A stretch of DNA of 64,000 nucleotides from Fusarium oxysporum f. sp. lycopersici 4287 (Eukaryota; Ascomycota; Sordariomycetes; Hypocreales; Nectriaceae): assembly GCF_000149955.1 (NCBI RefSeq), contig NC_030991.1, forward strand, positions 2,663,571 to 2,727,570, read 5' to 3'. A program made the translations under genes and the position numbers. A model generated the notes under the pieces. That model was given only the letters and a program-made list of their open reading frames with translations. It searched no databases and was not told where the DNA came from. Shown here in pieces: positions 1 to 64,000 of the stretch; position 1 is the stretch's first letter, and every line of letters starts with the position of its first letter.

Positions 1-319
1 CAACTACATGGGCGTGCCTAGTCATCAGATCACACACACCTCATTCCCATAATAATCATGAAGATTAGGTTTCGTTTTGATGGCATCAAAGGGTTCATGC
101 ACAGACGAGGCGGGCCAAGACCATACCTCCTCCTACAAATGAGCCTAGATGCTTGAGCATACCAGCCCACTTTGAGGGACTTCCCAGATGATAAATTGTT
201 TGACAGCGGGCCGCTTCAAATCAACAGATGAACTGTCAAGGCACTCTGACCCATGCGAAGATGAATCCTTCATGTACCGTGTCTAAACAGGCTAGTCTGA
301 TGTCAATTGAGCTAGGATC

Positions 320-470
320 TGTTGAACAGGTGCTAGGATGTCACCTGCAAACAGGAATACCTTAAGATTACAAATCGCAATAGTAGAACTTTAAAGGGGA
401 AGATTTTGACACAAAACAACATAAATACACAAATCTGAATCAATAGACCGAATACACGTAATGTTTGACA
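320..470 (+). repeat. Solo copia LTR with 5-bp target duplication
   Basis: About 150 bp beginning TGTTGAACAGGTGCT and ending AATGTTTGACA. It is a diverged match to the reverse complement of the LTRs at 9140-9289 and 15515-15664. It is flanked on both sides by GGATC (315-319 and 471-475), the 5-bp duplication expected for a copia insertion. No internal retroelement sequence is present, so this is a solo LTR left by LTR-LTR recombination. Confidence 0.85.
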
Positions 471-570
471 GGATCCTTCATTTTTACCATCACACTCAGC
501 CATTCCAGTTGTACTCTTATTTCGGCCTTATTAGAAGGCATTGGTGTTTTGTTAGGCTTGTTAAGGCTTC

Positions 571-2316
571 TAACGTATCTCACCACCCCGCCCACCCCCC
601 ACCGCCCGATTGGTGATAGTCTCAACACCAACAGATAGCATCTATGACGCGGATATCTCACGGTTGCAATTCTTATTCAATTAATTCCAAGTTTTTAAAA
701 TGACTTTAAATATACCTGATCGTGAAATGAGGATTTTTCGAGCCATTTCTAACGCCCGTGAGACGAGTATTCGCGCTGCATCATAGCTGGAGACCGTTCC
801 TCGCTCGACATTGAGGGATCGGATCAACGGTGCTTAATCGACACAAATAGCACATGAAAAGTTCCTCTCTCTGACTCCTTTACAGGAAAAGGAACTCGTT
901 GACCTTATTTTACTGCGTGAGAAGGCGTTCCAGCCTCTTCTGAAGTCAGAGATACACTCATACGCACAGCATCTTGCTGAACTCAACGGTCTTGGACCGC
1001 ACCTCGGCAAGAACTGGGTCAACCGTTTCTTCAGGCGTCATACGAGTGTTATTTTGAAGCCATCACGACTTTTTTCTACTGCAAGAAGGAAGACAGTGAC
1101 AGAGGAGGGACTCAGGGAGTATTATCGTGGTCTTCTGGCCATTTGCAAAGAGTTATCCATAGGCTCAGACCGCATGTATAATCTCGACGAAACTGGAGTC
1201 CAAGAAGGGGAGTCTTTGGCCGGGGCTGTTGCCGGAACGGTCCTGACGACTTCATCAGAGAAGATACAGTCTGACGCCTCGGCTTGGATCTCAATCCTCG
1301 AGACTATATCTGCTACAGGTCAGCGACTAACCCCGTGTATTGTATATACAGGAAAAACATCACAGGGCCAGAATCTTGGCGATTTTATTCCTGATTGGAA
1401 ATACACATGCAGTAAGAAGGGCTGGAGCAATACGGAAATTATGTTACGGTGGTTTTATGATGTTTTTCTCCCTGGGACGACGCCAAAAGACCCGTCACAA
1501 TGGAGACTTCTCGTCCTGGACCAACATAAGACTCATATCTCTGTGGAATTCATGAAGAAGGCATATATGAACAAGGTCTGGCTCAGTTGGCTGCCTTCGC
1601 ATTCTTCTCATATCACTCAACCTCTCGATGTGGGCATTTTCGCAGCTCTGAAGAGGTATTATCGAGCTGAGACGGCCGGGATGCATACGTACGAGGCGAC
1701 ATCCTCTCGGCAGAAACATATCTTCGCAACTGCATATAAAATAGCTTCCAATAAAGCGTTCAGTCAAGACAATATCCGGAATGCATTTAAAGCATCTGGA
1801 ATTTATCCTGTCGACGTTGAGAAGGCAGTGTTAAAGTTGAAGCCCAAAGAGCGTCGATCCGTGATTTCAAACCCCCTTATAACACCACCAATCCAAGCTC
1901 TACAGGGCGATGATATCTTCGCGACGCCTTCATATAGTCATGATATTGAAAAACTGCTTTTAAAGGTGAATTGGGCGTCAGAAAACGTGCAAAGGGACAT
2001 CAGATTAATCCTCAGGAAGGCAGGCAAGTCCCTCGATCAAAAGATAGCCGAAAACTGCACCAAAGACGAGGCAATCGTGATCATAAGAGCTCGAGAAGTT
2101 GATCAGAGGCCACCCGGCCGCTCGCAGGTCAATTTTGACCCTAATCAGGCTTTTCCTGATATACCACAATTGATCTCAGCCCGTGATCGGGCTGAAAGGA
2201 ATACCTGGAAGTTAAATAATAAACCAGCTGCAGAAATACGTCCGAAAAAGCGGAAAAAACAGACTACTGAGTAGGTATTTTTTAAACGGTATCCAAAAAA
2301 GAATTAAATTTAAAGC
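571..2316 (+). mobile_element. Pogo/Fot-like element 1, 3' end missing
   Basis: A TAACGT terminus followed by two C-rich boxes of the CCACC...GCCC type lies at 571-608, about 90 bp before the transposase frame. This resembles the ends of the other pogo-like elements here and is probably its 5' terminal repeat. No matching 3' repeat follows the transposase. Instead the 5' end of element 2 begins at 2319. The element is therefore truncated or joined to its neighbour. The 5' boundary is tentative. Confidence 0.45.
700..2274 (+). pseudogene. Pogo/Fot-like DDE transposase, two nonsense codons
   Basis: An ATG at 700 opens a 525-codon frame that ends at 2274. It is broken by TAG at 784-786 and TAA at 835-837 and is otherwise colinear. 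The N-terminal third resembles the psq plus CENP-B type helix-turn-helix pair; the remainder is a DDE_1 catalytic domain. Visible acidic motifs are NLDETG, LLVLDQHKTH and the HITQPLDVG segment, giving the DDD signature of pogo-type enzymes. The C-terminus is lysine/arginine rich (RPKKRKKQ), a possible nuclear signal. Both stops are explained by single C to T changes (CAG to TAG, CAA to TAA), typical of RIP. The stretch from 1054 could still encode 406 residues, but it lacks the DNA-binding part. Confidence 0.85.
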
Positions 2317-2318
2317 TA

Positions 2319-4165
2319 ACGTGTTTGATAAGCATGCGCCGCAGACAAGTATGCGCCGCACTTTTCCCTCTTACATCATACATTTTACCTGATCAATTAG
2401 TTTTCAACCATTTATCATGTCACAATCTTCAATTGAAGCTAAAACCCTTCTTGCTCTTCAGGCCCTTCAGAATAATCCAAAATTAAGTGTCCGACGCGCT
2501 GCAAAGATGTATGAGATTGATGAGCGCCGCCTACGTCGCCGCCAGCAAGGCATTCAATCACGACGCGATTGGATTCCAAAGTCACGGAAACTATCTGATC
2601 TGGAAGAGCAGATAATAGTCCAATTCATTCTTGATCTAGATTCGCGAGGATTTCCCTCGCGATTACGTTTTGTGGAAGAAATGGCTAATTCTCTGCTTGC
2701 TGACCGCGATGCGTCACCTGTCGGCAAGCGCTGGGCTCATAACTTTGTAAAGCGACAACCAGAGCTCAAGACGCGTTTATTTCGGAAATATGACTACCAG
2801 AGAGCTAAATGCGAAGATCCATCGATTATTCGTAGCTAGTTTAGGCTCGTACAGGACACAATCGCAAAGTATGGTATCCGATCAGATGATATCTGGAACT
2901 TTGATGAGACTGGCTTTATGATGGGCATTATTATGGCCGGAATGGTCGTCACCGGTTCAGAAAGGCAAGGCAGACCAAAATCAGCGCAGCCTGGAAACCG
3001 GGAATGGATTACTGTAATCCAGCCGATTAATGCAGAAGGTCAATCGATCGCACCGTTTATCATTGGTGCAGGCCAATATCACCTTACGAATTGGTACCGA
3101 GAATGCGACCTCCCGGGCGATTGGGTTATCGCAACGAGCCAAAATGGATGGACAAATAACCAGCTAGGCCTTGAGTGGCTAAAGCACTTTGACCGATGTA
3201 CAGCCAATCTATCAGTTGGTTCCTATCGTCTTCTGATCCTTGATGGTCACGAAAGTCACCACTCGACCGACTTTGAGATATATTGTGAGGAGCATAATAT
3301 TATTACGCTTTGTATGCCGCCTCATTCATCTCATCTACTTCAGCCTCTTGACATCGGGTGCTTTGGGCCGCTGAAAAAGGCATATGGTCGAGAAATTGAG
3401 CATCTAATCAGAAGCTCTATAACTCACATTTCGAAGACCGAGTTCTTCCCGGCCTTTTATGCCGCTTTTCAGGCTACTATGACCGAGAAGAATATTAAGG
3501 GAGGTTTTAAGGGAGCTGGCCTTGTCCCTTTTGATCCAGAAAGTGTAGTCTCAAAGCTTCATGTGCAGCTACGGACTCCAACACCTGCTGAGGAGGAAGC
3601 AGGCCAGGCACAACCTTGGACTTCAAAGACCCCGAAGACAATTATTGAGGCTGAATTGCAGTCTGAATACCTTGAAAGACGAGTTAGAAGGCATCAAAGC
3701 AGCTCTCCAGAGTCAATTTTAGAAGCACTAAAGTCTCTTTCAAAAGGAACGAAGGCAGTTATGCATGAGATGGTTTTAATGAGGGCTGAGATTCAAGATC
3801 TTCGACAGGCGAATGAGATACTTAGCCGACGGCGCAGAGAAAAAAGAACCCGCCTACAGAATAGAGGGAAGATGGCAGTAGAGGAAGGTCGGGATTTAAC
3901 TGATCAGATAGATATAGATATGCAGGTAGTGGCCGAATTGTCGAAAAGTGGTGGTCAGGGAAGGTCGATGCGACCGGGGGTTCGGCGCTGTGGGAGATGC
4001 GGCAAGGCCGGGCATAATGCAAGGACCTGTCAAGAGGGTATTGAGGCCTCTGCAGAAGAGTATAGCAATTAGAATTAAACGATTAGATACTTTATTGTGT
4101 TTTTATTGAGATTTTTATTTTTAAGATGAAGACTTTTGTAACACTCGCTTATCTGTAACACCCTG
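2319..4165 (+). mobile_element. Pogo-like element 2 with mismatched ends
   Basis: The left end follows TA at 2317-2318 and starts ACGTGTTTGATAAG, with boxes CATGCGCCGCA and TATGCGCCGCA spaced 17 bp apart. The right side, after the transposase, carries GTAACACTCGCTTATC (about 4138) followed by a partial second copy and then unrelated sequence. That right motif belongs to the family of the lone end at 9099, not to the left end. The right end is truncated near 4165, so the boundary is approximate. Confidence 0.5.
2417..4072 (+). pseudogene. Pogo-like transposase with C-terminal zinc knuckle, one nonsense codon
   Basis: A 551-residue frame is interrupted only by TAG at 2837-2839. Homology across the stop (FRLVQDTIAKYG follows) suggests TGG to TAG, a G to A change in a CpA context on the opposite strand, consistent with RIP. 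The N-terminus has a psq-like helix-turn-helix (SVRRAAKMYEIDERRLRRR) followed by a CENP-B-type domain. The DDE_1 catalytic core shows NFDETGF, LLILDGHESHHS and LLQPLDIGCFG. Residues near the end form a CCHC knuckle, CGRCGKAGHNARTC, preceded by a probable coiled coil. C-terminal CCHC knuckles are found on some fungal pogo-like transposases and may add nucleic-acid binding. It is not translatable as one chain unless read through. Confidence 0.85.
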
Positions 4166-4258
4166 TCGCAGGCCGGGCATGGTCTCAATGATCCTCAGGA
4201 ACAACAGCCCTTAGTAATCAAGCTGGGTGATTTAAAGTAAAACCTGTGGGATGGAATA

Positions 4259-5125
4259 ACGTACATGATAAGCGAGTGTCTCAGACAAGCGAGTGTCTCA
4301 CTATACTGTGTTACCTAAATACAGCTTACCCTACAGCACTTTTTTAGCTAAAATAAAATAATAGAAAATATTAAAAGTTATAGTTTTAAGTAGTACAGCT
4401 TTTAAAACTAAAATATTATTTTTTAGATTTTCTTTAGCATTATATTATCTAAAAAACCTGTTAAAATACAGTATAAATAGATTTTCTTTAATAACTCTAC
4501 GAATAATTTAGCTATAATTCTTTTATGAAGTAACGTGTTTGATAAGTGAGTGGGTCAGACAAGTAAGTGAGTCACTGCACTGTATAGTATTAAAAAACCT
4601 ACCCTATAGTATTTTTTTATTCTAAATAAAATAGATAAAAATTTAAAAAAAATATTTTTAAGAATAGTATAGTTAACCTTATTATAAAATATTTTTTTAA
4701 GACTTTTAGCTATTTTATTTTATATAGTAAAGCTTAATTATACAGTATAAAATACAGTATAAATAGGTTTTAAGGTTTATAGCTATATAGAATTTTTCTA
4801 AAAGTCTTAAAAAATTTATATAATATATTTTAAGACTTATATATAGGCTACTAAAATTACAGCCAATTTAGGCTTAGTTTGAATTTTTAAAGAATTTTTT
4901 AAACCCCGGATTTAAGGTGGAAATAAGATTGACTCACTCACTTGGATGACCCACTCACTTATCAAACACGTTATATAGCTTTCTTATACAGTTAAAAATA
5001 AGTTACAAAGCTTTTAGCTTTTTGGGCGTAGCCTGAATTCTATATAAGCTTTTAAAAGCCAGCTTTTTAGGTGTAAAGTGAGGTGAGACACTCGCTTGTC
5101 TGAGACACTCGCTCATCATGTACGT
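4259..5125. mobile_element. Outer pogo-type MITE (867 bp), host of a nested MITE
   Basis: Terminal inverted repeats of about 44 bp flanked by TA (4257-4258, 5126-5127). Each end reads ACGTACATGATAAG (with one variation at the right), then two identical boxes CGAGTGTCTCA spaced 17 bp. The interior is extremely AT-rich and non-coding. A second MITE sits inside at 4533-4971. Subtracting that insert leaves about 430 bp, so the two elements were originally of similar size. Confidence 0.85.
4533..4971. mobile_element. Inner pogo-type MITE (439 bp)
   Basis: Flanked by TA (4531-4532, 4972-4973). The ends read ACGTGTTTGATAAG plus boxes TGAGTGGGTCA and TAAGTGAGTCA at 17-bp period; the right end is the inverted counterpart. 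Just inside the left end, the run CTGCACTGTATAGTATT and an AAACCTACCCTATAG segment resemble the corresponding inner sequence of the outer MITE (CTATACTGTGTTACC, CAGCTTACCCTACAG). The two MITEs are therefore relatives with different terminal boxes. Non-coding, AT-rich. Confidence 0.85.
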
Positions 5126-5127
5126 TA

Positions 5128-5927
5128 CCCCACACAGAAGATAGAACCAATCAACTCACTACTGCTGCTCATTCTGAATGACCCGACCTTCAATCCATTT
5201 TAAGCACATCCAGTGCGACAATTAGTCTCGTAGCTACTTGCGAAGGATGGTCCCCCACCGAGATTCCTCACAGAGGCAAGTGACTGGGATGTTGCGCTTG
5301 ATATGAATTATACCTTATGAACTCTCATCTGAAATTGATCGAAGGTTAGCATTCGAACGGGTTTCCGAGGCTCTAGGTTATGATATGATGGACACCACCA
5401 TTACTTACCATTCGTAGCGTTAGCATCACGCCACAACGGGACGCAACATGATGTGACGAGTCACTCCCATTCAGCCATTTTAGACGCCACAGATGTTTAT
5501 GTGAGTAAATCCTATTGATCCAATTCGCTGAATACCCGGGTTGAACAATTTAACACGATTTGCTCTTATGACTGACATATGACAGCTCTGAATGCGATGA
5601 AAAAGGCAGCATCTACACGACAAGGATCAGGTGCGTATCTTCTGGCGGGGATTAACAAACTTCGGGCAGATTCAATTGAGTTTGAGGGCGCCACCTTTAT
5701 CGCATGACCAATGAAGACATGTCGAGACAGCCCCGCAGCGTCGTTCATTTGGCTACTATGACGATACGCGTTCTCTGATTTCAAAATGCACATCAGACAA
5801 TATGGATATATTTTCACGTCGTCCCTTCAGTCGCTTCGAGCGCTCTTGGGTCATTAAACCTGACTTATTCATTAAACAACCATCTTCTCTGCTTAAATAC
5901 CTGATATCTACTTGAAAGTTCTTCATC
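5128..5927. other. Intergenic, no gene seen
   Basis: Base composition returns to normal right after the outer MITE. Short frames here (for example 5566-5817 minus) have no recognisable domain, start context or splice logic. No repeat structure stood out. Confidence 0.5.
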
Positions 5928-6533
5928 ATGTCGAACAGTTCCGAACTCCTCTACCATGTCATCCTAACAGTCATCGACTTCCATCTAGACTCTTCGGGGG
6001 CCAAACGATCCATCTACATTCTCGGCACACGTACGACACTCGACTCCGCCAAAGACTCGGCTTTCAGGGTCCTCCATACGCTGAGATACGAACCGGAGGA
6101 CTTCATCGAGTACGCCGTACATTCAAGTCACACTAAAGACTGGGCTTATGGCAATGGAGTTCTGGTCTACGCTAAGGCCCCTGCAGGTCAGGTATTCCAG
6201 ATCTCTATCCAGGCTACACCCAACACTGAACAGCTTCTGGGAGACAGCGATGGATCTATCATGTTACCCCAAGGAATACCTTCGCTTTACTACGTGACGC
6301 AGACCGTCATCGACTACAATAAAGATCGAACTGGCTGCGTGCAGGAGATGCAAATAGAGGGGACTTTTGTTCACCGGGCTGATGCAAACAATGCAGCGCG
6401 TAAGCTGCTTGATCCTCTTGAATTATGCAGAGTACGACACGGCGTGTACAAGATGAAAGGGGAATGGCCATATGGGGATGAACGTGGTTGCTCCATGCAG
6501 TCGCAGAGACTGGCGGAGAACACGGACTGTTGA
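5928..6533 (+). CDS. Hypothetical protein with internally duplicated domain
   Basis: A single-exon frame of 201 residues beginning MSNSSELLYHVILTVIDF. I do not recognise the family. Residues about 8-50 (LYHVILTVIDFHLDSSG ... DSAKDSAFRVL) and about 119-162 (LYYVTQTVIDYNKDRTG ... DANNAARKLL) align as two diverged copies, each ending in an alanine-rich helix. The second unit looks shortened: the first is followed by a YGNGVLVYAKAPAG segment, while the second ends soon after HGVYKMKGEWPYG. No signal peptide or membrane segment is seen. It stands alone between the pogo cluster and a secreted-protein gene, and its coding frame is intact, unlike most neighbours. Small cytosolic proteins with this look are common among lineage-specific fungal genes, but no function can be assigned. 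Confidence 0.65.
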   Translation: MSNSSELLYHVILTVIDFHLDSSGAKRSIYILGTRTTLDSAKDSAFRVLHTLRYEPEDFIEYAVHSSHTKDWAYGNGVLVYAKAPAGQVFQISIQATPNTEQLLGDSDGSIMLPQGIPSLYYVTQTVIDYNKDRTGCVQEMQIEGTFVHRADANNAARKLLDPLELCRVRHGVYKMKGEWPYGDERGCSMQSQRLAENTDC

Positions 6534-7032
6534 AAGTAAAAGACTGTTGTTGAATACACATTACAAATACGAGAAGGTTGGTCTAAACGGACTCTTTTGG
6601 TGATTATGGAGTTGGTTTTAACCGATGGGGAATGTACATCTTCTTTTCCTGGAGGCTTGCAAATTTTGGTTGAGGAATTTGTATCATTAGTTGTTTGAGG
6701 CTTGCCAACTTGGGGATTCAACTTATTAGCATCTTTTTTTTTACTCAGATACTAGGCTATTAATGGGTATATCTTTCACTGCATATACTAGACATTACAA
6801 TCCAGGGCATTGTTATGTGATAAAGCAAAAGTAAAGATACATTAAAGAACGAGCCTATGTACAAAGAGCTGGCACTATGTCCACATTGTCGCCAGCAAAG
6901 GAGTGATATCAAGATGCACTAATCAGCGCCCTCGTATACCGCAATGAGTAAGCACTAAGAGTTGGGTAAAGAACAGAATCAACAAAAGAAGTAGAAAACG
7001 ACGTTTCCCAACGACGCGGCAATGCAGCCCAA

Positions 7033-7319
7033 TCAAAAATGGAAGCCAGGGGGCACACAATACGGCGAGCCGTTCTGCTTGTTAAACAGGCAACCCGTCT
7101 TCGGGGGACAGACACCGGCGAACTAGAGACCGGATAAGCTTTTCCTGTCATCCGCCGCCATGGAACGGAGATACTTACTACCCAGGTGCGGTCGACATTG
7201 CAGACCTGCCAGCCCTTGAGGTCTGGCGTGCACGAGTAGGTTCCAGGCGTACAGCCTTTAGGAGCTGGGGTAGCAGCTGTGATGGCAGCCATAGTGGTGA
7301 GAAGAGGGATAACCTTCAT
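7033..7319 (-). CDS. Small secreted cysteine-rich protein (76 aa, two exons)
   Basis: Exon 1 is 7179-7319 and exon 2 is 7033-7122, joined across a 56-bp GTAAGT...CTAG intron. The product is 76 residues. It starts with a signal peptide (MKVIPLLTTMAAITAATPA) and has a mature part of about 57 residues with six cysteines: KGCTPGTYSC, WQVCNV, GVCPPKTGCLF and PYCVPPG. Six cysteines allow three disulfides. Secretion, small size and even cysteine number fit an apoplastic effector or defence-type protein; this is inference. Reading through the intron instead gives a long arginine-rich tail that makes no sense, which supports the splice. A TATAAAA box lies about 100 bp upstream. The gene sits in a transposon-rich block, a common setting for fungal effectors. 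Confidence 0.75.
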
Positions 7320-7420
7320 GATGACAATGGTGTTGATGTGTGATGATTGATTGAATCTTATGATAGCGAGCGGATGCTATTGATAATGATCAAGTCAGCG
7401 CATGGCTGCTTGAGATGGCA

Positions 7421-7427
7421 TTTTATA
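7421..7427 (-). promoter_or_regulatory. TATA-box for the secreted cysteine-rich gene
   Basis: TATAAAA on the minus strand, about 100 bp upstream of the start codon at 7319. Position and sequence fit a core promoter; no transcript data are available. Confidence 0.4.
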
Positions 7428-7987
7428 CTTGACTGGAGTGCTTCCAATCTCCAGATCTCGTACTACAACTGCATTGCCTCCTCTAACTTATATTTAGAAT
7501 AGAGGTCAGTTTGGGTCATTGTGCAGGCCATTACGAACTAACTCGTCGCATGTGAAGTGATCCACTTATGCGCCAAAGATAAGCTTACACCGGCGTCGTT
7601 AGATTGATTGGGCCATTTGACTATTGGAAGACCGGAATATAATGTTCCGATACGAGAAGCTCAAGGTGACCGTGCAATGGTGCATCAGTCAGATCAGGGA
7701 CCTCGGTTAGTACTACAACCGCATATAACCGCCAGTGAAGGCATTCTTAAAATACCTTTCTAACCCCATTAACAAGCACGGAACGAACTATGATCTGATT
7801 TTATCGTGGCTTCGTGCAGATAATCGTATTACAACTGTCATAACACCTCGCTTATCGTGTAACCCTCCCTTGCTACTCTGACAGCCACCAATATCAGACG
7901 CCAGAACACAATCAGAACACCGCAAACTCTAATCACGCCGCAAGTCATAAACTCATCTCTTGAACTTTATAAGACACGGCACATTTT
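7428..7987. other. Intergenic, no gene seen
   Basis: Probable divergent promoter space between the secreted protein gene (minus) and the dehydrogenase-like gene (plus). No convincing coding or repeat signal. Confidence 0.45.
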
Positions 7988-9068
7988 ATGCACGATGGGA
8001 GATCAATCCCTCGAGTTATTTAACCGCACACAAAGGGCTCAGCATCTCAAGTAGCGATTGTAGGTGTCGGAGAAGTCGGCAGTGCCGTCGCTTATAACCT
8101 TGCACTGAATTCTATCGCCAGCGAGTCGCTTCTCGTTGATCTCGATCTCAATCTGAGAAATGCTCAGATCGAAGACCTCTCCGATGTCATCTACAGTACT
8201 AACAACAGTACACGTGTACGCCCAGCCACGTATCGTGAGGCCGCTCAGAGCGACCTCGTGGTCATAACCGCTGCATCTAAACACACGTTAGGTAAGCGTC
8301 CAAGTACTTGCTTTTGCTACAGGCTTATGGTTCTTTCAAGGTAAGGCAACGGTTGACTATATGTCTCGGAACACTTCGATGATACGTGAGGTGATGGAGG
8401 CGATGAAACCTTTCCGACCTGACACGGTTTTGCTGGTTGTGGTAAATCCTGCTGACTTGCTATCATCCATCGCCAAAGACATGTCGGGACTTCCTCCGTC
8501 TCAGGTCATCGGCACCGGTACTACTCTCGGCACTTACAGACTTCGTGGGATGATTGCATCTCGTACCTTGGTGAGTACCCGCGACTCTATCAGACATCTC
8601 AATCTCTCTAATACAGCACCATTATAGGTATCACCGTCTGCTGTAGATGCATTCGTCGTGGGTCGTCACGGGGACGACCAAGTAGTCACCTGGTCTTCAG
8701 CAAGCATTGGCGCGGTCCCTATTGCTGACGTACAAATGTTCAATGCTCTTGATCGCAATAGAATTGAACTAATCTGCAAGCATCGATTGCAAAGTATCAT
8801 ACGGGGTAAAGGCTCTGCGCCGTTTGAGATTGCTTCAGTCGCTGCTAATTTGTGCTGTTCTGTTATCTTAGACAAGCATGAGGTATACCCCGTTAGTCAC
8901 TTTCAAGAGCAGTATGAATGTTGTCTCATCATGCCTGCTGTTATTGGAAGAAAGGGAATTCTGAGTTCAGTTCCGTTATCTTTGGATGCTGGGGAAGAGG
9001 TTGCGGTAAAGGCGTTGGGAAAACTAGTGAAAGAAAGTGTTGAGTCGATCCAACGAGACTGGTGGTGA
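7988..9068 (+). pseudogene. L-lactate dehydrogenase family gene, probably decayed
   Basis: Exons 7988-8291, 8341-8570 and 8628-9068 join in frame (325 codons) across 49- and 57-bp introns. Visible family features are the Rossmann loop GVGEVGSAVAYNL, LLVDLD for the NAD ribose, NPADLL, GTGTTLGTYRLR with the substrate arginine, and the catalytic histidine in GRHGDD. Two defects are seen. The only in-frame ATG upstream (7988) is separated from the Rossmann fold by TAA at 8021-8023, which could be CAA before a C to T change. In the mobile loop, AASKHTLGKATVDYMSRN replaces the family pattern, so both the specificity glutamine and the carbonyl-polarising arginine appear to be threonine. Either the gene is dead, or the start lies in an exon I cannot see and the enzyme has changed chemistry. 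Malate dehydrogenase is excluded less firmly. Confidence 0.6.
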
Positions 9069-9098
9069 TGACGTTTCCTATTCACAGTGTTTTAAGTA

Positions 9099-9139
9099 AC
9101 GTACGTGATAAGCGAGTGTTACAAACAAGCGAGTGTTAC
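9099..9139 (+). repeat. Lone pogo-type terminal repeat
   Basis: After TA (9097-9098), ACGTACGTGATAAG is followed by CGAGTGTTACA, AACAAG and CGAGTGTTAC: two identical boxes at 17-bp period. It is cut off exactly where the copia LTR starts (9140). No partner end is found beyond the copia element's other side. Confidence 0.75.
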
Positions 9140-9289
9140 TGTCAAACATTACGTGTATTCGGTTCATTGATGTGAATTGGTGTATTCATCTTGTGTTCTG
9201 TTGAAATCTGCCCCTTGAAGGGTTCGCCATTTTGGCGCGTAATCTTAAGCATCCCTGCTTGCACGTGATACTCCAGCACTTGTTTAACA
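9140..9289 (-). repeat. Copia 3' LTR
   Basis: 150 bp with TG...CA ends, matching 15515-15664 with many substitutions. The polypurine tract lies directly inside at 9290-9300. Confidence 0.85.
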
Positions 9290-9376
9290 CACCCCCCCAG
9301 ATTGAACCTTGGGGCTCAGTCTGTATAGTCCGTTTGCTATCGTCAGGTTGGCCATCCGTCCATTCCCTTCATAGGC

Positions 9377-10033
9377 TCATCCTTCGTATAACTGTTCCTC
9401 TGCTCTGATGATGTCCTCCGCAGTAAGCTCCTTGAACCTTCTCTCCTGGATCCTGTCGTTGATATCCACTAGGCCAACCTGTGTGACGAACTTCTGGAAC
9501 TGCTGAACGGGCAGTGCCTTCGTAAGGCCATCTGCAATCATCTCAGTAGTGGGAGTATGCCGGACCGAAATCCGGTTAGCGAGTGCCTCCTGGCGCAGCC
9601 AGTGGTTATGGATATCGACGTGTCGAAGTTTAGTCTGCAGGAGAGCCACGTCGGCGTTGATCAGCCGAATAGTCTGCACGTTATCGCACTGAATGATGAT
9701 GCTTCTGTTGTCAAGGGTCACGCCGAGCTCGGTGATTAATCTGGAGATGAACATGGACTCCTTCGCAGCCTGCGCAAGTGCCAGCAACTCCGCCTCTGTT
9801 GTAGAGGTATTCACGGTGTCCTGCTTGTTGGCGCGCCATCCAATAGTCCCTCCAAATAGCTTCATCACGTAGGCTTGCGAGCTCTTCCGATCGATTGTGT
9901 TGTCGGCAAAGGAAGCGTCACTGTACACATCAAAAGTGTCTGTTCCGCCGAGTTGTAGTGCGAGTGCCCTGGTGTTTTGCAGATACCGGAATAGGTGGTC
10001 CAAGGCCTCATGATGATCGTCGCTCGGGTTCAT
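9377..10033 (-). pseudogene. Copia RNase H domain
   Basis: 218 residues of the C-terminal copia RNase H: FDVYSDASFADN, GTIGWRANKQDTVNTSTTEAE and HVDIHNHWLRQEA are the family landmarks. Upstream, the frame linking it to the reverse transcriptase is broken. There is a TAA just after RLIWLS (near 10246), a frame change near 10190, and a TGA (probably CGA to TGA) in VIT*PDIAFAVSRLC. It is therefore part of one degraded polyprotein rather than a gene of its own. Confidence 0.8.
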
Positions 10034-10248
10034 GTTGAATCGACAAAGTCGAGAAACGGCAAAGGCAATATCGGGTCAAGTGATTACTGCCAGGTAGAGC
10101 ACTGATCCGGTCTTGCGTTGATACTGCTGTATTGACACTGTTGATGCGCGCTCTTCGTTCGGAAGAAGTTCTTTCGTGGTCATTGGAGTGAGGGAAGGCT
10201 TTCCCCTTGAATCCTGAAATGACTAGTGATCTTATCCACGAATGACAA

Positions 10249-11763
10249 TTACGACAGCCAAATCAGACGTTGGTTTCGGTCGCGAATAATCTCAATTCCA
10301 AGAAACCACTGTAGCATATCTCCTCCAGAGAGTTGGTACTTTTCTCGAAGCTTGCCTATCGTCCATTCGACCGATCTTTGATTGGTCTTCTCGTAGGCAA
10401 CAATAAGGTCGTCCACATAGAAGAATATCAATATTCCTCCTTTCGAGAGACAGCATGGCTCGTGAGGTACAGACTTGAACCCAATGTTCGTAAGGGTGGT
10501 GGTTAGTTCCTTTTGCCAAAGTAATGGTGACTGGCGCAAGCCGTATAGTGCTTTCTGAAGTTTGAGGATCAGGCCAGGCTTCCGGTAGCCTCCGGGCATC
10601 CGCATATAGACGTCCTGTTTCAGTTCAGCATTGACAAAGGCGTTGACGACATCATACTGGAGAAGTTCTAAATCAAAGCGAGCAGCTATAGCCATGAGTG
10701 TTCGGAAAGATCTGCCGGCAAGTGTGGATGCATAGGTATCCTCGTGTGTCGACTTGGCCTGTTGATCGCCTCGCACAACGAGCCGGGCCTTGCACTTGGT
10801 GAACCATCCGTGCTTGTCGAACTTGTACACATAAACCCACATGCAGTCCAGGAGTTCCTTACCTGCGGCTTCTTCTCTCTGAACCTCACGCCAGGAGCGC
10901 ATTTCTTTATGGCTTTCAAGATGAGTCTTTTCTGCCTCGCGGAATAGGTCACCTAGTGGATGGTTCTTGAGGTCTTTATGCCTTTTTGGCAATATTGGCA
11001 TGTCTCGCCGGTGTATCCGGCGTTGGCCGTCACCTAAATCTGTCAGCTTTGCAGACTGTGTTTTGCAGTTGGGAGAATCCATCAGCTTAGTAGATTCCCC
11101 ATGGCTTCCCGTAGACTGAGGTTCTCCGCTATCAGGGTGGCAGCTGGCCGAGCTCGCCTGCTTCTCGAACTTCCGCTTACTCACCACGTTGCCATTCCAG
11201 GTCCCTTTCACAGATGCAAGTCGACCGGCATTAAATGCGGCCTCCCAGTAACTGCTCGGAGTTGAAATGACACGAGAGGCTCCATTTGCGCCGTCTCGTC
11301 CCGGGGAAGTGCCAGCGCTAGGTGGGACATGCACCATCTTGGCAGCTCGTAACTGAGGGGGGTTCCCCCCCTCCTTCCTCACGGGAGGTTCTCTGATAGT
11401 AGCGACCAGAAGGGCAGCAGGCCGTAGAGGGCAAGTCTCCGGGGTCAGGTAGGGAGTGAATCGAGCGGTCGTGTAGGGGTGATCAGTCCCGTCAGGCTCT
11501 TCTCGATTACGATCTCCTACGACTAGTGTCCTGCCAGTCTCACCCTGCGTAATCGTGGGATCACGTTCAAACCCTCTATGTGGATAACTTGCAGCCTCCC
11601 GCTCAAACGCTAGTCCTTCAGGCAAGGCGCTTAATTCCTCGTCTTCTTCTTGGGTAGAAGCATCCAGATTGATGCTAGATCCCTGTAGGACCTCAGCATC
11701 AGTGAGATGCTGAATAAGTTCTTCCTGGTTTAGTTCTTTTAAATCATCCTTGAGGTGTTGCAC
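10249..11763 (-). pseudogene. Copia reverse transcriptase segment
   Basis: The 504-residue frame covers the spacer after integrase and the RVT_2 reverse transcriptase. Landmarks are CMWVYVYKFDKHGWFTKCKARLVVRG, LLQYDVVNAFVNAEL, YGLRQSPLLWQKEL and the catalytic FFYVDDLIV (YVDD). It joins the integrase tail after a one-base frame change near 11760 (the reading shifts from DVIFN to FSGDVQHLKDDL). An in-frame TAA follows at its end. The catalytic aspartates are present but the polyprotein cannot be made. Confidence 0.85.
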
Positions 11764-11945
11764 ATCCCCAGAGAACGTTGAAGATCACGTCTCTAGTGGA
11801 GATGGCCTTGTTGGTCAACGGATTCCAGACCCTGTAGATGTTTGTTGAGTTATACCCGACCAGGTATCCTATCCACCCTCGGGGATTGAGTCGTTGTCGC
11901 CGATTCTTCTTTTTCAAAGCATCGGTCGCCATCGCGAAGGCTTTA

Positions 11946-14172
11946 CCATCCAGGACCACCTAGTGGGCACCCCCACCTAATGGACCACCAAAATTTGAAT
12001 CTTCCCATACAAACTCCGAATTTTCAAGTACAACGCATTCAGCCAAGAACGTAGATACTCGCAAACCTATACCAATGTTGTATAGCAGTTTTCATGGAAT
12101 TTCCCTATCGGCTTGATTTTTCCCCGTTCCGCCTTGTGGCCTAGTTCTCTAGCACTTTGAATTCTTTCGCATTTCTCCTCATCTACCCCACGCGACTCCA
12201 TCCACTTGAGCCGAATTTACACCTAATTTTCTTGTCGGAACTCCTTTCGCAATGGTTCGCCGTGTTTATACCGAAGATGACGTAGCTGAGGCTATACTCG
12301 ATATTACTGATAGAGGCCTGTCACAGACGGGGGCGGCCCAGAAACGTGGAGTACCTCGGTCGACCCTTTCTGGGCGACTTTCCGGTCAAGCGAGCAGGAA
12401 TGAACGGATCCAGGCCCACCAGCGTATATCAAAGAGCCAGGAGGAGACACTCCTTCGTTGGGTGCTGCGACAAGAGTCTCTGGGCTATGCTCTATCGCAC
12501 AGCCAGCTCCGCGCCTGTGTCGAGGCCATCCTCAAACAACAAAGCAATAACAAGCCTCTGGGTAAGCACTGGACTACGAGACTCGTCAAACGTCACCTAG
12601 AACTATCTAACAAGCTTGGGAAACGTCAGGAAGCCGCCAGATTTGACGGATTTACTCCGAAGGCGGTCAATTGGTACTTCGATATCCGGGAGGATGAGTA
12701 CGGCTGGATCAAGCCTGAGAACACGGTTGACGTGGACGAGGGCGGTATAATGGTGGGTTTCGGTAAGTCTTCTACAAGTGCTCTATGGGTTTTTATAGGG
12801 CATAGCTAATTGATTGTCCATGAGGCCTGGACAGCCTCGTAATCGGGAACTCTGACCCGAAGAAGAAGGCGATGTTGAAAGGCGTTCAGTCGTGCACGTG
12901 GACCTCGTTTATTGAGGCTGTCACTGCAACTAGCCGCTCTTTAAAACCGGGAATTATCTTTAAAGGGAAAGAGCTGCAGAAACAGTGGTTTCTGAACGAA
13001 TTCGAATTAATAGCGGACTGGCACTACATCACATCCCCGAACGGCTGGACCGACAACCATATAGCTCTCGAATGGTTGAAAGACGTCTATCTACCTCAAA
13101 CGGAGCCTCGTGATGCATCGGATGCGAGACTTATTATCCTTGACGGCCACGGGAGCCATGCGCAGGTAAGCATTTCGGTGTTTTCGCCGCTGAGTCACCC
13201 GCTATAGGGTCGCTGACGAGCAGTCAGGACGAGTGGATGGCTACGTGCTTTCTGAACAACGTCTACTGCTGTTACTTACCAGCACATTGTTCCCATGGTC
13301 TGCAGCCATTAGATAATGGAATTTTTAATGTCATCAAAGGTGCATACCGGAAAGAACTCCAAAAGCTGGCTAGTTTGATCGATTCTGCGCCGGTTGACAA
13401 AGTCAACTTTATTCGGGCATACGCGAAAGCGAGGGAAGCGGGCATGAGGAAGAAGATTATCTTATCCGGCTGGAGGTTTACTGGAAATTGGCCAATAAAT
13501 CGTTACAAAGCTCTAGCACATCCAGAAATTCAACCGGACAAAGAAAAACTGCTGGAAGAGTTCAAGACGCCGAGCCCTCCTCAACTGCACTCAGATGATA
13601 CGCCGAAAACGAGCTGGCAAGTGAGGGAAATGGCCAAGCACCAAAGTCGTCCGACCAGGCAGAAGTACAGTAAGATTGCAAAGGGGCTGGAAGGTTTAGA
13701 GATGAAGGTTGCCGTTCAGAATGCGCGGATTACTGGCCTCGAGGAGCAGATGGCTCAGCTGCGGCGAGGGAAGAAAAGAAAGGCGGTACCGAACCCGAAC
13801 CGACGATTCATGGCTCTAGCGGAGTCTCTAGCGACTGGAGAAGCTCTTCCTGACTCAAAGGGGGCAGAAATAGAGGTAGATGTGGATGAGGAGGTCGAGT
13901 CGGTGATTGAGGTGGGTGTCAGGTTAGAGGACGAACGTGAGGACTCTACGGTCGTAACAAAGCACTGCCAGCGCACACGCAGCGGTCGGGAGGTCAAAAA
14001 ACCACGGAGAGAGTAAAATTCAAATAACTTTATAGAAACTCTCTTTAAAGCCTCGTTTATTAATTGAAAATCGGGCCTGTTTTTGCGGACATCAATATTT
14101 GGATTTTATATGGGAAGATTGAAATTTTGGTGGTCCATTAGGTGGGGGTGCCCACTAGGTGGTCCTGGATGG
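11946..14172 (+). mobile_element. Intact pogo-like transposon inside copia integrase
   Basis: 2227 bp flanked by TA (11944-11945, 14173-14174). Inverted repeats of at least 50 bp are almost identical. Each starts CCATCCAGGA and contains boxes CCACCTAGTGG and CCACCTAATGG at 17-bp period. Removing the element and one TA restores the copia reading frame without a scar: VYGC then KAFAMATDALKKKN. The outer limit is therefore at the CCATCC end, not at the inner CTAG repeat that also looks like a terminus. It contains one complete spliced transposase gene. Confidence 0.93.
12252..14016 (+). CDS. Pogo-like transposase, intact, three exons (546 aa)
   Basis: Exons 12252-12762, 12825-13165 and 13228-14016 splice to 547 codons with no interruption. 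Introns of 62 bp each have GT-AG ends, and the first has a GCTAAT branch motif. Domains: psq-type helix-turn-helix about residues 5-55 (DRGLSQTGAAQKRGVPRSTLSGRL), CENP-B-type helix-turn-helix about 65-135, then the DDE_1 catalytic domain. The acidic triad is D162 (VDVDEGG), D277 (LIILDGHGSH) and D313 (LQPLDNG), with 35 residues between the last two as in DD35D enzymes. The tail has a short coiled coil (about 420-450) and a basic GKKRKAVPNPNRR segment. Expected role: binding the element's own ends in the nucleus and cutting at TA. The same exon structure recurs in the dead sister at 30395-32137, which confirms the splice sites. Confidence 0.93.
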
Positions 14173-14992
14173 TACAACCATATACGCGTAGGTGTCTCTG
14201 ATCGGGCTTACGCTCCGTGACAACCACGCCGTCCCTAAAGGCAAAGTAAGTATAGAAACGCTCATATGGCGTCTTCCAATTGTAGATATACTTGGGTGTC
14301 CTATTGTATAGGTACACGGCAGCGCGCCAGATCTCAACCCAAAGGAACGAAGGCAGCTTTGCTCCAGCTCTCATCGCGCGAGCTTTCTCCTTGATCACAC
14401 CCCCCGAGCGCTCTGCGCCGCCATTTTGACTTTGGGCATATGGCGCGGAGGGCTCTAGGCGCATCCCGTTTTTGATACTGAGGAAGTCACTTACCTGGTG
14501 ACTATCCGGGATCTCGTTATCACACTCGATGACTTCGGGCCTACACTGGAGTTGTCGCTCTAGTGTTCTGAGTAGATGCTCAAGTGCACCAATAAGCGTT
14601 GGTGCAGTTCGATCGGGAAGATAATAGTCCCAGATATAGCCAGAGTAACGGTCGGTGACCAGCATAGCTGAAGTGTAGCCTGGATCCCCACTCATGTCGT
14701 GGAAATCAATAGCGAGTCGGATTCCAGCCTTCTCGGGTGGAACTCGTATTTGTCGACGGACTTGGCGCTTCACCTTCGCCATTCCACAAGCATCGCACTC
14801 AACCGTGGAGATCTCTCTGATCTTCACCCCCCGACATTGGCCCACGAGGTGCTTGAGTGCTTCGGCCATGGTCGTCTCCCACTCCGTGACCCATTCGTTG
14901 AGTTTGTTGATCTTCGGGGCTGCATGTACGGCTTTGTGGTACTTGTCGCGCGCTTCGGGTCGAAGGCGTTCGTTGTATACCACTCCAGATCT

Positions 14993-15442
14993 TCATAGCT
15001 CCTGATACCACTTGTCCAATCGGTCTCCCGTGACGCAGGATGTTTTCTGATACGTGGCCGAGACCGTCTTGAGGACAAACTCGACCAGCTTCTGCTCCTG
15101 TTTCTTCGTCTCTCTATACGCCGTTTCTTTCAGAGAGTAGATCCTGATATCATGCTCGTATTCCGCTCTTCCTTCAGACGTCAACTCTCCGATTCGCCGG
15201 GGCGGTACGTAATCTGAGCCGGGCGTCATTGTGCCACTATCGGGATCGTCCGGATCTGCTTGTCTGGGGTAGTCTCGGATTTCTGGAAGTTCTGGTCGCT
15301 GAGGCCATCGGATACGATCGGTCGGATCAATATACTGCCATAGGTCGTAGGCGTGCGCCAGTTTCTGGAATTCGTTGGACCAGGAGTCCCAATCCTCCGG
15401 AGACGCGTAGCTAATGGTCCTCTCGGCGTGTTTGGCCGACAT
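14993..15442 (-). pseudogene. Copia gag N-terminal part
   Basis: 149 residues starting MSAKHAERTISYASPEDWD, a copia gag N-terminus. It ends at TGA (14993-14995) and continues in the same frame as RSGVVYNERLRPEAR, so the stop is a nonsense change (CGA to TGA would explain it). No CCHC knuckle remains, because the gag C-terminus is within the deletion. Confidence 0.7.
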
Positions 15443-15514
15443 GGTGATAGAATGAACCGAAGGTCGTATGCATTTGGGTGCGCGGGTCGCTGAGATGCAA
15501 TTGAGACTCTTAAT

Positions 15515-15664
15515 TGTCAGACATTACGTGTATTCGGTTCATTGATGTGAATTGGTGTATTCATGTTGTGTTCTGTTGAAATCTACCCCTTAGAGGTTTT
15601 ACCATTTCGGCTGTAATCTTAAAGTATCCCTGCTTGCACGTGAGACCCCAGCACCTGTTCAACA
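15515..15664 (-). repeat. Copia 5' LTR
   Basis: 150 bp, partner of 9140-9289. The Hop-like open frame begins immediately to its right. Confidence 0.85.
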
Positions 15665-18568
15665 GAACGACGTATAGGCCTTCGTAGGCCGCGAAGCTTA
15701 AGCCCTAGTAATCAAATACACCGTGAAAAACGACAGCGAATAAGCCGACAAGCCAGTTTTAGCCCTCCTTTACTCGTAAATCGGCCGAACTCTGCAAGCA
15801 GTTCCGCAGCAAGCATCGGCCAATACTATGGAATAGGCGACGAAGATACGCTAAGCAACCTCTTTGCTTCTTATCCACAGACTTTTTCGACCTTCCCACT
15901 GCCCCACGGCTCGCAGGGCCTCCACGAACCTGCGTGGGATCTGCGGTTTGATTACGAGATTTACCTTCTAAATGAGTTTCCATCAGGAAGGACACGACTT
16001 CAGCGAGTCAGAGTCCCTATTCCAGGTCCCGAAATCGACCCTCCACCTTTCTCCTCCCCACCAGAGCCAGCCCAACGGCCATCGACCGCAACAAGAGCTG
16101 AGTTCGAATCTGCTATGAAAATTATACGGCAGGTTGTTGGTGAAGGCCAGAGTCTGACCATTGACCTTGCTCGGTCATACGAACGAGTGCGTGCATGGCG
16201 AGAGCGATGGGGTTGGTCGCCGCTCAGCTCAGACGCCTACAAATCTCCTCCACCATACTCTCCACCGCGCAAGTCACCTACACAGATTCTTCAAGTATCA
16301 CCAAGGGCCGAATCACCAGAATCATTATCTTTTCAACAAATCTCTTCACCTTTTCCAGGCCCAATCCCTAACCCACCTATTCCAGGCGATCCGGCGCCAT
16401 CGGCTGAAGCTCTCTTCGACTTGGTCAATTTGTTCGCGAAAGAAAACGGGTTTGGCATCGTTCGAAGGAATGCCTATTCATATAAAGGACGACGGATAAG
16501 ATACTCGCTTCAGTGTGATCGATTTGGACAGCCAGGGGCTTCAAAAGGCGCAGGCTTTCGACAACGTAAATCTCGGAAGTGTGGCTGTAAGTGGATGGTA
16601 ATTGCTGAAGCCCTGGAAGAGGGCAAATGGCTTCTACGACAACATCCAAACTTGGAACACAGCCAGCATAACCATGGACCTAGTATCACATCATCTGCGC
16701 ACCCCTCTCATAGACGACTCACTACGCCAGTAAGGGCAACCATTGAATAAACAAGTCGTCGAGTCGGCATCCGGGCTCGTGATGTTCGGGCCGTGGTCGA
16801 AGAGCAACATCCTGAATCGTCATTTACTCAGAGGGATATCTACAACGCCCGCGCGCTCATCAACCGGGAAAAGCTAAATGGCTACACACCTACTGCGGCA
16901 TTAATCAAGCTCTTCGACGAGATGGAGATTCCCTATCTTGCCAAGTGGGCTGATGACCAACCAAACCGTCTACTTGGTCTTGTCTGGACGTTTCCTTATT
17001 GTATCCAGATGTGGAAGCGGTTCCCTGAGGTCATAAGCTTTGACAACACATACAATACTAATCGATTCAAGCTTCCCTTATTCCAAGCCACTGGTCAGAC
17101 CTGTCTTGGGACTGTATTCAACGCAGCCTTCGGCCTGATCGACAATGAGAGAAGAGAAGGCTTCCAATTCCTCGCTGAGAGCATTCGCCAGCTTATAGGC
17201 CAGCACTCTGTTAGGCAACCTGATGTCATTATCACCGACTTCGACGACTCTATGAAGGCCGCCCTCAATGATCAGTTTCCTGATGTGCAGCAACAACTTT
17301 GCATCTATCACATTAACTCGAATGTCCTGCTTAAATCGAAGCAGAAGTGGGCTAAGAAACGGAAGAGCAGTAGTAGCCCTGACGCCAGTGACTGGGAGGA
17401 TTCAGCCCCTCAGACACAGGCTAAGCTCGGCCTTACGGACAAACAGCTGGTCCACGCGCTTACCGGTGACGAGATTCCTCACACCTACCGAGGGGTTCTT
17501 ATGATGTGGAAGCGTGTACTCTTTGCTGAAACAGAGGAGGCCCACGAGAAGGCGTGGAGAGACCTTTGCAAGAAGTTTGATGACCAAAGAGCCATCCTAC
17601 GCTATCTCCATGGGACCTATCTGCCGGTTAGGGCCCAGTGGGCACGCTGCTTCCTCCGCAAGCATTGCAACTTTGGTATCCGCGTCACCTCCGGAACAGA
17701 GGCAAGCAACAACAACATCAAGAGCTATCTCTTGAACGGCATGAGCCACTTGTATCGACTCGTCGAAGCAATGCAGGACATGATGAAAGATCAAGAACGT
17801 GACTTCAAGGATGCCTGCGCACAGGATGAGGTTCTTACTGCCCGTGAATACCTAGGATCAAGTGGAGACTACCTAGGTGATCTACCAACAGTGATTTCAT
17901 CGAAGGCGCTTGGGTTGATCAACAAGCAATATCGTATTGCTCGTAAGGCGATGCCTACCGGGAGGAATCCCTTTCCAGAGCCTCTCTCAGACTGTAACGA
18001 TGACTGCTCGGTTTCTGTCGAGCTTGGGGTCCCTTGTTGTCATAAAGTCTATGCGAAGCTGGGATCTGCAACGTCTTTCACTAGATATGATGTCCATCCA
18101 CATTGGCGACTACGAGATTCATCATTCCAAGATCCATACCGACGGATTCTTGATCCTAGGATTTCCACTGCTCTACGTGGCAGACCCAAGAATACCGCGC
18201 AGCCTGTGCCTTCGAGAATGGTCATTGGCGGGAGCAGCCAAAACGTCAGTCAACTGACCAGTCTAGCAGCAAGACAGCGAGCAGGCCGTAAGCGAGGTCG
18301 GCCGCCGCGAATCGTCAATAAATCTACACTCACCAGGGTCTCGTTGGAAGCAAGCCAGCATAGTAACACGCAGGCCAATAGTGAGGTAAGCAGCATATCG
18401 ACTCAGTGTCAGACACGAAGTCAGTCAGCCACCCTCGGATCTGGTCGAACAACAGGAGTCCGTGCTAGCGGTCGGAGGATGCAACCGAGCATCCGGAGGA
18501 CGAGGAGTCAATGGGAGCTAGTTGACAGCGATGAAAATATACTTCCTTCTATAGTAGTCAGAGAGTAG
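15665..18568 (+). pseudogene. Hop-like MULE transposase, one nonsense codon and missing 5' end
   Basis: One reading frame runs from the copia LTR to 18568. It is broken only by TAA at 16748-16750 (CAA to TAA would explain it). The first in-frame ATG is at 16115, but the 450 bp upstream are open and protein-like, with a proline-rich stretch (PIPGPEIDPPPFSSPPEP). The true N-terminus was therefore probably cut away by the copia junction. Domains: FAR1-type zinc-binding region around 16400-16690 (SLQCDRFGQ, KCGCKWMV, HSQHNHGP), MULE catalytic core with VISFDNTYNTN, VIITDFDDSMKAAL and VTSGTEASNNNIKS (D, D, E), and a SWIM-like CSVSVELGVPCCH motif. The C-terminal tail is basic, with an AT-hook-like RKRGRPPR. 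Hop elements are Mutator-like transposons known from Fusarium. Terminal repeats were not located. Confidence 0.85.
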
Positions 18569-18574
18569 AGCGTT

Positions 18575-19670
18575 AGACGTGTTTCCTGAGCAATAAACAG
18601 AGCAAGAAATTTTCCATTCAAAACGAGTCCTCTTGAGAGATCCTACTTTGCCAAGATCTTGAGAACCGGGAGAGCTTGAGGTAAGAATAAGGTCATGTTA
18701 AGAGAGCTGGTCACGCTGGGTTCGTCAGGAAGTATTTATGGGTCCGCGAAGAACTGACCAATTGAATGTTATATAAAGTCATGCCGCTGTAAGGTCATGC
18801 CTCTGTATCAAAACCGTCATGCCGCTCTATCAATTCCCAAAAAGAAATAGCCAGTAGTAGAAAAAGAAAGTTTAATAGGAGAGATTATTCTAAGAGAGAT
18901 ACCTAGGAACTAATAAAAGAAAATAGAAAAATAGCTAGGAAAAGTTAAAAATAAAAAGGGATAAAAAGAGACAAGATGATAGAGATAAAAAGAGGTACTA
19001 TATAGTATAATAGAGCTAGCCGGCCTTAAACCCTTTGCACTACTGACTAGTTTAGGCAGTTTCTCAAGCTCTTAGGGGAAAGAGAAAATAACCTCAGTCT
19101 ATTAATATTTTCTGTTTTAATGTAAACCCTGCCGAAGGCTTAAAAGCGGTCAGCTTGACCGGCTGCCTAGTAAGTAATGACTAAATCAACTCTACTAGAG
19201 TTGATTTTATTGACCCACTTTAAACCTTGTAGGGTTGATTATTGCCAAGGTGTAGAGTTTGATTTTACATTATTCCACATACAGGAAGGGTAGTGCTGAT
19301 CAGAACAGGGGTTTACTATCCCTTTCAATTATCGAGGAGCTCCGGCGAGTACATGTTAGATTGGCGGCTGGGAATTGTTGGATACGCGAGTAGGGTTGAT
19401 GTCCAATTGAATGAGGTTAATTTTCCCACTTGAGGGTCAATCTAGTCCCCAGGAGCTCGTCCTTCTTCTGTCTCTGTTCTGTCCTTTTATGTATATTCCC
19501 CGCCACTCAGTATTGATATATCAGGGGACCCACAAAATACACGTTTCTTTTACTGAGGCACTATCACTAATCTACCATCTTCTCGTCTCCACCTCTCTTC
19601 CGCAACCTCTGCAACTAGGGCCAGGGGGCTACTGGCACGGCTCATACGAATAGCGGCATCAGCGAAGAAT
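18575..19670. other. AT-rich transposon-derived spacer
   Basis: Three imperfect copies of GTCATGCCGCTGTA lie at about 18778-18830. They are followed by an A-rich, low-complexity tract to about 19020 that looks RIP-degraded, and then unremarkable sequence. The plus-strand frame 19411-19653 shows no domain and is probably spurious. Some of this may be the 3' part of the Hop-like element. Confidence 0.45.
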
Positions 19671-19680
19671 TAGCCTAGGA

Positions 19681-20558
19681 TAAGAACAATGATGGCAAGG
19701 TGAAAAAATGGCACGAATTTAATGGCGTCAAAGCGATACCGACCCTTGACAACCAGATACTGGTTTCAGACACTTTTGGCTGAGAAGACCTTACTAATCC
19801 GTCTTCGTTACGTATCCCTAGGTCAACCAAATCGCTTGGAAGGACAACAAACTTGTGTTATTCTTGTTTACCGTGTTCACCGGCGCCGACGATGAGCGTG
19901 TCGTCCGGTAGAGGAAGAAGTCATCGTCTAAGAAATCAGAAGCCAAGACTATATGCCGTTTTTTTTTTTTTTTTTTTGATGACGAGACTGTCAAGCTGAT
20001 CAACATACTGACAGTGGCTGCTGCTTATAACGACGAGATGAACCACGTTGACCGCGGTGACCAATTGAGGCCATACTGAAGGTATGATCATGCCCTACGC
20101 CGGGGCCCGTGACAGGCACTAGCCTGGCCTTCCTCCTTGATGTGGCCCTTGTTAACAGCTATATTGTTCAACTTCACGGGCAGCCAAGGTGGAAGAGATA
20201 CAAAAGTCACAGGAAATGGCGAGAGTGCATTTATAACAAATTGTTCAACGCCTACGGTTACGACAGTCAGGCAAGGCAGCTTTACCGAGCAGGGGACGAG
20301 CGTGATCTACAGGATGCCGAATTACAGCTTAAACGCCTGGACCGCGAGATCAACTTTGTCGACTGTCATGTTAAATCAGACTGCCTCGCCTGCCAAGGGT
20401 GTAGGCAGGGGCAGCTAAGAACAAAAGTCCCGGAATGGAGCCCTCTTACGGAGGTCAGCGGCAATGAGGAGAAGAAGAGGAAGCGACCTAAGGTGCATAG
20501 CCAGACCACCTTCGGATGCCGTATCTGTGATGTTGCAATTTGTCAAAGCAAATATTGA
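19681..20558 (+). pseudogene. PiggyBac-type transposase C-terminal relic
   Basis: Fragments in changing frames match the C-terminal half of fungal piggyBac-like transposases. They are WHEFNGVKAIPTLDN, VNQIAWKDNKLVLFLFTVFTG, then a 19-T run (19959-19977), then VKLINILTVAAAYNDEMNHVDRGDQLRPY and TFLLDVALVNSYIVQLHGQPRW, continuing to about 20558. The end retains a cysteine-rich stretch (DCLACQGCRQG, GCRICDVAIC), as in piggyBac C-termini. Frame changes occur around the T-run and near 20110, and a stop occurs after ERVVR. The N-terminal half with the first catalytic acids is absent. The 3' frame 20109-20558 alone is not a gene. Confidence 0.8.
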
Positions 20559-20559
20559 T

Positions 20560-21805
20560 GGGACTTCTATCACCACCTAATGTAGCAGAGGGTATTTGTA
20601 CCATTTATTTAGTGCATTTTAATTGGCCATAACCTCTCGTTGTGACCAACACGGAGGTCCGCAAGCATTGGGGAGATAATAACCGCCTTAAGCGTTAACG
20701 TCTGCGCCTCTATCCAGAAGCAGCTGAACAGTCTCTGATTGTCTCTCATGTGCGGCGTCGTGTAGGTCCACCAGTCACTGTTGATTTGCTAGCAAGGATG
20801 CGGCGCTTGTAAATAATGAATCCCAGGAATGTTAAGTTGTTTGCTTGCCTGCTGCCTCCTTGGACGAGGGCGCCGTGTGCGAGTTTATTTCGATCCGTAA
20901 TATATGGCGTGGAGCACACTCACCCCTGACCCAGCCGTATCTCCATTTGTCATGAGCTCTGATTCTCTGATGAGTCTTATTGGATGTGTGTATGTTCTTG
21001 GTTTAGTTGTTTCCCCGCGCTACGTCCTATATACATCTTTATACTGGGGTCCGACTGGAGTAACACTGCTATAACGATCGCACGCCCCATTATGTAAAGT
21101 ACACAACGTGACACCATTACCGTGCAGTGTAGCCAACTTTACTATTGTCGCCCCGGATGTGGCCCGATCTAGGCGTTACTTCAACAATTAACAAGAGACA
21201 TTGAAGACTTGGAGGAACTGAACTTTAATCGACTTGTTCTAAGCCCCGCGAGGACCAGAAGGAACCATTTTCTGCACGTAAGGCGTAGAACAAGAAACAG
21301 GCAAGGGTTTGGACGAGACCAGACCCCCATACCGCAGCACTTCAGTGGAATGCTCGGTATTGGGTAACTCGGAACCTTGGGAATGTGAATATGTATCTAC
21401 GCAGCGTACTCTGTAGGATGTGTGTGGTTATGTTGCACCCTGGTGCTCTCTCGTCCGTGGGTTACTAGCCATTCCAACACCTAGTTGAAAAGCACAACCA
21501 ATCATCGTCAAGTTAACAAATTACGATCTATTCATACCAGCTGATGGCAGAACAGAAGTTACCGCCCAACGAATTGAGTGTTTGATGCATGCTTACCTAT
21601 CCACTGAATTGTGAAAGGCTATCGCCAGGTCACTCCAGGGATTTTGCCCAATTAAATTTCAAGAATAGAGGGTACATTATTCTCTACCTAAATTAGCCTA
21701 TGATAGATGTTCCAACAATATGTTGAGTTACAAATCGTGACATCACACTGCTAACTCCTCAAATTGATTGATGCCTCTTCTGTAATTGACTCCCCTTCTT
21801 ATTAT
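20560..21805. other. Intergenic, no gene seen
   Basis: No frame over 60 codons and no splice-consistent gene recognised. It probably contains old transposon debris. Confidence 0.4.
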
Positions 21806-21810
21806 TGCTG

Positions 21811-23075
21811 ACCGGCGCCAAAGGCTTCCTTAAGCTTCTTGACCTTGGCTGTCGAACTCACTGGCCCTGAAAAGAAATGCAATTAGCTTCTTTTTCCCCT
21901 TCGGACAAGTTTATGCTGTGCCATAGGCGTAAATTCGTCCCAAATCTTTAGGTTCTCCTCATGTGCCTATCAAGTAACAGGAGCTATATGGGCAAAGGTA
22001 CTTTCCGTAGCCTTTCGCAGTGAAGTAAATAGTGCAAAATACCGTATACGATATTTTTTCAACTCCACACTGCACTGTATTGTTTAAGAATTTGCTGCAC
22101 TGCACTGTATACGATATTGCACTGTATTTGATCGATATCGTATTGTAATATCATATCGCACGGCGTGTAAAGACCCACATGACCTCGGTATAAAACTAAC
22201 CAATTATGTAAAGATTGAGGTTTAAGACAGCCTGCTCGACCAAAGAAGAGGATTTTCACGGCCAACATACAGCAGCACACTATTTCCAAATGATAAGAAC
22301 GCCTGAGAAGGCGTTCTCCCGGACCTCACTTGTGTTGAGCTAACGGGTATAAACAGGTAGGCAGCATTACTACTGAACTAAAGTTTCGTATTTCCTACGT
22401 ACAAGAACGAAGTAAAAGCAGCGATTATAATAAAACTCTGCAGGTTCATTTTTTTAAGTATTTTATATATCGTTAACATCGATTCTTAGGGTTGGTATAG
22501 TTCTGATATGTAACGGTATGATACAGTCAACAGGCTTGAAGCGCTGGAAATGCAGTGGATTGACTACGAACAACTAAGCTGAAGAGGAAAGAAAGGAAAC
22601 CTGTAATATTGTCTGTTACACGTGTCGAAAACCCAAGCGTTGAGTCACGCGGCAGCCCAGGTAGCAGTTACTGTGAAGCTTCACCATGAAGCCGACCGTG
22701 ACATGGTACTCGTCAAATAGGGTGGGAAGCTCGAGGCTGATGCGTACAACGAGAGGTCTCGTATTACCCGTATTGCACTGTATTTGCACTGAATGAATAT
22801 CATATTATACGATATCTGAATGTCCCTGCACTGCACTACACGGTTTTCGGTATTGCTTGCACTGCACGGTATAAAAATACCGTGCAGCCAATACGATATT
22901 GAATATGATATTGTCTTATTTACGGCCACACTATTTACATCACTGGCCTTTCGGCGATTGAGGGGATAGGTGTGTCACTGCTACCTCGCAGCTGGTCCGC
23001 CTTTTTTTGATGAATGGCGAATTCCAGTTTGTATGAAGCATATGATCAACCACTTTAGGCTCGCGGGCCGATTGT
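21811..23075 (-). pseudogene. Degraded coding remnant split by a hAT element
   Basis: On the minus strand, left of the hAT insertion, one frame reads RKATESTFAHIAPVT, two adjacent stops (TGA TAG; CGA CAG would restore them), and then AHEENLKIWDEFTPMAQHKL. Further on, after an intron-like stretch with GCTAAT and TTTTCAG, it reads SSTAKVKKLKEAFGAGQQ and a stop at about 21811. To the right of the insertion the minus strand reads toward SIAERLRK. The AHEENLKIWDEF style resembles the N-terminal region of fungal FluG-domain/tyrosine-recombinase-like proteins, but this is a weak impression. Frames and exon limits are not resolved. Confidence 0.35.
22018..22945. mobile_element. Non-autonomous hAT element (928 bp) with 8-bp TSD
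   Basis: The ends are CAGTGAAGTAAATAGTG on the left and CACTATTTACATCACTG on the right, inverted with one mismatch. They are flanked by identical 8-bp GCCTTTCG (22010-22017 and 22946-22953). CAG...CTG ends with an 8-bp duplication are the hAT hallmark. The interior has no transposase. It has dense subterminal TGCACTG and ATACGATAT motifs near both ends, likely binding sites for a transposase supplied elsewhere. Confidence 0.9.
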
Positions 23076-23640
23076 CATGGTGAGGTCAATAATGCATCAT
23101 TCTCATCCCAACTGCCCGACATTCTCGTCGACAAAGTCGCGATCAGGGGAGAAGCAGCCTCATCCTGGTGAACATTCACAGCTTTCAGCACACAGAGCTC
23201 TCTTGGTACATTTAATTCATGTTAGGAATGCTCCTCGATACGTCATCCAACATCCCTCGCCACACCATCCCACGGTTCGATTTTAATCATGACATGTGGC
23301 TGTTGCAGCTCTCGTTCGATAACAGGTGCGGCGCAGTATCATAGCTAGTTCGATGTGGTGATTACACTGACGCTGTGACTGTTAATTGACGTGATTGAAT
23401 GGCTGCCGTAAAACTTGATTTGTATGCGGCATGTGCCCGTAGAAGTAGTCAAAGATGTGGTGCTGGCCGAGATTTCGACAAAAGTATCAATTCATTCCAT
23501 TCTTAGCCAACTTACACAGCGGCAATCAAAACAATACAAGGATACCCCCAGATCCTCTATTATCTGAAAGGTACGCTTTTTTATCTTGAAGGAGTTGAAG
23601 AGACGAAGACCACCGACAACAAAAAATAACAAACGTCACC

Positions 23641-24387
23641 ATGTCCGAGACAAAGGATCTGTCCTCTCAGGTTCAGGACACAACAAAAGACACAGCTTCC
23701 AAAGAGCAGGAATCTCCTGGTGCGTTCACAGTCCTCTAACCAAACTTAGTGCTTATCGTCCCCATTGCAGTCAACCTTGAGTCAATCCCCAGGAGCGGAG
23801 CTGGCGTCGTAAATGATGCTGGAGATGTCCTAGATGACGCCGGCAACATTGTCGGCAAGATCGCCGACACCGATAACCTCAAGAACCTCGTAGGCAACAC
23901 CGTCAACACCGCCAGCGATGTTGTTAGCTCTTCAGGCGATGTCCTAGGCAAGACCCTGCCTATTGGACAAGGAAAGCCTGAGGAGGAGGACGACTCCCAC
24001 GACGAGGCAAAGAGCGAATATACAACCCAGTCCAGAGACAAGAAGTCCGGCGGCCTGGGAGACACCGCCAGTACTGTCACAGGAGCTGTCGGTGACACAG
24101 CTGAAGGTGCCACGGAAGCTGTTGGCGATACAGCTAAAAACGTGGGCGAGACAGGCAAGTCAGACGCTACTTCTCAAGCCACCGACAAAAAGACACCCAC
24201 AGAAACTCCTAAGGCACCTGGGGTCAAGTACGTGACACCTGATGACAAGTCTGAGGACCAGGACCAGAAGGATATCAGCCTCGAGGACCGCGACGTTCCC
24301 GCCGATGGCGAGGATAAGCTCAAGGAGGTTGCTCCAGAGGAGGCTAAGGAATGTTGTTTATATTGCGCAGTAGTGCTGGGTGAATAG
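23641..24387 (+). CDS. LEA-like / DUF3659-type protein, possibly truncated
   Basis: Exon 1 23641-23719 and exon 2 23771-24387, joined over a 51-bp intron (GTGCGT...TTGCAG), give 231 residues. The N-terminus MSETKDLSSQVQDTTKD is followed by two patterns. Residues about 35-80 show glycine/aspartate repeats (VVNDAGDVLDDAGNIVGKIAD, as two parts) of the DUF3659 type. Residues about 120-160 show LEA-like amphipathic repeats (GAVGDTAEGATEAVGDTAKNVGE, as two parts). The rest is acidic and lysine-rich. It is hydrophilic with no signal peptide. LEA-like proteins are linked to desiccation and stress tolerance by family knowledge. The last dozen residues (ECCLYCAVVLGE) do not fit the rest, and a LINE begins about 130 bp later. 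The natural C-terminus may therefore have been lost. Confidence 0.7.
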
Positions 24388-24519
24388 ATTTTTTTTTTTT
24401 TATGAAACTTAGTTGTTCATTATTAAGATGAGAGTTCTTCTCAGGTTTATATCTCTAAATGATTTCATCTAGGACTTTAAACTTTAAATCTAGGACTTTC
24501 AGACTGTTAGTCTGAATCC

Positions 24520-25371
24520 TGAAGGGAAGGGGGATCCCCGGATTTTCCAACAGCCCCTGGACTGGGAGCTACAGCAGTAGAAACGAACAAGGAATGGTTC
24601 ACCTATGTGATCTCAGACGTTCCTACAAGGCTGACCGACTTTTACGGAAATGAGGTGAATAGTGACAGCGTCGTTAGCGACGAGATAGAAATCCAGACTG
24701 GGCTCAAGCCCATTGATGTACGTACCGGAAGACAATTCTCGGATAACCCCTTGACCAAGGCCCTGCTTGTGTCTTTCCTGAAGCCCACAAAGAGATTCTG
24801 GTCGCTCTTTGGCAGCAGCGCAGCCAGACTCGTCGACAAAACCGACCGACCCAGACAGTGTGAGACGTGCTGGGGCTACCACTTTGCCCGCAACTGTCAC
24901 AGACAGCCAGTTTGCCGACGCTGTGGTGAGGCTGGCCATCTTGTAGACGATTGCATCGCACGAGAACAGTGCATCAACTGCTTAGGCCCCCACCAGGCCA
25001 ACTTCCGTAGGTGCCCAGCTCGGCCAAAGACAGTGCACGGCGTGCTCCGCCGACTCACTAAAGAGCAACGAAAGCATGTTCGGACCGTAGGCGCGGAGAC
25101 ATACCGACAACGACACCCAGAACCACAGTCGGGATCGCATCAGGAAGCCCAGCAGGGCATGGCTGAGCGACAAAACGAGGATGTTACACCACAAGAACGA
25201 CCGAACACTCGTGCTCCCAGCCCAGCTGTATCAGGAGCACCTTCGTGCATCATGGTGGCCACGACCCCTCATGCTGGCTATGAAGCAGAGGAAGAACCCG
25301 AACAGCCCAGACCAGGCTCACCGCGAAAGCGCCGAATAGTTCTCATTAATCGCTCGCATGGCCAGGAATAG
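24520..25371 (+). pseudogene. LINE ORF1 (Gag-like) C-terminal part
   Basis: An open frame from about 24520 with no proper start reads NKEWFTYVISDVPTRLTDFYG onward. The protein has three tandem CCHC knuckles (CETCWGYHFARNC, CRRCGEAGHLVDDC, CINCLGPHQANFRRC), typical of Tad-clade ORF1 proteins that bind the element RNA. A basic, proline-rich tail follows. It ends with TAG at 25369-25371, 14 bp inside ORF2 (ATG at 25358), an arrangement compatible with coupled re-initiation. The N-terminal half is missing. Confidence 0.8.
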
Positions 25372-28300
25372 ATATTCTCAAACACGAAAGAACGACAGGA
25401 AGCCGTTCAGGATCTTCCAGGCCAACGTCGGCAAGATCCCTCCGGCCCACGACTGCGCCCTGGCGCTGGCCGACTCGGAACAATATGACGTTGTGCTCTT
25501 GCAAGAGCCGTGGACGGCTCACACAGAGACCCGCACTTTAACTAAGACTCACCCTGCATACGACACATTTACGCCGGTCGACATGTGGAACAGCAATGAT
25601 ACTCGGCCTAGAGTCATGACATATGTCCGGCGAGACCCCAGACTTCTGGCTGACCAGATTCGACCCTTCCAGACTCGCGATATCCTTTGGCTCACGATCA
25701 ACGGCATGACTGTAGTCAACGTCTATCGCCAGAACGACGAGAAAGACGCCCTGAACACGCTGCTTCGGTAGTCGGTCCCGGAACGCTGCTTTGTTGCTGG
25801 CGATTTCAATGCTAGACATCGTAGCTGGCAGACAGGCCAAGCTACGAATCGGGGCCAAGAGATAGCAGGATGGGCATCGGAGAATGACCTCGACCTTCTC
25901 AACACCCTATATATCCCGACAAACCCATACGGCAACACAATCGATCTTGCGTTTACGAACCTGCCACTTGCTGAAGCTACCGTCGAGGACCATCTCGCCA
26001 CTAGCTCTGACCACTTCACCCTCAGCTTGACCTTCCCTGACCTCAGGCCGGCCCCGATACAGCTGGGCAAGATTCGAGTGACGACGGAAGATGAGCTCAA
26101 ACGATTTGTCGAGATCGTAGAGCTCGGAGCCACAGAAATCCCCCTGAGAGATTCGACCCCTGCGGAGCTGGACGAGCTTGCGTCTTCACTTGTAACTCTA
26201 TTGACATCAGCAGCGAAGGCAGCTGGCCGGCCCGCGCGGAAAGGCGGACGCCCAGCTCCCTGGTGGACAGAGGAGTGCGCCGACGCCGCGGCTGCTTTTC
26301 GAGCCATCAGAAGAAGCTACCCATGCGGCTTCAACCAGGACGTTCAGATCGCCAAAAGAGGCTTTCATCGTGTGCTCCGTCGGGCCAAGAGGCGCTATTG
26401 GCGTAACCTCATCGATGGCTTCTCCAGCAGTAGCGACGTTTTCAAAGCTGTCCGGTGGCTAAAGTCCCCAGAAGCTTTCCAGCCGCCACCTCTACAGGTC
26501 GATAACGTCGTGTATGAAACCCAGATGGGTAAAGCCAACGCACTCCGACAGGCCACGCTTGAACGAAGAACTGTGGAGGACGACATCGCAAACGCATGGA
26601 CGCCAGTATTCCCACCTAGATCGATCCCATTTTCTCCCGGAATCTCTCTGGAGGAGGCGCAATATGCGACTTGTCACACAGGCAATACATCCCCAGGGTC
26701 AGACAACATCACAGTCAAACTTCTTGAAGCAGTATGGCATGCCATCGGTACACACGTCCGTCGTCTCTTCGAAAGATGCCTTACCATAGGCCATCAGCCA
26801 AAACCATTCAAGGAGGCGGAGGTGGTCATGATCACGAAACCGGGACGGAGAGACCTTACCGAACCACGAGCATGGCGACCCATCTCACTGCTCTCCTGTC
26901 TTGGTAAAGGACTAGAACGACTGATCGCGCGCCGCCTAGCCTGGGCAGCCGTTCACTACAGCGTCCTTCATCCGCAGCAAGCTGGGGCGCTCCCCAAGAG
27001 GTCGGCAACAGACTTGGTAACTGCTCTGGTCCATGATATTGAAGAAGCGTTCGCACGCAAGAAGGTGGCGACTATAGTCACAATGGACGTCCAAGGTGCT
27101 TTCGACACCGTCATGCGCAACAGGCTCATCCTGCGTCTTCGTGAGCAAGGCTGGCCTAATCATCTGGCTCGCTGGGCCGGCTCCTTCATGGGCGGCCGGT
27201 CGGCGCGTGTCAGGTACCAAGACACAGTCACGCTCTCTTCTCCCCTTCAGTGCGGCCTCCCTCAGGGGTCGCCGGTATCGCCAATCCTCTTTCTGCTCTA
27301 CACTGAGCCAATCTATCGATTAGGGAACCCTCAGGGTCGCTTCGGCTATGCAGACGACACGGCCATCCTGTCCATAGGCGACACAGTAGACGAGACTTCT
27401 GCCATGGCATCTAGATCTATCGCCGAGATGGTGCGATGGGGCGCGGAGAATGGCGTGTCCTTCGACACGAAGAAGACCGAAGTCATGCATTTCTCCCGCA
27501 GCAAACTCAGGACTGCGCCGGCAGTACGCCACGGCGATGTCGAGAAATACCCTGAACCAGCTCTACGCTGGCTTGGTATCTGGTTGGATAGCAGACTATC
27601 TTTTCGACTTCATGTCGAAAAGTGGGCGGCGAAAGCAAAGGCAGTGGCTTATCATCTGCGGGGGCTCACCAACACGGTACACGGCCCTCTACCGAGCGCC
27701 GTGCGAGGCGCCGTCAGAGCATGTGCCGAGCCAGTGCTGCTCCACGGCTCCGAGGCGTGGTACCCGGGCAAGACCAGGCCGCGGTGGACCCATCCTACGA
27801 AAGATCTACCATCGAGTAACCAGCATCTCGTGCAAATAATGACAAAAGCCATGAAACAGGCTATGAAGGCCATTCTTCCCGTCTGGAAGACGACACCCAT
27901 CACCGTCCTCCACAGAGAAAGCGGGATACCACCAGTCGATCAATTGCTTGACGCGAGGCGACTTAGGTTCTCTGCACGACTCAAATCGCTGGATGAGGCT
28001 CATCCTCTGGCGATCCGAACGCGCCCGCCCCGACAGCCTACTTACCACGACCTCATCAAACGAAGATATCAAATACAGGCAGAGAACAGCTTCAGGACGC
28101 GCCTTCGACGTGCAAACGAACTCTTTGCACCCTGCACGCGGCCGAAACTCGTCTACCGATGCTTCCATCAAGAACAGATGCCTCCACTGCAGACAGCGTC
28201 TAAAGAGAAATCGGCTGACGCCTTTTCCCGCTGGGTCGAGTCTCTCGACCCGCTCACCTTGGTCGTATACTCGGATGGCTCTCTTTCCTCAGAAGGGGCT

Positions 28301-29101
28301 GCCAGCTATGGCTTCACCATCCATGAAAACAATATCCCCATCTTTGACGGATCAGGTCGCCTCGGACCTGCTGAGGTTTTCGATGCTGAAGCTACCGGGG
28401 CTTTAGAGGGCCTGAAGGCTGCTCTAACCCTGCGAGAATTAGCAACACAGAATATATTCATCTGCCTAGATAACCTGGCAGCCGCCACGTGTCTACGAGG
28501 CACTCCTTCTGAATCCTCTCAAAACGTCTTTCTCGAGTTCCAAGCTCTGACGACATCGCATGGAGCCATCCAAGTTCGCTGGGTGCCAGGGCACTCCAAC
28601 ATCCCTGGCAACGAACAGGCCGACAAGCTGGCAAAGGCAGCATCATCGCTCCCCGAGCCCGAAGGCGCTCAGCCGACGCTGGCTTATCTACGAAGAATCG
28701 CAAGACAGAAACCGAAAGAAGCATTCGAGGCGTGGTGGTCCACCTCCGCTCCTGAGCAGTACAGGAGACTCAATCTCAAGGCGACTACAGGCTGTCCGCC
28801 GGAGCTGTTGCTCCCGCGTGCAGCGTTGCACCATCTGCTGGCAGCGAGGTCTCTCCACGGGGACTTCGCCGCATACCACGAAAGATTTGACCACGTCGAT
28901 GCACGTCTGGTCTGCTCATGTGGCCGACGCAAAGCACCGGATCACATCTTCTACTGCAGAAATGTACCGCCGCGTCATCGGATGAGGCTGGCACCCTCAC
29001 CGAATGCAGCAGTCAATCTAGCAATAGGAAAAGACTTCACCAAGTTCATCGACCTGTCCAAAGACAGCGCGTTCTTTGGAAAGACATGCCCTCGTCATTA
29101 G
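25358..29101 (+). pseudogene. LINE ORF2: endonuclease, reverse transcriptase, RNase H (one stop)
   Basis: A 1248-codon frame with a single TAG at 25769-25771 (CAG to TAG would explain it). The N-terminal APE-type endonuclease shows FQANVGKIP, VVLLQEPW, VNVYRQ, VAGDFNARH and SDHFTL. The reverse transcriptase shows WRPISLLSCLGKGLERL, QQAGALP, TMDVQGAFDTV, GLPQGSPVSPILF and the catalytic FGYADDTAI. A C-terminal RNase H begins VVYSDGSLSSEGAASYG and includes WVPGHSNIPGNEQADKLAK. It ends with a cysteine/histidine motif (CSCGRRKAPDHIFYC). The part after the stop (from 26027) is fully open for 1024 residues, so this copy decayed recently or only lightly. The domain order is that of Tad1-like elements. 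Confidence 0.9.
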
Positions 29102-29569
29102 GCGACGACGACCAGAGAAGCACTTGCGACTCTCTCTCCCTCTCTTTTCACATCTCTTTTGTACACATTTTCTTCCTTACTTTGTCTTTCTCTCACTTGT
29201 TCTCGACCAGATGTAAGGCGCTGACACGCCCTCCATCCGGCCGCGATTACTCGGAGTACTCGGAGGCAGCCCCGCGGCAACCGTGTCCAGAGGCTCACGA
29301 TCGCCTGGAAACAGGCTTACCTTGCGGCTTTCATCCATCAGCCGCGCTTGGCCATCCCGCTGACGGGTAGCAAGCTTGATAAGATGCGCCATTTTGTGCC
29401 GTTGATATGCTGGATAGAGCGCAGTTTGATGACACGTTTGCTGAAATTGGATTTAGAGAAGGAAACTAATTTCGCGTTGCGAATGACCAATTCTTTATAG
29501 CCAGTAGCATGTCTGTAATTAGCGTGTAGACAGACTCTGATACCCCTAGCCCAGCACGTCCTGTGCCCC

Positions 29570-29640
29570 AATAGGGGACTTTCGGGGCCTACGGCCCCCC
29601 GGACGAAAAATATACATAACATAACATAACATAACATAAG
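29570..29640 (+). repeat. Hairpins plus (ATAAC)n tail, probable LINE 3' terminus
   Basis: CCCCAATAGGGG and GGGGCCTACGGCCCC form two short perfect hairpins. They are followed at 29614-29640 by about five copies of ATAAC/CATAA. Structured 3' ends with short tandem tails are common for LINEs and may mark the end of the LINE above or of another copy. Confidence 0.45.
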
Positions 29641-30102
29641 CATCAACGAAGGGAAAAGGGACCAGCTAGACTTTAAAGAATTGGCCCACTCAAGTATATC
29701 AACATTGAACTGGATCCGTTTCTGGTTTTGGCCCAATAGCAATCCAAAGCCTTCTACGCTTTTTTCAAGGTTTTGTGGCTGATATCTGATCTTTTGGTCA
29801 AACGCAAGTGAATCGATGTACTGTAACCAAGAACCCAATACTTTAGCCATGTGATATGATAATAGCCTGTTGGCCGAATGACTTCAAGTGCCGAAACATG
29901 TGGTGTTCTGGAACTTCCCACGCCCCGTTCATCGCATGTCCTGTCCGCAACATCCAGTTGTTGCGTAATACACCCACTAACTAAACCTGTGGCTTGAACT
30001 CTGGAAATTCTGAACAGCAGTTTGAGTTCGCACTTCAAGGCAGTCTAAGAGAACCTGCAGCCTCTAAGGCTATTCTTGTAGTTGTTAACACAGCGGGCAA
30101 AC
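29641..30102. other. Intergenic, no gene seen
   Basis: Unremarkable sequence between the LINE tail and the next pogo-like element. Confidence 0.4.
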
Positions 30103-30104
30103 TA

Positions 30105-32293
30105 CCATGCAGTACCCACCTGCCGGTCAGCGAAAAAAAAACAATTCCCCATACAAAATGTCAAACTTCACTTGCACAGTGCTTGGCCAAAATTGAAGTT
30201 ATTTACATGAAACAGATTGTGTCTTACTGAGAGTTTCATGCTGTTTCATATTGGCATATTCATTTGTATTTTACACAAGCAGTTTGGTCGCATGGCACTA
30301 AGGTAAAATTTCTCAAATGTCTCCTTCATCACCCAGCCTCCCCGAAATTTCTTCAAATTTTTATCTATAGCAGCTTCCTTTAATCGCCTTGAAATTGCCT
30401 CAACAGTCCTATACAGAGAATGATGTCATTGAAGCTATACTGGATGTTACAGATAATCTCCTCTCGCAGCACCAGGCCGCCCAGAAGCATGGAATGCCCC
30501 AAACCACTCTGTCTGACCGATTAAGAGGCCTACCGTCAAAGCCCGAGGTCACCCAACCTGCCTAGCTGTTATACAAATCCCAAGAGGCTAGATTAGTTAC
30601 ATGGATACTTCGACAAGAGGCCTTGGGCTATGCTCCTTCCCACAGTCAAGTTCGCGCCACCGTAGCTGCCCTGTTGAGATAGCAGGGCCGGGAAAGGCCT
30701 ATCGGTGTACACTGGCTAGCCAGGTTTATTAAACGCCATCCAGAGATCGATACGAAGGTAGGAAAACGCCAGGAAGCTGCAAGGTTCAATTCTTTTACCC
30801 CAATGGCCGTCAATTGGTACTTTAATATCCGGGAGAGCGAATATGGCTGGATCAAGCCTGAGAACACGGTTAAGGTTGACGAGGGCGGTACCATGGCTGG
30901 TTTTGGTAGGTATTGGTCACTCTTGCTACAAACCTCACTAATCCACTAAAAACCTAGGCTTGCATTGCTTGGTTATTGGCAGTAGCGATCCCAGGAGGAA
31001 GGCCTTCCTCAAGGGCTCGCAGTGCCGCACTTGGACTACCTTTATCGAAGCCGTCACCGCAGATGGCCGTCTTCTGAAGCCTGGGATTATCTTTAAAGGC
31101 AAAGAGCTTCAGCAGCAGTGGTTTATAGACGAGTTCAGAAAAGTCGCCGACTGGTATTATATCACGTCCGACAACGGCTGGACGGACAACCATATTGCAG
31201 TCGAGTGGCTCAAGGAGGTCTGTCTGCCTCAAACGCAACCAGCAGATGAGTCTGATGCAAGGCTCATCATATTAGATGGCCATGGAAGCCATGTATCTGT
31301 GGGTGCCTACCTGTTCTAGATCGGAAATATCGCTGACGGCGCTGACCCTAAATCCAGGATGAGTGGATGGCTACGTGTTTTTTGAACAACGTATATTGCT
31401 GTTACTTGCCTGCACACTGCTCTCATGGCCTGCAGCCACTGGACAATGGTGTCTTTAATGCCTCCTATGCTGCCTATCGAAAAGAGCTGCAGAAACTCAC
31501 CAGCCTGACCGATTCTGCGCCGGTGGACAAGGTCAATTTCATCAAGGCCTATGCCAGAGCCAGAGCAGTAGGTATGACGAAGAAAAACATCCTCTCAGGC
31601 TGGAGAGTGACGGGAAACTGGCCGATTTCACGACGGAAAGCGCTCCTGCATCCTGAGATTCAGTCGGACAAGAAAGAAACGACGCCTGGGTCACACGGCC
31701 ACAGAGACGGGCAAGTCGACTCTGATCATACGCCAACGACCAGCCGCCACATCCGAGATATGGGGAAGAACAAGAGCCCATCAACAAGAAGGCGCTATTC
31801 TGTGATATCGAGAGGGTTTGAAGCTCAAGAGTCAAAGATCGCCTCTCTCGACACTAGAATAGCTAGTCTGGAGGAGGAAGTTGGCCGGTTGAGCAGAGGC
31901 AAGAAGAGGAAGGCGATACCGAATCCTAACAAAAGGTTCATGACATTGGCCGAAGCTCTAGTGGCTGGTGACGCTATTTCTGAGCCAAACGAAGCAATTG
32001 AAAGGGCAGATGCTGTTGAGGATGTGATCAAGGTAGGAGGGATGGAAGAAGATGAGAGGTCAAATTCGGAGGAGGAAGAATTAACTGTGGTACGCACGCG
32101 GGCAGGGCGTGAAGTTAGAAAACCGCGAGAATACTAAAATCCACTTAATTCTAAAACGAAATACGAATATTATTTCACTCTTATTATTTTTGGTGGATTT
32201 CCTAAATCTGGTTGAAAAATTGCATTTTGTATGGGGAAATATTTCTTTTTCTTACCGGTTGGTGGGTATTACCGGTAGGTGGGTACTGCATGG
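30105..32293 (+). mobile_element. Pogo-like element 4, dead sister of the 11946 element
   Basis: TA flanks at 30103-30104 and 32294-32295. The ends read CCATGCAGTACCCACC and its complement. The right end carries boxes CCCACCTACCGG and CCCACCAACCGG at 17-bp period. The left end has lost the second box in a short deletion, so this copy has one complete and one defective terminus. The length (2189 bp) and coding layout match the intact element. Confidence 0.85.
30395..32137 (+). pseudogene. Pogo-like transposase, start lost and two nonsense codons
   Basis: Exons 30395-30905, 30958-31298 and 31358-32137 have the same first two exon lengths (511 and 341 nt) as the intact sister. The start codon position is TTG instead of ATG. 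TAG occurs at 30563-30565 and 30680-30682, both explicable as CAG to TAG. The catalytic motifs survive: VKVDEGG, LIILDGHGSH, LQPLDNG. The C-terminus again has a basic GKKRKAIPNPNKR segment. Exon colinearity with no indels in the DNA-binding and catalytic parts shows point-mutation death rather than erosion. Confidence 0.88.
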
Positions 32294-32295
32294 TA

Positions 32296-33215
32296 ACAAT
32301 GGGAATTACTGGCACTTCTATCATAATAGAAATTTGGTAGGCAATAAAGAACCTCCTGTTTGAGGCATTCCAATTGGACCAACCCCGCTGCCACCACGGG
32401 TATTGATGCTTAGGGGCACTGAGGAGATAGGGCTCGTAGTGGCAATGCTTGTGTGCTGTCGCGCTGGTACACTGCAGTTCGAACCGCTTTCTAGCGCTCC
32501 ACCAATCGCTCGGTCAGCCATCACTAGTGGCCTTCTGTCATACTGATCTGATGATGGTACACCAACGTCATCCTTTCTAACGCCTTGTGACATCTCACAT
32601 GTCTGGCTGGAGTATGCTAGGGAACTTCAGATACTATTGGATAATACTGACCGCAATGACGGTTTGATGATTTGAGCCGCCTGCGGTGTGGTGATTTCAC
32701 ATGTTACTTTTGACAATTTGCTCATCGTATCATGACTGAAAACTATGATGGTACACTCCAGGTCCTCTGAGGCCTAGGATGAGCGATATGCTCGGAGTCA
32801 TTGGTTTCTCTCCAATGTCACCCCCGGCCCTGGCAGCAGGGTCACCATATGTTCGATGACCCTTGGACCACGGCCATATTCACCATAAGCAAAAGTCAAC
32901 ATTGAATCACCAATCACACCTTCAACAATTAACACACATCCCTGCTCCACCATCATAACCAAATCAAATAAACCTCCACCTGCCACGATGCTTTTCTCAA
33001 CGCCAGCTTCTTGTTTTGTTGTCCTGTGGAACCACGCATCGCAGTCGTGCCTCATATATCATACCACACGTAAGATACAGCTCTTCAACATCTATTTCTC
33101 CCAGGTTACATACGAAAAAGGACGACTAAAGCGCGAGCTCTCAACCAGTATCCAATTATTTTCCTGCTGTTTCTGCTTGCATTCCGTCTACACTTGACCA
33201 CCGCTCGCACGCAGA
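32296..33215. other. Intergenic, no confident gene
   Basis: A minus-strand frame at 32798-33055 (85 residues, with VIGDSMLTFAYGEYGRGPRV) looks protein-like but has no partner exons or family I recognise. Otherwise nothing seen. Confidence 0.35.
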
Positions 33216-33218
33216 CAC

Positions 33219-34299
33219 ATGGAGGCAAGATCAGACGTCATAAGTGCCCCGGCAATGCCACTGCGATCGCGTAGTCCAACCCAGCAATATCGTGGTGTGA
33301 CTTCCATCTGTTCGATTACTGAAGGAGATTCAACCTTACATACCTCCAAAGATAATGGTATCTTCCAACCTTTCGGCAAGAATTTCAAGACTTTCACAGA
33401 CTTGAAAGAATGCGCCAGGCGGATTTTGCGATTGAATACCCTGCCATCACAACCCACTTCGAAAAAGAAGCCTCAGGGCGACCCTCAACATGGGAATCCC
33501 AATTGTACTGCAAACGAAAGGGTCACATTGAATCAACAACATACTGGAGGACTGAGCTGTGCTTCCTCTGCGACAACGCTCAGTTACGCTGCGATTGTTA
33601 CAACCGATGTCGGTTCCGCCCAAAGAGGGGGAGAAAAGATACAGCAGCAGTCACGTCCGGCTATGCATTTATTTGGTGATCGTCGCAGCGCGAAAAAGCG
33701 GCCTTCGTTCAAGACTGTTCATTTTGACCCCAACTTGGAGCATGTACGCTACTTTTCAAACGCCGACAAACCACTGACATTAGGCGCAAGTCCATGATTT
33801 GTGAGCAGGAATCCACTCTCGGATGAACAGATAGCCAACCAGAAAGTAGCCTTGTCGCCTCAATGGGAAATCTTTACACCTAACTTCCGCGATGATGATT
33901 CGACCCGAAAGCCGATGGATGTCAGAGTCCAAAAATTCTATTTTTTCTAGTCGTCGCACGACTCTCTATGTCGGGACATAGTATGTCCGTATCGTGGTAG
34001 CTGACTTGGCCTTTGGAAAATTCATCATTTGCCGTTTTACGTGAGGTTATTGGAAGACGGTCTCCGAAACCCCAGCGAAGTATTATCGCGCGTCAAGTTC
34101 TAGGAGTGTGCAAAATTACGTTAAGTTTGTTGTTGGCATTAGCCTCTTTGATGCGGATGAGCTTGATTCGAGCCCTTTGTTCTTTTATGTGCGATACATC
34201 GTAAATGGTCAGGAATATTGGGATGATAACTCAGGCGTCAACTTCGAGGTGGATTTCAGAAGAAAGCTTGACTCGAAAGCAATATCATTTCAAGTATAA
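33219..34299 (+). pseudogene. Glycogen-targeting PP1 regulatory subunit (CBM21) pseudogene
   Basis: The first frame (33219-33797, 192 residues) is Ser/Thr-rich. It ends with KTVHFDPNLEHVRYFSNADKP in two adjoining stretches; KTVHF fits the RVxF-type PP1-docking motif. After a TGA the same frame continues with SPQWEIFTPNF, and then stops and frame changes accumulate. Downstream pieces still match a CBM21 carbohydrate-binding domain: FGKFIICRFT, GYWKTVSETPAKYY, VQNYVKFVVGISLFD and the signature FYVRYIVNGQEYWDD ending near 34299. Intact relatives (Gac1-type) tether protein phosphatase 1 to glycogen and activate glycogen synthase. At least three stops and two shifts make this copy non-functional. 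The intact parent gene is probably elsewhere in the genome. Confidence 0.8.
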
Positions 34300-34585
34300 G
34301 CAAAGCACCAGAGCGTACGTTATGTGCAGCAGTGGACTCTATCAGGGGCCCTAATGAGCCTTTTCCAGGGGTCTGAGGCATACCTGGGCGTTGAGTTAAC
34401 TCATGAGTTTCGTCTCTTCTAACTCACTCATATGAGTTACATACGGCCTAGCCATAATTCGCTCATAATTTTAACTCAAACTCATCAGTCAACTCACGTA
34501 TAATGATCATGTCACATCGCCAGTTTCCCAAAATAGGAAGTTGGTGATAAGAATCTATGGTATTGAAGTGCAGAGAATCGCCACG

Positions 34586-34883
34586 CTATTCAACATCACT
34601 CATTTCTATATAGAGATCATCAGTACCAATGTCCGGATCACATGCTAGCCCCAGTCCACCGAGCCGAGTCCCCACAATATGCCCATTCCGCATCCAATTG
34701 CCAAGACACTCAACTTCCTGCAGCCGCTCGCACGCCATCGAGAGCCGGTCCCATGATGCGGTCCTACGAGCGCCTGAGAAGGTCCTTTCTGGCCCTGCCG
34801 ACTGAGGGCTTATCGAGAGTATATCGATGGCCATACAGCTAAGGCGTGGAAACTGCCGTCGTTGTTCAATGCGACACCACCAC
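34586..34883 (-). pseudogene. hAT transposase C-terminal dimerisation fragment
   Basis: The frame RIEQRRQFPRLSCMAIDILSI ... ERTFSGARRTASWDRLS ... LGNWMRNG (given in parts) is the hAT-family C-terminal dimerisation region. It stops abruptly at the terminal repeat of the neighbouring hAT element (34884). Its upstream part is not found on the far side of that element. It is a different family from the neighbour, whose own C-terminus reads MASDCERQFSLAKLTLMSEALD. Confidence 0.75.
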
Positions 34884-37741
34884 CAGCGCTCATCATATGT
34901 CAATCAAATCAACTTTGGCCCCGAAGTTGATTTGATTGACAGCCCTTGAGCTCAAAGTTGATTTGTTTGATTTGATTGATACCCTTTTCAATTCCGTGAG
35001 TGGAGACCCCTACCCGAAGTCATCCCCTCATGTACACCAACACTCAGCTACCCACCCAACTACCTAACCTTACTCCGCCCTGCCTGACCCAGTTCTTCAG
35101 GCATTGAAATGTTCCAATGTATCTGCGCCCATCGAGAGCCTCTGACATCAACGTCAGCTTCGCTAGGCTGAATTGTCTCTCACAATCGCTCGCCATCGCT
35201 GGAATAGCAAAGACATCCAGGGCAAAGCTGCTCAGTGAAGGAAACGAGGCCCTGTAGTCTCTCCACCATTCAATAGCATCCTGCGTATCCTGTGGCTCGA
35301 GACGGAGATACTTTTCGAGCTCGCTGACACTGCCACCCGTCGCAAACGCTTTCTTTGTCTTGCTATTAATACACTGAGTGTACTGATCATCCTCTTGACC
35401 TATCGTCCTTGGCGCTGCGTCGTACTTCGTTGTTTCCTCGCACAGTCCTTGGTTCGCGCCGTACCAACGGGTGAAGTAATCCTTGATTCCAGCCTTGGCA
35501 TCACGAACCCAAGCGAGTTGCTCCTCAGACACCCAAGTCGCCTCTAACCAGCTGATCCCGAACCTCGGGTGAAGAATGATTGCTGCCGCAAACAAGGGAG
35601 ATTGTCCGAGCTTTTCATAATACTCATTCAGCTTCTTCCACCCGTTGTTGATTGATGCCCGGATATAGGCTCGATGGTCCGCTGGTAATGTGCTCTTTTG
35701 CGACGTCTCGGACGCTGATCGTTTCTCCGCCGTAGAATAATCAGCCCGAGAATGCAGCGGTAAGGCAGATTCTACGAATCTCGGGGGTTGACTCCGCTGT
35801 GGTAGCACGTAAACCTCATCCTCCTCAAAGCGGGCAGGGAGACGGCGAACGCGGCTTGGCCGACCGTTGGACTCTCGGAAATTTGCTGATGTCATTGCAA
35901 TCCGCTCCGCAGCATCCACTTGAGTTTCTCCCATCGTCTCCTCCGTAACCTCACTATAGAAGACCTTCCAGTCCTCAAAATGCTCCAACAGATATTCCAT
36001 TCCTATCAATACCTCCCATAGGCATCCATGGCTGTCTGTTCGCTCCGCTGCGGCGATGAACGGATAAACTTGACAATGTTGCGAAGCTTCCCAATGGGTC
36101 CCTTCGTGCGCCAATGATCCAGGTCCTGCTCAACAAGACCGCGCATGCCGTTGATGTCAGACTCCAGCTCGAATGACTCGGCGTCTTTGCCAAACAGAAG
36201 GCACGCGCGACGAGATTGAGCGTGTGCCCATAGCATCGCATCGGCGGGATTTGATATCAACCGGTCTCATCGATGGATCAAGCCGCTGGTACATATAGTA
36301 CAGGCAAGTATCATTTGCCGTCATGTTATCAGAGATGGCACAGCCAACGCGCCCCTCAATCTCCCATTCGTGGACGATGTCGATCAGAGAACCGGCGAGG
36401 TTCTCGCCGCTATGAGCACCAAATTGACGACGCAGAGCCAGCAGACGGGATTGCTGATGACCCAGTTGATCTATAAAGTGCGCAAATACAGCCATGGTTG
36501 CAAAGCGATTCGGTGACGTCCGGAGGTCGAAGCTAATGTGCACCGCTGTCAAAGCGTTGCGGAGCTCTGCTTTGATGGTATCCCGCTTTGCTTCAAAGAG
36601 TTGATGTATCTCTCTAGTGACAGAACTACCACTCCACGCCATCTGGAGTACTAAACCACTTGTCGAAATGGTTGAAGATCTTCCGAAGAAAGCTGTGCTC
36701 GAAGATGGTGAATGGCACATCGCTATCAATGACGAACCCAACGCTTAGTTCTTGGATGGCTTTTATTTTCGCCCTTGGTATGGCGCTCTGTTCAAGCAGG
36801 CGCCTTTTCGGTGTTGCACCAGAATAAATATCAATGACACCTTCATCACCAGGACTTGACTCGCTAGACTGGCTAGCTGGTGTGAACCGGTGAGCTCTAC
36901 ACAGGTCTGTCAGCTGCTGGATATCTTGTCAATGAGATTGAACGGGATAAGCACAGACTTTCGAAGATGGTCCGCTGCGGAAGACGTGGCTTGCACCGAA
37001 AAGAACTCCGCTGCGCCTCTCATATCACATCGATTGCAGCACCAGACGTGACCTATCGGTAGATCATGATAGTTCAGCCCGACTAGGAAGGTCCCGTGCG
37101 ACCTAATCCAGCTCTTCCTGCCCTTTGCACCTTTTCGAGCTAACAAATCCTCCTGGACGAAGCGACGGTTCTTCCAAGTAATCTTGGGCAGATTCTCAAT
37201 GGTCGGTTTAGGAGGTAAAGCTCCAACGGCTGCTTTTTCCAACTACTTGGCGACCGTTTTAGGCTGAGACAATCGTGAGAAGACGGAAGAAGGAGGTACA
37301 GGGCAAGGTGTCAATGTTGTTGGCGGAAAGCCAGCTGGCGACGGGGAGAGTGGCGAGTTCGACATCCTACTGGTGAAATGGAATAAAAACCACGTGTAGA
37401 AGGGATTATTTTAATGGCGCGACATTGTTGGAAAACGTGTTCCACATTGCATACGCGCGGTGGGGTCATGTGTTAGATCACGATCGCAGATACTTAGCTT
37501 TGCCGCTAATCCACCCACTATTTGCGAGTAGACTTCCATCTGCGACTATCTAGTGTAGGGTAATGGCTCGGGAAGATCTGGATTTGCCTCGAGATTAGAC
37601 GATCACATGATGCATATGTAATATGTCAATTATTTCAAATTTAGAAATGTGCGATTTGATTGGATTGGAAGGAAGAATTTGACGATTTGATTGATTTGAT
37701 TGGGGTGATTGATTGATTGAGTTGACATATGATGAGCGCTG
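34884..37741 (-). mobile_element. hAT element with internal deletion
   Basis: Inverted ends CAGCGCTCATCATATGTCAA (34884) and the complementary TTGACATATGATGAGCGCTG (ending 37741). Both subterminal regions are packed with TTGATTTGATT-type repeats in the inverted sense, as in many hAT elements. No 8-bp duplication is visible (the left flank is ACCACCAC-like, the right GGCAAATC), so a flank has been rearranged. It contains a decayed transposase gene. Confidence 0.8.
35044..37242 (-). pseudogene. hAT transposase, internally deleted
   Basis: Pieces in order on the minus strand follow. 36910-37242 is an N-terminal BED-like region with VWCCNRCDMRG and a later histidine. 36157-36741 is the catalytic start, with ALTAVHISFDLRTSPNRFATMAVFAHFID in parts, and GCAISDNMTANDT. 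36006-36260 contains MLWAHAQSRRACLLFGKDAESFELES (in parts). 35044-36114 contains LWEVLIGMEYLLEHFEDWKVF and ends in the C-terminal dimerisation region. The segment between SSPQRSEQ and LWEVLIGMEY, which in relatives includes the RWNSTY motif, is deleted around 36040. Stops and frame changes separate the pieces. Not functional. Confidence 0.8.
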
Positions 37742-38345
37742 GGCAAATCAATAAAGTGTTATCAAGCAAACACATACTCTCCTAGCTTCGCACGGAGATG
37801 CCTAGAATAAATAACTACCTGGACAGGATTAGAGCAGCAGAATCGGAGATGTGTAACTGTGGACAAACAGCCGAAATGATGGGACTCTTTCTATTCCGGT
37901 GTACGCAATGTGACGCGCAGCGAGATGGCATGGGACAACTCGGACAAAAAATAATGGGAAACTTCTCGTTCTTTGTGGGGGAAAGGCAGCATCGGATGGC
38001 CCTAGATGGGCACCTTGACTTACTCCCTGGACACGAAGAGACTCGATGCAAACCAAAATGGATGACTCACTGTTCAACCATATTTCGCGGCCAAATCTGA
38101 CGATACCAACACCAAAGAGCCTCAATTTAGCAGACTAAGCTCTAGCTGCTAAGGATAGGACCCTTGGAGTTACTGGCATTCGAGCAGGCCTGTCACATAA
38201 GGTCAAGCGAGGCGAGACCAAACCAGCAGCTCAGAGCCTGGGGCTTCCGGGAGACGCCAGCAGAAATGCTTAGGACTAGAAATAGCCTAGCGTGTTTGGC
38301 CCTAAGACTTTAGTCGTCCCAGGCGGAATAAATTCATTCGTTCAT
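37742..38345 (+). pseudogene. LINE 3' fragment (ORF2 C-terminus and 3' UTR)
   Basis: The frame at 37798-38100 reads RINNYLDRIRAAES, MCNCGQTAEMMGLFLFRCTQCD and GNFSFFVGERQ, the cysteine-rich C-terminal region of Tad-like ORF2 proteins. The following 250 bp resembles a LINE 3' UTR, ending TTTAGTCGTCCCAGGCGGAA and an ATTC-type tail near 38330-38345. It is a different subfamily from the 24.5-kb LINE. It is a short 5'-truncated insertion directly against the hAT end. Confidence 0.7.
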
Positions 38346-39409
38346 CCTTACGTCATATTGACTTACCATTTCATCAATTCAATTCAAGTTACGGGCTAGA
38401 AGCGCCGTAATTCGATTCTCATGAAAATTGGCTTGAACTTGAATTAACCTCCGCGCTGGGTGCATCATACCACCGGCACGAGAACGCATAGAGGTACGAC
38501 ATTGCCGGGACTGAGTTCTCTACCGTTACATAATGGTTCGTTCATGTCGTAGACACTCCTTTCCTGCCCACCCACCTTTTTTGCCCAACAAGTACAGTAG
38601 ACCTAAGTGAGTGATGGTCTGGATCCGATATTAACAAACGATTTTTTAGACTTACAATCGAGGACATCACGACAGATAGCATCGAGGATCGATTCAGATA
38701 ACTAACGACAACGATTTCGACGATCTCCTTAGCTGCCACTCGACAAAAACTGTTATAGAGACCCGGTCTGCATTGCGTACCAACTTCACTCGCTCAGTGT
38801 CAGACAATTGGCTCCACAGGGATCTGAGAGGGTATCGGTAAATTGATGAGAATTATCTGAGGAGCAAGAACTCAATGACAAGATGCACCAAGTCGTGCAG
38901 CTATTTATACACAAATAAAAGCGTTACCTGTTCTGGGCAGTAGCAGCTGCCCTGCCGGCAGCTGCATTAGTGGGGCCAGGGCTTGATACGCGACAGTCAG
39001 CGAGCTTCTTGTCAATGCGGGACTTGGTAAACAAACTATTTGCAAACCACATCGAGACAGCACCCAACTTCCACCGAACTCTGAAACCTTGAGGTCATGG
39101 CCCGCAGCCATCACCGGCCCCGCAAATGGCAGCAACCGTTTATTGACCAGCAAAAACCTCTCATCTCTCATCTCTCATTCTCTCCGTTTTTCCCTATCAT
39201 TTATCCTCCTCGTCTCCATTTCCTCTCCAGAGCCTTCCCTTGGCTAATCAAATCCTACCTTACAACCTGATAGGGAATAATGACGTGCGATAAAATCGTT
39301 TTCAGTAGCCTCCAAAAGCTGATCCTCTTATACAGTGATACAGTTCGCAATCTCATTCATACAATTATTCCCCCTGATCTCAACACTCTCGCCCACAAGC
39401 CCGCGCAGT
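38346..39409. other. Intergenic / kinase promoter, no gene seen
   Basis: No coding signal. The pyrimidine-rich stretch at about 39165-39240 (TCTCATCTCTCATTCTCTCC) upstream of the kinase start resembles CT-rich fungal promoter tracts. Confidence 0.4.
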
Positions 39410-40507
39410 ATGGATAATTACCAGAAGTTAGAGAAGATTGGCCAAGGTACGACTGACCCCTAGCGCTGCGGCCCTGGCCACCATTTATGCAGCCATCGTA
39501 TTTTCTAATATATTCCTACTTAATTGCCGGACTAATTAAATCTACCAGGTGCCTGCGGTGCTATTTACAAGGCTCGTGATCTTGCCAATGGGGGACGAAT
39601 TGTCGCATTGAAAAAAATCCGTCTCGAAGCCGAGGGCGAGGGTGTACCGAGCACTTCCATCCGGGAGATTTCTCTCCTCAAGGAATTGCAGCACCCTAAC
39701 ATCTTGCGTCTTCTGAACATCGTTCACGCCGATTACCACAAGCTTTACCTCGTTTTCGAATTCCTTGATATCGACCTGAAAAGGTACATGGAGACCTTAC
39801 CGGCCAGTGACGGTGGACGAGGCAAGGTGCTTCCGGAGGGATCATCGGCATATCTCATGCAATTAGGCATGAACGACACGGTGGTCAGAAAATTCATGTA
39901 CCAACTTTGTGCTGGCGTTAAATACTGTCACTCCCACCGTATCTTGCACCGAGATCTGAAGCCCGCTAATCTCCTCATCGACAAGGAAGGAAATCTCAAG
40001 TTAGCCGATTTTGGGCTGGCACGAGCGTTTGGTGTGCCTCTGCGCCCATATACTCACGATGTCGTGACGCTCTGGTACCGAGCACCTGAACTTCTACTGG
40101 GCGAAAAACAATACTCGACGGGTGTTGATATGTGGTCTGTCGGCTGTATATTTGCAGAGATGTGCACTCGAAAGCCGCTGTTTCCTGGTGACTCTGAGAT
40201 TGATGAGATCTTTAAAATCTTCCGGTAAGTTTATAGCCCTCGCATATGCTGTGGGTGAGAGGTCTGAATTTGATGCTCTAGCAAATTGGGCACTCCTACG
40301 GAAGACGTATGGCCTGGAGTTACCTCGTACCGGGATTTCAAGTCCTCATTTCCTAAGTGGCAACGTAACTACGACCAGGCCCTCTGCAATAACCTCAACA
40401 AAGCAGGCCTCGAACTTCTCGATATGACGCTGATCTACAATCCGGCTAGACGCATTTCGGCTAAACAGGCCTGCAACCATCCTTACTTTGAGGACTTTCT
40501 TGCGTAG
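39410..40507 (+). CDS. CDC2-like: Cdc2/CDK1-type kinase paralogue lacking T14/Y15
   Basis: Exons 39410-39446, 39549-40224 and 40282-40507 give 312 residues with clean GT-AG introns of 102 and 57 bp. It opens [21 protein letters not shown]. The glycine loop of Cdc2 normally reads GEGTYGVVYKA, so the inhibitory Thr14 and Tyr15 are Ala and Cys here. The cyclin-binding helix is PSTSIRE rather than PSTAIRE. Catalytic parts are intact: VALKKIRLE lysine, [17 protein letters not shown], the activating threonine in [16 protein letters not shown], and [13 protein letters not shown]. Length and C-terminus (HPYFEDFLA) are normal for the family. Expected role: cyclin-dependent cell-cycle kinase. The missing sites mean Wee1/Cdc25 control should not apply. 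An intact frame and introns argue against a retrocopy. It is probably a duplicated, divergent Cdc2 rather than the essential copy, which is inference. Confidence 0.92.
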
Positions 40508-41780
40508 TCAGGCCACCTGAAAATTTACTACAAGTAGGGGAACTGTCACATATTACCACTAGATTCGTGCGACTGGATATGAAACGTGGACCATACTTTG
40601 GGGTTGTGAATCTGATTCCATATGCTTCTCGCCTGACTCTTTTCTATGCAACTCTCCCTTGACTCTGTATGATTTTAGCAATCATATCCTCAGCAGCTGA
40701 AACATGGTATGTCAATATAAGGTTATTTTATGTTATTCTGTTATGATCTTGATTGCTAGTATTGAATACTCTCTATTCACGCGCAGTCTCCCGTTTCGGT
40801 TTCAAATTCAATAGCTGAGATGCCCATTCTCCGCTGAAACAAGGGATAAGGAAAAGAATAGAGATAGCAGATCCGAGTAATGCATTTCCATATGTCTCAC
40901 TTAAATCGCGACTCACAACATAAAAACTAAGATTAGCAATAAAATACTTCGAACAACCGTTAAGTTGCCAAGGCAAGAGACTTAACGGCTGAATATCCAG
41001 CCCTCAGGGTAAATATCGCATGACGTTATCTGCAATTCAAGTGTCCTGGGAGGAACCCTTTAGAACCCCCTTCTCTTGTGGCAGGTAACCAGCTGTTAAG
41101 CCGCTCCAAACCTGCAGTAAGGGAGTTTGTTCCCTCTCACGCTTCCTGAGAGACCCAATCTAACTATATACCGTCTATCAAACCTCCCCTTTCCCTGTAG
41201 CTTATAGCAACATCTCGTTTAGTCAATATAGCGTGGTGGATACGGCGGATTGGTCAGCTGTTGAGCCTGACGGCGTTGTTGGTCGGCAAGGCGCATCTTC
41301 ATCCCTACCTTATAGTTAGCCACAAACGCAGTACGCAGTAAACGCAGGCGTATAAACCTTCCGTGGGCGTGTGGTTATAGAGACTCTGACGGTCGAAAGG
41401 CGCCTCAAGGGGCAGGCCTTGCAGCGAGGTAACTCGTGAGACAACAACATACGGTAGTCTTATTACTATGCTACGCATATAGCATGATCAGCCCCGGCTA
41501 ACTTTGCCAAGCGTTTCACAACTTCCTTACAATTCTACAACCACAACATCATCATCTGGCAAGATCACCACAGCACTACTCGGACAGTAAAAAGCACTCA
41601 ATCAGTCGAAGGATCGCACAAGACATTCTTGAAAGGACTGGAGCCGGTTTTGAACAAGACTATCTTGTAGATTTTACTATGAAAGTTGCAGAGAGCATGC
41701 ATTTTAAGTAAATCATGGAAAATGGGGACTGAATCATGTCGCAAATATCCAAAAGAAACCTCCAAGAAAGGTGAGAATGA
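40508..41780. other. Intergenic, no gene seen
   Basis: Three-prime region of the kinase and a spacer. No frame or motif of note. Confidence 0.4.
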
Positions 41781-41784
41781 TAGC

Positions 41785-42262
41785 TTAAGATGCAATCGGT
41801 GAAGGCTCAACCACGACGCCGTATTTATTGCCGTCGTACATTCGTGCAGTCAACATGGACGCAACGGGACTCATGCTTCTGATCTTAGGAACAATGATAC
41901 TCAGGAACCTGGCCTGAAAGCTAACGCTGACACTATCCTGGTCCACATAGGACAGGAAGCTAAAGGTGCGGGAGAACTCGCGGACGCTGCGCTCAGCAAA
42001 CCAATACTTCGTCTTATCGTCATGTTTGTCGCTCTTTTCTGGCCGTTGAGGCTGCGATTTGTTGTGGTCATCGCCATCATCTTTAATAGCTCCATGCATC
42101 GATGGGCCTTCAATAAGACCTGCAGAATGGTTCCCTGAGGTATAGCTTCGCTCGGACTTTCCAAGGATGACCAGTATCTGTGGCTCAGTAAACTCGATGT
42201 GCACCTCCTTCTTGTTCATATCAGGAAGCTCGCTGAGGGATATACCACTACACTTAAATGAT
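41785..42262 (-). pseudogene. Hsp20/Hsp30-type small heat-shock protein C-terminal fragment
   Basis: The minus-strand frame from just after the PI31 stop reads SLSELPDMNKKEVHIEFTEPQ, LVILGKSERSYTSG, KYWFAERSVREFSRTFSF and FLSIIVPKIRSM. These are the alpha-crystallin domain strands of fungal Hsp30-type chaperones, including the long acidic/lysine insert. The N-terminal region and a start codon are missing. The apparent upstream part of this frame is only the PI31 coding sequence in another frame. The usual hydrophobic C-terminal motif is degraded. Probably a pseudogene fragment. Confidence 0.7.
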
Positions 42263-43437
42263 GTCTCCGCCAAATGGATTGTTTCCTCTTCCGCCGCCAG
42301 GGCCAGTAAGATCCCATCGCGCTCCAGGTGGTGCCTGAGGGTCGAAGCCGGATGATCCATCGCCTCCTTGACCTCCAAACAATGGGTCATCAAAGGTGGG
42401 ATGCATACCCGAGCCACCGCCGGGTCGAGGTAACACTCCACCGGTGAACGAACCGCGAAGAGGATCATGGGTGCCCAGACCGGGCGGATTCAAATCATCG
42501 TGGCCGATATTGTAAGGCGATCTACCAGGCATTTGAAGGCCGCTTCGTGGAGGCCGGTTCACTTCGTACTCATCCTCAAAGCCTGGAGGGGTAAAGTCTC
42601 CCACTGGTTGAGGTCGAGGACGGGCCATCTCGGGAGGCGGAATCTCAGGAGGCGGAAGCAAATCGAGGTTTGGCATGGGATAACGACGGAAAGGCTGGTT
42701 TGGGCCCAGCGACTTCTTGGGCGCGGTGCCCGAAGCGTGCATTGGCTTCTTCAACGGTCTCGACACTGCCTTCGCTTTGAAGGTTGGGAATTAATTTCTG
42801 GATAATGTTGACTTTAAGATCATGAAGCATATCTGTCAAGGGTGATTAGCATAAGGTATTAGAAGAAAGCATGGAGAAGGGGAAACATGCCAGCGATGGC
42901 TTGCTTAGAGGTAAAGACACCCTGAAGCTTTTCAGCAATATTACTTCGATTTTCCTCATGGTCCTTGATCGTAAAATGAACAAGGAGTTTCTCAGATTTC
43001 ACGACTTCGCCAATAGGTCGCTCAAAACGACAAATGTTGTTATCTCCAACCGCTTGTCCCTGAATCTCGATCCTTTGACCTATGGGATTGACACGGATGC
43101 TGAAAGCCATGGCCGACTGTTTATGCGAGTATAAAATGCTGCAAGAACCGAAGCCTGAGTTCCATTGTGGCGGTAGGCGAGGAGCCAGCGATTCGCATTC
43201 AGCTGCTGCTTTGGTGTCAGCTAAGACATGATGGGCATGGAAGGGATACTTACGCAGTTTCTTGTCCTTGTCGAAGCCTTGAAGCTTGAAGCCAAGGGCG
43301 ACCAAGTAGGCATAGATAAGGAGAGCGATGACTTCATAGGGCGATGCGAGATCCGATGAGTCATCACTGGGGGGATGTGCAGGGAGAGCGTCTGCCATGC
43401 CATCGAGGATGGCGGTGACGCTGAGAGGATCTGACAT
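42254..43437 (-). pseudogene. PI31-like proteasome regulator with single frameshift
   Basis: Exons 43254-43437, 42891-43205 and 42254-42832. Intron 1 is 48 bp (GTAAGT...GCAG, CTGAC branch). Intron 2 (42833-42890) has a GC donor (GCATGT) and CAG acceptor, required to keep ADMLHDLKVNIIQKL in frame. The N-terminal PI31 domain (about residues 1-170) includes PRLPPQWNSGFGSCSILYSHKQSA in parts. The C-terminal proline/glycine-rich part has GDFTPPGFEDEYEVNRPPR, GHDDLNPPGLG and MHPTFDDPLFGG, typical of PI31/Fub1 proteins that bind the 20S proteasome. Between RAQEVAGP and NQPFRRYP the reading frame shifts by one within the TTTGGGCCC run (about 42699-42707). As read, the gene is broken. A base-calling error in the run cannot be excluded. 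Confidence 0.8.
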
Positions 43438-44272
43438 TATGAGTTGTGATATCTTTGATGTCGAGTTGTTGATGGCTTTGATAAGAAGTCTCTCTCTTTT
43501 TTTTCTTTTTCTTTTGCTAAATGCCCAGTAGGTAAGGTAATGGAGACGGTACAGGTCAGAAGTTACTAGAGCGAGGCAGTGATACTGAGGCAGCCGCCTG
43601 CTTCAGTTTCGTAATTTCGGTATCCACCCGAGACCCACCTCAATGGATAAGCCAAATTTGGCGGCTATCCGGGTTGACGGATCAGGATTTATCCGACCCA
43701 CAAGGAGGAAGGTTGGTGTCAATCACGTTAGCTCAATTTGAAAAATCTTAATTACTTAGCTTTCAATCAACACAACACCCACTCATGAATACGTGCCTCA
43801 TGGCAACGCTCATGATATACCAACTCAATCAATCCAGCACCACCAACCAAACAATCATGCGTCTCGCAAGTTGAATTAATTGATATATTACATGAACCTC
43901 ATGTGGCCGCCTAATATCGAGGCAGAAATCCAGATCGCGCCGGGACACTAACCTACACTAGATAGTCACAGATGAAAATCTACTATCAAATGCCAGCTTG
44001 GTTCGCTGTAAGCCTAAGTACCTGCTATTGTAAACTAACGCGTAGCCCCCACCACGGATGTGCACGCGCCAGCAAGACAACCCAAAGGACTGCCAGTGTC
44101 ATAAAAATTCCATATCACATCCTCTCCATCCAATCAAAGATCTCTAATTGCAAATCTCAGCCCCCCTAAACAAGTTTATTTTTGAATGTTTTATACTCAT
44201 GTAAGTCTAACTGCTATAAATGAACTAACAGGAATATATTTCAGAACCAAGCGACAAATGCCAAAGACTCAT
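43438..44272. other. Intergenic, no gene seen
   Basis: A pyrimidine-rich run near 43497-43516 lies upstream of the PI31 start. No coding signal otherwise. Confidence 0.4.
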
Positions 44273-45651
44273 TTATTGATGTGACGAGTAGTTTGAAAGC
44301 GGTCCGCCAGCATGAATGGTCAGTAGATGGATGTTGTCAGAACTCACCACGCCAGATGCGTCCTCGTTATTGTTAGGATTAACATCATCGTAAGGGAATG
44401 CGTAACCTCTGCCATCAATCTCATATGAATGGACTATCCTGCTATAGTGATTAGTAGGATTTACCGTGTAGTAGGATGTTTGACCCAAGCTCGGCTCCAT
44501 AAACCCGCTATCGAGTAACAAAGTAGATCGTACAAGACCAGCACACAAACGTGGAACAATAGTAGTATGACTTAGACTATCGTTCTCTGAGATAGCAAAA
44601 GGTCCACTGTTGCAGCCCCAAATGTCTTTATCGTCAGGTTTAGGGAGTCCGCGCTCGTGTCCGTCACATTTCAGTTTGTGACGTACAACCCTGCATTTGA
44701 TCATGCCCGCTGTAGATTGCGTGTCTATTACGAGATCCCGAGTGGTGTATCTCTCCCAAACATGGTCAACATAGTGCTTCCAATAACTTCCAAATATTCC
44801 GGGATTGACATCATACTGATTACCGGGAGATAACACTCGGATCGGCCTTCCAGCCGTGTCTGCAATACATAGCGAGGTCCACTTATGATTGTCTAGCTTT
44901 CTCTGTTTAATTAGATCGTCACAGATCTTGATAACAGCATCTGCTTCGAGTCCTGCTGTGGTTTGGGTACTCCCATCTTTTGCAACAAGCGTCATACCAA
45001 GAACTAGACCCACAAAATCCACATAGCTTATGTTGGCGTAGAGAAGATTTCTGATGCAAGTAAATTCTACGAAACCCCAGCTCACGTTTGCGTTGGGATC
45101 TCGGAGGTTTGTGACTGAAGGCTGAACTAAGCTGTTACCATCACCTATATCGACGACGAAAAATTGCAGATCACCATTCGATTCGAAAAGTAGATGCGGC
45201 CAGAACGAATAAAGGAAGGGAGTGTAATACTCAGCGATTCACCCTTCGAAGGTAGGGATATGGCGACATCATTTGTGACTTTGACAGGTAGGCGAGACCC
45301 TCTAGCGTCAGGATAAATAAGCTTGCCATTGTCGAGAGCGAAAAATACCTTGCCGCCGGCGTCCAAACCGGTTATATAGGCTTTTACACTGCTTTTATTG
45401 AAATTATTAACCAGTTTTATCGGTAAAGGACCCGCGTCTAAGCCACGACCTGTTAGAAAAAGACGCGTAGTCGTGGAGAGCGTTTCAGAGAGCAGATTGT
45501 CGGTGGTGACTTCAACGTCCTCGAGTCCTCCTGGGTCAACCTTGATGAACCCTTCTGGCGTGAAAAAACGTCTATGTGGGGATGGAACAGTGCTGGATGC
45601 AGTTACCAACGACGTTTTTAGCAGAACAACTAATAGGAAGATGATACGCAT
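44273..45651 (-). pseudogene. GH64 beta-1,3-glucanase with one frameshift
   Basis: The N-terminal frame (45145-45651) begins with a signal peptide (MRIIFLLVVLLKTSLVTA) and continues with LPIKLVNNFNKSSVKAYITG. The second frame (44273-45085 and upstream) carries VTNLRDPNANVSWGFVEF, NISYVDFVGLVLGMTL, YDVNPGIFGSYWKHYVDHVWERY in parts, IVPRLCAGLVRSTLL and TNHYSRIVHSYEIDGRGYAFPYDD. The order and motifs are those of GH64 laminaripentaose-producing glucanases, secreted enzymes acting on beta-1,3-glucan. The two frames meet at about 45171-45176, where one missing base between FSNRM and DLQFFVVD restores the protein. No intron fits there. Otherwise the protein is full length, so the break is recent or a sequence error. 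Confidence 0.8.
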
Positions 45652-46463
45652 AGCAGAGTAACAACGGCTAAAAATTTGAACTGGAACACGAGACGGGGCA
45701 CGATCAATGTATGACCGACTTGGGTTGCTATGTTCATCGATTTAGAGCGGAATGCACGTATACTTATACAAGCAGGTGGTGAGAGGAGAACTGTTAGGGA
45801 CTCATGACTATGGCCTATTAACGGCCGCTGGTTTACCTAGCACTATGATTTTCAAATCATTTCTGCTCGAAAGCTCTGTAACATTCCCGCCCTGCGCCGG
45901 CAACATGAAGAATTTTTAAGTTCCTCACCTTAATGTATTTGCCTTAGCCGCAGAGCCCATGTGGCATCGAATATCTAGTGGGGAGAATAAGTGTCAGTCT
46001 GTAATAAGTGTGGCAGCCCATCCAGCGTTCTACTTGGTGAATACCCGCACTACTTTAGGTGTACATGTGGAGGTGGACTTTTGGACATCCTCTTCTTAGT
46101 GCTGTCTCCTACGTCAACTTTTCCGCTCACTGTATGCTTTTGTGTCTTCCGCCCGCTGCTTTATTTTCTTTTCGTGGTTGGAAAAGAAAACTTGGCGGAT
46201 ACCCGACCTCTGGTTCGAGTGTTCAACCGCTGTCAAAGGAACGCTCTTAAACTTAACTTATAAGCTACGTCAAATAGATGTTCCCGGTATTACAGAAGGC
46301 AAAAGTTTCTGGGCTCGGCACAGACAGAACTCAAGGCTGGCTCTAGTCTTGTGGCGGTAAGAGATGGCCCTCGGGAGGCAAAATGGGCAATGGACCACTG
46401 CCAACTGGTTATCCGACAATACACGGATCGCATTTAATACATAAATTCATCAGACTACGTGAT
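45652..46463. other. Intergenic, no confident gene
   Basis: A plus-strand frame near 45991 begins with a CNKCGSP...CTCGGG pattern but continues as hydrophobic low-quality sequence. Not called. Confidence 0.35.
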
Positions 46464-47222
46464 TCAGTACTCAGCGTAGCGAACCATCATACCAGCGCGC
46501 ATCCCAGTAACCTCCTTCCCTCCTGTTCTACTAAGTACAATCTCATTTAGCCGCTGGATAATTGCGTGTTCGTAGAGCTTTGGCCTATCATTTGCCACCA
46601 TGTTTCCAAAATGCTTAGTAAAATAGTTGAAAGTCTGAGTGGCTGCGGTCGCAAGATCAGCTCTGTGCTGACTTTCGTACGACGAATGTCTACCGAGGAC
46701 ATCCAAAATCTCCCATTTGTCAAGAATTATGTTGGCATATCGTATGAGTACTATGTTCAAGCTATTGAGAACCATCGTGTAGTGTTGGGTCCGGTATTTA
46801 GAGCTGGGCTTGCATGATGGCTTGTGGCGCTGGGAAAGATCGGATTTTTGGACGCGACGTGATTTGGCTTGGCTCGGATCAACAACAGAGTTTGTCGGTA
46901 TGGCCGGTAGCTTCCCAGACGATCGAGTAGGTCTGGCTCTTGCGGATGTGAGGGCTACTATTCGTTCGGATCTTCTGCGTCCCTTGGGATAACATTGTTG
47001 CTGTTGTCTCAGCTCGGTGGAGATGGAACTGAACGAATTGGCGGACGGGCCATTGTGAGTATGGTAAAGCTCGACCTTCGTCAAAGACGATCTAGATGAG
47101 GGGTTCCCAGAGCTTCTGGTAATTGCCATCGTGGTTGAGAGACTTGGCTTAGTTGAAGTCTCCAGCTGGCCTGGGTTGTTTGTTGAGCCTGGTTCGTGAT
47201 GTTCTATGCTGCAATTCAGCAA
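46464..47222 (-). CDS. Hypothetical basic, serine-rich protein (252 aa)
   Basis: A single-exon frame starting MLNCSIEHHEPGSTNNPG. I recognise no family. The first 140 residues are Ser/Thr/Arg-rich and probably disordered (SLTKVELYHTHNGP, KGRRRSERIVALTSARARP). The last 100 look folded and helical (LNSLNIVLIRYANIILDKWEIL, in part; LATAATQTFNYFTKHFGNMV). No signal peptide or membrane helix is seen. Lone gene, minus strand, in the same orientation as the GH64 gene. The internal ATG in RSRTQHYTMVLNSL-like context could be the true start of a shorter helical protein. Function unknown. Confidence 0.45.
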   Translation of the reverse strand: MLNCSIEHHEPGSTNNPGQLETSTKPSLSTTMAITRSSGNPSSRSSLTKVELYHTHNGPSANSFSSISTELRQQQQCYPKGRRRSERIVALTSARARPTRSSGKLPAIPTNSVVDPSQAKSRRVQKSDLSQRHKPSCKPSSKYRTQHYTMVLNSLNIVLIRYANIILDKWEILDVLGRHSSYESQHRADLATAATQTFNYFTKHFGNMVANDRPKLYEHAIIQRLNEIVLSRTGGKEVTGMRAGMMVRYAEY

Positions 47223-47597
47223 TTACTTGTTGTTCAGTGGGCTTCGCGTCACACCCGATCGCGTCGTGGCGAAAGGCTCAGACGCCGTAACAAGGTGCGA
47301 GTGTTTGAGGGGGCAAGTGGTGAATCAAAGCATGGGAAGATATGAGAATTTATTGGTTGCTGCAAACAATTCCGACGCTTGTTCCAGGGGACGCTGCTCG
47401 GCCACTTGAAAATCCGGCAGGCGCTTTGCGCCTCGAAATTGATTCCTGAGGTAATCATTGGCGTGACAAAATTACGCCAAGTGGGGAATACTAGTCTGCA
47501 GTCCCTGGTTACTGTGAGACAGGCGCACAGTTCTGGCATGGTCAGACCCTTGTAGCAATGTCTTTATGATTACAACAGAGCAACAAAAGCAAGAATC

Positions 47598-47900
47598 ATG
47601 GGTTCATATCTGTCTCTGCAATTGAATTGGTTCTGCAGGACGTTGCCTTTTCAATGGAATGATATGTCTGCTACGTACCATGATGACCGGCTAAACCGTA
47701 AGCAGCCTCGGAGCTCGGTCAATAATGTTCTAAGTACTTATGGGGCATTCCCAGGCATCTCTAATAGTCAACTACCCATAATGCCCCTTACTAACACTGG
47801 GACCTTCCAGCCCCCTAAGCAGCTGTTGCAAGCATATAAAATCAAAGAGCCAGGTGCTTACATTGGTGTTACTCCAGAATTCAATGATGCGACGACGTGA
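47598..47900 (+). CDS. Possible small hypothetical protein (100 aa)
   Basis: A frame starting MGSYLSLQLNWFCRTLPF and ending PGAYIGVTPEFNDATT. No domain, signal peptide or intron support. The composition is plausible but unremarkable. Kept only as a candidate in an otherwise empty stretch (47223-48850). Confidence 0.2.
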   Translation: MGSYLSLQLNWFCRTLPFQWNDMSATYHDDRLNRKQPRSSVNNVLSTYGAFPGISNSQLPIMPLTNTGTFQPPKQLLQAYKIKEPGAYIGVTPEFNDATT

Positions 47901-48850
47901 TTCATTTTCCAAATTATTACGTATCGAGGTCATACATTGAATACCAAACACGAATAAGTCAAAAGGGCCTGGTTCTGACTCTTTCGTCTAGCCACAAAGG
48001 ACCCATTCTGCCTTGAGTCAAGAAGCACTTCAGACGCAAGATTTGGGGAAATCCATCCGGTTTTAGACCGTCGCTATCTCGGCGCTCGAGAAAGCTACAG
48101 AATAACTAGGGGACCCTATTTCCGTTCATCACATCCAGGAAGGTCCAAATACCTCAATCCGACAAGGGATGGGGGCGGCGTAGCTCGTTGGTGTGGCTCT
48201 CCGATGTCACGTTGCAAAAGATTTTTTCGGGCTGGAATTGAATTTTGGAAATAGGTAGCAGCGTACGTCAAGGATGATGATGCACTCGTTGGTCTTCATT
48301 CATTACCATTGAGCTCAAGCGAGTTTTTATACTTATCAAGCTCCTATGTTGTTCTTAGCAACATTGCCTCCGCCCGCGTGGATCATGATGATCAGCCGTG
48401 AGGCCAATGGCGTCCTTTGGTGCAGCTGCTCGCAGGAAGCAGTGCGCTCGCAACCCGCAAAGGGCAGCTTTGACCCCCTCGGCGCAGCTGAGGTGTAGCT
48501 AATCTCTATTGGGTTGATCTTCCAAGACCCGATTCTCCATCCCCGAAGGCCTAACGGCCTGGAAGTGTGTAAATTGAATTGTGTTAGGATACCGGTATAT
48601 TTGTACAGGGTCAGGATCTCTCTAGGACTCAGACAGTCAAATTGGCCATTCTTGAGGCTAATGAGCCTTCATAACTGCCATCAGAAAGAATTCAGAGAGT
48701 TGACCTTCGTTACATCTGTTACCAAAGACGCACGGTTTTGGGTTGTAGCTACTTGCGATCTCAGGGGTCACGGGCCTATTTTAGGTGTCTAAAGCTGCTT
48801 GATTAATCTAGGCAAGAGAATTTTTGGCACTATCTTCAGAATCCTCCTCA

Positions 48851-49275
48851 TTAAGTCCCTAACTGGCAATGGTTCACCGTTCTAGCGGCTAACTTATCTT
48901 CATGATCAACCTGGAGCACACTACGTCGTTTCAGCACGCGGCTGACCGGGAGAAAGATCCAGAGGTGAACGGCAGCACTCAATGTCTTACGCGTTACTCT
49001 GTTCCAACCGAAGATATCTTGTTCATTCCGTGCGCGACGTCGTTCTACACAAAATTCCAGTAAGTTTCATGTATATCGGAATAATAAGATTCTCTTTAGT
49101 GAACGAATAACTAACCTTGTATCGCATAATAACAAAATGTGATTATCAGCAGACCAACAAGCACTGCAGCAATAATGATCGCAACTTTTGCGCCTTTGGA
49201 TAAAGAGCCTTCGGGCGCACTAGAGCTACTGCTCTTTATGGGATGGTGTGCTGAGTGGCCTTGAGGCTTAGCCAT
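48851..49275 (-). CDS. Small single-pass membrane protein (117 aa, two exons)
   Basis: Reconstructed from exons 49116-49275 and 48851-49044 over a 71-bp GTTAGT...TGTAG intron; 354 nt in frame. The product starts MAKPQGHSAHHPIKSSSSSA and has one strong hydrophobic helix at about residues 30-50 (AKVAIIIAAVLVGLLIITFCYYA, in parts). Directly after it come arginines (ERRRARNEQD), which would place the C-terminus in the cytosol. A second, weaker hydrophobic stretch lies at about 72-82 (AAVHLWIFLPVS). No cleavable signal peptide. The frame without splicing ends right after the helix (IQG stop), so both forms are anchored. Function unknown; the splice is inferred from sequence only. Confidence 0.5.
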
Positions 49276-50147
49276 GATCGACCTGTGGGATGGTCAATTT
49301 GCCAACCACTTGATGTATATATACTTTCAAACGTCATATTAGGCTCTTAGTCTGAGAACGGTCAGTAATAGTAGCGAACCCTGGTGTCCATACCATACCA
49401 TGCCATATACCCTAAGTAAAGTGATTAGTGAGGGTAGGAGCACAGGCCACAGCGGTGGCCACTGTAGTTTTTACGATGTACAAGACCAAACATAAGAATA
49501 AAAACCTCATACAGTAAAAACAGGCCAAAGCAGTTCTCAGTCAGGCATTCTCTTCCTCCGGGCGGTAGAGAATAGTTCTTAGAAACAGGTCAAAAGCTGG
49601 CAGCTTGTTGAATTCTGCTCAAACCAATAACGTCCCAAGCAAGTCTAGGCATGTTAGCACCATATGGCCACAAGTCCAGGCCTATGGTCAATGTCTACTT
49701 AACGACGCAGCTGCGCGAGAGGAGGTGTAGCGAGAAACCCCATGTAATGGAATATGTTCTTCCCTTTTGGACTCTTCTGGGCCCGCATACTATTTTCAAG
49801 GACATAGAGTTTGGCTTAACTCCCTATCGATATCTTGAAATCATAGCAGGCCAAGAGCCGTCAACTTACGTTGTCGCGCCATGAGTAGGCATTCAGAAGA
49901 TTGGTCACTGTTCGAGTGGACATGTAACCCATGCCCTCCGTCAAAGGCGGAAGACGAGGGCCATATTGCATGAAACATACGACAAAAGAAAGTACTAACA
50001 ACCTACTTTGAATCTCGTGACTAGATTTACAGAAAGCACCCCAAAGCATGTCTTTTCTGGGCCTCGATTACCTAGCCTGAGGAGTATAGCCTAGAGGCAT
50101 TCCTACGGTTCAAGGAAAGTTCCAAGCAAGAATATAATACAATAGCC
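49276..50147. other. Intergenic, no gene seen
   Basis: The frame at 49651-49884 has no recognisable feature. Likely promoters for the flanking divergent genes. Confidence 0.35.
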
Positions 50148-50480
50148 TTGATGATTGCAGATTTGCAAAAGGGCAACGAGACCTCAACTCCAGAAATATT
50201 ATTTCAGTGCGTTGCGGTATCTGACTACATGAGAACGTTACCCTCCTCAGCACAACTATGCTCCTCCTGTGCAGAGGCAATCCTTGAGGTTGCCGATATC
50301 ATCTGGAGACGTTGCCAAAAACATATCTTCTGTAAGACTTGCTATGACGAATATCCTTCCGAGAGCCTGAAGTCAATCTATTCCTGGTGTCCTTGCTTTG
50401 ATCCTATTGGTTTAGGATATATCGGAACGTATGAGACTTTTCCAGCGGCGAGCTTGCTCAGACTAGGTCTTCTCGAATAA
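50148..50480 (+). CDS. Small RING-like cysteine-rich protein (110 aa)
   Basis: A frame starting MMIADLQKGNETSTPEILF. Residues about 37-85 space metal ligands as C-x2-C (LCSSCAE), C-x2-H-x2-C-x2-C (CQKHIFCKTC) and C-x-C (SWCPCFD). This follows RING-finger order with a shortened last pair. RING domains usually act in E3 ubiquitin ligases. With only seven cysteines and one histidine, and one fewer spacer residue at the end, the second zinc site may be weak. No membrane segment. There is an alternative start at M2. Isolated plus-strand gene. RING identity is an interpretation of ligand spacing only. Confidence 0.45.
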   Translation: MMIADLQKGNETSTPEILFQCVAVSDYMRTLPSSAQLCSSCAEAILEVADIIWRRCQKHIFCKTCYDEYPSESLKSIYSWCPCFDPIGLGYIGTYETFPAASLLRLGLLE

Positions 50481-50632
50481 GTGGAGTATCCCGCTTGACC
50501 AACAGCTATTTGACCTCACTGCAAAATGTTGAAGCAGCAGTCGCCCTCACAAAAAATCGTCGACAGACTGGCAAAAGTTTCCAACTAGACGACGTTAGAA
50601 CTCAGGAAAGGCTTCAAGTTAGTCACTATATT

Positions 50633-51082
50633 TCAACTAGTAGCAGCGCGTAGGATCTGGATAATCTTTTCATGACGATGTAATGATGCTAGATGTAGGG
50701 CTGTTGCGCGCCCTCCTCTTTGTGCACCAGCATCGGCGCCTTCGACGAGAAGAAACTGAACGATATGTATATGCCCTCCAGATGATGCTAGGCAAAGGGC
50801 TTCGTTTAATGTCGATCGGATTGTGCATTCGCACTCTATGTCATGGGCAATACATTGCCATTTGTGAGCGCCGATGGCTTTCCTGACCGTATTTAACCTT
50901 CCTTTCTTTATAGCCCAGAGTAGGGCAGCTGGGCTGTCGCTTTTCGTATCGCGGTAATATAAGATGTCGTCAATGATGGGGTAGATTTGCTTGCTAGTAC
51001 GAAGCAAAGTGGCAAGTTCTTTTGGCTCGAGGAAAGTAGCAATTATGAAGTAAAGTTCTGGCGGTAAGGTAAGAAGTGCCAT
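50633..51082 (-). CDS. F-box/ankyrin-repeat protein, short
   Basis: A 149-residue frame. The N-terminal 45 residues match an F-box (LLTLPPELYFIIATFLEPKE, LATLLRTSKQIYPIID). Residues about 52-149 contain two to three ankyrin repeats: PAALLWAIKKGRLNTVRKAI, ALCLASSGGHIHIVQFLLVEGAD and TALHLASLHRHEKIIQIL, in parts. F-box proteins recruit substrates to SCF ubiquitin ligases; the ankyrin repeats would be the substrate reader. Family members normally have many more repeats, and this ends after the third, so it is probably a truncated copy. Such F-box/ankyrin genes are often expanded in accessory regions of fungal genomes. Confidence 0.7.
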   Translation of the reverse strand: MALLTLPPELYFIIATFLEPKELATLLRTSKQIYPIIDDILYYRDTKSDSPAALLWAIKKGRLNTVRKAIGAHKWQCIAHDIECECTIRSTLNEALCLASSGGHIHIVQFLLVEGADAGAQRGGRATALHLASLHRHEKIIQILRAATS

Positions 51083-52127
51083 TTCGTTTCTTGGAAGTTG
51101 TTTCCAGCTATAGCGGGGACAAGGCCACGGGGAAAGGGTTTAGACAGAAATATGGCATAACTCAGTGAAAATAATCTAGACAAGACATGACAGGCAGAGA
51201 TCGTAATAAAACAGGTTAACTACCAGCTTGCTAGGTGGAATCTTTGGGCCGGTTAGACTTCTCTGAACAAATTCGCATGGTACGCAACAAGCCCCTGCTT
51301 TGCGTCCGGAATGGGACCTTGTAAGCTACGTACCCTAGGCATTATTTGTAGGTGCTCTATAACATAGCTATTTCAGTCTATCCCTTTCATACAAATGGTC
51401 CGTCCAAAACGTTCTACTGCCGGAGTACTTGTGGGGCAGAACTCATCGAAGAAGAAAAAGAAGAAGGAAGGCTAGAAAAAAAGAGAGCTTATTGAGAACT
51501 GAGGTTTTAACCTACAACAAGAGAAATACTTCCCTCAGTCTAGCCGATCCCAATACGGAATCATCTCAGCCACAACAAGCCACAGTAGCATCGATTTAAT
51601 GCTTCAGTACTCCGTACATTCATCATCCAACGAGGACTTTAAATCCCTTTTACTCTCCTAATTTTAAACGTACAACTAGCGATCTTTAACGTAACACGCC
51701 TCTGAGCCGGCTGTGTGGATGTCAATACCTTGTCATGCCATCTCTTCAATTCCCCCAGGCCCAGTAATGTAATAAAAACTGCTGACTACTCGTCCTTGCA
51801 ATGCTCTCCTTCTCTCAAGTGTGCAGTCAAACTCTCAAAACGTATCCGGATGCTTTCCATCTTACTTGACTCTCTTGGTGCTTGGCCCTTGCCTGAAGAA
51901 AGCTTTAGGATCGCCGAGTGGCGTTTTAACTATGGTTTAGATGTGGCCGGGTAACCACAATATACCCATCTGTAACACTACAAATGTATGCAACAACAGA
52001 ATGTCTTGAACAGTTCCTCGTAGCATCGACGGCCACGTCAAATGCAACATTTTGTGCTTGATAATAAAAAATCCACTGCGCTACAAGCATTAACTTCGAA
52101 GAGCCACCGTGGACTGGTTGCTCTGGT
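51083..52127. other. Intergenic, no gene seen
   Basis: A lysine-codon-like A/G run lies at 51448-51490. The frame 51715-51954 is not supported by any feature. Confidence 0.4.
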
Positions 52128-54886
52128 CTATTTCGTAGACTTGTATCCCCAGAGCCTTTTACGTTCCCAAGCCCACCACTGAGCCACAGCATCAGCTTGT
52201 ACAACCCATTGCGACGCTTCCTCGCCATAGAGATTCCTCACATCACCAACTAATTGTTCCATTGACCATTTCTCAAGAGGCTCAAGCTCGAGCGGGTCGT
52301 TCTTCAAGTCGGTGAATCTCCACTGAGATGCACCGTCAAGAGGTATGACAAGCCTCCAGGGCGCATCTGCGGACGTCACTGAGAGCATACTCGCCCCGCT
52401 GTTGATGACGCCAAAGTTCCATGCACGACGGCCGTTCCGAGAGCTCTTATATGGCCGGATGAGCGATTGTCCTTCATAATCGTGAAGGAGATCAGATGCT
52501 ATGGTCATGTCCTTACGGTTAAGCGAGCCGGTGTTAATGAGCAAGTCCAAGATCGTGGGAAGAATGGAGATTGAAGTTGTATTCGCTTCGTACTGCACGC
52601 GAGGGATATGAGGATGCCTGAACGTGATGGGCACACGAAAGTTGCTGACATGGCCATTCTTGTAGGTTCCGGTCCTGGTGGTGATATCCTCTTTGAATGC
52701 CTGCCCATGGTCTCCGACAAGGACCACGAGAGTTTCGTTGGCAATACCGTGTTGTTCGAATAACTGCAGAAGCTCACCGAGCCATGCATCCTGGAACCTC
52801 ACAGTATTCAAGTAGCTGTTGAAGTCTCTATGCCATCCCATCTTTCCTTGTGTATTCACATACTCGATCTTTTTGGAATCACGAGGTAGTCCCCAAGGGT
52901 GATGGGTTGTGCTAGTGAAATGGGAAAAGAACATTCTCTTCTTCTCCCGTTGCACTTTCTCAATCAGCTCTCGTACGTGTGTCTTTAAAGTTGTTTCAGG
53001 GTATCCAAAATAGTTGATTACTTCCAAATCGGACCGTGTCTTAGCCCGTTGTTCCAAGACATCCTTAGCTACGATCTCTTCGAAACCCATCTCATTGTTG
53101 AATATGTCCTGGCGATCATACTTGTCTGTTATAGATTGAAAGAAGGCTGTGAGCCATTTCTGCTCCAGGAAGTCGTTCGAAGCCGTCTTAGCCCCCTTAT
53201 TCTGATTGAAGAGATGTAGGATTTGTGAGATGCAAGGTTGGTAACTCTGCGCTTCAGATTCTTGAAAGCTGTCGACAGGCATAGGCCAGACTCCACAGTG
53301 AGTCGCAGCCAAGCTCTTGAACGAAAGAGAAGCGGCAGTGAAACCACCTATGACGTTGATGCCACCGTAACCATCCTGCGTTGTGTCATTCCACTCTGGT
53401 ATTGGTACCTTGGCGAGATCCGAACCATTTGTTCTTTTCCAGCAGCCCGCTTTTCCAGTGATCTTCTCCGCCACTGGAGTTAGTTGGGATAAAAGCGCAT
53501 TGACACCATCTCCGTCTTTTCGTCCCTTATAAGAATCCAGGATGATGTTGTGAATGTCTGACCCCTGTTGTAGGGGAAAGAGCTCCTCTCTAGTGCTTTC
53601 GAGCATGATGAGAGCAATGTGCTTGATCTTGACTGTCCCATTCCTAAATGAATCACTAAGGATGTCCAAGATTTCTTCATCCTGATTGGTGATCCGAAGT
53701 GGGTCGTTCACTGGATTGTAAAACGTACCATCGACCTTTGTTTCGTGGCAGATACGACCAGTGCCACCACCATCCCCTACCTCTCTATCCACTTGGTTCG
53801 AATGATTTGACGATAGCCATTTGCAAAAACCAGCAGGAGGTGCCTCCGGTAACCAAGTCGGTAGACGGTCTCGATACAACTGGGCCAGAATGCTGTTATC
53901 ACCTGGTGCCCATCCTTTGAAGTACCCTTTGGGCTTTTCCCAGTTTGTCGTATGGATAAGTTGCGGAAAGGGCCAGGGATTCCTGTTCAAAGTATAGCGA
54001 TTGGCCTGGCCGTCACTGTGCGAGCCGATCATCTGCAGCATCGTGATGGGTAGGCTCGCCGACATTTGAGAATATGGTGAGGATGGGCGGAGACTGGCTG
54101 TCAAGGCTAAGTAGAGGAATATGGTCAGGGCCAGAATCTTGGGGTATCTGCGCGAGCTCCCGGTATTGGCCTGGGGCGGTAGGTCAAGATAGACCTTTCC
54201 ATGGCTGTTACCGGTTTGGGAATTGATGAAGCTCTGATAGTCATACGCGTCCTCGACACTGCGACAACCACGACTGCATTTGCACATGTTCCAGAGCTGT
54301 GGTGCTTTCAGAACTATAAGTTAGCTTTTGCGGGAGACTATGTGGAGTCATGGATATTTACCTCGAAACAATGGTGCCGTAAGCATGCTCAGAGACCTGC
54401 CAGCGTACTGGTACAGATACGTCTGGGAAAACCACGAGATACCTAAAATGAGAACTACACAGACGATAGCGGAATTGGATCCACTGAGCAAAAGTCTGAT
54501 GCCATCCTTATCGCGAACATATCTCTGTGCATTTGTCCACGTAACCTCGGTGCCAGTCTCGTAATAGAATGTTGCATGGAAAGCTGTTGCGACGAGCAGG
54601 ATGAGCCTGATAGTTCATAAGCATTCAATTACAGGCAATTATAGACGTTTACCACATACGAGAAAGTGCAGCCTAACAAACGGCTTATGTAAGTGATGGT
54701 GGTCCTTTTCCGGGACAGGAATAGTCGTGACAGACATATAACCAATATGTCTGGAACGAGAACCGATGGCAGGAAGAGTATGAGGGCAACGTGCGGCACA
54801 GTTCCAACATATGTATATAGGTGAATCAGTTTGGACAGGCACGTGCAGACAACGATGATGGAGAAGCTGAGTGAGACAACCATCAT
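52128..54886 (-). CDS. Membrane-anchored sulfatase-fold enzyme (LtaS/DUF229-like)
   Basis: The main exon is 52128 to about 54330. A second exon (about 54375-54617) is joined by a 48-bp GTAAAT...TTATAG intron with a GCTAAC branch. A first exon lies at about 54645-54886. The last joint between exons 1 and 2 is not resolved in frame. Exons 1-2 encode membrane helices (SIIVVCTCLSKLIHLYTYVG, ILFLPSVLVPDILVICL, LILLVATAF, IVCVVLILGISWF). The soluble part shows the alkaline-phosphatase/sulfatase fold: ALIMLESTREE with the likely nucleophile, SHFTSTTHHPWGLP, and VVLVGDHGQAF with metal-binding Asp and His. By family, such enzymes act on sulfate or phosphate (glycerol-phosphate) esters outside the membrane; the substrate here is unknown. 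The 719-residue frame has no interruption. Confidence 0.75.
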
Positions 54887-55252
54887 AGCTACACAAGACT
54901 GTCTTAACGAAGTGCGCTAGGGATTTGTAACATGGGAAACAATATATCGTAGTTCTAGTGCCATTCACGAGTGCATGGAAGTCTTGCAAAGAAAGGCCAC
55001 CGTGCTGTAATATCGCTAGTACATTTGTATGTTGGCTGATAGCTCCTGAATGGCTTCTCGGGGTTATTTGTATGTACATACAATGCACACATTACAAGCC
55101 CTTCTCAAGGTCATTGCAAGAGTGGGGTCTTCTACTTCCCTAGCTTTATTTCCATTGGCTAATATGCCATAATAGGCCTGGCTTCCCATAAACATCATTT
55201 CCGGCCGCACTTTGCTTGGTGATGAATTTTGGACCAAGCCTTAACTGCACAT
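54887..55252. other. Short spacer, no gene seen
   Basis: Between the sulfatase gene start and the end of the next minus-strand gene. May contain more of the sulfatase 5' region. Confidence 0.35.
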
Positions 55253-55947
55253 TCATGGCTCTTTCCCGCAGCTCGATCGCTTGAAAGCTCTCTGATGCCA
55301 TTCTGGGTTGATAACATTCTGGCAATTCTGAACAATTTCTGAAAACATAGTAAAGCTGAAGGTTACATTTGGCGGAAGTAGCTTGGATTTCAATATCGCA
55401 TGGTAAAGCTGTTCAGCATGGGCCTCTTCAAGGGAATTCATACCCGTAGCGTCAACCATGAAACCACATATGCTCTGATTCTTAAAAGATGAGTACTGGT
55501 TGTTGAACTGATCCCAAAAGGCACTTTCTTGGCCTCCAGACGCTTCAAATAAGCCATGCGCAAGTGCTATTATGTGGTCGGCTTGCGCGTGATCGACTGA
55601 TTCCGGATCCGGCCCGTCATCTTTCTCAAAGAATGTTCGCAGCATGGATATCTCATCTCGTGCCAATAGCTCTCTAGCTTCTTTTGCATTGTAATCAGGA
55701 TATAGACTTAGCGCCAAGATCTGAAGATATAAGCAAAACTTAGATACAGTCGACCTATCGGCTTCCTAAAAGCGTACGGTTGTGAGTTGCTCTGAAGTTT
55801 GGATGCCATACTACACAGTACTCCAGCATTGCCTGGAATTGTACATACCTTCAAATTCTCCCTGAGCGCGACCCATTGAGCCATCATCCTATCGGCGTGT
55901 TCTTTCAGTGTTTGTTTCTCAATCGACGTTAAGCCCGTGCGATCCAT
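55253..55947 (-). CDS. Hypothetical protein (188 aa, two exons)
   Basis: Exons 55849-55947 and 55253-55720 are joined over a 128-bp GTATGT...CTTCAG intron in phase 0. The product starts MDRTGLTSIEKQTLKEHADR and continues MMAQWVALRENLK, ILALSLYPDYNAKEARELLA. It is helical and acidic, without signal peptide or membrane segment. I recognise no domain. The central part (HIIALAHGLFEASGGQESAF) and the end (FTMFSEIVQNCQNVINPEWH) look globular. The frame is intact. Function unknown. Confidence 0.55.
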
Positions 55948-56880
55948 GACTTAGTATAGGTGCACCAGGACATCGCTCGCACCAGAAGAGGTTGGTAGTC
56001 TTTTGAGCTTGTCCTGGGGCGAGTCGAATCCAAAATGAGTTGCATGACGTTAAGTTTCAAGATTAGCCATCTGGCGGATTTCTGCCGGGGAAGCCCGTAT
56101 CCAGCAGCCTGGCTATCTGCGTCTTCTCCTTTTCTTCTGCATAGCAACAAACATGGTGACCGACTACCTCAAGACTCATCATCGTTAGCACCATTGCCAT
56201 AGACCTCTATCTCAGTCGTTGCCGCATATGTCTGCCTGTCTGCCTGTCTGTACAGTATCGATGAGGGGACTAGTTCCACGTCTGTTGACACACAGCAAGG
56301 TTGAATATGGACTTTGGGTAATTTGAATCCAGTTTCAACAACGTGTGGTGAAGCAGGGGTTTAAAGAGCGGAGGACAAAAACAAGAAAATGAATGTAAGC
56401 ATTAGTGACTTCTGTAGTGCTCTGTCGGCCAAACCAAGTCGTTAGGCGAGGTATGGAAAGACTATCAAGGGAAAACAAGACAGAAATGGCCGTTGAGTCG
56501 GGCAAGATAAGTTCTTTACTTGAGATTAATAGCATATGACATACTATAACTTGCAAGTGTATTCTCCGACTTTTTGATGGTGACAATATAGTCCGAATGC
56601 GACCTCTGATGACCTTCCAGCCTAATACGGCCGAATACATCTCTCCGTCGATTTCACCTCTTCGCTTTCGTGACGTGCCTCGTATTCCTTCTTCATATGA
56701 TTAGATCTAAACCTTATAAGAGACGAAATTGAGGGCTTTGCTAGTGACAGCATTGATGCAAGGCTGTTTCTAAAGCATCGGCTTACAACCCGAGCATATT
56801 CAATGCCAACGTTATAGCTGGTCCTTGTAGCCCATTCTCTACGGATTCATCCAGCCATTTCAAATACCCGACTTGAAAAT
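55948..56880. other. Intergenic, no gene seen
   Basis: A short TGTCTGCC/TGCCTGTC run near 56231-56252. Otherwise a divergent promoter region. Confidence 0.4.
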
Positions 56881-57889
56881 ATGGTCGACGAGCTTGGGAT
56901 CGAGGATTCTAGAGTGACATGGCACACAGCAACAATCCGCCACAAAACTTACCATTACATGAAAGCCGACCCGGATAATGAACCCCTCGCGACAATTGTC
57001 CTTCTGCATGGATTTCCTGATTTGGCCTTCGGCTGGCGGTATCAGATCCCTTGTCTGCAATCTCATGGATATCAGATCATCGCGCCAGACATGCTTGGTT
57101 TCGGCCTTACCAGCGCCCCTAGTCAGCCAAGCTCGTACGCCTTGAGGAGCATCGCCGAGGACATCAGAGACCTGGCAAATCTTGTCGCCAAAGATAAAAA
57201 AAATCATCCTCGGCGGACACGACTGGGGCGGCGCGGTGGTTTGGCGCATGGCTCTGTGGTTTCCCGACCTGGTCCAGGGTATTTTTAGCGTCGGCACTCC
57301 GTTCATCCCGCCCTCGCGCATCTATCGTTCGCTCGATGACGTCACGCAACGCGAGGGTATGAAGAGCTTGAGGTATCAGCTGCAGTTCCAAGGCGCGCTG
57401 ATTGATAAGGAGATAACGGATGAAACAAAGATCCGGCAATTTCTTAATGCAATGTTTGGCGCGAAGAGTCCAGAAAATGAAGTTGGCTTCCATGCAGCAG
57501 AAGGCATCCTGTTTCACAATCTACCCAAATTGAACCAATCCCAGTTGCTGTCGAACGTTGAGATGGATTATTACGTCTCTAGATATTCTCTACAAGGACA
57601 GGCTAAACTTGAAGGACCACTCCGCTGGTATCGCACACGGGCTCACAACTACCTCGACGAGTTACGGCTCTTACTGAAGCCCCTCAAATTCCCAATGCCG
57701 GCATTGTTCCTAGCTGTCACCCGGGACGAAGTGTTACCGTCAAGCATGTCCGAAGGCATTGATCAATACTTTGAAAACCTGACTCGCAGAGAGGTGGATG
57801 CGTCTCACTGGGTACTATGGGAATCGCCTACCAAGGTCAATGAGCAGATACTAGCGTGGCTAGAGATGGTGGTACAGCACAAATCATAG
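56881..57889 (+). pseudogene. Epoxide hydrolase-like alpha/beta hydrolase, one-base frameshift
   Basis: The frame from MVDELGIEDSRVTWHTATI shows VLLHGFPDLAFGWRYQIP (oxyanion HGFP). After LVAKD the protein continues one base out of frame as KKIILGGHDWGGAVVWRMAL, with the nucleophile Asp in GHDWGG. The shift sits in an eight-A run (57197-57204); seven would give one chain of about 335 residues. Later motifs are intact: the cap tyrosine in LRWYRTRAHNY, an acid in AVTRDEVLP, and the histidine in DASHWVLWE. Intact relatives open epoxides to diols in detoxification or secondary metabolism. As read, this is a disabled gene, or a homopolymer error. No intron rescues it. Confidence 0.8.
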
Positions 57890-58971
57890 GAGCACTGCTA
57901 TATACGTAAGGATCTTTGTAGGCATGCGTATTGGCTATTATAAACGAGTCATTCTACCGGACTGTTCGTCGCGAAGGGGACTGGTCCATTTGAGTGTGGA
58001 GCAGGCTCCAGAAATTAAGTTGATGTGTGAGAATTGCTGGTTCATGTAGACGAGCTGCGAGGTTTAGAGCAGCATGGCTACCTAATAGTACTGCTGGCCG
58101 CAGCGCTGCACCAAATGACATTCTATGTTGACTTGAGGCTGACTCATTTGGACGTACAACCATCTCGTCTTCCCGGTTGCAGGTTGAATAATAAATGTCT
58201 GGTATGCCCATCATTTCGCCTGGTGCTGAACTGGGCCCCTTTGTAGTTTTCTCGATAGTATTAGAGGAAACTTATGTACTTATCTAGTTATTTAAAGCTT
58301 TTCACCATACACTTTGAATTATCGTCCTCGAAACTGCGATTGGCTCGTAGGATGAAATACCTCTAATTATTCTTTTCCCCCCAAAAACTTGATTAAATGA
58401 GATTCTTCTGCTTCAGTTCATACACTACAATTATCCTACCAATTTCGCTACATCAACTCGAGGCTATATTCGCTTATCAATTGAGTATGTACCCTAAACT
58501 GAAGGTTGCATATGAAATTCACTTGGACGGACTTTAAGTTTATTTCTTACCCCATCCACGAACATCTAGATCGGTGAACGTGTGCTAATTCTATGTGTCG
58601 TACTGCAGCTGCCATTCATTTTTCTACCAATTACCAAACCATGGTAATTAGATGGGATCGCTTGTCAAAAGTGATAATGTCTCGTACCTAATGTAAGAGT
58701 CAATCATTGAGAAGAGGTACATTTGCCGACGACAAAGCCAAATTCCGCCAACAATCCTTAGCTTGTCCCCATTTGCAGCTCAGCCAACACGGTAGCTTGA
58801 AAGTTGTGAATCTCTTTCAAGCCCTAGGTACCACGCAAGATGATCAGGATTGGAACGAAACGCACGGGTCTCCATCATTCGAAGCCCACTCAATGTAGAT
58901 TACTCGATATCAAGTCGCAGCTTTTGCACATTAAGCCATATATATATTCCGCCGCTCAACTACCCCCTAGA
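57890..58971. other. Intergenic, no gene seen
   Basis: Convergent 3' ends of the hydrolase and the chitinase. The frame 58707-58898 has no support. Confidence 0.4.
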
Positions 58972-60649
<1,678 letters not shown>

Positions 60650-61513
60650 AGTGCAAGCAATATGTTTGTTGAATACCTGTTTGATCTTAGGATGGAATGA
60701 GCGGATGTAGAAGCTAGAAACTGATGTGATTTAACTTACCGTACCTCTTATGACCCCGATGATGAATGGATGCAGAAACAGATTATATTAAACAGATCCC
60801 ATAGAAAAAGCAGAAGAAATGTTTCTTTTACTCCACACTAAAAGATATACTAAAGTAGGGATGAAAAGGACTCGTCCTTTTTTAGCTGGTGGTACTTGGC
60901 GACAAAGGCTGTCGGTACTTTTGGTAGTTAGAAACCTAGTACTCCATATATGGCCATTGTTGGTGTATCTCATGTATAGGAGAGACACGTTTACAGGATA
61001 TTTCGACGAAAATAGACTTTATTGAGGCATGTCTTTTAGGCGCATACCGAGCTGAGGCGGAACCTAACCCGTATATCGTCTTCAAGCCGGAGAAAGGGGG
61101 TCCAATCTCCGAGGAATTGGAGAAATCTGACTGAAACGGTCACCTGGGACTACAAAGAGGATTCGAAAATCGGTGTCACGTCTGCAACCAGTCCGGGGCA
61201 CGGATATGGATGGAGGACTACAGCTAATTATTACTCTATTCGGTAACATTGTGTTAGAGAATGCAGATTCTCTGTGAAGGCTGGCCCATGAGGGGCGATT
61301 GTGAATCTTCGATAAGCTAATAGACGTTTTCTGACGTAGTGCGGTATGGTTGTCCTGCTCAACGCTCTATATCACATGTTGCACCTTGGACAAAGAAGAT
61401 CAAGTGGTTTCGCGAGTTTTCTCTTGTCGTATCTTGTCATGCTCTATAGTTGTACAGAATTCTCTCTGCTGCTGCGTACTCATTCTCATTTCGTCTGTAC
61501 AATAACCTACAAC
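60650..61513. other. Intergenic, no gene seen
   Basis: Chitinase promoter side and spacer. No supported frame. Confidence 0.4.
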
Positions 61514-62546
61514 CTACGCTGCCGCTGCTGCAAGTCGCTCAAAGACTTCATCCTCGCTCGGGTAGTTATCGCCTTTGATCTTCCTATACGCAGGAATCAA
61601 AACAGCCGTATCAACCTCAGCATACTTACCACGCTGCACATGGACGACTTGTCCGTTCATGGTGGTATCAGCCATGAGGTAAACGGCACAACGAGCTACT
61701 ACAGAGGCAGGTTGTACGTCGACGTTTATGCTGTTTAGCAAGCTCTTCAAGGATGGGACAACGTTGCTATCCGTCCAGCTGGGTGCCAAGGTGTTGACCC
61801 GGATCGGAAGTTGAGCGGCTTTAAGCAACGGGACAAGTCCTCGCCCAAAACCGAGCACTCCATGTTTTCCAGTAGCTAATAGGTATTAGCCAGCGTAAAG
61901 AGCGCTGAGAACACCGTTCCCCAACTTACCGTAGTCAACGGCCCGAAAACGCTGGAGACCGGTCGCGGATCCCGTGATAACAATGCTTCCTCCCTCAGCT
62001 TGTTGTCGCAGATGGTGAATCGCGAGAGTTGACGTGTTGATGACACCCTTGAGGTTAATGTCGAGATTCTGGCTCGATGGTTCCATTAGATTGCCAGCTT
62101 GGTCAAGTTGAGTAGACAAGTAATCGGCACGTGGGCCAATGCCGGCGTTGGCAAAAACATGATCGATGCGGCCATGTGTCTCCTTCGCCTTATTAAACAG
62201 CGAAAGTAACTCTTCCCATTTAGTTACATCTGTTTTGATGAACTCATATGCGCCTGCCATCTCCTTTTCTGGAGCCTGGACATCACCGTTGACTACCGAG
62301 GCTCCGATTGACAGAAGTAGCTCCACGGTAGCCAATCCTATGCCAGATGAACCGCCTATTCAAAGAGTTTTAATGTTAACTGAGGCCGACGTAACTAATA
62401 CGTGTATAGCCAACCCATATATGAGCATGGCCACCTGGGGATGGGAGTCGGGAGCCGAGACGGGCAGTATTTTGCGTACCTGTGACGACGATAACATTAC
62501 CCTTGAGGGCAGTCAAGTCCTCATTTTCAAAAACCAATTCAGCCAT
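61514..62546 (-). CDS. Short-chain dehydrogenase/reductase, three exons (284 aa)
   Basis: Exons 62480-62546, 61930-62355 and 61514-61875 give 285 codons. Introns are 124 and 54 bp; the second has a GCTAAT branch. The N-terminus MAELVFENEDLTALKGNVIVVTG runs over the first splice into GGSSGIG, the TGxxxGIG cofactor motif. Then come NAG(IG) at HVFANAGIGPRADY, the catalytic serine in GSIVITGSATGLQ, and YATGK (YxxxK), formed across the second intron. The C-terminus ends ERLAAAAA. A classical NAD(P)-dependent SDR: oxidises or reduces an alcohol/ketone; substrate unknown. The GDVQ segment after strand 2 puts an acid where the adenine ribose binds, favouring NAD over NADP. Intact. Confidence 0.9.
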
Positions 62547-63556
62547 ATTTCCTGAAAAGCCTTTCTCTCTCAATATGAGTAGATGAGAAAAAAAACAAGC
62601 TGCCAGATGGTTTTTCGTCGATGGTGAGGGTCGAAGGAAACTTAAAAGTACAGGAATTTCATGCGGCCTCACGGACAAGGTGATACTCTCGGGGTGAACT
62701 GGGAGGGTACAAATGTAAAGGCAAATTATGGACTGTCTGGTTGGACTGATGTACACAGATCTGTGTGAGAAAGTCCATTTGCGGCGGTAGACTTTTGGTC
62801 ATTTTCCGCTATATGGCTTTTTCATGAGTCAGTGTGATACGACATGGCTGCTAAATCTGTCCAGGCCATAATGACTTCATTACGTTCCACGCCGGCATGC
62901 GAACAAAGACAAGCATGGAGGGGCAGAGAAAGGGGCTTACTAAGCGCATTAACTGGTGTTTGGTCACCTATCCAGGTCCTTGAGCTTTGTAAACGGTATT
63001 CACTATAGTGCCTACACGAGCCTAGTTCAAACAAGACAATAGGTATTGAACTTCCGTATGCCATGAAGTTCCATTGGGTAAGAAGTCACGGTAGTAATGA
63101 AGATACTCCACGATTTTTTATCTAAGAGGATGGATAATTGTTGTGCGCTGCTAAAGCACATGGAGGGAAAGGCACCATTACTGACAATTAGCAAAATCAA
63201 TAAATCGCGGATGCTAACTCTCACTCTCAACTTCCATTCCAGACTCTGGTTTCCACAGTCTGCTAATACGCGTACTAAAACTACGCATTATCCTCATTAA
63301 ACCTTCACTGCTTACTTGAGATAGTAAGACTTCAAGTGGCCGTGGCCCATTGTTCACTGCAATTCAGGGTATGTCAATGATTACACCCATACTATCAGTG
63401 GAAGCACATCCTTTGCCCTGTTCTGTCACTGTAACTGCATCTTTCATCTCGCCTGATCGTTCTATTTGATCTGAGCTTTATGATATGCTGTAGAACAAGT
63501 TTGCTTGTTTTCTCCTAATATATGTACTGAGTATCGCCCGCTGCGTCCCACGCCGA
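62547..63556. other. Intergenic, no gene seen
   Basis: Promoter of the dehydrogenase and a spacer. Short frames lack support. Confidence 0.4.
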
Positions 63557-64000
63557 TCACTGCTTTAGGCCTTGTCCAGGCGTATAAGGCGGGGGCGGAG
63601 GAGGCGGCTGCCTTCCATCTGGAGTTGTGCACTCGTCTAGCGTATTGGCTGAGACCAGTTCGTATGTTGAGAGCGCCGAGGTTGGTCGTAGATCAGTTTG
63701 ACATGCACGATCGACTTGTCGCGGCATTGTGAGAACGTTGACTGATACAGGGACGACTTGAGAAGAGATAGCATCTTCGCTTCTTCTGTTCGTGGTGCGG
63801 CTTGATCCATATCTTGTTGTATACATCATATTTGCCTGTTGACTTGGTGCAAGATTGTCTGCGTCATATCTTCGAGTATACATCTGGTGCTTCTTCTTAA
63901 AAGGCCGCAAATTAATCTTCTTCCGTCGGAATGCATTCTTCACCCTTCTCCGAGTTAAATGATTCTGGTCAGTCCAGCTATTACCGCCAAAGAGATGGGA
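63557..64000 (-). CDS. Partial gene at right edge: basic/proline-rich C-terminal tail
   Basis: The frame is open from the window edge through 63943 to the stop at 63557-63559. No start codon is in the window, and the residues before RRRVKNAFRRKK are also open. Only the C-terminus is seen. A strongly basic stretch (RRRVKNAFRRKKINL, PFKKKHQMYTRRYDADN) is followed by a polar region and a final PPPPPPPYTPGQGLKQ tail. A basic run followed by a disordered proline-rich end would fit the cytosolic tail of a membrane protein, but the membrane part, if any, is outside the window. A proline tract with tyrosine could bind SH3/WW domains. Unrecognised family. Confidence 0.45.
   Translation of the reverse strand, partial: SHLFGGNSWTDQNHLTRRRVKNAFRRKKINLRPFKKKHQMYTRRYDADNLAPSQQANMMYTTRYGSSRTTNRRSEDAISSQVVPVSVNVLTMPRQVDRACQTDLRPTSALSTYELVSANTLDECTTPDGRQPPPPPPPYTPGQGLKQ

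Follow-up and report, generated by a model that had tools for sequence, protein, structure and literature searches.

Tandem 17-bp boxes at Fot5-like transposon ends of Fusarium oxysporum covary with the transposase DNA-binding region, suggesting a modular address system

Transposon ends and genes in the window

The window, a stretch of 64,000 nt from Fusarium oxysporum f. sp. lycopersici 4287, contains pogo-like elements and MITEs whose ends fall into two families, A and B (Table 1). Element A1 opens with the boxes CATGCGCCGCA/TATGCGCCGCA and carries a broken transposase gene, the first ORF of which contains an HTH_psq-like helix-turn-helix (HTH1) and an HTH_Tnp_Tc5 helix-turn-helix (HTH2). 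ORFs of the window match PF03221 (26.9 bits, cut-off 22.2) and PF03184 (107.4, cut-off 22), while for PF05225 the A1 score of 18.4 falls just below the cut-off of 20.4 and the family B score of 25.0 lies above it. Transposases with HTH_psq, HTH_Tnp_Tc5 and DDE_1 domains, as found here, are of the pogo/Fot1 type. Towards the C-terminal side of the A1 catalytic part, a CCHC-like motif was spotted by eye.

The left and right addresses of A1 differ, and it therefore looks like a mosaic element. The ends at 4257 and 4973 could be paired as a single 717-bp MITE, but this assignment was rejected: 4257-5127 is an outer MITE that encloses an inner one at 4531-4973. The end at 9097 had been described in a sequence-only reading of this DNA as a perfect repeat; its second copy is CGAGTGTTACT, which is not identical to the first.

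Table 1. Transposon ends, genes and elements located in the window
Feature	Position	Strand	Details
Left end of A1, address ATGCG-CCG	2317..2360	+	10-nt head TAACGTGTTT, then GATAAG
A1 left-end box 1	2333..2343	+
A1 left-end linker	2344..2349	+	GACAAG
A1 left-end box 2	2350..2360	+
DNA-binding ORF of A1 transposase	2417..2839	+	140 aa, then in-frame stop 2837-2839
A1 codons 34-55	2516..2581	+	HTH1 recognition helix (model residues 36-43) plus the arm between the HTHs
Catalytic part (DDE_1) of the same broken gene	2918..4072	+
Right end of A1, TTA address	4137..4164	-	Head lost; compared with left ends of L079/L095
A1 right-end box 2	4137..4147	-
A1 right-end linker	4148..4153	-	GATAAG
A1 right-end box 1	4154..4164	-	Damaged
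Outer MITE, left end, address GAGTG-TCT	4257..4300	+	Two identical copies
Inner MITE, left end, address GAGTG-GGT/AGT	4531..4574	+	Nested inside outer MITE
Inner MITE, right end	4930..4973	-	44/44 letters as in both ends of autonomous element L044
Outer MITE, right end, TCT	5084..5127	-	Two identical copies; GATGAG replaces GATAAG
Solitary family A end, address GAGTG-TTA	9097..9140	+	Second copy ends in T
Family B element	11944..14174	+	Two-box end at 11944 (+), partner end at 14174 (-)
Family B-like element	30103..32295	+	Two-box end at 32295 (-); one recognisable box only at 30103 (+)

Architecture of the ends and agreement between box copies

A Fot5-like (pogo) end consists of a 10-nt head followed by two head-to-tail 17-bp units, each composed of GATAAG and an 11-letter box. 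Among database proteins, the one named "Fot5 transposase" by its source (P0116) was 72% identical along the entire 551 aa. The frame TGATAAG-N11-RACAAG was matched at 357 genomic sites and its reversed control at 2; because the assembly contains duplicated regions, these raw counts are inflated. The sequence-only reading was right that the copies start 17 bp apart in the ends at 2317, 4257, 4531, 9097 (+), 11944 (+) and 32295 (-), and the 17-bp autocorrelation that had been set beforehand as a test was recovered: across lags 5-30 in 110 unique family A ends, self-identity was highest at lag 17 (0.457), with 0.351 at lag 13 as the next best. The ACGT head follows a TA in 186 of the 188 two-box ends that have no more than one mismatch in the head, duplicate copies included.

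The statement that all complete ends bear two boxes did not hold, as the two-box linker is present in only 87 of the 110 unique ends and a one-box end also occurs in elements with open ORFs. Among the other 23, L022 and L062 have two boxes separated by a mutated linker, two lack any box after the head, 13 have one box running directly into letters that resemble those after box 2 elsewhere, and six more are damaged or are one-box ends of other kinds. One-box ends are 17 bp shorter than two-box ends; L052 and L092, both with open 551-aa ORFs, have a one-box left end and a two-box right end. The family B copies also start 17 bp apart, with a box that measures 11 nt in the end at 11944 and 12 nt in that at 32295. 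The family B end pattern matched 561 times against 383 for its control, so that chance matches dominate, and at least three recognisable B ends occur among the first 32 of the 561.

Copies in one end resemble each other, as had been claimed. In 66 distinct box pairs, selected irrespective of agreement and with one chance match among them, the copies agreed on average at 10.0 of 11 letters, compared with 6.39 after permutation and 7.18 in the highest of 5000 shuffles. Positions b7, b8 and b9 agreed in 91, 95.5 and 95.5% of pairs versus 27, 30 and 33% when permuted. The b7-b9 triplet was identical between copies in 56 of the 66 pairs, which bears out the earlier proposal that specificity turns over in concert; removal of the chance match left 65 pairs with 21 distinct copy-1 triplets and the same 56 identities. 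The GGT family retains a fixed b7 difference between its copies, also in its MITE, and thus copies need not be identical.

Coupling of box letters to transposase residues

The residue-letter code was examined in family A. Elements were sampled at 30 loci and 60 further places, about one per score class up to the last six classes, and scores were obtained for 150 of the 637 transposase candidates. The code set retained 51 of 73 rows after removal of those with an unreadable left head or with gaps at over 8 of the first 118 columns, and of near-duplicates sharing residues 25-58 and b5-b9. Pairing the boxes with recognition-helix residues, as the sequence-only reading had suggested, gave a positive result: 16 residue-letter couplings passed the 99% family-wise threshold (n=51), and 15 of them fell in residues 34-55, which make up 19 of the 72 columns tested. 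The second HTH yielded zero couplings at this threshold in the same 72 columns (n=51). The earlier idea of paired HTHs needs amending: the variable letters go with the first HTH and the arm following it, and the second HTH is without association to them.

The order of the couplings is partly collinear, with residues 55/52 coupled to b2-b3, 41 to b6, 37/35 to b7 and 36/37 to b8. Among these residues, which were selected from the same data that test them, R41 pairs with G at b6 in 43/43 cases, N41 with T in 3/3 and D41 or A41 with C in 3/3, while Y41 and C41 (one each) pair with G as R41 does; W/F52 pairs with T at b3 in 19/19 and N55 with G at b2 in 13/13. The 52-b3 rule is broken by three elements, namely L061 (mosaic), L065 (broken) and L088 (stop at codon 52). 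Not all of the couplings of residues 34 and 38 to b5, 34 and 40 to b9, 47 to b8, 49 to b3 and 6 to b7 agree with a simple collinear map.

For the left boxes, the Mantel correlation between helix and box distances was 0.44 (0/1000 shuffles as high), versus -0.01 for HTH2 (n=51). The nearest neighbour by helix predicted the triplet in 34/51 elements and that by HTH2 in 12/51; the code thus has gaps, as in 17/51 elements the triplet was missed when helix similarity was the sole guide. The measure relating residues 36-37 to b7b8 was 0.92 against a permuted mean of 0.70 and is inflated by 29 residue states. In a tree-based sign test, the 52-b3 coupling provided five independent pairs, of which a mean of 4.5 agreed and 0 opposed (p 0.06), and the other couplings among those listed provided two to four independent pairs. 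A predicted model identified helix 36-43 as the HTH1 recognition helix. Foldseek comparison returned CENP-B with DNA as the top match, and PDB sequence searches with the DNA-binding region and with a profile did not find CENP-B.

Right ends, mosaics and cassette exchange

With a fixed element length, left and right ends agreed in 40 of 47 elements and disagreed in seven; L061, whose ends differ (AGC/GGC), counts as concordant by the threshold. At least 21 triplet changes are distributed over the 33 tips of a backbone tree, from which ORFs under 300 aa were dropped. In six independent pairs with close backbones and different addresses (24 ORFs, one pair including the unlike-ended L014), pN was 0.38 at 12 specificity codons, 0.098 at the other codons 1-58 and 0.028 in the backbone. 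Cassette pS averaged about 0.35 where backbone pS was below 0.3 in 33 different-address pairs, whereas both averaged 0.22 in 13 same-address pairs (30 ORFs, pairs not mutually independent); ORFs under 400 aa were dropped from both counts. From these comparisons, HTH1 looks to have been exchanged as a cassette.

Linkage, slippage and ancestry were each considered as the sole explanation and ranked as rivals. The left boxes and HTH1 share a stretch of about 270 bp and might co-travel in recombination, which would associate them without any recognition. Mere linkage would indeed place a matching HTH1 next to the left box in six of the seven unlike-ended elements, as found (e.g. L020, L066, L073, L079; the HTH1 of L065 fits neither end), and the cassette seems to have a separate history. 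Linkage is nevertheless improbable, since the right-end boxes, about 1.6 kb off and past a weakly associated backbone, also track the helix (r 0.32, 0/1000 shuffles; HTH2 0.00, n=47), albeit more weakly than the left ones. The couplings moreover concentrate in the recognition helix and the arm, with hardly any in the rest of the cassette, and pN/pS is 1.08 in the specificity codons versus 0.28 in neighbouring codons.

Neutral concerted evolution, with box 2 as a recent slippage duplicate of box 1, would produce agreement between copies without selection, and both the shorter one-box ends and the linkers that repeat the head (GATAAG..GATAAG; TATAAG..TATAAG) are in its favour. It leaves unexplained the agreement between the two ends of an element, the coupling of boxes to the protein and the b7 difference of the GGT family and its MITE, and we rate it slightly lower still; slippage may be a source of new copies, though not of the address. 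Shared ancestry of the whole end and transposase, visible in near-identical copies with everything in common (e.g. L023-L035), is already refuted as sole cause by sequence comparison, given that box distances show r of about 0 with HTH2 (n=51 and 47) and 0.10 with residues 151-380 (n=22 intact), that close backbones bear different addresses (L074/L092, L039/L043) and that YW at 36-37 pairs with CA at b7-b8 on different backbones.

Exchange seems to extend to the MITEs, as related MITE bodies carry 44-nt ends belonging to different autonomous families. M0, M2, M3 and the outer MITE of the window share 40-44 of the 44 letters with autonomous ends of the same address, and 5-14 of the 30 letters that follow. 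M1 has no good autonomous partner (36-38/44), and the autonomous ends best matching M4 bear a different triplet. The modular address code envisaged earlier stands insofar as families are set apart by address; the exchange unit, however, seems larger than a box, being the 44-nt end in MITEs and a left-end-plus-HTH1 cassette in autonomous copies.

A putative modular address system

We favour, at a probability of roughly four in five, a modular, combinatorial address system in 17-bp units that would be read by the transposase DNA-binding region, with cassette exchange. The units would be the sites at which the address is read: the HTH1 recognition helix (about residues 35-44) may contact b6-b9, and perhaps b5, in the 3' half of the box, the inter-HTH arm (52, 55) may contact b2-b3, and the near-invariant HTH2 probably grips the invariant GATAAG. 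A single enzyme would read the boxes at both ends, so that letters must match and copies covary. Addresses would change mainly when the left end and HTH1 are swapped as a cassette between elements, leaving an unlike-ended element, presumably of lost mobility, until the right end is replaced as well. MITEs would acquire new 44-nt ends and therefore become substrates of other transposases. Such matching could isolate families from one another.

The fuller version is advanced with distinctly less assurance, though it still seems more probable than not: one lineage would keep about twenty triplet addresses (some thirty with b5-b6) in one genome through an amino-acid-to-base code in helix and arm, families would split by cassette swap through unlike-ended mosaics, and MITEs would change masters via 44-nt labels. 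If true, the genome contains a library of HTH specificities that arose naturally and can be read from sequence, and transposon speciation would have a mechanism. The splitting of one lineage into non-interacting families and the assignment of MITEs to transposases are commonly judged in a loose way by how similar the TIRs are. In the present elements both seem legible in few residues and few bases, with many natural variants on one scaffold in one genome. Residue-to-base rules for this HTH type would become testable, MITEs could be assigned to likely transposases, and cassette exchange followed by end replacement would provide a concrete route to new families, the match between enzyme and label being readable from sequence and directly testable.

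Comparison with known systems

In the available excerpt of their description, Fot5/mFot5 of F. oxysporum, the same kind of element as here, include MITEs under 500 bp with Fot5-like TIRs; that excerpt terms the ends similar to Fot5 and mentions neither box variation nor address classes nor a residue link (PMC3599309). Two 17-bp direct repeats in such ends are already in print, as the excerpted study of the Fot1/pogo-type fungal transposons Trem, Aft1 and Tan1 describes TIRs of this form, suggests the repeats as sites for HTH and CENPB domains and reports transposases with HTH_psq, CENPB and DDE domains, as here (PMC2836289). It covers eight element types, and a covariation test, residue-letter coupling, one-box ends and end exchange are absent from the excerpt (PMC2836289). 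The ends described here likewise show two direct repeats with a 17-bp period, one-box exceptions aside, and the covariation of box letters with the transposase is apparently new. In the open-access literature, outside which most subscription papers lie, no paper on such a residue-to-box code was found. Fusarium pogo elements were reportedly studied genome-wide by Dufresne et al. in 2011.

CENP-B (17-bp box; PDB 1HLV) binds one fixed, non-repeated box, whereas the Fusarium sites occur in tandem, with letters that turn over. The HTH domain of the Drosophila pogo transposase is said to recognise a short 12-bp site inside the TIR (Wang et al. 1999); HTH recognition of a short TIR site is shared with the reading proposed here, but that work reportedly concerned one element and no family of alternative addresses. 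An analogy is offered by type I restriction specificity subunits and PRDM9, in which a conserved enzyme carries DNA-recognition modules that can be exchanged or evolve fast. In contrast to these, the targets in the Fusarium elements belong to the same mobile element as the putative reader, and up to four places would have to change together.

Build of family A ends

The genome around the window comprises 61.2 Mb in 71 contigs, and the closest protein relatives come from Fusarium, chiefly F. oxysporum, one of them bearing the name Fot5 transposase. Long regions are repeated in the assembly with identical transposon insertions at identical spacing (e.g. contigs C3, C6 and C70, or C15 and C71), so statistics are based on unique sequences unless stated otherwise. 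These stretches look as if they were duplicated accessory regions, or haplotypes kept apart in the assembly.

Family A ends consist of TA, ACGTnnn, T, GATAAG with an 11-letter box (b1-b11), and a second hexamer with its box; this gives a repeat unit of 17 bp and, for a two-unit end, a length of 10 + 17 + 17 = 44 nt, TA included. The second hexamer is mostly GACAAG, with GATAAG, TCCAAG, AACAAG and TATAAG also found, and family B has the 17-bp period in common. The sequence-only reading that every complete end carries two boxes spaced by 17 bp holds for the unit of two-box ends and fails as a general rule, since some family A ends have a single box directly followed by letters resembling those usually found after box 2, and three elements (L045, L052 and L092) combine a one-box left end with a two-box right end.

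Across family A boxes, b4, b10 and b11 are almost invariant, while the triplet letters b7-b9 are each near random between families (1.75-1.92 bits) and, in 91-95.5% of distinct pairs, identical in the two copies of one end. Less variation is seen at b2, b3, b5 and b6, which agree between copies too. The covariation of copy 1 with copy 2 proposed earlier was borne out, as triplets match in 28 of 33 cases (one pair per distinct b5-b9), against a mean of 1.9 under random pairing, with at most 9 in any of 10,000 shuffles. Family membership also tends to show in the three variable letters that follow ACGT, e.g. GCA with the CTC address (the variable box letters of an end), and the address may extend past the boxes into the ACGTnnn head.

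Transposase residues and box letters

Left boxes of 51 non-redundant elements were compared with the N-terminal part of their own transposases. Box distance tracks recognition-helix distance (r 0.44, 0/1000 shuffles as high), the pairing that the sequence-only reading had suggested, and this holds after allowing for the distance of the second helix-turn-helix (HTH2), which itself shows no association with box distance in these elements (r -0.01). When seven box positions were scanned for coupling with 72 variable columns (residues 5-120), 16 couplings passed the 99% family-wise limit, 15 of them in residues 34-55 and the other joining residue 6 to b7.

Residue 41 goes with b6: R with G (43/43), N with T (3/3) and D or A with C (3/3), Y and C (one element each) also having G. 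W or F at residue 52 goes with T at b3 (19/19), and b3 is not T in 29 of the 32 elements with neither; the three exceptions are a mosaic element (L061), a broken copy (L065) and a copy whose codon 52 is a stop (L088). N at residue 55 accompanies b2 G (13/13), and residues 36-37 pair with b7b8, for example YW-CA (5/5), RS-AG (4/4), YR-TC (4/5) and RN-GG (2/3). The order is in part collinear, with 55 and 52 matched to b2-b3, 41 to b6 and 35-37 to b7-b8, residues 34, 38, 40, 47 and 49 fitting more poorly; such an order would leave GATAAG to HTH2.

Left boxes and the first helix-turn-helix (HTH1) might be associated merely as close neighbours. However, right boxes track the helix too (r 0.32, 0/1000) and show no association with HTH2 (0.00) among 47 elements with both ends, so local linkage alone is no easy account; this is the strongest of the controls made. 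Common descent of end and transposase fares worse, because HTH2 does not predict the boxes, the catalytic part predicts them weakly (r 0.10, 22 intact elements), and a backbone tree of 33 elements, built without the first ~56 residues, requires at least 21 triplet changes. A tree-based test of residue 52 against b3, weak in numbers, gave five independent pairs, a mean of 4.5 agreeing and 0 opposed (p 0.06).

Turnover of addresses

Where two elements differ in address but have similar backbones (six independent pairs), pN is 0.38 and pS 0.35 (ratio 1.08) for twelve specificity codons; the other codons within residues 1-58 give 0.098 and 0.35, and the backbone 0.028 and 0.19. Since silent divergence is high across the whole cassette (left end plus HTH1), exchange of cassettes between elements is suggested, beyond mere point change in place. 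Same-address pairs had no excess silent divergence of the cassette (0.218 vs 0.216; 13 pairs, not independent).

Unlike ends occur in 7 of 47 elements, HTH1 pairing with the left end in six, and are read as intermediate stages of cassette exchange or as its dead ends; the window element A1 is probably a further case, judging from its end letters. L061 resembles one family in its left end and first residues and another in HTH1 and right end, which would place the break within the first HTH region; L053 looks mosaic with the opposite pairing of ends. Thirteen TCA-address copies (L023-L035) on several contigs have the same score against the query and may stem from a recent burst; the 551-aa frame is open in ten of them.

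MITEs and other elements in the window

Seven unique MITE-like sequences were collected from loci and window; one of 717 bp, a mis-pairing across the nested pair in the window, was rejected as a single MITE. The other six measure 432-455 bp. M0-M4 have bodies alike at ~69-81% identity, which M5 matches only partially. All six differ in boxes, M0 and M4 sharing the triplet TCC with different b2-b3. Over their outermost 44 letters they agree with the best autonomous end at 36-44 positions; identity then drops to 5-14/30 (23/30 at one M5 end), so labels are largely separable from bodies.

Best autonomous partners of MITE ends
MITE	Partner	Triplet	Identity
M0	L036	same	42-43/44
M1	no good partner		36-38/44
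M2	L014/L093	same	40-42/44
M3	L019/L044	same	42-44/44
M4	ends with another triplet	different	39-41/44
M5	right end of L090	same	42/44
Outer MITE of window	L081	same	43/44

Features of the window
Feature	Position	Strand
Relic of another pogo-type transposase	734-2274	+
DDE_1 frame of the relic, 406 aa	1054-2274	+
Relic upstream of this frame; by eye, looks like a broken N terminus		
A1 left end, CCG address	2317	+
A1 right end, damaged, TTA address	4137-4164	-
MITE split by a second MITE	4257-5127	
Second MITE, different address	4531-4973	
Family B element	11944-14174	
Long flanking frame; by eye, looks copia-type polyprotein	11744-11959	-
Long flanking frame; by eye, looks copia-type polyprotein	14138-14983	-

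With frames resembling parts of a copia-type polyprotein on both sides, the family B element seems to lie inside a retrotransposon.

Comparison with known systems

The architecture of the ends is already known: earlier reports describe the TIRs of Trem, Aft1 and Tan1 as holding a pair of 17-bp direct repeats, already proposed as sites for HTH and CENPB domains (PMC2836289), and, for Fot5, numerous intact ORFs alongside mFot5 MITEs whose TIRs resemble those of Fot5 (PMC3599309). For Sclerotinia elements, a further report finds no direct repeats and supposes that each end/transposase pair confers some specificity (PMC4188875); box variation is not mentioned in the sections seen of PMC7325037, and no description of a residue-to-letter code was found in the open-access literature searched. 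What appears new here is the covariation of boxes with the transposase in family A, the separable 44-nt labels and the exchange of cassettes.
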